30,022 nucleotides of DNA, taken from Ophryocystis elektroscirrha. Its lineage: Eukaryota; Apicomplexa; Conoidasida; Neogregarinorida; Ophryocystidae. A program made the translations under genes and the position numbers. Shown in pieces: positions 1 through 30,022 of this stretch (the stretch's first letter is position 1; each line of letters begins with the position of its first letter). Location: assembly GCA_030141585.1 (NCBI GenBank), contig JAQIFP010000071.1:1-30022 (forward strand), given 5' to 3'. The notes below the pieces were generated by a model, which was not told the DNA's origin, did not search any database, and worked only from the letters and a program-made list of their open reading frames with translations.

Positions 1-133
1 TATATATATATATAAATAATAATAGTAATTATATTAATTCTATATACACAGATAAAATATATATACATGTATATATATATATCTAAATAGTAGTAGTAAT
101 AATATTAATTATATATACACAAATAAAATATAT

Positions 134-171
<38 letters not shown>

Positions 172-418
172 TTTGTGTATATATGTAATTGTTACATACA
201 CAAAACAACTGACATTAATAGATATAAGGTATTATTATATTATTTAATATTTAATATAAAATAATATTTTATAATTTTTTGTACATGATTAATATATAGT
301 GTGTAAAAGTTTTAATTAAAAAAAGTTGGATGTATAAATTGTACATATTATTTCATTTTTTTTAAAAGAACAGACTAACTACTACAAAATAAATAATAAA
401 TATATTATTTTTCAATAC
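1..418. repeat. AT-rich leading flank with (TA)n microsatellites
   Basis: The stretch is almost pure A/T. Alternating TA tracts lie at about 1-14, 59-82 and 119-170, and the segment of about 50-170 repeats a similar motif (a TAATAATATTAATT-like block, then ACA, then a TATATACATG-type TA tract) about twice. No coding signal was found. It could be intron or intergenic sequence of a gene lying to the left. Confidence 0.6.
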
Positions 419-569
419 CTTCATTTGAAAAGATGAGTCTATTTTAGGTGCCATTTTTGTAATAATCAAAAGACTTTTTTATAGGACCAGAGCGCTGTTT
501 TATGTCCCGAACTGTGCTTTTAATTACGTTGTGATAAATAAAGTTGACAATAATATCTAAATAATACAT
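419..569. other. unresolved coding-like island
   Basis: About 120 bp here are clearly less AT-rich than the flanks, which in this window usually marks exons. Three readings compete. (1) Minus strand, ATG at 454: a 12-codon first exon (MAPKIDSSFQMK) ending at 419 before a GTATTG donor. (2) Minus strand, an ORF from the ATG at 569 to the TAA at 444-446 (41 aa) that includes TVRDIKQRSGPIKKSFDYYK. (3) Plus strand, a terminal exon after the TTTTATAG acceptor near 484. A TATA-like CCTATAAAAAAG lies on the minus strand at about 476-487, so it may also be a promoter. I recognise none of the peptides. Confidence 0.25.
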
Positions 570-608
570 ATAAAAAAACATAATAAGTTTTAAATGTAAA
601 AAAAGAAA

Positions 609-2434
609 TCATTTATTTGATTCCAAAGAATAAGTAATATCGCTAATTATTTGTGACATCGAGAGTCTTTTATGCCACGCAGGTTCCAATCCGAAACAGT
701 TTAACACAAAATTGAGTATTTTTCTTGCAGCGATGGAGCCGGTTAAAATATCGTTTACTAAAATACATACACTAAGCTCCAATTGCGGTATACATAAAAC
801 TATACTTCCATTTATATCTGCATGGCCTATGCCTTGAATAATTTTTACTGAAGATTTATTATCAAACGAAGATGGCTTTTGCTTATCATCGTTAAATTTT
901 ACAGATCGTTCGACTTCGGCAACAGTAGTCTCTATAGGCGTATTCGAGGTATGTATACACGGAAATATTTGGTATCCTAGACCCCACAGAGACGATGTTC
1001 TTCCGTTTAATATAATTGTATCCAGTGAGTTATCTACTGTATATACTTGAGATGCCTATAAACAAAACAAATAACACTTTTTGCATATAATTAATTACTG
1101 ACTGTGCAACTAAGATTAAAAAAAAAATATACATCATATATATATGATATTTTATTATTATATTTTATTATAATTATTAATTAGTTTTATGTATAAATTA
1201 ACATTTTTATCGCTCTTTTTAATATTTAATAAATTAAATATAATATTTATTAAATAAATATGACAAACATAATATGTGCGTATATATATTTATTATATTA
1301 TTATTTATCACTCTTGTATTTGATTGATATGATTTTTGTACCTTTTCAAGAAGACTTTGACCTATAATTTTTCCAGTAGCTATACAAAAAAAAAGTTGAG
1401 CGATTGCTCTTGCTGAGGCTCGACAATTAGTAGACGGTATAAGCGCGGACCATAAATGGCGACTATCATAAATAAGTGGGTCCATAACGTGAGTTTTTAT
1501 TTGGGCAAACTCTAATGCAGTAACTTTTTCGTCTTGAAGGTTTTTTTTTTGGTTAGGTTCTAAAATTTTGTGTATATATTTTGATTTTATGACGGAATAA
1601 AAAGAATTGTCGTTAACTTTATTTAATTTTCCAAGTAACTGATTTTTTTTCTCCAATACTTCTGCGTCTGATATTTTTGGTTCTCCTATGTGTCTTCTAC
1701 TTTTCACAAATCGGCTACTCAGATCATTTTGGGTCGTTGATAAATTTTCAATTAAGTTTTTACGAGGTTCTTTAGCGGGAGTCTCCTCTTTCACATAACA
1801 CCTTTCGACTGATGCCGATTTCCTTCGTACACTTCCGCTTAAATTACTTACATTTGAAGACATTGATTTATTGATCAACCAGGATGACTGCGGTTGAGAA
1901 TTGACAGTATTGATACAATTGCAGCATTTCACAATTTGTTCCGGCTGACTTGGTAACTTTAATAAAGAATTCGACTTGTCTCCTTGGTAGAAAATAGAAG
2001 TTGAAGTACTTTTTTTATGAAGAATTTCATGGAATTTTAATAAATCTTGTTTATCGTGTTTCTCATGAGCGCTTTTAAGAATGTCATCTACTTCTAATTC
2101 TAAAATATTGTACGTGGGACGTCTTCGAGCGTTCTTAAGTATACTTAGCCGATTTTTGGATATTGATTCCGTTGATTTTGATCTCCCTATTTTATATTTC
2201 AGAGAATTTTGGTTAGTTTCTCGAGGTACGGGATAAAAGAATTCGTTGCCCAAGTTAAACTTTTTAATAAAATTTGTGTATATATACTCATCGTATCTCA
2301 TTCCTGATGCATTCCTAATAATCTCACTTAAAAGCCATCCATTTACCAGATATGTGTACTGTCCTGTCCTGGGTAATATAGGATTCTAAAACACATCAGT
2401 TTTCAAGTATACTTAGGTACCATACACATACTAT

Positions 2435-2471
<37 letters not shown>

Positions 2472-2506
2472 ATTTCTATATATATTTATTTATATGTATA
2501 TATTTG

Positions 2507-2541
<35 letters not shown>

Positions 2542-4883
2542 GTGTAAATGTATATATAAGTGTGTATATATAAGTATCTATATGTATATATATTAATTTA
2601 TATGTATATATTTGTATATATATGTAAATGTATATATAAGTGTGTATATATAAGTATCTATATGTATATATATGTATTTGAATGCAAATATATATATATA
2701 TATATGTTTGTTTATATATATAAGTATATATGTGAATATTTATATATGTATTTATACCTGTGTATATATATATGTATATATTTGTATATATATGTATTTG
2801 AATGTATATATGTGTATTCATATATCTGAAATTTATGCATACCATGACTTATTATTTATATTTTCTACATTTAACGTATATATGTTCACGCGAAAGGTTA
2901 AACGTATATAATTTGAACTATTTGATAAATAATAATCATTACAGTATTTTCAAGCAACGAAACCATATAATCATAATTTAGGAGATTTGAAAGCTTCAGA
3001 TCTTTTGGAAATGCTTTATGGCAGCCTGTTCTGTGTGTTAAAACATCTTCAATAGTAATGTCGTCTTTATTGTATCGAATAAAGCCATCACACCAGTTGC
3101 AAAGCAGTTCACCTAAACTTATTTTTTTTTGCTCGACCAATTGCAGAACAGCTGATCCTAAAATAGCATTAGCTATTGTTCCCACACAAAATAAGCTATC
3201 TTTCGCAATCTAAAAGACACAAAAAAAAAACTGAAGCTTGATGTAATTAGCTAATTACATTTGTAACTAATAGTAATATATTGATAGTATAATGAATAAA
3301 TTATAATTATGCAATAAATGTAGTGTATGTATATATATACACACATATATATAATAATATTAACTTCATTTGTGAATCTCTGGTTAGCCTTATATAGGAT
3401 TTTATTTTAAAGATATTTTTGCAGATACAGCAATAATTATTATAATATAAAATATGTCAAAAATTGTAATTTATTTATTTTAATTAATTTATTATTTAAT
3501 AATCATATATATTATATTTTATTAAAATAATATTTTTATATATTTTAACGTACAGGTTTAGTATTGGTGGGGCCCATACGACCAACACATGTATCTACTA
3601 TTAGTTTATTGTTTTTATACACTGCAACTTGACAACCAAGTATTAAGTCCATTTTTTCGTATAGATGATGTATGTATTTACTAATTCTCCATTCAACATA
3701 TCTGAATATTAAATGCCACTAAAAATATTTTACGAGCGCATTTTTTCCTCTGGGTATTGAACATATATATTTAGACTGGGAGGTATATAACTTTCCATTA
3801 AGCACTGACGGGCTTTTGCTACAAGTATTTTTAAGAACGGAATTGAAGCCTATATGTTTACATGAAATGCTACCAGATTTACGTTTAATTGCAAGCAAAG
3901 TCCATGTAAAAGCGATACTACTCGTACAAAAAAAATAATGTCCTTTGGCCAATCATCAATAGGGTTACCTATAATCGATAATTATGCATTAAATAAATAA
4001 ATACAAAATTATCATTCAACTATATAGACTAATTATTTTAGGTAAAAACATTTTATATATACCCACGCTTAATTTTATGTTATTTTAAGCTGTATACATA
4101 TATACATGTATATATATATATATACATATAAATATATATTTATATATATTTATATATATGTATTTATATATATAAATTCATATATAAATTTATATATATA
4201 TATGTGTATCTATTTTATTAATTATATATATATATATATATATATAAATTCCTTCGTGTGTTGATATATAGTATTATTGATAGAATTATTATGTTGTATT
4301 AATATTTTTTAGATTACGAAATGAAGCACGCACGTTGCATTATATCTTCTTTAGTGACCTTAGACTCACTGAGAGCCGCAGTGACATTCTGTTTCTCACT
4401 AGATACAACATAATCTTCTCCAGTATCCTACTGAATAAAAAAAACTGAAAATATTTACTCGAAAAAACCCTATACGTAATGCGTCCATGTAGATTTCTGG
4501 GTCAATAGCAAAACCCTTTTTAAATTTAAACCCCATATCCTCAAAAGCTTCCATTAAGCCCATAACGTTCATATCCGCGATGCAGCAAACTGCATTAGAA
4601 AATGCCAAGCGTCCAGAATTGGTAAATGTTTTCACTAATCCCCAGTCCAGCAGTACTGGCCAGTAATCCCCAGAAGGTTGTTTCTGTACAAGTATGTTTC
4701 CTGGGTGTGGATCCCCTAATTGCAATTATATACTCAATATACACAAATACATCAATATAGATATATTTACTAGTTACCGTTTATTTTATAATAAATAGAT
4801 AAGAATCATGATTTATTTTATACATACATTATAATCAATAAGTACTATGCTAAATTTATTTTCACTGTAATATACATATTTTT

Positions 4884-4922
<39 letters not shown>

Positions 4923-5490
4923 TTTTTTTTTTTTAATTATAATATGTATATACATAATATTTTAGATAAAAAAAGTTACCATTAAAAAGACCATCGATAT
5001 GTATTTGGTAAGCAAAAGCTTCTCCTAGTTTTAGCATCAAAGAATTGACATCTATTTCGCATTCCTATGGAACAATCAAGTTTTTGTTTCTATACCTTCA
5101 GCTTTTCAATATTTGTTATTTTCATTCCTTCTATGTATTCCATAACCAACACACGTTTAGTTGTATACTCTGGGTAGCAACGAGGTATTATTACTTGAAG
5201 GTTGGCTTCCTAAAAACCATACTGTAAACAAGGTACAATTTAGGGAACTTTATACAAGTCTTATCCATGTAAATGATACATTTTTAGCATTTTATAAATA
5301 AATTTAAATGTCATATATACAATCGTGATATATATATATATATAATTGGGTATATAAGGGTATATAACCTAATTTACGCAAAAAAATGTAATATAATGTA
5401 TGATTGCCAAATGTAGTATATACTTATATTATATGGATAATATTATATGTGTTACATGTAACTTTCTCTATATATATGTATATAAATTTA

Positions 5491-5541
<51 letters not shown>

Positions 5542-6294
5542 TACGATTATATATAAATTTATATGTATATATATGGACTAACAGAGTAGTAGTCTTAAAT
5601 AGATGTTGAACTACCGTATTTTTAAGTTTTTTGTAGAATAAAATTATTCATAGGGTTTATTAGACTTACTAGCGCAGCTTTTCTTGCTCTTTCTTGAAAA
5701 GCAAGTTCAAGGTTGAAATCCAGTTCATTAGCTGCAGATTTCTGCCATTCTTCAAGTATAGGAGCAAAGTTTAGGCCTTTTTCTAGAAGAGCAAAAGCCC
5801 AGGACATTTGCGTTAGAGTATTCATATCTTGTTGGAGAACTTTGTCAACACCCGGATGCTGAACTTTAACAACAACGTATTCTCCTGTACTATGCAAACG
5901 AGCCTTATGAACTTGTCCAATAGAAGCACTTGCTATAGCAATTTCCTCAAATTCCGAAAAAATTGATTCCAATGGAGCGTCTGAATAGTAATGTATTATA
6001 CAATAACAAATCTATACGTAAAAAATTCTTTTTTTTTATCTTTAAAGACATATTTTATATATGCATATGTTAAATTCCGTATAAACCAAGTATGTATATA
6101 TAGACTAGGCATAATAGTTAAAATTTCTTAATTATATTAATATTAAAATTTAATATTGCGCACATATTAAACGTTTATCTACCTACACATAAATTTAAAC
6201 TTCAATAGTTAAATTAATGCATCTTTTCATTATTATAAATGTTTAAATATGTATATATATATATATATATAAGCATTATAACTATTATAAATCC

Positions 6295-6326
<32 letters not shown>

Positions 6327-6355
6327 ATAATATATAAACATATAGCTATTATAGG

Positions 6356-6413
<58 letters not shown>

Positions 6414-7148
6414 AGATATCCTCATATGCATTTATATGATAAATGCTTGTAAATTTAATATTTAAAGAAACATAATTATTTCATACATGTCTTAAAATAC
6501 TATTATTTATGACTTATTAGCTATTAATATATAGTCCAGTCTTAAATATTTAAGAACAGAATTTTAATAAATAAATAATTACACAGACAAAGTGTCTATA
6601 AAAAACATACTGAATTCCTCCTCAATGATAGAACGTACAATCGGAAATGCAGAAGTGGGCATCATATCTTGAAGCTTAGTCAGATGCTTTATGTACTGGG
6701 CAGGTAAAATATCGCTCCTAGTAGACAAAAACTGCCCCACTTTCACCCACCTACATAAAATACTATTTTACCAGCAAAATACCAGCCTCGAAGTTCTGCA
6801 ATATTTGACCAAACATGCTGAGCCAAAGTTGAATGTTTTCTTTCCCAATATACGCGACGCTGTTCTTCATTCAAAAGATTTCCCCTCGCTTGTGCAGCTT
6901 TGTATCCTATGTAAAGTTGAGACCAAACCCACAGTGTCTAAGCGTACAAATTATAATTGTAAGTTTATTTATTATTAAATGTCATTAAATATAAATTATT
7001 TTTGTCAAGTACGTAAATACAAAAAAAAAAAAACCAATGAGTTTTTATACTGTTACTTGATAGAAAAATAAATAAATAAATTATTCAAATTAAATCGTAC
7101 CCTCCATTTGCGATTCCATGCTTCAACAACACTTAAAGCATCAGACAT
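609..7148 (-). CDS. ABC1/ADCK-type atypical kinase fused to a class C beta-lactamase-like domain
   Basis: This is a 14-exon gene encoding 1103 aa. Exons, 5' to 3': 7148-7101, 6937-6783, 6750-6611, 5980-5670, 5209-5096, 5064-4980, 4715-4459, 4427-4334, 3968-3883, 3849-3734, 3701-3554, 3209-2943, 2385-1342, 1055-609 (TGA). The N-terminal half has the ABC1 (UbiB/COQ8) hallmarks: KVGQ (71-74), the Ala-rich loop [12 protein letters not shown] (130-141), the ATP-binding lysine in VVVKVQHPG (K153), GDPHPGNIL (285-293) and DWG (308-310). The C-terminal half (about 430-1103) aligns with the serine beta-lactamase/esterase fold: a strand giving [20 protein letters not shown] (522-525) and a late GHADINGS (1032-1039). 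The same domain order is known in a plant ABC1K subgroup, usually plastid or mitochondrial. The SxxK position reads T-I-A-N (529-532), so lactamase chemistry is doubtful. A Ser/Lys-rich insert lies within exon 13 (roughly residues 660-860). Five introns are only 31-33 nt. I am confident of the family; the exon 8 donor (GTGCGT at 4333) is the weakest junction. Confidence 0.9.
2386..2942 (-). repeat. TA/TATG microsatellite inside intron 12 of the ABC1K fusion gene
   Basis: This 557-nt intron separates the exon ending LLENT from the one starting NPILPRTGQ. About 2440-2830 is (TA)n broken by TG and TTTG steps, with a segment near 2540-2600 repeated at about 2610-2670. Open frames on both strands encode only Tyr/Ile/Met/Val strings and are repeat artefacts. 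Confidence 0.8.
4080..4245. repeat. TA-rich microsatellite in intron 8 of the ABC1K fusion gene
   Basis: Interrupted TATA/TATT repeats lie inside the 365-nt intron 3969-4333. No coding potential is visible. Confidence 0.65.
4886..4916. repeat. (AT)n microsatellite in intron 6 of the ABC1K fusion gene
   Basis: A perfect alternating AT tract is followed by a poly-T run in the 264-nt intron 4716-4979. Confidence 0.7.
5498..5536. repeat. (TA)n microsatellite in intron 4 of the ABC1K fusion gene
   Basis: An alternating TA tract of about 38 bp lies in the 460-nt intron 5210-5669. The intron holds no recognisable coding sequence. Confidence 0.7.
6250..6413. repeat. three (TA)n tracts in intron 3 of the ABC1K fusion gene
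   Basis: Alternating TA runs lie at about 6250-6271, 6295-6320 and 6361-6412 inside the 630-nt intron 5981-6610. The spacers between them share an AGCTATTATA/CTATTATAAAT-like motif, which suggests local duplication. Confidence 0.7.
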
Positions 7149-7270
7149 TACATACTATCTAGATCTTTTTTGTAATTTTTTTTAATGAACCTAAAAAATT
7201 ATGATTTACTTTTAAAAATGTGCATAGTTTTAAATCCTCTAGTTTTTAAACTATTGAATATATATGGTGA
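7149..7270. promoter_or_regulatory. shared divergent promoter region of the ABC1K fusion and DHHC genes
   Basis: Only about 122 bp separate the start codon of the minus-strand ABC1K gene (7148) from the proposed start of the plus-strand DHHC gene (7271). Both promoters and both 5' UTRs must fit here or overlap the genes. No firm TATA box can be picked out of this AT-rich sequence. Short plus-strand ATG frames (for example at 7184) could be upstream ORFs. Confidence 0.4.
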
Positions 7271-8548
7271 ATGAATATTGTAATGAAGTTTATTTATTAT
7301 ATTGAAAAAATTTAGGGAGATATAAAAAATAGATGCAAATCTAAATTGCAAAAACTTAGTCGAGCTTGCAGAAGATGCTCTAAAGTAGATTTTGCCACTA
7401 CTTTAGCTGCATTTTTTATGATAATTTTACCTTGTATACTCTTAAGCATTAAAACGGTTCCAGTAAGTTATTTTTAATACGTAAAAAATCTAGTGGTTTC
7501 ATATCAATCTGCATCATGGGATTATAGTGACACTATTAGCGTGTTTTTTGCAGCTTTCAAGTTTATTTTTTTTTTTTCGTACAACTCTATCTAATCCCGG
7601 AATAGTTCCTAAAGGGGTAATTTATATCCACATGTAGAACTTATATAAATTATGTCTAATTATATTATTATACTTAATAAAAATTATTATAAATACATAT
7701 ATATATTTATTTATAATATGTTTATATTTATAGATTTATATTTTATTTATATATTTATAATTTATTTATATATTTATTTATAATATGTTTATATATATAG
7801 ATTTATTATTTGTTTATATAATTATTTATAATATGTCTATATATATAGATTAAAAATTAAAAGACAATTGGTTTTTTATTCAGAAACCTCCGGCATATTT
7901 ATATGACTCAAATAATCAGACAGTAATGAAGCGATAAAGCCAACGCTATTTTGCAGACGCGGCATCAAAATCCCCCAAAGTATCAAAACGTAATTTATCA
8001 AGGCCATATTCTGAAAATGAAGTTTTGTCAAACATGTAAGCTGGACTTGATTAAGATTTGCGACTTGACGCAAAGGTTACATTTATCGTTCTCCACGAAC
8101 TGTTCATTGCAGTGTATGCAATAACTGTGTGGAAAATTTTGATCATCATTGTCCCTGGGTAGGTAACTGTATAGGCCGTAAAAATTACAGGTACTATATA
8201 ATCAATATTTCTATTTTTACATAATTTGCATATATAATTATACTTTAAACACACACACATACACACATATAAACATATATATATACATACATAAATATAT
8301 ATACATACCAATATACATACCAATATACATACCAATATACATACCAATATACATACCAATATACATACCAATATACATACCAATATACATACCAATATAC
8401 ATACCAATATACATACAAATACACATATATATATACTTACATACAAATACACATATATATATACATACATACAAATACACATATATATATACATACAAAT
8501 ACACATATATATATATACATGAATAAATTTATATACAGACACATATAC

Positions 8549-8583
<35 letters not shown>

Positions 8584-10325
8584 CAGACACATATACATAT
8601 ATATATACATATATATATACATATATATATACAGACACATATACATATATATATACATATATATATACATACATAAATATATATAAATACATATATATAT
8701 ATATACACATATATAAATACATATATATACATATATATGTACATATAAATGTATATTTACATAATCATATAAATATATATATATACACATATACATATAT
8801 ATATATGTATATATATATATAAATATAATTAGTGTGTTAGATTATATGTTATTCTATATCTCTTTTAAATATCAAATAAATATGTAATTGTTACAGTATA
8901 TCCAGTAAAATATACAGAGAAAAGTTACTGCAGATATTTCGACTATACTTCTCTTATTACAGATATTTCTACACTTTTGTGTCTCTCGTATCAGCACTTA
9001 CTGTGCTGGCTTTGGTAAAGAAAAAAGGTTTCAAAACGCTACTCAGACACTTTCTATCACCAAAATTGTTCTTCTTTTTAAGAACTATCAAACTGTTTAT
9101 GACACGTTCAGCGAAGCAGTTTTAAACTTACAAGATGATTTATGGGATGTCGGTGTTTTATTCACATACACGATAGTTATTGTCTGGTTTGTTTTGGGTC
9201 TTTGTGCATATCACACTTATCTAGTACGTAAATTATATCTGGGTTTTAATCTGTTGTAAATAAGTTTATAGAATATAGGATTATATATGCTTAATTCATC
9301 TACGCATATAATAATAAATTAATCTGTATGTATCAGTTCTTTTGAACAACACTAAATATATATATGTATTGCTATTTAATTACTTGAGAAACATTGAATG
9401 GAAAAAATGCCTTATAGTGTAACTCGTGATAAACAGTAGTTCTTATTTTTTTTTGATATATAATTGCTATGGAATCTTTTTATTTATATATATATATTTA
9501 TATAAATATTAAGAGTGCTTACATGTATTTATTTGTATATATAATTAATATAATTAATAATATAATTAAATAGTATTAATTAATGTATAAAATCAATAAT
9601 ATACAAATAATTATAAAACAACTTATAAATTATACAGAATAAACTTTTCATTAATATATATATTAACTAAATACTAAAAACCAGGTCACAACAAATAAGC
9701 TGACGTATGAGCAAATAAAAGGTTATTATGAGTTGAAACCGAATCCGTGGGATAGGTAAGTTATGCTTATAATTTTTTCTTTAAATTTAAATTATATATA
9801 TATCTTGCATTATAAGGCTTTCTAGAATAAAGCAATCATTGTGAAGCTTGAATTTATACACATTTCTGCAGCACATACGTGCTTAAATATTAGTATATAG
9901 AATTGTATATAACTCTGTATAAAGAAATAGCAAGATTCTTACTGTATTGATTCACAAATGAATATATATTATATGTATACAAATCTGTGACAGTATACGG
10001 AATTTTGTTTATGATTCAAATTAGTATAGGTTTTAATTTATTACATGAGAATGAATACATTAATTATAATTTAAAATAATGAATAGCGCAAAATTTACTT
10101 TTTTTCAGAGGAATCGTTTGTAATTTATACGTAACTCTTTGCCAAAGACTACCGGAACCCGTTGAACAGTAAATTATAAAATTAATCAAACGATTCTATA
10201 GAGAATACGACAAGGATTTTATGTGGAACAATGGCCTAAATTATTTATGCTCTTCTCCCGCCAATGATTCTCGATTGTTCGTTTCAGAGACAGTTGACCT
10301 GTCTTCTCATCCTTCGTATGTGTAA
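7271..10325 (+). CDS. DHHC-type protein S-palmitoyltransferase
   Basis: This 11-exon gene encodes about 331 aa. Exons: 7271-7279, 7316-7462, 7494-7616, 7884-7922, 7957-8035, 8076-8190, 8963-9014, 9047-9223, 9685-9755, 10109-10168, 10202-10325 (TAA). The enzyme should attach palmitate to cysteines of membrane-associated proteins, usually at Golgi or plasma membrane. The zinc-binding DHHC-CRD runs from FCQTC through [13 protein letters not shown] and [15 protein letters not shown], with the DHHC at about 155-158. Four hydrophobic segments have the usual arrangement: two before the CRD (about 28-48 and 55-80) and two after it (exons 7 and 8). After TM4, LTYE stands where plant-type enzymes have TTYE, and NPWDRGIVCN matches the C-terminal PaCCT motif. 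Six introns are 31-40 nt. The 5' end is uncertain: an in-frame TAG sits just before GGAGAT, so a 9-nt first exon and a 36-nt intron are inferred. The rest is well supported. Confidence 0.87.
8228..8830. repeat. complex microsatellite in DHHC intron 6
   Basis: Most of the 772-nt intron 8191-8962 is TATA/CATA/CACACA repeat. It includes a 12-bp minisatellite (listed separately) and repeated blocks ending ATACAGACACATATACAT at about 8530-8660. Long minus-strand open frames here encode only Tyr/Ile/Met/Cys/Val periodic peptides and are not genes. Confidence 0.85.
8301..8416. repeat. 12-bp minisatellite ATACATACCAAT, about 9.6 copies
   Basis: Nearly perfect head-to-tail copies of ATACATACCAAT fill the interval inside the DHHC intron. 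Because the unit is a multiple of 3 bp, the minus strand reads as an uninterrupted four-residue repeat (IGMY), which explains the long open frame there. There are no spacers, so it is not a CRISPR array. Confidence 0.9.
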
Positions 10326-10453
10326 TACTTCAGTATCTTTACATTTTATTTTTTTGGTACAACTAATTAAAGTTAAAGGTTACACTTTTATTAATTTGTA
10401 AATATTATGTTTTGCGGGAGTGCAAAGAAAATAAATTGGATAAAAATTTATAC

Positions 10454-11119
10454 TTAAACCGGTTTTGCCAAAGCTACTATTGAATAATAAGGACTATCAG
10501 GGTTTAGATCAATATATCTTCGTTTAACCAATGATAGAATAAATTCTATAGTTGACATTTTATTATCTTTCTTAAATAAAACAGGTTTATAAAAAGAATT
10601 GAGTTCCACAACAATATCTGATGATAATTTAACAAAAGCAATAGTATGTGAAGCAACTTGAGCATTGAATATAATATCTTTGGAATTGGATATGTTTTTA
10701 TAACATACTGGAGGTAGCTCTTCAGCTAGTTTATGAATAACGGAGTTAGGCACAAAAATACTGGGGTCTTGCATGTAAACATTCATCAGTAAATTCAGCA
10801 GTGAAATAATGCCGCATGTATTATGCGTTTGTTGTTCCAAAAAAAACAGATCTTGCTCTTTGAGATTCTCTAATTTGTCTAATTCTTGACGTTTTTTGAA
10901 AAGTTCAGGAGATTCGTGAAATGTATAGATAATCCCCACAACATTTTCAGGAATAATTTCCCAAGCCCAACTCTCTATACTATATATATCATAAAAGCAA
11001 TATTTCTCAGATATTCCAATTTGTAGAGATAATTTATTGAAGACTTCTTCACTAGTCTCTAAGGGCAACGAAACATAATTACTTAAGTGGTTTAGAACAA
11101 GATTATTTGCATTAAACAT
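10454..11119 (-). CDS. ubiquitin C-terminal hydrolase, UCH (peptidase C12) family, UCHL1/L3-like
   Basis: This is the only intronless protein gene in the window: 221 aa, about the length of UCHL1/UCHL3. The family removes small adducts from the C terminus of ubiquitin or Nedd8. The active-site block FLEQQTHNTCG gives the oxyanion-hole Gln (Q96) and nucleophile Cys (C102) at the right spacing of six. The general-base His is H158 in ASHTIAFV. The third triad residue, normally Asp in an ELDG motif, is Asn here (N174 in VVELNSFYKP). The N-terminal part has the family pattern (SLQIGISEKYCFYDIYS, then WAWEIIPENVVGIIYTF), and it ends in YYSIVALAKPV, like the usual FNAIALS end. Its 3' end lies 128 bp from the convergent DHHC gene. 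Its start is divergent from PSMB2, another ubiquitin-proteasome gene. Confidence 0.9.
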   Translation of the reverse strand: MFNANNLVLNHLSNYVSLPLETSEEVFNKLSLQIGISEKYCFYDIYSIESWAWEIIPENVVGIIYTFHESPELFKKRQELDKLENLKEQDLFFLEQQTHNTCGIISLLNLLMNVYMQDPSIFVPNSVIHKLAEELPPVCYKNISNSKDIIFNAQVASHTIAFVKLSSDIVVELNSFYKPVLFKKDNKMSTIEFILSLVKRRYIDLNPDSPYYSIVALAKPV

Positions 11120-11462
11120 ATTATTAGGATAAGCAAAAGGTTAATTTATATAATCAGGAACTTTGTACTGATTCAAGTATTTATAATTCTTACTAATTTA
11201 CTTGCTACTTGATAAAATATATATCCTTATATGCAGTAATATTTGGTAGCTTTGAAATCTTAATTTTGTTGTATTTGTTAATAAAACAAATGTATATTAT
11301 ATGTTCGGATAAAACAGTATACTTTATAGCATTCTGATATTATAAATTCAGAATATAGGAAGTTTAAGATATTAAAAATGTAGACTAAGTTAATTAATTT
11401 CACATGGAAAAAAAAAAATTCTTTTATGTGTGCCTGGTATTATTACATATAAATATAAAAAC
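11120..11462. promoter_or_regulatory. divergent intergenic region between UCH and PSMB2
   Basis: These 343 bp are AT-rich and contain no open frame resembling a protein and no RNA gene that I can see. Both flanking genes start here in opposite directions and both act in ubiquitin-proteasome turnover, so shared regulation is possible. I could not identify a proteasome-type regulatory element by eye. Confidence 0.35.
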
Positions 11463-12480
11463 ATGGATTCTTTATTCGGATTCACAGGCAAAGATTTTGT
11501 GGTTTTAGTTGCAGACTGTTATTTCAACTATTCTGTTCTACGCATCCATGTAAGTATCAAAACAAAAGAGTTAAATTCACATAAATTCGTTTCTTCAATA
11601 TAAATAATCTGATTTCAGGACTCTGTCGATAAATTAGTGCAATTGTCCAACAACAAATTAATTGGAATATCTGGTGAAATTGGAGACTCCAAGCAATTCG
11701 GACAATTCATCCGATGCAATGTTAACCTGCAGCGTTTCAAACATGAAATTGAGCTGTCAACAAATGCTGTAGCAAGATACACGCAGTAAGTCAATTTTTA
11801 TACCAATGTATGCAAATTATTTCACCCATAGCAATTTATTCATTCTTATTTTTCATTATATACACTTATACCGATAATCGATAATTTATGCAAACATTAA
11901 CAATCGGTACTTCTAAAATATAAAATATAGTTAAAATATATTAATTAAACATATTGATATATAATTAAGGCATAAAATTTCAATTATAGATATCAATTAT
12001 AAAATATTGATATCTATAAATTTTTATTTACTGTAAACGTCATTTCTTCTTACTATATAAAATATGTTTCAAATGTTATGATACTTATTTGTGTACATAT
12101 ATAAACTTATATATAGCTTTGTATAAATAGATACATCAAATATTATTTATATTTGTATATAAAATTAGTTTAAAATATAAATTTAAATTAAAATAATACA
12201 TTGTGCTATATATGATACGCTAAACTTATACCCATATATATTGTATAATTTAAATACATAATTTATTAAGTTTCAAGACTTTTACTGTGCACTTATCAGA
12301 AATCAACTAGCAGCTGCCTTAAGAAAAAAGCCTTACATGGTATCAATTTTTATCTAAACCATTATATACAGCTAGATTGTCTATTGGCAGGCTACGACAA
12401 AATGTTTCAAAAAAAACCTCAACTCTTTTGGATAGATAAACTGGCTTCTTTGTGTGAAATGGACTTTGCTGTTCATGGGT

Positions 12481-12517
<37 letters not shown>

Positions 12518-13092
12518 GAAATTTATTTTACATACTACTATATAAATATATAATAATATATAATAATACATATACACCAACGTTATACTAATAACTACAT
12601 ATTGATTTTTATGTATAAATTGTCATAATTTAACTTTGTTAGTTTAATAAAATAATGCATCAATAACTATAGCTTTAATGTAACAATTGAAGATACGTTA
12701 AGCGCAAAGTATATACATCTATTTATCAATTATTTATTTCCTTAGATATGGAGCTAATTTCTTATGGAGTATTTTTGACTTTTACTATAAAAAAGTAATT
12801 CATATTAGTTCTTAACTGAATTATAGGATATGGATAGAGAAGATGCACGGAAATTAATAAAACATTGTATCCATGTAATACTAAAATAAAGTTTAATAAA
12901 TAATTAGGAATTATCAAAAAGATTTATATTAGCACCCGACAGATTTGTAGTTAAATTTATTGGAGAGGTAAAAAAATGATTTGAGGAATTAAAATGTAGA
13001 ACGGTGTTGAAGAATTATACACAGTTGAAGCAAGCATAATATGCGACAGACCCCCTCTGCCCCAATTAACTTGTGTTGCTGCTAATGTATAA
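11463..13092 (+). CDS. PSMB2: 20S proteasome subunit beta-4 (PSMB2-like)
   Basis: This eight-exon gene encodes 216 aa. Exons: 11463-11549, 11619-11785, 12300-12339, 12372-12478, 12746-12794, 12827-12874, 12908-12967, 13000-13092 (TAA). It builds part of the inner beta ring of the 20S core. Beta-4 is a non-catalytic subunit without a propeptide, and the protein here starts directly with MDSLFGFTGKDFVVLVAD, with no active-site Thr. Family landmarks are GEIGDSKQFGQFI, the short exon ending in RKKPYM, LDCLLAGYD, the DFAVHGYG motif ending exon 4, and DREDARKLIKHCIHELSKRF. The last four introns include three of 32-33 nt in a row (12795-12826, 12875-12907, 12968-12999), separated by exons of only 48 and 60 nt; a fourth tiny intron lies at 12340-12371. 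Every junction keeps the frame and removes an in-frame break, so the model is firm. Confidence 0.93.
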
Positions 13093-13395
13093 ACAAATTT
13101 ATGAAGAAAGAAATAATTATAAACAAATATTAGACTATTCTAGAAATAATACACGTAAATGCTTTTAAAAATGCTTTTCTATATAAATTATAAACAAAAA
13201 TAAAAGTTTATTTGATAATCTATTTTTCAAATAATAGTTACTTGATCAGATTGCATGGCTTATTTCGACTAAAAAAAAATCAGCCGTTGCTTGATTATAT
13301 TTTATAGGTTTTTTACGCATAATAATGGGTTTTTTTTGTATATTAAGGGAAAAAAAAGCATTAAAGAATATGAAACGCAACTAAAACATTATATA
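13093..13395. other. intergenic spacer between PSMB2 and the kinase
   Basis: These 303 bp are AT-rich. An open frame extends upstream of the kinase ATG to about 13291 but contains no in-frame ATG before 13396. A TTTTATAG at about 13299-13306 could be a splice acceptor, so an additional 5' non-coding or coding exon cannot be excluded. Confidence 0.4.
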
Positions 13396-16300
13396 ATGGA
13401 TGGTTTATTATTACCAATACCTAAAAGATACAATACTGACGATACTTTAGAGCATAAAAAATCAAATTTATATGATAGTATATACAGTTCTCCATTAGCA
13501 GATGCCAGACAGACTTCTTTTTTTTCTTGCAACAAACTCGAAAAAAAAGTATTTGAACCAGCTTTCAGTGGTTTGGAAACACCAAATTCTTATAAAACTC
13601 CTTCTCCTTTATCCGGTTTCATTCGAGCAACACCTTCTACTTCAGCAACTCCATGGTTATCTTCATTTCAAGACGTACGTACAAAAAAGATCCATCAACC
13701 AGTATTTTTAGATAAACCTTTGCATTCCGAAGAAAATGTATTGCACGAAATCAAAAATTTATTTGTTGAGAAAAGTAACGTTTCGAAAAAGAGGCGCTAC
13801 AGAAATAAATCTTTACCACTAGTGGAAGAATTTAATAAAAATCGATTATTTGACCCTTGTGCATTATCAATCAAATATCCGAGTAAACCCGATCGATTAA
13901 ATAGTCTGAATAATAATTTATTCAATAGTGTCTCAAATAATTTTTTCAACACGCAAAAATCTGAAAATTTGTCTAATACTAAATTAAAAAAATATCGGGA
14001 GTACACAGTTTATGAAAAAAATAATTTAAAGCAAAAATTTTTCAGATCCGCCGTACGTTTTGCTACTGAAAAACTTATTATCCCTACTATTTATAGATGT
14101 TTTGACTTTGATAAGTATGCTGTAAACGAAAAATCTTCTTTTTCAAAAAAAAAAAAAAATAATTCAAGTTTAAGTATGGAATGTGAAAAAGCAGATATAC
14201 TTCATGCAAGTAGTAATGATTCAACATTAAGAAAAACTATAGTGTCAAGTTTAGATTCATTTGAGCTAATGAATAAGTCAGAACAAAATGAAAGTGAATA
14301 CCAGAATATTAATAAAAAGAAAAAAAGAAATATATTTACTATAAATAAATATATGATATGTGAGCGTATAAATGATTGCATTTATTTGGGCATAAAAAAT
14401 GATCTATATACATTTTTTTGGAATAATATTAATACCATTGGTAGTATTATGGATTGTAATAATTTAACTATTGAAAAAACAATACATATAGAACGGTATA
14501 CGAGTACACCGTATACAGATTTGTCATTTGATAATAAAAATACAGAATTCTCAAACTCTTCCATATCTCGAAGTTTAATGTTAAATGAAGATTATTTAAC
14601 AACCACTTCATGCTCAGAATTTTATGTAGATAATTATATACAGTCCAAATTATATAAAGAAAATAAATGTACGTATATTCAGTATTTCGAAGCCAAATTT
14701 AAATACATTATCGTGAGAAATATTTATAAATTTATCAATTATTATACAACAGATTTAATTATAAATGTTATCCCAAAGCCTTTTATCAGATCCAAATCTT
14801 ATGAAGTCTTAAATACTAATATTCCTTATATAAGTTATTATACTATATTTCAAAGTTTTATATATAGAGATGCAGATACTATCAAGAATTTATATTTGTA
14901 TATATATAAGTATATAAGACAGAGTACCGTATATAGAAATATATTTCTGGAATTAAATGCTTTAATCATTGCTTATAAGCCCAAGTTATATAATCATTAT
15001 ATGGGGAGACAAGATCAAATGCAATGCCAATTATGCTGTAGCGATGACTACTTATATGACTTATTATATTTCATTAAAAGAATTGATGATAACTTGATTT
15101 TATCTTATAAAAGTGATAGTTCAGAATCCCCTTGTTTCAAACCTTCTAATTCGTTATCCTGTTTATCTGATTTTGCTGTAGAATTTACATCCTCTTCAAA
15201 ATATTCAACCCCTTCATCTTTTTATTCTCTCAAAATTAAAAAAACATTTCAGTCTTCTGAAGACATGGAAACTGAAAATGAAGCATCCCCTGTGTCTAAT
15301 TATTCCAATAATCTTGAAAGCAAACTTGCTAATTTAAAGAACATAACAAAATTTAAAAGGCATTTCATACTTCATTTATATAAAGGAATATACGTTTACC
15401 AGATACGAAGAATTAGCGATTTTTATATACTAGGGCCTACATTAGGTATTGGATCTGAAGGCCACGTTAGAATATGCATCCCAACGCAAATAGCCAACTA
15501 TTTCAATATTTCTCCCAATAAAATAGACTGGTTTAACCAACATGGGAAAAAGAAAACAACAAGTTAGTAATTAACTTTAAACAGTCAAAAATGTTTTGAA
15601 AAATAACTCATAATTCTTATAAAAATTGATTACAATATTGATTAATAATATATAACATTATATATATTAATATATATATATACATATAATTCTATAAATA
15701 TATATATTAATATATATATGTTGTATATGTATTTGAAACTAGAAATATAATTGAATTAATTATATGAATATAAATTGTATGCATGAATATTATCAATGTT
15801 TATAAATTGAATGATAACGACACAAATGTTTATTATTATATTATTGAAAAATGTTCAAAGTATAAACTGTAATTATATAAAAAATATATTTAATTTTTAT
15901 AGTCAGTATATAAATACGAATTTACTGAAAGTTTAAAAAGTCATACATATTCCTTTAAATCATATATTTAATATATATGAAAGAATAAGCACTCGCTTAT
16001 TATATTTACCTACTAGGTTTAACTCTCAGGGACATGGCATACGCCATCAAGATAACACCTTGTAATGAATGGAAGTCAGAACTTGATGTTTATTCGTTAG
16101 CACATTTTTTAGGAGCACTAAGACACCCTAATATATTAAATTATTTAGCGTTTTATGAAGATGGAATAAATTATTTTTTTTTAATGGATTTATTGGATGG
16201 CCCAGAACTTCTTAGCTATTTATTATCTAACGAAAGGGTTACTGAGCAATTGTGTCGAGCATTATTTCGGCAAATTTTATCAGCTCTTGAATATATACAC

Positions 16301-18374
16301 GGACAAGGGCTAGTTCATAGAGACGTTAAACTTGAAAATTTTGTTTGCAAGAACAAGCCTAAACCTAATCAAATTCCAAAACTTAAACTTATTGATTTTG
16401 GTATTGCATGCTATGAAAAGGATTTGCCGTATATCAAACCAAACGGAACAACACTTTACATGTAAAATTTAATGAAGATATATTACATTTATAAATTGTA
16501 CGAAATTTCGAATTTTGTTTGTATGTATGCTCAAATGTAATTATATGTATTCAAAGATAAATTTTTTTATTTATTTAAAAATCTAATTATAGATTATTAT
16601 ACATATAATATTATTAATATAATTTAATATGAATAATTGATTAATATAAATTATTTATAATATGTAATTAAATAAATTTTGTTGAATACTTTGATTACAG
16701 CGTAACTTAATTTGCAGTTTTATAACACGGTTGAAAAAATAATAATGACATAAAAAAACATTAATTTATGTAAAATAAAGAAAATATTTATATAGTTCAT
16801 AATCACAGATATAATACAGACAATAAATGATGCAACACTCTAAATAGGGCTCCTGAGCTATTTGTAAATTCGTGTAAACTTCCTTATAAATTTACACAAA
16901 GTATTGACATATGGGCAGCAGGCATTATTCTTTGTCAAATGCTAACCGGACAATCTATTTTTAAAGATTACAATCCTTTAAGTTTATTAGAGAAAGTTAC
17001 TCACATAGACAAAATTACGTTATCAGATAATTTGATGCAAGTTGAATCAAAAACTGACTCCTATGACAGCGACAATTTTGAAAAGTCATTTCAACAATTG
17101 CAATCTGGTAAATTGTCTTCTTTTTCGAGTTATTCTAATACGAGTACATCAAAATCTTCCAATAATAGGTTTGGAGACAATGAATCATTGTCCTCCTTAC
17201 ATAAATCTTGTTTGTATGAAGATTTCAGGAAATTAAGTGCCGATATAAAAAACTTGAGTCCATTTAGTAAAAGAATTTCTTTGTCTTGTACGGTAAAAAA
17301 TAATTTTGCCCAGTATGGTTTAAATTCCACTAAAAATGTGTTTAAGAGAAATTTGGATCAAATACCCGAAGAAATTTTCTTGAAGCGTTCCAAATCACTG
17401 CCTTACCTAATTTCATCAAATTCCGATGATAAAATTTTAGTGGAAAAATTTGAAAAAAGATATTCACAGAAGTTCAAAACAGTCCACACACTGGGAAAAA
17501 GATTTTATAGGTTAAATTTAAATTTTGATGGCTCTGAATGGGCTCATGTTTCTGAAGCCGCTAAGAACTTAACTCGAGCGCTTTTATCATTAGATCCTGC
17601 GAAAAGACCCACAGCATCAGAAGCTCTTAATCATGAATGGTTTAAACAAGTGGACGAAGAAAAAGAACAAATTCCATTATATGGAAACTCATTTACCCGA
17701 GTTATACCTTACGAAGTACAAAGTAAATGGAAGGTAAACTTTCTCAATATAATCAACATAAATATGCTGCAAATATATTCAATTAATCAATTATATACAA
17801 TAAATTCCACTAGTTAATTAAAAAATAATTATGCTATACACTATACATATATAAACAAATTATATACACGTGTATCTATATAAATATATATTTATATATA
17901 TACATATGTATATATATACATATATACATATATACATATATACATATATACATAGATACATATATATATATGTAGGTATATGTCTATATATATGTATATA
18001 TATGTATATATATGTATATATATGTATATATATGTATATATATGTATATATATGTATATATATGTATATATATATGTATATATATGTATATATATATGTA
18101 TATATATGTATATATATGTATATATATGTATATATATGAATTTATACATATGTATATGTATACGTATATAACATAATATTAAGCAATTATAATTATTAAT
18201 GAACGGGTGGATCTTGTAATAATTTTATTTAATGATTGTTTTTAGCATTTATTGAGACAAGCAGAATACAGAAATATGAATCATTCTCCTTTTTGCTACA
18301 AAACGTGTTCCGGGTCGCCAGAACTTCCTGAGCATCCCAAAGCTCCGAATATAATATTGAATGACGCGCCTTAA
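13396..18374 (+). CDS. large Ser/Thr protein kinase, CAMK-like, with a ~680-residue N-terminal extension
   Basis: This four-exon gene encodes about 1208 aa. Exons: 13396-15562, 16017-16461, 16848-17733, 18246-18374 (TAA). The catalytic domain is C-terminal: Gly-rich loop LGIGSEGHV (683-691), AYAIK lysine (K734), HRD at 823-825 within [14 protein letters not shown] at 849-851, [22 protein letters not shown], and [17 protein letters not shown] near the end. A Ser-rich insert of about 190 residues separates the subdomain IX-X region ([16 protein letters not shown]) from subdomain XI. The first exon encodes a long extension: its start is rich in Ser/Thr/Pro ([22 protein letters not shown]), later parts are Asn/Tyr-rich, and I recognise no domain in it. 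The kinase is split just after the glycine loop by a 454-nt intron with a GTTAGT donor. All introns are of the long class. The substrate cannot be predicted. ATG 13396 is the first in-frame methionine. Confidence 0.85.
17880..18160. repeat. 10-bp TATGTATATA tandem repeat in kinase intron 3
   Basis: The unit TATGTATATA repeats perfectly about seven times from about 17993 to 18065. It is flanked by related (TA)n, ATACATAT and GTATATAT variants inside the 512-nt intron 17734-18245. Open frames on both strands are low-complexity artefacts. Confidence 0.85.
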
Positions 18375-18382
18375 ACTGTGAT

Positions 18383-19427
18383 TTATTTGTGCTTAATGGG
18401 AAATTTTTTAGTTTTTTTCCTATACCAAAGTTTTCCCCCTGAAGTATGCTCAGCCTAAATGAAAATAATATATGAAACTGATTACATGTATTTCTGAAGC
18501 TTTATTTTGAATAAACTTTTCGGAAGATTTATCCCTCAATATTTGACCAATAAAAGATTTAGGTCTTTTTTTAGAAGTAGTGAATAGAAGACTATTCTCT
18601 CCTACAGCCTGTACAGACCCGCTTACAATTGAGTATATTTTTACCCTCGTATTTTGATTAGTAACCTTAGCAAAATGAAACTCCGAAGGAATTTTTTTTA
18701 AACCGCTTCTTTTCATGAATAATTTGGAATCAGCAACACTAAATTGATTAATAAATTTGACAAATAAATTACTTGATCAATTGCAATGCTTTTAATTCTC
18801 TTAAAACTTCTGGTGTAACTTTTTGTTTTGGGATTGAAGTCCATTCATTTATTTTTTCGAACCGAGTCTATATATAGGAAAGAGCAATAATTTGTTACTT
18901 TTTCTTTTTCCGGTGCATTTTCTTCAAGATCTAAAACTGTCGGTATCTAAACATGGTCACATTAAATTAAAAAAAATATTAATTTTATTATATACTAACA
19001 ATATTAATATAGAACACAAAATATTCATAAATTATTGAATAAATTACCTTTGGGTATATATTACAATTAAAAACATTAAAGTATCTATTTTGTTTTTCAT
19101 CTTTAGGTATCATTAAATTGGAATTATTCTAAACAGTATTTGTTATCATGCAAATTGTTACGCTTGAGAGATCAGAAAATACAGATGAATCGATTTTCTC
19201 ATTTTTTAGCAATAAATCATTTGATTCAGCATGCTTTGCTGTATATTCCTTGAAATGCCTGATTTTTCATCACACCCAAGCTGTCTAAATTACTTTTTAG
19301 GATCACATACTACAGTTTCGATTTCTTCCGGATATAAAACTTCACTTGATACTAATACTTTAAGAAACGGAAAGACAAAGTCTTTGTAGTTAATATTCGA
19401 TATTACGCTCTCTTCAGCACATTTCAT
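18383..19427 (-). CDS. Fcf2-domain pre-rRNA processing protein (yeast Fcf2 / DNTTIP2 type)
   Basis: This eight-exon gene encodes about 247 aa. Exons, 5' to 3': 19427-19294, 19258-19162, 19128-19048, 18946-18899, 18867-18773, 18738-18645, 18608-18486, 18454-18383 (TAA). Fcf2 proteins act in the nucleolus in early 18S rRNA processing cleavages. The C-terminal half follows the Fcf2 pattern in order: EWTSIPKQKVTPEVLRELKA, then ADSKLFMKRSGLKKIPSEFH (family DPKRFYKK..LPKYFQ), then KKRPKSFIGQILRD (family KKxRKxTLVEELLAD), FIQNKASEI, and a Lys-rich tail. Conservation is moderate. The first 100 residues are unassigned. Six of its seven introns are 31-36 nt; the other is 101 nt. The 36-nt one (18609-18644) has no stop in frame, so it could be retained, but removing it brings the spacing closer to the family. 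The stop lies 8 bp from the kinase stop on the other strand. Confidence 0.8.
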
Positions 19428-19737
19428 ATTTATTAGGCATAGCAGTTATTATCAAAAAAATTGATTTTATACTAATTTAATAATTAAATAGCGTGGTATT
19501 TACATATTTATGAAAAATTTTATTTAATAATCTTCCTTATCCAATAATTTGTTATTTAACATTAAAGATTACAGATTGAAAGCTATATTGATTACAAAAG
19601 AAAATTTGCAGTAATTTTACAACTATTATATTAAATATCAATCTTAAGTAGTACACTTCAATTAAATAAGAAATATAAATTTATAATTGAAGACAAGTTT
19701 GACTAATATTAGATACGTTACGCAGTAAAACAAAATA
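19428..19737. other. intergenic spacer upstream of the Fcf2 gene and downstream of tRNA-Tyr
   Basis: These 310 bp of AT-rich sequence contain no protein-like frame. The minus-strand sequence just after the tRNA contains TATTTTGTTTTAC, a T-run suitable for RNA polymerase III termination. The remainder must hold the promoter of the Fcf2 gene. Confidence 0.4.
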
Positions 19738-19821
19738 TCCGGTGAGGCGGATTTGAACCACCGACCCTCTGATAACCACACTTTCTACAGTCAGACGCTC
19801 TGCCAACTGAGCTATCACCGG
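19738..19821 (-). tRNA. tRNA-Tyr (anticodon GTA) with an 11-nt intron
   Basis: A complete cloverleaf can be drawn. The acceptor stem is CCGGTGA with TCACCGG (7 of 7 pairs) and discriminator A. The D-arm is GCTC/GAGC, the anticodon stem TCTGA/TCAGA and the T-arm GGTGG/CCGCC, with TTCAAAT in the loop. The anticodon loop reads CTGTAG and is then interrupted by the 11-nt AAAGTGTGGTT before the final A, which is the canonical position after nucleotide 37. C1-G72 is the eukaryotic tRNA-Tyr identity pair. Introns are typical of nuclear tRNA-Tyr genes. The mature length is 73 nt without CCA. GGTTCAAATCC (B box) and a TAGCTCAGTTGG (A box) provide the internal promoter. Confidence 0.95.
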
Positions 19822-19883
19822 AATAACTTCTAATTTTTTTTTCTTTAGATAACGTGTTAATATAAATTAATTTTATTATGCGT

Positions 19884-21829
19884 TTATATTGCGTATACTT
19901 CAAATTGACTTATACCCCAAGATTGTGTATACGGGTCGTCTAAATTTCACTAACATTATTTGTATAAAGTACCTGTTTCTATAGTACTACCGAATGCAAA
20001 TATTAAATTTGAGGAATTATGAGGGAATGTTATTTCGATTGGTACTGCGAACTTCCCCTCTCCAGTGCCAGAGCCTATTTATTGTTGATAAATTAATACT
20101 TAACTTATTTTATAAAATGTATAATTGTATAAATAATTACATGTATAATGTAGAAATAACGGAAATTCATAATCAATTTAATTATTCTATTCATGACTAA
20201 TTACAGCTCTGTATTTGTGTACTAGAGTATTTTGTTTACTGCATTAATTAGCGACGCATGTACTATAGGTTTCCTGGCTTTCAAAAATATCGTATTATTT
20301 GAATTAATAATTATTTCAAATAATTTAGAATGGAGACTTAAAAAATAATTATTCTGTTTTAATGACCCATATATAATTTTTATAATGATATAATTAGAAT
20401 GATTATATATAAAATATATAAATAAAACTAGTATTGTAATGCTAATATAATTTAATTAATTTATAGATGTGTTTTTCGTTATATATGGTATAATTGAGAA
20501 ATACAAAACCAAGCAAACATTGCATAAAATAACTCAAGAATTAAAAAAATGATAGCAGCTATTATTATTACTATATTATTGTAATATATAAAATAATAAA
20601 AATCCTTTCCAATATTGTGCATACCATTTTGTATAGAAAAAATATTCATTTAAATATTATTAATCTTATTTTACCAAAAATAAATATTAAAACATATGCA
20701 TTTATGATTATTAACATCATCTACAGCCATATATACATCTATTGATACTGACGTATAAATAAAACGTATTAATTTATGTGTTTAAATAAATAGTTTAAAA
20801 TGCTTTAAACTGTATATATGCCAATAATATTATTTGGATATTTTTAATTACCACAAACGTTGACAGACTGTGAGTCATCATTTTGATTATGTGAATCGGT
20901 CCATACATATACAAGACTTCCATCTTTTCCAATATTCAATCTCATGAAACCAGCCTCTCCAGACCAGTTGTCGATAAAGTGGAACACAGCTTGGATCTTC
21001 AATTTGTCGTGAGACGGTAAACCAGAGATTTCTTTTGAAATTTCTCCCTAATAATATGAAACATGAACATTTAATACTTTGATATTAAATGATAATATTA
21101 TTTATTTAATTTTATCATTATTAGAATAGAATAATAATTTATATTAAATATATAAAACATTATATATTTTGAAGACTTAACATATAATACTGCTAGTATG
21201 TTCAAAATGGTATAAAAAAGTAACGTTAATTTATTTATACATTCATGGAATCAATTAAAAAATTAATATATACAGACTTCAGCAAACTTATTAACATTTT
21301 TTAGTAGGTTATTCATTTTAAAAGTTTGCTTATAAATATTATTGTTACCTATTTGTATATCTTACTTTCGAAAACACGCCATACCCCCCGAGCAATGGAA
21401 TACCAGCACATTCAGATATTAGCTGTGGACTAGGGTTGTCGTATCCTTTAGATATACCACTGGAAAAATCCTCTCTGTGAACTAATACCCATTGAGGTAT
21501 ATTTCGCACAAAAACTTTCCCTTCAATGTTTAAAACTCTGATTGAATTGGTTTATTTTGCACTAATTACCCATCTATATCTAAAGGAGTATAAAATGTTA
21601 CATTTTGAGGCGTGAAGCCTACTATTGGTTTTGAGTTGGTTTCAATTCTTAAACCAGCATCTATGTAATGCACAAATTGTGTACTATTTTCTTTGTCGCC
21701 CAATATAAATTTTGTTGGTTGACCGTCAGCATTAGTAAAAGTTAAAGATGAAGCAATCAATCCATTATGAAATTCTGGTACGCTATTACAATATTGCAAA
21801 ATATAAAGAAACAGACATATAATTATCAT
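19884..21829 (-). CDS. secreted protein with signal peptide; Cys-paired beta-rich domain ending in SWGI
   Basis: This five-exon gene encodes about 261 aa. Exons, 5' to 3': 21829-21570, 21537-21366, 21047-20852, 20074-19973, 19939-19884 (TAA). It starts with a hydrophobic signal peptide (MIIICLFLYILQYCNS). I have no family name. The second half follows a pattern I associate with large extracellular proteins of ciliates and other protists: an EDFSSG start, ECAGIPLLGGYGVFSK, LPSHDKLKIQAVFHFIDNWS, VWTDSHNQ, VNVCG, then FPHNSSNLIFAFGSTIE and QSWGISQFEVYAI. The ECAG and NVCG cysteines are probably paired. The middle of the domain is split by a 777-nt intron; the GG codon joined across it (VCGSGTG) and the SWGI ending support the join. 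Introns of 32 and 33 nt (21538-21569, 19940-19972) follow the window's tiny class. Reading straight on after VNVCGN gives an early stop, so an exon-3-only protein is the alternative. Confidence 0.78.
20075..20851 (-). other. 777-nt intron of the secreted-protein gene
   Basis: The sequence is mostly AT-rich. It contains one frame on the same strand, 20558-20479, that encodes a strongly hydrophobic 25-residue end (AAIIFLILELFYAMFAWFC core). It is preceded by an AG and is in phase with exon 3. It is discussed as a possible alternative terminal exon; nothing else coding was found. Confidence 0.5.
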
Positions 21830-22179
21830 TTTTTATTGAATTATGTCTGTACTCCCTATTTGAAGTATTTTGATATTAAATTAAGAGAGCAAATAATACA
21901 TAATTAACTAATTGTAACACGTATTGATTATTTCTAGCATGATTTGTGAACAGATTTTCCATAAAACTGTTTTCATATAATTCTGCAAAAGTTGATTTAC
22001 AGATTACTTTAATTAGTATATTATAATCAATCAGTAAAAGAGAAGTTAAAAATAGGATTGAATTTATACCTAAATGACAATGCTTTTTACTCTTTATAAA
22101 AGATAAATTATGAGTCTACACTATAGATGCATGTATTGAATAGTTAGCTTACCTGAAGTTCACTTTTACATAAATATAA
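21830..22179. promoter_or_regulatory. divergent intergenic region between the secreted-protein and GALK2-like genes
   Basis: These 350 bp separate two start codons in opposite orientation. The sequence is AT-rich without repeats, RNA-like structure or a protein-like frame. It presumably contains both promoters. Confidence 0.35.
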
Positions 22180-23161
22180 ATGAGGCACGCAGCTAAAGTC
22201 GAAGCAATTTCTGCAAACTTTAAATCTCTATTTGAAATAAATCCTGAATTAATAGCCGTATCCCCTGGACGTGTAAACATCATAGGGGAGCATGTTGATC
22301 ATCAAGGATATTCAGTTTTGCCTGTAGCTCTCCAATCCACTATAGAATTGGCTTATGGGATCGTAAAAAATGCAGATTATTTTTTGAAGATAAGAAACAT
22401 AAATTCCGAAAAATATGGAACGGTTAAATTCAATACAATACAAGACGTCTTTATAGATAAACCAGTTTGGTACAATTACGTAATAGGGGGTTTCTATGGA
22501 ATTATTGAATATACGTATTTTAAGAATCTGAAGCAAATTGGAAAATATTTTAAAACGGACAAGGATACAACCCCTTTACTTGAACATGCTTCTGAAATGT
22601 TACCTAAATCAGGACTTACAATTTTAGTCGATGGGGATATACCTATAGTAAGGTTTTATATGCATGAATGCTTGCATGCATATATATATTTTTACATTTG
22701 TAAAATGTTATATTTATTGTAATATCTATTATTTGAAAGTGTACAACAATTAAAATTTGTTATTTTCTTGTTGGATGCGCAATTATATAATTGTAAAGAA
22801 TATAATTTTTAAATATGTATAATTGAAAAAATTATTACTATTAATGTACATACATAGTGTATAACAATATTTTATATATATATATATATATAAATATAAT
22901 GTTTTTATATTTATTCATTTTATCATAGTTTGATTAATATATAATATAATTTATTAATATACGTATTTTGATATACATATAAATATATATATATATATCA
23001 TGTTTAACCATATTATAATAATTTGGTTAATATATAATATAATTTATTAATATACGTATTTTGATATACATATATATATATATATATATAATATTTCTAT
23101 GTTTATCCATATTTATAGGAAATTGATTAATATATAATATAATTAACTAATATACGTATTT

Positions 23162-23218
<57 letters not shown>

Positions 23219-25380
23219 CAAGTTGAAACTTGCTTAGACAAGAGTAATTTGAAGTAGTCTGTATAAAAGTTAATGGGTTTAGGCGGCTGGTGTTTCAAGT
23301 TCTTCCGCGCTGACGGTAGCTGCTTCTCTATTATTCGTTCATCTATTTGGAGCAAAAATAGACAGATTGACTTTAGCAAGCATTTGCAGTTTGGCTGAGC
23401 AGTATTCGAGTACTTTAGGAGGAGGAATGGACCAAGCAGCCATTTTGATGTGTGATGAAGGTATTGCACAACATATCGAGTTTTCTCCTCTTCGATGCAC
23501 TCCAACGCCACTTCCCAAAGATGCCGCACTTGTTGTTTGCAACACTGGAATTCAAGCGGAAAAAGCTGTGCAAGCATCTATTTACTACAACAAAAGAGTT
23601 TTCGAGCTTAAAATTAGTTGCTATATCCTCCTAAAACATGCCTTACCTGATTTGGAAATACTGCCAGCAGATATATACGCACTTAATTTATCTCATGTTC
23701 AGAAAAAACTTAAAAAAACTGAAACGGTACGGTAAAAGTTCAATTTATATGTCACTGAACTTATATAACTGACAGAGGCTATTATAAAATTATAAGGCTG
23801 TATACAATAAACTATATAAAATGAATATATATGGGTTTTACATTTAATACTTATTGCCTCAAGTATCAATATATATGTAAATGTTCATATGAATACGTTT
23901 TTCTATATATTCATAATATATAATAAATTATTTTATCATTATATATCAAGATATATAGGTAGCTAATTACATACGAAAAATACAACAATTATATTAATTT
24001 CATACATACTTTATATCTTTTTTATATATATTTTAAATATATTATATATATACTTTATACTCTATAGATAATTTCTAATGTATATAAATTTTATATATAA
24101 TATATATTTTATATATAATTTATACATAATTTATATATATATTATATATCTAATATATATACGCTATATGTTATATATATATATATATATATATTTAATA
24201 TTTTATATAAACGTTATATGTATTTTATATTTAGAATATATACATTTATATATTTTTATATTATTTATATGTATTTTATATATTAGAAATATACTTCATA
24301 TTTTATGTATATATATAGATGTATATTTCAGATATATTTTATATATACTTTATATATATTTTTTATATATATAAAATATATGTTTTATATATAATTTATA
24401 TGTATTTTATATATTATAAATATACTTCATATTTTATATATATATATATATACTTTATATATATATATATATACTTTATATAATAAAAATACTCTATGTA
24501 TACTTTATATGCTATATATACTTTATAATTGATCTTTTTTTTGGAAATCTATATTTCTTAATAATTGTATTAACAGGAAATGATAGAGCTAGCAAAGGAA
24601 GTTTTGCCTCCTTATAGAATTACAAAAAAAAAAATTGATCATCTAATTGGTATCGATATAAGAAAATATCTTTTCAAAACGTACTTCAATATAGCAATTT
24701 GGAATAGGAATCAACATTTCGAGTTACAAACGTAAAAACTATTTTTTTAAGCAAATTTATAGTCGAGTTTTGCACGTATTTACGGAAACTATAAGAGTAG
24801 ATCAGTTCATAAAAACAGCTCAAAATACGTCAATGCCTGTAGAGAAACAGTTACAAGCTTTGGGACATATTTTGAACAAGTCGCATTATTCACTCAACTT
24901 GCAGTTCGACTGTAGCTCTCCCGAGCTTGAGGAAGTAATTGATATCATGAGATCCTCTGGAGCTTACGGAGCTCGACTCACGGGAGCCGGATGGGGTGGT
25001 TGTGCAGTTGGATTAGTGCACAGAGATAATGTTCAGAATTGCATTGATCAAGTAATTTTTTTAAATTTAAAATAAATATATTAATTATTATTAATTATTA
25101 TTGTTTAATTATTTGTGTAAATGTATTTATTACTATTTCAATATAATTTATTTAATTATAACTTTTTTCTATTATTATTAATAATTACATCGAATATTCT
25201 AAAAAATTATAATTTATGCGTTTTTAGCTTCGGAAAAAGTATTTTGAAGAAGGTGAAATGATTGATACCAAGCTTAAAGCTCATGCACTAAAATATATTG
25301 GAAACTTCGTATTTGCAGTTATTCCATCATCTAAAGCAAGGCTTTACCTTGCGGACCATACAGAAATTGAATTTGAATAA
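22180..25380 (+). CDS. GHMP sugar kinase, GALK2 type (N-acetylgalactosamine kinase / galactokinase)
   Basis: This five-exon gene encodes about 502 aa (human GALK2 is 458). Exons: 22180-22647, 23283-23726, 24577-24731, 24763-25051, 25228-25380 (TAA). It should phosphorylate GalNAc or galactose at C1 in the cytosol. The galactokinase signature GRVNIIGEHVDHQGYSVLP is at 30-48, the ATP-binding GHMP motif 2 AAGVSSSSAL at 157-166, the catalytic Asp in GGGMDQ is D206, and motif 3 GARLTGAGWGGC is at 425-436. The stretch EGIAQHIEFSPLR after GGGMDQ is characteristic of GALK2 rather than GALK1, which argues for GalNAc as substrate, though this cannot be proven from sequence. Exon 2 joins after GDIPI at TTTAG/GCGGCT. 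One intron is tiny (24732-24762, 31 nt). The two large introns hold most of the local repeats. The next gene starts 40 bp downstream on the same strand. Confidence 0.92.
22865..23217. repeat. ~95-bp degenerate tandem repeat (3 copies) with (TA)n tracts, GALK2-like intron 1
   Basis: A block TTAATATATAATATAATTTA followed by TTAATATACGTATTTTGATA occurs at about 22932, 23027 and 23123, with a last copy slightly diverged (TTAACTAATATACG). Each copy is followed by a TA tract of growing length; the last, at about 23163-23212, is a perfect (TA)n of about 50 bp. All lie within the 635-nt intron 22648-23282. Confidence 0.75.
23727..24576 (+). repeat. 850-nt intron 2 of the GALK2-like gene filled with degenerate TATACTTTATAT repeats
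   Basis: About 24000-24530 is almost entirely A/T. A recurrent ATATACTTTATATA / TATATTTTATATAT theme suggests old tandem duplication. A 98-residue Tyr/Ile open frame at 24078-24374 is a by-product. No exon-like sequence is seen. Confidence 0.65.
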
Positions 25381-25420
25381 TATTAAATTTTTTTTTTTTT
25401 ATGCACATGGTCCTGATGTA

Positions 25421-26381
25421 ATGCCTTGGAATAAAAAAAAAACCAATCCTCTAATTTTTAATGAAGATTCTTTAAAGTTTGTCAACTATATATATTACTT
25501 TGTAAATAGAAAGTTTGTTAGCGGTTTTCATGAACGAAAAGTAAAACGTAAATTAGATGCTCAAAAAAGAAATAAACAAAAAGAGAAACTTCAAAAAAAA
25601 GAAGAACGCGAAAATGTAAATCATGCTAGAGTGCAACATTTATATTATATCGTAAAAAATTTTAAGATATAAAATACTATGAAATTGAATAAACATGATT
25701 ATTACTATTTTTTCAAAATCAAAATTAAAATGGATATATATGTATTTATTACGAGTTATTAAAATACAAAATTTGAGAAAAAATATATTTAATAAAACTA
25801 ATGGTGAAATTATTGAATATTCTTTACACAAAACTATAACTTATGTATAAATTCATATTGTTTGATTATTTAAAGAGCACGTTTATGGTGTATTTGTTCA
25901 TAATATTTAAATATAATCTATTTATATATTAAAAACAGTTAATTTTTGGTTATTAAGGAATTATTTAAGTAATACAGCTATTATATGCAAAAATTATAAT
26001 ATATCATGTATAATATATTGAATTATATATCTTTTATATACATATTAGAACAGCTGTATTCACAGAAAACTTTTATAATAATATATTTATTTTTCAGTTA
26101 TAATATACATATATATTTATATATGTATATATATATATACAAATTTATATGTATATATGTATATACTTATATATATATGTATATATGTATATACTTATAT
26201 ATATATATGTATATATGTATATACTTATATATATATGTATATATGTATATAATTATATATATATGTATATATGTATATACTTATATATATATGTATATAT
26301 GTATATATGTATTTATGTATATATGTATATATGTATATATGTATATATGTATATATGTATATATGTATATATGTATATATG

Positions 26382-26412
<31 letters not shown>

Positions 26413-26860
26413 GTATATGCTATTTTATAATTTTAATAGTAAATGGGCATATTTTATTAATAGGGTTTTTTTACCACAGAGTCTCTTATACTACTGTGTT
26501 TGAGTCTATATATTGTATCTGTGCATACATTCCTCTGATATACATATAAAACTATATTTTAGATATATCTTTATATGTACGATATTTTTATATCATATTA
26601 TTGTCATCATTACTGTATCCTTAGTATACTTTTTTTTTTTTGTATTAAAATTACTATTTTATTCACTACAGAGTAAAAAAATATTAAAAAAGGAGTACAT
26701 TCAATCGAAAAAACTAAACTCTGAACTGAAAAATCAAGATAATCAATGTTTTCTCGAATCCCCTAATTTCGAGCCTGTTAAAAAAGAATGTTTCAAGATA
26801 TTGAATGAAGATTTTTACGGAGGAACAGCTAGTATAATAATTGAACCTCTCAAATTCTAG
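25421..26860 (+). CDS. NOL12 / RRP17 family nucleolar protein (ribosome biogenesis)
   Basis: This three-exon gene encodes about 128 aa, short for the family (about 210-235). Exons: 25421-25476, 25510-25651, 26672-26860 (TAG). The N terminus reads [20 protein letters not shown] once a 33-nt intron (25477-25509) is removed. This matches the family core (FDE..RREFLTGFHKRKxER). It is followed by a Lys/Glu/Arg-rich helix and a C-terminal [15 protein letters not shown] like the family's TTVTVEPLDL end. Such proteins are nucleolar and act in large-subunit rRNA processing. Retaining the 33-nt intron keeps the frame open but inserts an odd NYIYYFVN stretch. The second donor could be 25652 (GTAAAA, chosen) or 25631 (GTGCAA); both are phase 0. 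The ATG at 25421 lies 40 bp after the previous gene's stop, behind a T13 tract and a tiny upstream ATG frame (25401-25421). The frame is open further upstream, to an ATG at 25298 inside the GALK2-like gene. Confidence 0.8.
26100..26420. repeat. 8-bp GTATATAT and related tandem repeats in NOL12 intron 2
   Basis: About 26120-26290 alternates blocks ATATGTATATATGTATATAC with TTATATATAT, repeated about five times. About 26291-26385 is a near-perfect GTATATAT octamer array. All lie within the 1020-nt intron 25652-26671, the longest in the window. Overlapping open frames on the plus strand are repeat-encoded. Confidence 0.85.
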
Positions 26861-27096
26861 GATATTCCATACATCGACTTTTTTTTTTTACTTTTTTTTT
26901 TATTAATCAATAATCACTTATAATATAAATTTGTCTATATTGTATACATAGTGAATTTGCTTGTAACTATAATAACTTTTTTATATATTATTACAGGTAT
27001 AGATACTAAATGAGCTACATTATTATCTAATAAGTTGTTTTTTTTTTTTTATACATTCTATAAAAAAAATTAAGTGATTTATTATACATTTAATGT
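26861..27096. other. intergenic spacer between the NOL12-like and RAD17-like genes
   Basis: These 236 bp are AT-rich with several poly-T runs (for example 26880-26902 and 27039-27050). No coding frame or clear RNA gene is visible. Confidence 0.4.
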
Positions 27097-28527
27097 ATGC
27101 CGCGTCGTCCTAAGCATTTAAATGCAAACAAGATAACTGATTTTTTAATTCCGACGCAAAAATTTTCACCGCCAACTGTGAATTTAAACTCGAAACCTTT
27201 CTGGGCTGAAAATTACGCCCCAAGTTCATCTGTAAGTGTTTCATTTATGAATGAGTAATCATTCACGTACAAATATGAATGTAAATTTTTATCAAGGAAA
27301 GTTAGCCAAATATTTTTAATTCGATAAGTTTCTGAATATTTTTTTGAACAATATTGAACATATTAGAATTATTCATTTGGCGGGTGTTGATATAATATAT
27401 ATAAAATACAAAAAAAATCATAATTAATTTTTCTAATAAGTTTAATTACATTTTTTTGTTGGTTCTCATAGAATTTTGATAAAATGATTGATAATACTGA
27501 CGAATGCATTGCACTTTTTTTTAGAGTGAACTTTTAATAACAAAACAAAAACAAGACTTGCTTCGAGATGCACTTAGATGCAATAGACTGATAGTTGTGG
27601 AAGGTCCTTCGGGGTGTGGAAAAACTTCTGCTATTCGAGTACTTTCAAAGGAAGCCAAATATCTTTTACACGAGTGGGACTTGCCACCCCACTCTCTTCA
27701 TTTAAACAGTTTAAGCGATGTGTTTTTTCGATTTCTCACTACCAGGTACTTATTGTAAAGTATTTTATTAAGGCTCTAGGTCCTCTACGTTACTAAATGA
27801 AGAGAATCAGATTTCGAACGAAACTTCAGAGTAATTGAGGCTAAAATTAATATAAACAAACAAAATAGTTCATACCTAGGTTTTTGATATAGTTCAATAT
27901 AAAAATATTTATAAATATACATAAAATATACATAAAATATACATAAACCTATATATATATATATATATAAATAATAAGGGTTCATATATAAATAAACATG
28001 TATTCTCATTTATGTATAAGTATGTCTGTAGAGCTAATTGTGTATATATTTATGTTATGTTATCATTTGACTTTTTAAACACAAACTTGGTTCGTACAAT
28101 AATAATAATAATAATTCTTAACATATAATAAAAATATGTATATTTAGGCATTATATAAATAGTGTTTTCAGTGGTTTGCCGATAAAAAATATTCGTCTAA
28201 TCAAAGTATATATAAAGCAACGTTATAATTTGCTACATAGGACATACCTTTACATCTATTCACTCTCCAGTCAAATTTATTCTACCGAAAATTCCAACAG
28301 TACATCAAGTTCTTAATTTCAGGTACTTATGAAGTATAACGTGGATATAAATCATTTTTTTTTGCCTCTGTTTAACAAGTTTATATACTTATACATAAAT
28401 AAAAATACACATTAATATACACATAAATATGCATAAATACAAGTGAATAAAATATAATTTTATGCGTATATATATTAGTAATTATAAATAACTACACATA
28501 TATATACACATATATACATATATATAC

Positions 28528-28558
<31 letters not shown>

Positions 28559-29723
28559 CATATATATACATATATATACATATATATACATATATATACA
28601 TATACATAAATAACTACACATATATATACATATATATACATATATATACATATATATACATATATATACATATATATACATATATATACATATATATACA
28701 TATATATACATAAATATATATAAATATATACATAATTAGATATAATTACATGTACATACATATACTTATATATATAAAATTAAGTTTATATACGTATTTA
28801 TATAAATTTTAATTCAGCTCCTTCAAATTACAACCTTCCAACTATAGTGTTTGTGATAAACAGTAAAGATCTGAAGTATCTCCGAAAAGTTATTCCGTCA
28901 GACGCGGAGTATATAAAATACATACAGTAAATAAATTATATAAAATTATGCTACTTTGAAGTTCAGTTTTACTTCAGCAACTCCCAAATGTTTATCTAAA
29001 GCTATATCTTTGGTATTGTGTAAAGAAGGTAAAAGTGTAAATAAGAAATGGTATTTCATATAGGTTACAGTCTAGCCAGATCAAATGAATTAGCAAAATT
29101 GTTTTTAGTAATTATTTTTCGTAGCATAATTTTCTAGAATCAATGGATTTCAACAGATATAAGAGAGATAATGATTCTTTTGGAGTTCTTTTTTATACCC
29201 GATTTAAAGAATGATATAAGCTTCAATTTCAAATTAACACACCGTAATACTATTTTTACATGTATTTTAGATTCACTATGATTTGTAAATTTGAAATATA
29301 TATACATATACATATATGTATATATACACATATATGTATATATACTGACATATATATATATACACATATATAAATACATATATATATATATATGAATTAT
29401 GTTAATTTGTATAATTTACGACATTGACGCACATATTCATGGTTATATGTTCATTTTGTATGTTAAAATTTATATATACTATAGAGCAAAATAAGACAAT
29501 ATTGTTGCAATTATTACGAGCTTAATATAAAATTATGATATCAACGATTAATATGTGTATATACAAAAAACATAAAGCAAGTTTTATATATTTTTTTTTG
29601 TTAGATAAACGAAATATTTTCTGGGATCTTTTTCATGTATGTGGCAAAATTTTATGGAATAAACGTCTTCCTCGTAATGACGATTCAGAGGCTTTGTTTC
29701 ATCAAAGCGTGTTTGAATTAAAG
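27097..29723 (+). CDS. RAD17: RAD17/Rad24-like checkpoint clamp loader ATPase (3' end outside window)
   Basis: Nine exons (304 codons so far): 27097-27231, 27525-27745, 28172-28205, 28241-28322, 28818-28926, 28967-29028, 29064-29107, 29138-29243, 29605-29723, continuing past the window. RAD17 replaces RFC1 in an alternative clamp loader that puts the 9-1-1 clamp on damaged DNA. Evidence includes [10 protein letters not shown] near residue 36 (family W..KY.P), an RFC-like K..DLL..AL segment, and the P-loop [16 protein letters not shown] sits at the Walker B place (human RAD17 LVEDLP), followed by [22 protein letters not shown] (sensor 1-like), [24 protein letters not shown] (family GDIRSAI..L) and [12 protein letters not shown]. 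The distance between Walker A and B is shorter than in human RAD17. Four introns are 30-40 nt. The 30-nt intron 29108-29137 and the donor at 29244 are the least certain joins. Confidence 0.85.
28490..28735. repeat. 10-bp TATATATACA tandem repeat in RAD17 intron 4
   Basis: The decamer TATATATACA repeats almost perfectly from about 28552 to 28600 and again about nine times from 28618 to 28710, separated by TACATAAATAACTACACA. The unit is the reverse complement of the decamer in the kinase intron 3 repeat. It lies in the 495-nt intron 28323-28817. Confidence 0.85.
29244..29604 (+). other. 361-nt intron 8 of RAD17 with TATA/CATA microsatellite
   Basis: About 29296-29393 is an ATATATACATATACA-type simple repeat. 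The rest is AT-rich with no protein-like frame. Confidence 0.6.
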
Positions 29724-29854
29724 GTAACTAGAGCCCGTTAAATTTGAAAAATGCCTGCATGTTTCTTCATTGAAACTTGTACTTATACTTGGTCACAATT
29801 AGAAATAAATATTGCGTATCAAGCAAATATATAATTATATATACAAATTATTTG

Positions 29855-29885
<31 letters not shown>

Positions 29886-30022
29886 TTTAAATATTATATA
29901 TCATATATTATATATTATATATTATATATTATATATTGTATATCATATATTATATACTATATATTATATATTATATATTATATATTATATATTATATATT
30001 ATATATTATATATTATATATTA
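29724..30022 (+). repeat. start of RAD17 intron 9 ending in a TATATTATATAT array at the window edge
   Basis: A GTAACT donor follows ELK of exon 9. About 29855-29877 is (TA)n. From about 29885 to the right edge the sequence is a degenerate to perfect heptamer-like TTATATA array. The next RAD17 exon is outside the window. Confidence 0.7.

Follow-up and report, generated by a model that had tools for sequence, protein, structure and literature searches.

Tiny and long introns side by side in the genes of Ophryocystis elektroscirrha

Tiny and longer introns side by side are already known in relatives of the organism described here. In Porospora cf. gigantea a class of 25-30 bp makes up 71-72% of the introns, next to longer ones, and the introns of Gregarina niphandrodes are tabulated with a mode of 37 and a median of 95 bp (56-145) (PMC9250747). 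Tiny introns of 18-21 nt prevail in Babesia microti, with RNA-seq support (PMC5082761), and those of Theileria parva are bimodal at 55 and 80 bp (PMC2612703). The ciliates Oxytricha and Stylonychia have intron classes of <43, 44-65 and >66 bp in one genome (PMC5014332). A sequence-only reading of the present locus had held that introns this short, where known in other protists, are not mixed one-to-one with long microsatellite-filled ones; coexistence of tiny and longer introns is published for Porospora, Oxytricha and Stylonychia.

Here we describe the introns of a 30,022 nt stretch of DNA (the window) and of 226 kb of the same genome. In a tree of EF-2, and on that protein only, the organism is an apicomplexan that falls in the same part of the tree as Cryptosporidium, Siedleckia and Selenidium; its nearest EF-2 match among the library proteins has 87% identity. 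The gene models of the window comprise nine genes with 29 tiny and 29 long introns (Table 1). Both the number of long introns and their minimum of 69 nt are as first read, while the longest is 1056 nt rather than 1020 nt. A UCH protein is also present in the window; Pfam sees Peptidase_C12 in it and no homologue was found in the protein library at E 0.001.

Table 1. Genes of the window with their long introns, and the tiny introns with the evidence for each
Feature	Position	Strand	Long introns, or length of tiny intron	Evidence
ABC1 kinase-beta-lactamase fusion gene	609..7148	-	163-630 nt: 6938-7100, 5981-6610, 5210-5669, 4716-4979, 3969-4333, 3210-3553, 2386-2942, 1056-1341	homology, gene model
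tiny, ABC1-beta-lactamase	6751..6782	-	32 nt	11/11 relatives gapless; gene finder exact
tiny, ABC1-beta-lactamase	5065..5095	-	31 nt	10/11 relatives gapless; gene finder exact
tiny, ABC1-beta-lactamase	4428..4458	-	31 nt	10/11 relatives gapless; gene finder exact
tiny, ABC1-beta-lactamase	3850..3882	-	33 nt	11/11 relatives gapless; gene finder has 12-nt piece instead
tiny, ABC1-beta-lactamase	3702..3733	-	32 nt	gene finder exact; 0/11 gapless, relatives variable here
DHHC palmitoyltransferase gene (putative start codon)	7271..10325	+	267-772 nt: 7617-7883, 8191-8962, 9224-9684, 9756-10108	homology, gene model
tiny, DHHC	7280..7315	+	36 nt	frame and GT-AG only; gene finder 7288-7315
tiny, DHHC	7463..7493	+	31 nt	ZDHHC9 homology; gene finder exact
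tiny, DHHC	7923..7956	+	34 nt	gene finder exact; alignment gaps close by (ZDHHC9)
tiny, DHHC	8036..8075	+	40 nt	junction gapless to ZDHHC9; gene finder 8076-8112
tiny, DHHC	9015..9046	+	32 nt	homology; not in gene finder set
tiny, DHHC	10169..10201	+	33 nt	gene finder exact
Proteasome beta (PSMB2-like) gene	11463..13092	+	11550-11618 (69 nt), 11786-12299, 12479-12745	
tiny, proteasome beta	12340..12371	+	32 nt	homology gapless; not in gene finder set
tiny, proteasome beta	12795..12826	+	32 nt	homology gapless; gene finder exact
tiny, proteasome beta	12875..12907	+	33 nt	homology gapless; gene finder exact
tiny, proteasome beta	12968..12999	+	32 nt	homology gapless; gene finder exact
Protein kinase gene (putative start)	13396..18374	+	long only: 15563-16016, 16462-16847, 17734-18245	
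Fcf2-like gene	18383..19427	-	single: 18947-19047 (101 nt)	
tiny, Fcf2-like	18455..18485	-	31 nt	frame and GT-AG only
tiny, Fcf2-like	18609..18644	-	36 nt	within Fcf2 domain match (residues 126-219); gene finder missed
tiny, Fcf2-like	18739..18772	-	34 nt	within Fcf2 domain match (residues 126-219); gene finder missed
tiny, Fcf2-like	18868..18898	-	31 nt	frame and GT-AG only
tiny, Fcf2-like	19129..19161	-	33 nt	frame and GT-AG only
tiny, Fcf2-like	19259..19293	-	35 nt	frame and GT-AG only
Gene without Pfam match	19884..21829	-	21048-21365, 20075-20851	
tiny, gene of protein with hydrophobic start	19940..19972	-	33 nt	gene finder exact
tiny, gene of protein with hydrophobic start	21538..21569	-	32 nt	gene finder exact
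Galactokinase / GalNAc kinase-like gene	22180..25380	+	22648-23282, 23727-24576, 25052-25227	
tiny, galactokinase family	24732..24762	+	31 nt	homology gapless; gene finder exact
Nop25-like gene	25421..26860	+	25616-26671 (1056 nt)	
tiny, Nop25-like, GTTTGT donor	25477..25509	+	33 nt	Nop25 match 33.4 to 44.2 bits on splicing; 3n length, stopless, taken as exon by gene finder
Rad17-like gene (putative 3' end)	27097..29741	+	27232-27524, 27746-28147, 28323-28817, 29244-29604	
tiny, Rad17-like	28206..28240	+	35 nt	gene finder exact
tiny, Rad17-like	28927..28966	+	40 nt	frame and GT-AG; gene finder 28909-28966
tiny, Rad17-like	29029..29063	+	35 nt	gene finder exact
tiny, Rad17-like	29108..29137	+	30 nt	gene finder exact

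All 29 tiny segments have GT...AG ends at the coordinates first proposed, read on the strand of their own gene, and 28 start with GTA, the remaining one (25477-25509) with GTTT. Homology covers 15 of them: four in the ABC1 gene (gapless over ±8 in at least 10 of the 11 relatives), three in the DHHC gene, four in the proteasome beta gene and one in the galactokinase gene, together with the Nop25-like intron, whose removal also lengthens the domain match, and, more weakly, 18739 and 18609. The latter two are counted because they lie inside a single Fcf2 domain match, in which 94 residues align with 90 positions. In the Rad17-like gene a solved-structure match is too short and reaches no tiny junction. 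An unsupervised gene finder placed 16 of the 29 exactly and missed 13, including all six of the Fcf2-like gene. At least one of these two lines, homology or gene finder, supports 23; frame and consensus are the basis for six (7280, 18455, 18868, 19129, 19259 and 28927). On this evidence from the DNA and its homologues, the tiny segments are confirmed to behave as introns, as the sequence-only reading had proposed.

The tiny peak of the window is found beyond it as well. Of 198 introns called by the gene finder with a smooth length prior and no splice-site model, 57 already had lengths of 30-39 nt. After training, and with a featureless length prior, the majority of the introns in the 226 kb, 274 of 468, fell at 28-41 nt (peak 31-35), against 19-36 in runs of the same gene finder with five decoy dinucleotide pairs in place of GT/AG; such decoy runs displace true introns, so that the noise is overstated. 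At least 60 nt was reached by 159 introns. The range of 60-79 nt is raised (40 introns versus 18-29 in decoys), and above 80 nt there is no excess over decoys in these counts: 35 versus 27-42 at 80-119 nt, 32 versus 25-43 at 120-199 nt, 37 versus 29-66 at 200-499 nt and 15 versus 20-75 at 500 nt or more. A genome-wide length histogram had been suggested at the outset; over 226 kb it yields the tiny peak, with a long class that does not exceed the decoys above 80 nt. The long class has its support mainly from homology, not from gene-finder counts. Among the homology-backed introns (n=48; alignments read by eye, plus domain and junction matches of window genes), 25 measure 31-40 nt, a single one has 42 nt and 22 have 61 nt or more, with none in the range of 43-60 nt. 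The gap originally placed at 41-68 nt is found outside the window as a trough, with limits nearer 43-60 nt (homology-backed introns of 42, 61, 61 and 68 nt). In a model-free ORF-fusion scan the range of 28-41 nt was only modestly raised, with 25.6 per nt of length versus 15.5-23.2 for six decoys. A flank-score filter for high-confidence introns kept 26 of 468, was too strict and was discarded.

We consider it probable, at roughly 0.85, that these are ordinary GT-AG introns of two length classes, handled by one U2-type spliceosome with intron definition near the minimal length. The nuclear spliceosomal introns form a tight class of 28-41 nt and a broad class from about 60 nt, and a single U2-type spliceosome would remove both. 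The tiny introns, with no strong U-rich tract and no set branch position, would be recognized by direct pairing of donor and acceptor at near-minimal spacing. The long introns have donor and acceptor letters that differ little from those of the tiny class, and in addition a U-rich tract beside the acceptor; the trough may mark the limit of the recognition geometry. Both classes sit in the same genes of the window, and the same cell has to splice the two.

The classes were compared on gene-finder introns, for which the site model had been trained on tiny and long introns jointly. Donors are GTA in 0.90 of tiny and 0.91 of long introns and acceptors YAG in 0.89 and 0.94; +3A (0.90/0.91), +4A (0.63/0.69) and acceptor -3C (0.25/0.27) do not differ. 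The U content at -12..-4 is 0.46 in tiny versus 0.57 in long introns (p about 1e-8), with interiors alike (0.43/0.41), and +5G is rarer in tiny introns (0.25 versus 0.37; p 0.012 before any correction for the eight tests made). A k-mer and position search found no branch motif at a fixed position in either class. There is weak k-mer enrichment without fixed position, such as ACTATT in 13 of 274 tiny introns versus 3.8 in shuffles, and A upstream of the AG peaks at 0.48 at -13. In terms of the separate logos proposed earlier, the two classes are much alike in donor and acceptor letters and differ in the U-tract and perhaps in +5G.

The weaker U-tract and the fewer +5G of the tiny introns, as well as a human precedent (PMC8363638), also favor a difference between the classes in U2AF dependence, and an SPF45-type G-patch protein was considered. 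We regard this as rather unlikely. A G-patch search, exon by exon with one candidate scored, gave a sole match (C30:48233), a 147-residue single-exon model that, unlike SPF45, has no second domain by eye. The loss of U2AF or SF1 that the sequence-only reading had envisaged is not seen. SF1-HH (88.7 bits), RED_N (64.7 bits) and Prp8 PROCN (766 bits) are above their cut-offs and U6 is intact (103.4 bits, above cut-off). The best U2AF65 match is strong across one exon at 101.5 bits, yet under the full-length cut-off of 310.3, and the model of this U2AF65-like gene itself has ten introns of 30-35 nt. No U2 snRNA was confirmed with Rfam and two patterns; three one-mismatch places had no U2 match. 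A bolder and doubtful proposal is that of one splice-site grammar in which the classes are split mainly by the U-tract, the long introns needing U2AF and the tiny ones doing without U2AF or a fixed branch. If true, length would be a recognition signal, and 43-60 nt would be the forbidden range that separates two assembly modes.

The long introns vary by region. Contig C1 (180 kb) has 243 tiny and 112 long introns, the latter with a median of 100 nt versus 379 nt in the window region; tiny length is the same on C1 and on C87 plus C5 (p 0.80), and long length differs (p about 3e-16). The one-to-one mixture with microsatellite-filled long introns first described is thus local. Simple repeats cover 10.7% of long introns on C87, 13.7% on C5 and 2.6% on C1, and the strong arrays of the window lie within long introns (for example 8259-8827, 17871-18170 and 28468-28776). 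These same observations would fit a single population in which long introns are tiny introns enlarged by AT-repeat insertion and the trough is the insertion size. This seems unlikely to us: 89 of the 112 long introns on C1 have no simple repeat by a rule-based call while the class median there is still 100 nt, and repeats leave the U-tract difference unexplained. In the reading that we consider probable, the tiny class is length-locked over the sampled DNA and the long introns swell with local AT-repeat load, because of which the window looks more extreme than the rest. Mixed organisms are an unlikely source of the contig difference for the window, whose codon usage correlates with three parts of C1 at r 0.98-0.99; for C5, with a lower r of 0.92-0.93 on 7 kb of CDS, they may contribute. 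That the tiny segments are in-frame protein inserts, frameshift errors or segments eliminated at the DNA level is highly improbable given their GTA...YAG ends, homologues without the insert at the counted junctions, and only 3 of 274 stopless 3n cases versus 11.9 in shuffles, a count that the gene finder itself tends to lower by reading introns of this kind as exon (compare 25477). The 3n deficit may therefore reflect either this bias or a selection on 3n introns and in-frame stops as in the ultra-short introns of ciliates.

Introns near 30 nt are a test of the minimal size of a spliceosomal substrate, and the present genome suggests that a tiny class is possible without a fixed branch A at -6 or splice sites of its own. 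Gene callers with a minimum intron above 41 nt would lose more than half of the counted introns (274/468), and annotation of uncultured protists is affected because of this.

With this genome, a tiny-intron class is recorded in one more lineage of apicomplexans. Porospora cf. gigantea, a marine gregarine, is, like here, an apicomplexan of ~9 Mb genome with a tiny majority and longer introns (PMC9250747). Its mode is 28 versus 31-35 nt here and its GC 54%, while the stretches of the present genome that were examined have about 25-30%; a splice-site consensus of their own and a conserved A at -6 mark its small introns, whereas here both classes nearly share their sites and A at -6 reaches only 0.33 in tiny introns. 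Babesia microti likewise has apicomplexan tiny introns, but of 18-21 nt versus 28-41 nt here (PMC5082761). Theileria parva shares AT-rich introns with two modes, both longer than the tiny class here and much closer together (PMC2612703). Oxytricha and Stylonychia are ciliates and not close kin; they share ultra-short and longer classes in one genome, but there splice-site strength is greatest in the shortest introns, whereas here the tiny signals are equal or slightly weaker (PMC5014332). Numerically closest to this genome is Gregarina niphandrodes, a gregarine with a GC of 53.8% and 13.9 Mb, in which short and longer introns occur together (PMC9250747).

All 29 short segments (30-40 nt) that the sequence-only reading had proposed as introns begin with GT and end with AG on the strand of their gene, 28 of them with GTA, and they behave as introns. 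The nine genes modelled by hand in the window use these 29 tiny introns together with 29 long ones of 69-1056 nt. One window protein carries both an ABC1 (COQ8-like) kinase domain and a serine beta-lactamase-like domain; among the matches listed, proteins with both domains occur in many apicomplexans and plants.

Gene models and other features of the window
Feature	Position	Strand	Remarks
ABC1 kinase-beta-lactamase fusion gene	609-7148	(-)	curated model
DHHC palmitoyltransferase gene			curated model, start codon uncertain
Proteasome beta subunit gene			curated model
Protein kinase gene			curated model, start codon uncertain
Fcf2-like gene			curated model
Gene with hydrophobic start			curated model, without Pfam match
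Galactokinase-family gene	22180-25380	(+)	best solved-structure match is N-acetylgalactosamine kinase
Nop25-like gene			curated model
Rad17-like gene			curated model, 3' end uncertain
UCH gene	10454-11119		without introns
AT-rich tandem arrays	8259-8827, 17871-18170, 22873-23217, 23989-24527, 26109-26418, 28468-28776		each within a modelled long intron
tRNA gene	19738-19821	(-)	Rfam 58.7 bits, missed by ARAGORN; read by eye as tRNA-Tyr with a ~13-nt intron adjoining the anticodon

Homology backs 15 of the 29 tiny introns in the window. Four are in the ABC1 gene, three in the DHHC gene, four in the proteasome subunit gene and one in the galactokinase gene. Two tiny introns fall within an Fcf2 domain match in the Fcf2-like gene, although the junction alignment itself was not seen, and the Pfam match of the Nop25-like gene rises from 33.4 to 44.2 bits once its tiny intron is spliced out. 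The tiny intron at 3702-3733 sits where relatives vary and was excluded from the homology count. Nine proteins served as queries against solved structures: five are encoded in the window, and four more were taken from 70 genes predicted by a gene finder. The best alignments were read by eye, and junctions were counted only where no gap lay 5 residues away or less. The ABC1 junction test was computed on 11 of 12 aligned relatives (excluding library sequence P0154), which were hand-picked among the 120 matches listed. Two long ABC1 introns (630 and 460 nt) are gapless against the solved structure yet score 0/11 in the relatives' alignment, because other alignment rows carry insertions there.

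Outside of the window, homology-backed introns measure 61, 69, 37, 61, 171, 36, 32 and 32 nt in a PP2A-like gene and 203, 90, 68, 42 and 33 nt in an eIF4A-III gene. In a kinesin five tiny introns and one long intron are backed, junctions near gaps or beyond the match being omitted. Taken together, the homology-backed introns comprise 25 at 31-40 nt, one at 42 nt, 22 of at least 61 nt and none at 43-60 nt.

The length classes were also sought in 196 kb from other parts of the 8.0-Mb genome (226 kb with the window, <3% of the genome), using a semi-Markov gene finder trained on the sampled DNA alone with a smoothly falling intron length prior that has no modes. Before splice-site training, 57 of 198 introns were already 30-39 nt long. 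The trained gene finder called 468 introns: 15 under 28 nt, 274 at 28-41 nt, 20 at 42-59 nt and 159 of at least 60 nt. Decoys, in which the same procedure was given false dinucleotide ends, yielded 30 (TG-GA), 19 (GA-AC), 23 (AC-GA), 25 (GA-TG) and 36 (AG-GT) introns at 28-41 nt, and 24-32 at 42-59 nt. The peak is therefore far above chance and the trough lies under the decoys, so the tiny class does extend past the window. With a model-free scan the bump at tiny lengths was weaker than with the gene finder, which in the window matched 16 of the 29 tiny introns exactly and missed 13. Among the long bins only 60-79 nt is raised (40 vs 18-29), and every bin from 80 nt up is within or below the decoy range. 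Decoys replace true introns and thus overstate the noise. The case for the long class rests on the homology-backed introns.

The two classes share most of their splice signals. GTA donors make up 0.90 of tiny and 0.91 of long introns, TAG and CAG acceptors are common to both, and A at +4 reaches 0.63 and 0.69, respectively. U is richer at -12 to -4, next to the acceptor, in long introns (0.57 vs 0.46, p about 1e-8), while intron interiors are alike. G at +5 (long 0.37 vs tiny 0.25) is the sole one of eight single-position tests to reach p 0.012, a value not corrected for the number of tests. No positioned branch motif was found in either class of gene-finder introns. Both classes occur together in 38 of the 52 genes with at least three introns; the class mix differs between genes beyond chance (permutation p 0.0002), and first introns showed no class bias (p 0.26).

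The comparison of three of the 118 contigs (the window, C5 and C1) shows that the window is an extreme place for intron composition. Tiny-intron medians are 32, 34 and 33 nt, respectively (C1 vs the other two, p 0.80), whereas long-intron medians are 379, 432.5 and 100.5 nt (p about 3e-16), and simple repeats in long introns are more frequent in the window and C5 than on C1. The ratio of tiny to long introns is 243:112 on C1 by gene finder, and in the window 19:29 by gene finder and 29:29 in the curated models; the difference between window and C1 (p 0.007) compares curated with gene-finder counts. The proposed one-to-one mixture of tiny introns and long ones full of microsatellites is thus a local picture. 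Within C1 the ratio is 92:9 in the first 60 kb and 41:37 at 140-180 kb. GC content is ~25% in the window and C5 and ~29% on C1. Codon usage in the window correlates with that of C1 at r 0.98-0.99, and that of C5 is lower (0.92-0.93) on little data.

Of the splicing machinery, U6 is intact (103.4 bits), and Prp8, SF1 and RED have matches above their cut-offs, which speaks against the suggested loss of SF1. The best U2AF65 exon (101.5 bits) is under the full-length cut-off and matches the C-terminal part of the model, which we take to be the UHM. Of 14 control genomes, 2 also gave a match in this search, which means that it can pick up RRM proteins in general; Pfam finds RRM domains in the U2AF65-like protein model. 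The gene itself (locus L021, 265-2075 (+)) is modelled with ten introns, every one of 30-35 nt. A G-patch search, weak for multi-exon genes, found one protein, unlike SPF45 in appearance. The presence of RED is of note because human cells need Smu1 and RED for short introns, according to the consulted part of PMC6692369.

The EF-2 protein of C1 is nearest to metagenome proteins (87-82% identity), followed among named species by Babesia microti (81%), Vitrella (79%) and Cardiosporidium (78%). In a quick tree of 41 rows it groups with six further sequences (support 100). That clade joins Cryptosporidium and library sequences P0012, P0017 and P0025 at a fork with support 81 that gives no order among the three groups. 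Two of these library sequences, P0012 and P0017, bear accession prefixes that belong to Siedleckia nematoides and Selenidium pygospionis, respectively, in the consulted part of PMC10304595. The top identity to a named species, Babesia microti, points elsewhere than the tree. This one protein gives moderate support for placing the organism as an apicomplexan on the gregarine/Cryptosporidium side.

No description of this genome was among the matches listed in the open-licence intron literature. Excerpts of that literature already describe tiny, mixed or bimodal introns in Porospora, Gregarina niphandrodes, Babesia microti, Theileria and two ciliates. The intron classes here are a further case of this known kind. 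Two tests set them apart from the Porospora class as excerpted: the A reported at -6 of Porospora tiny introns is absent here (A 0.33 at -6), and the two classes here are without clearly class-specific splice sites.
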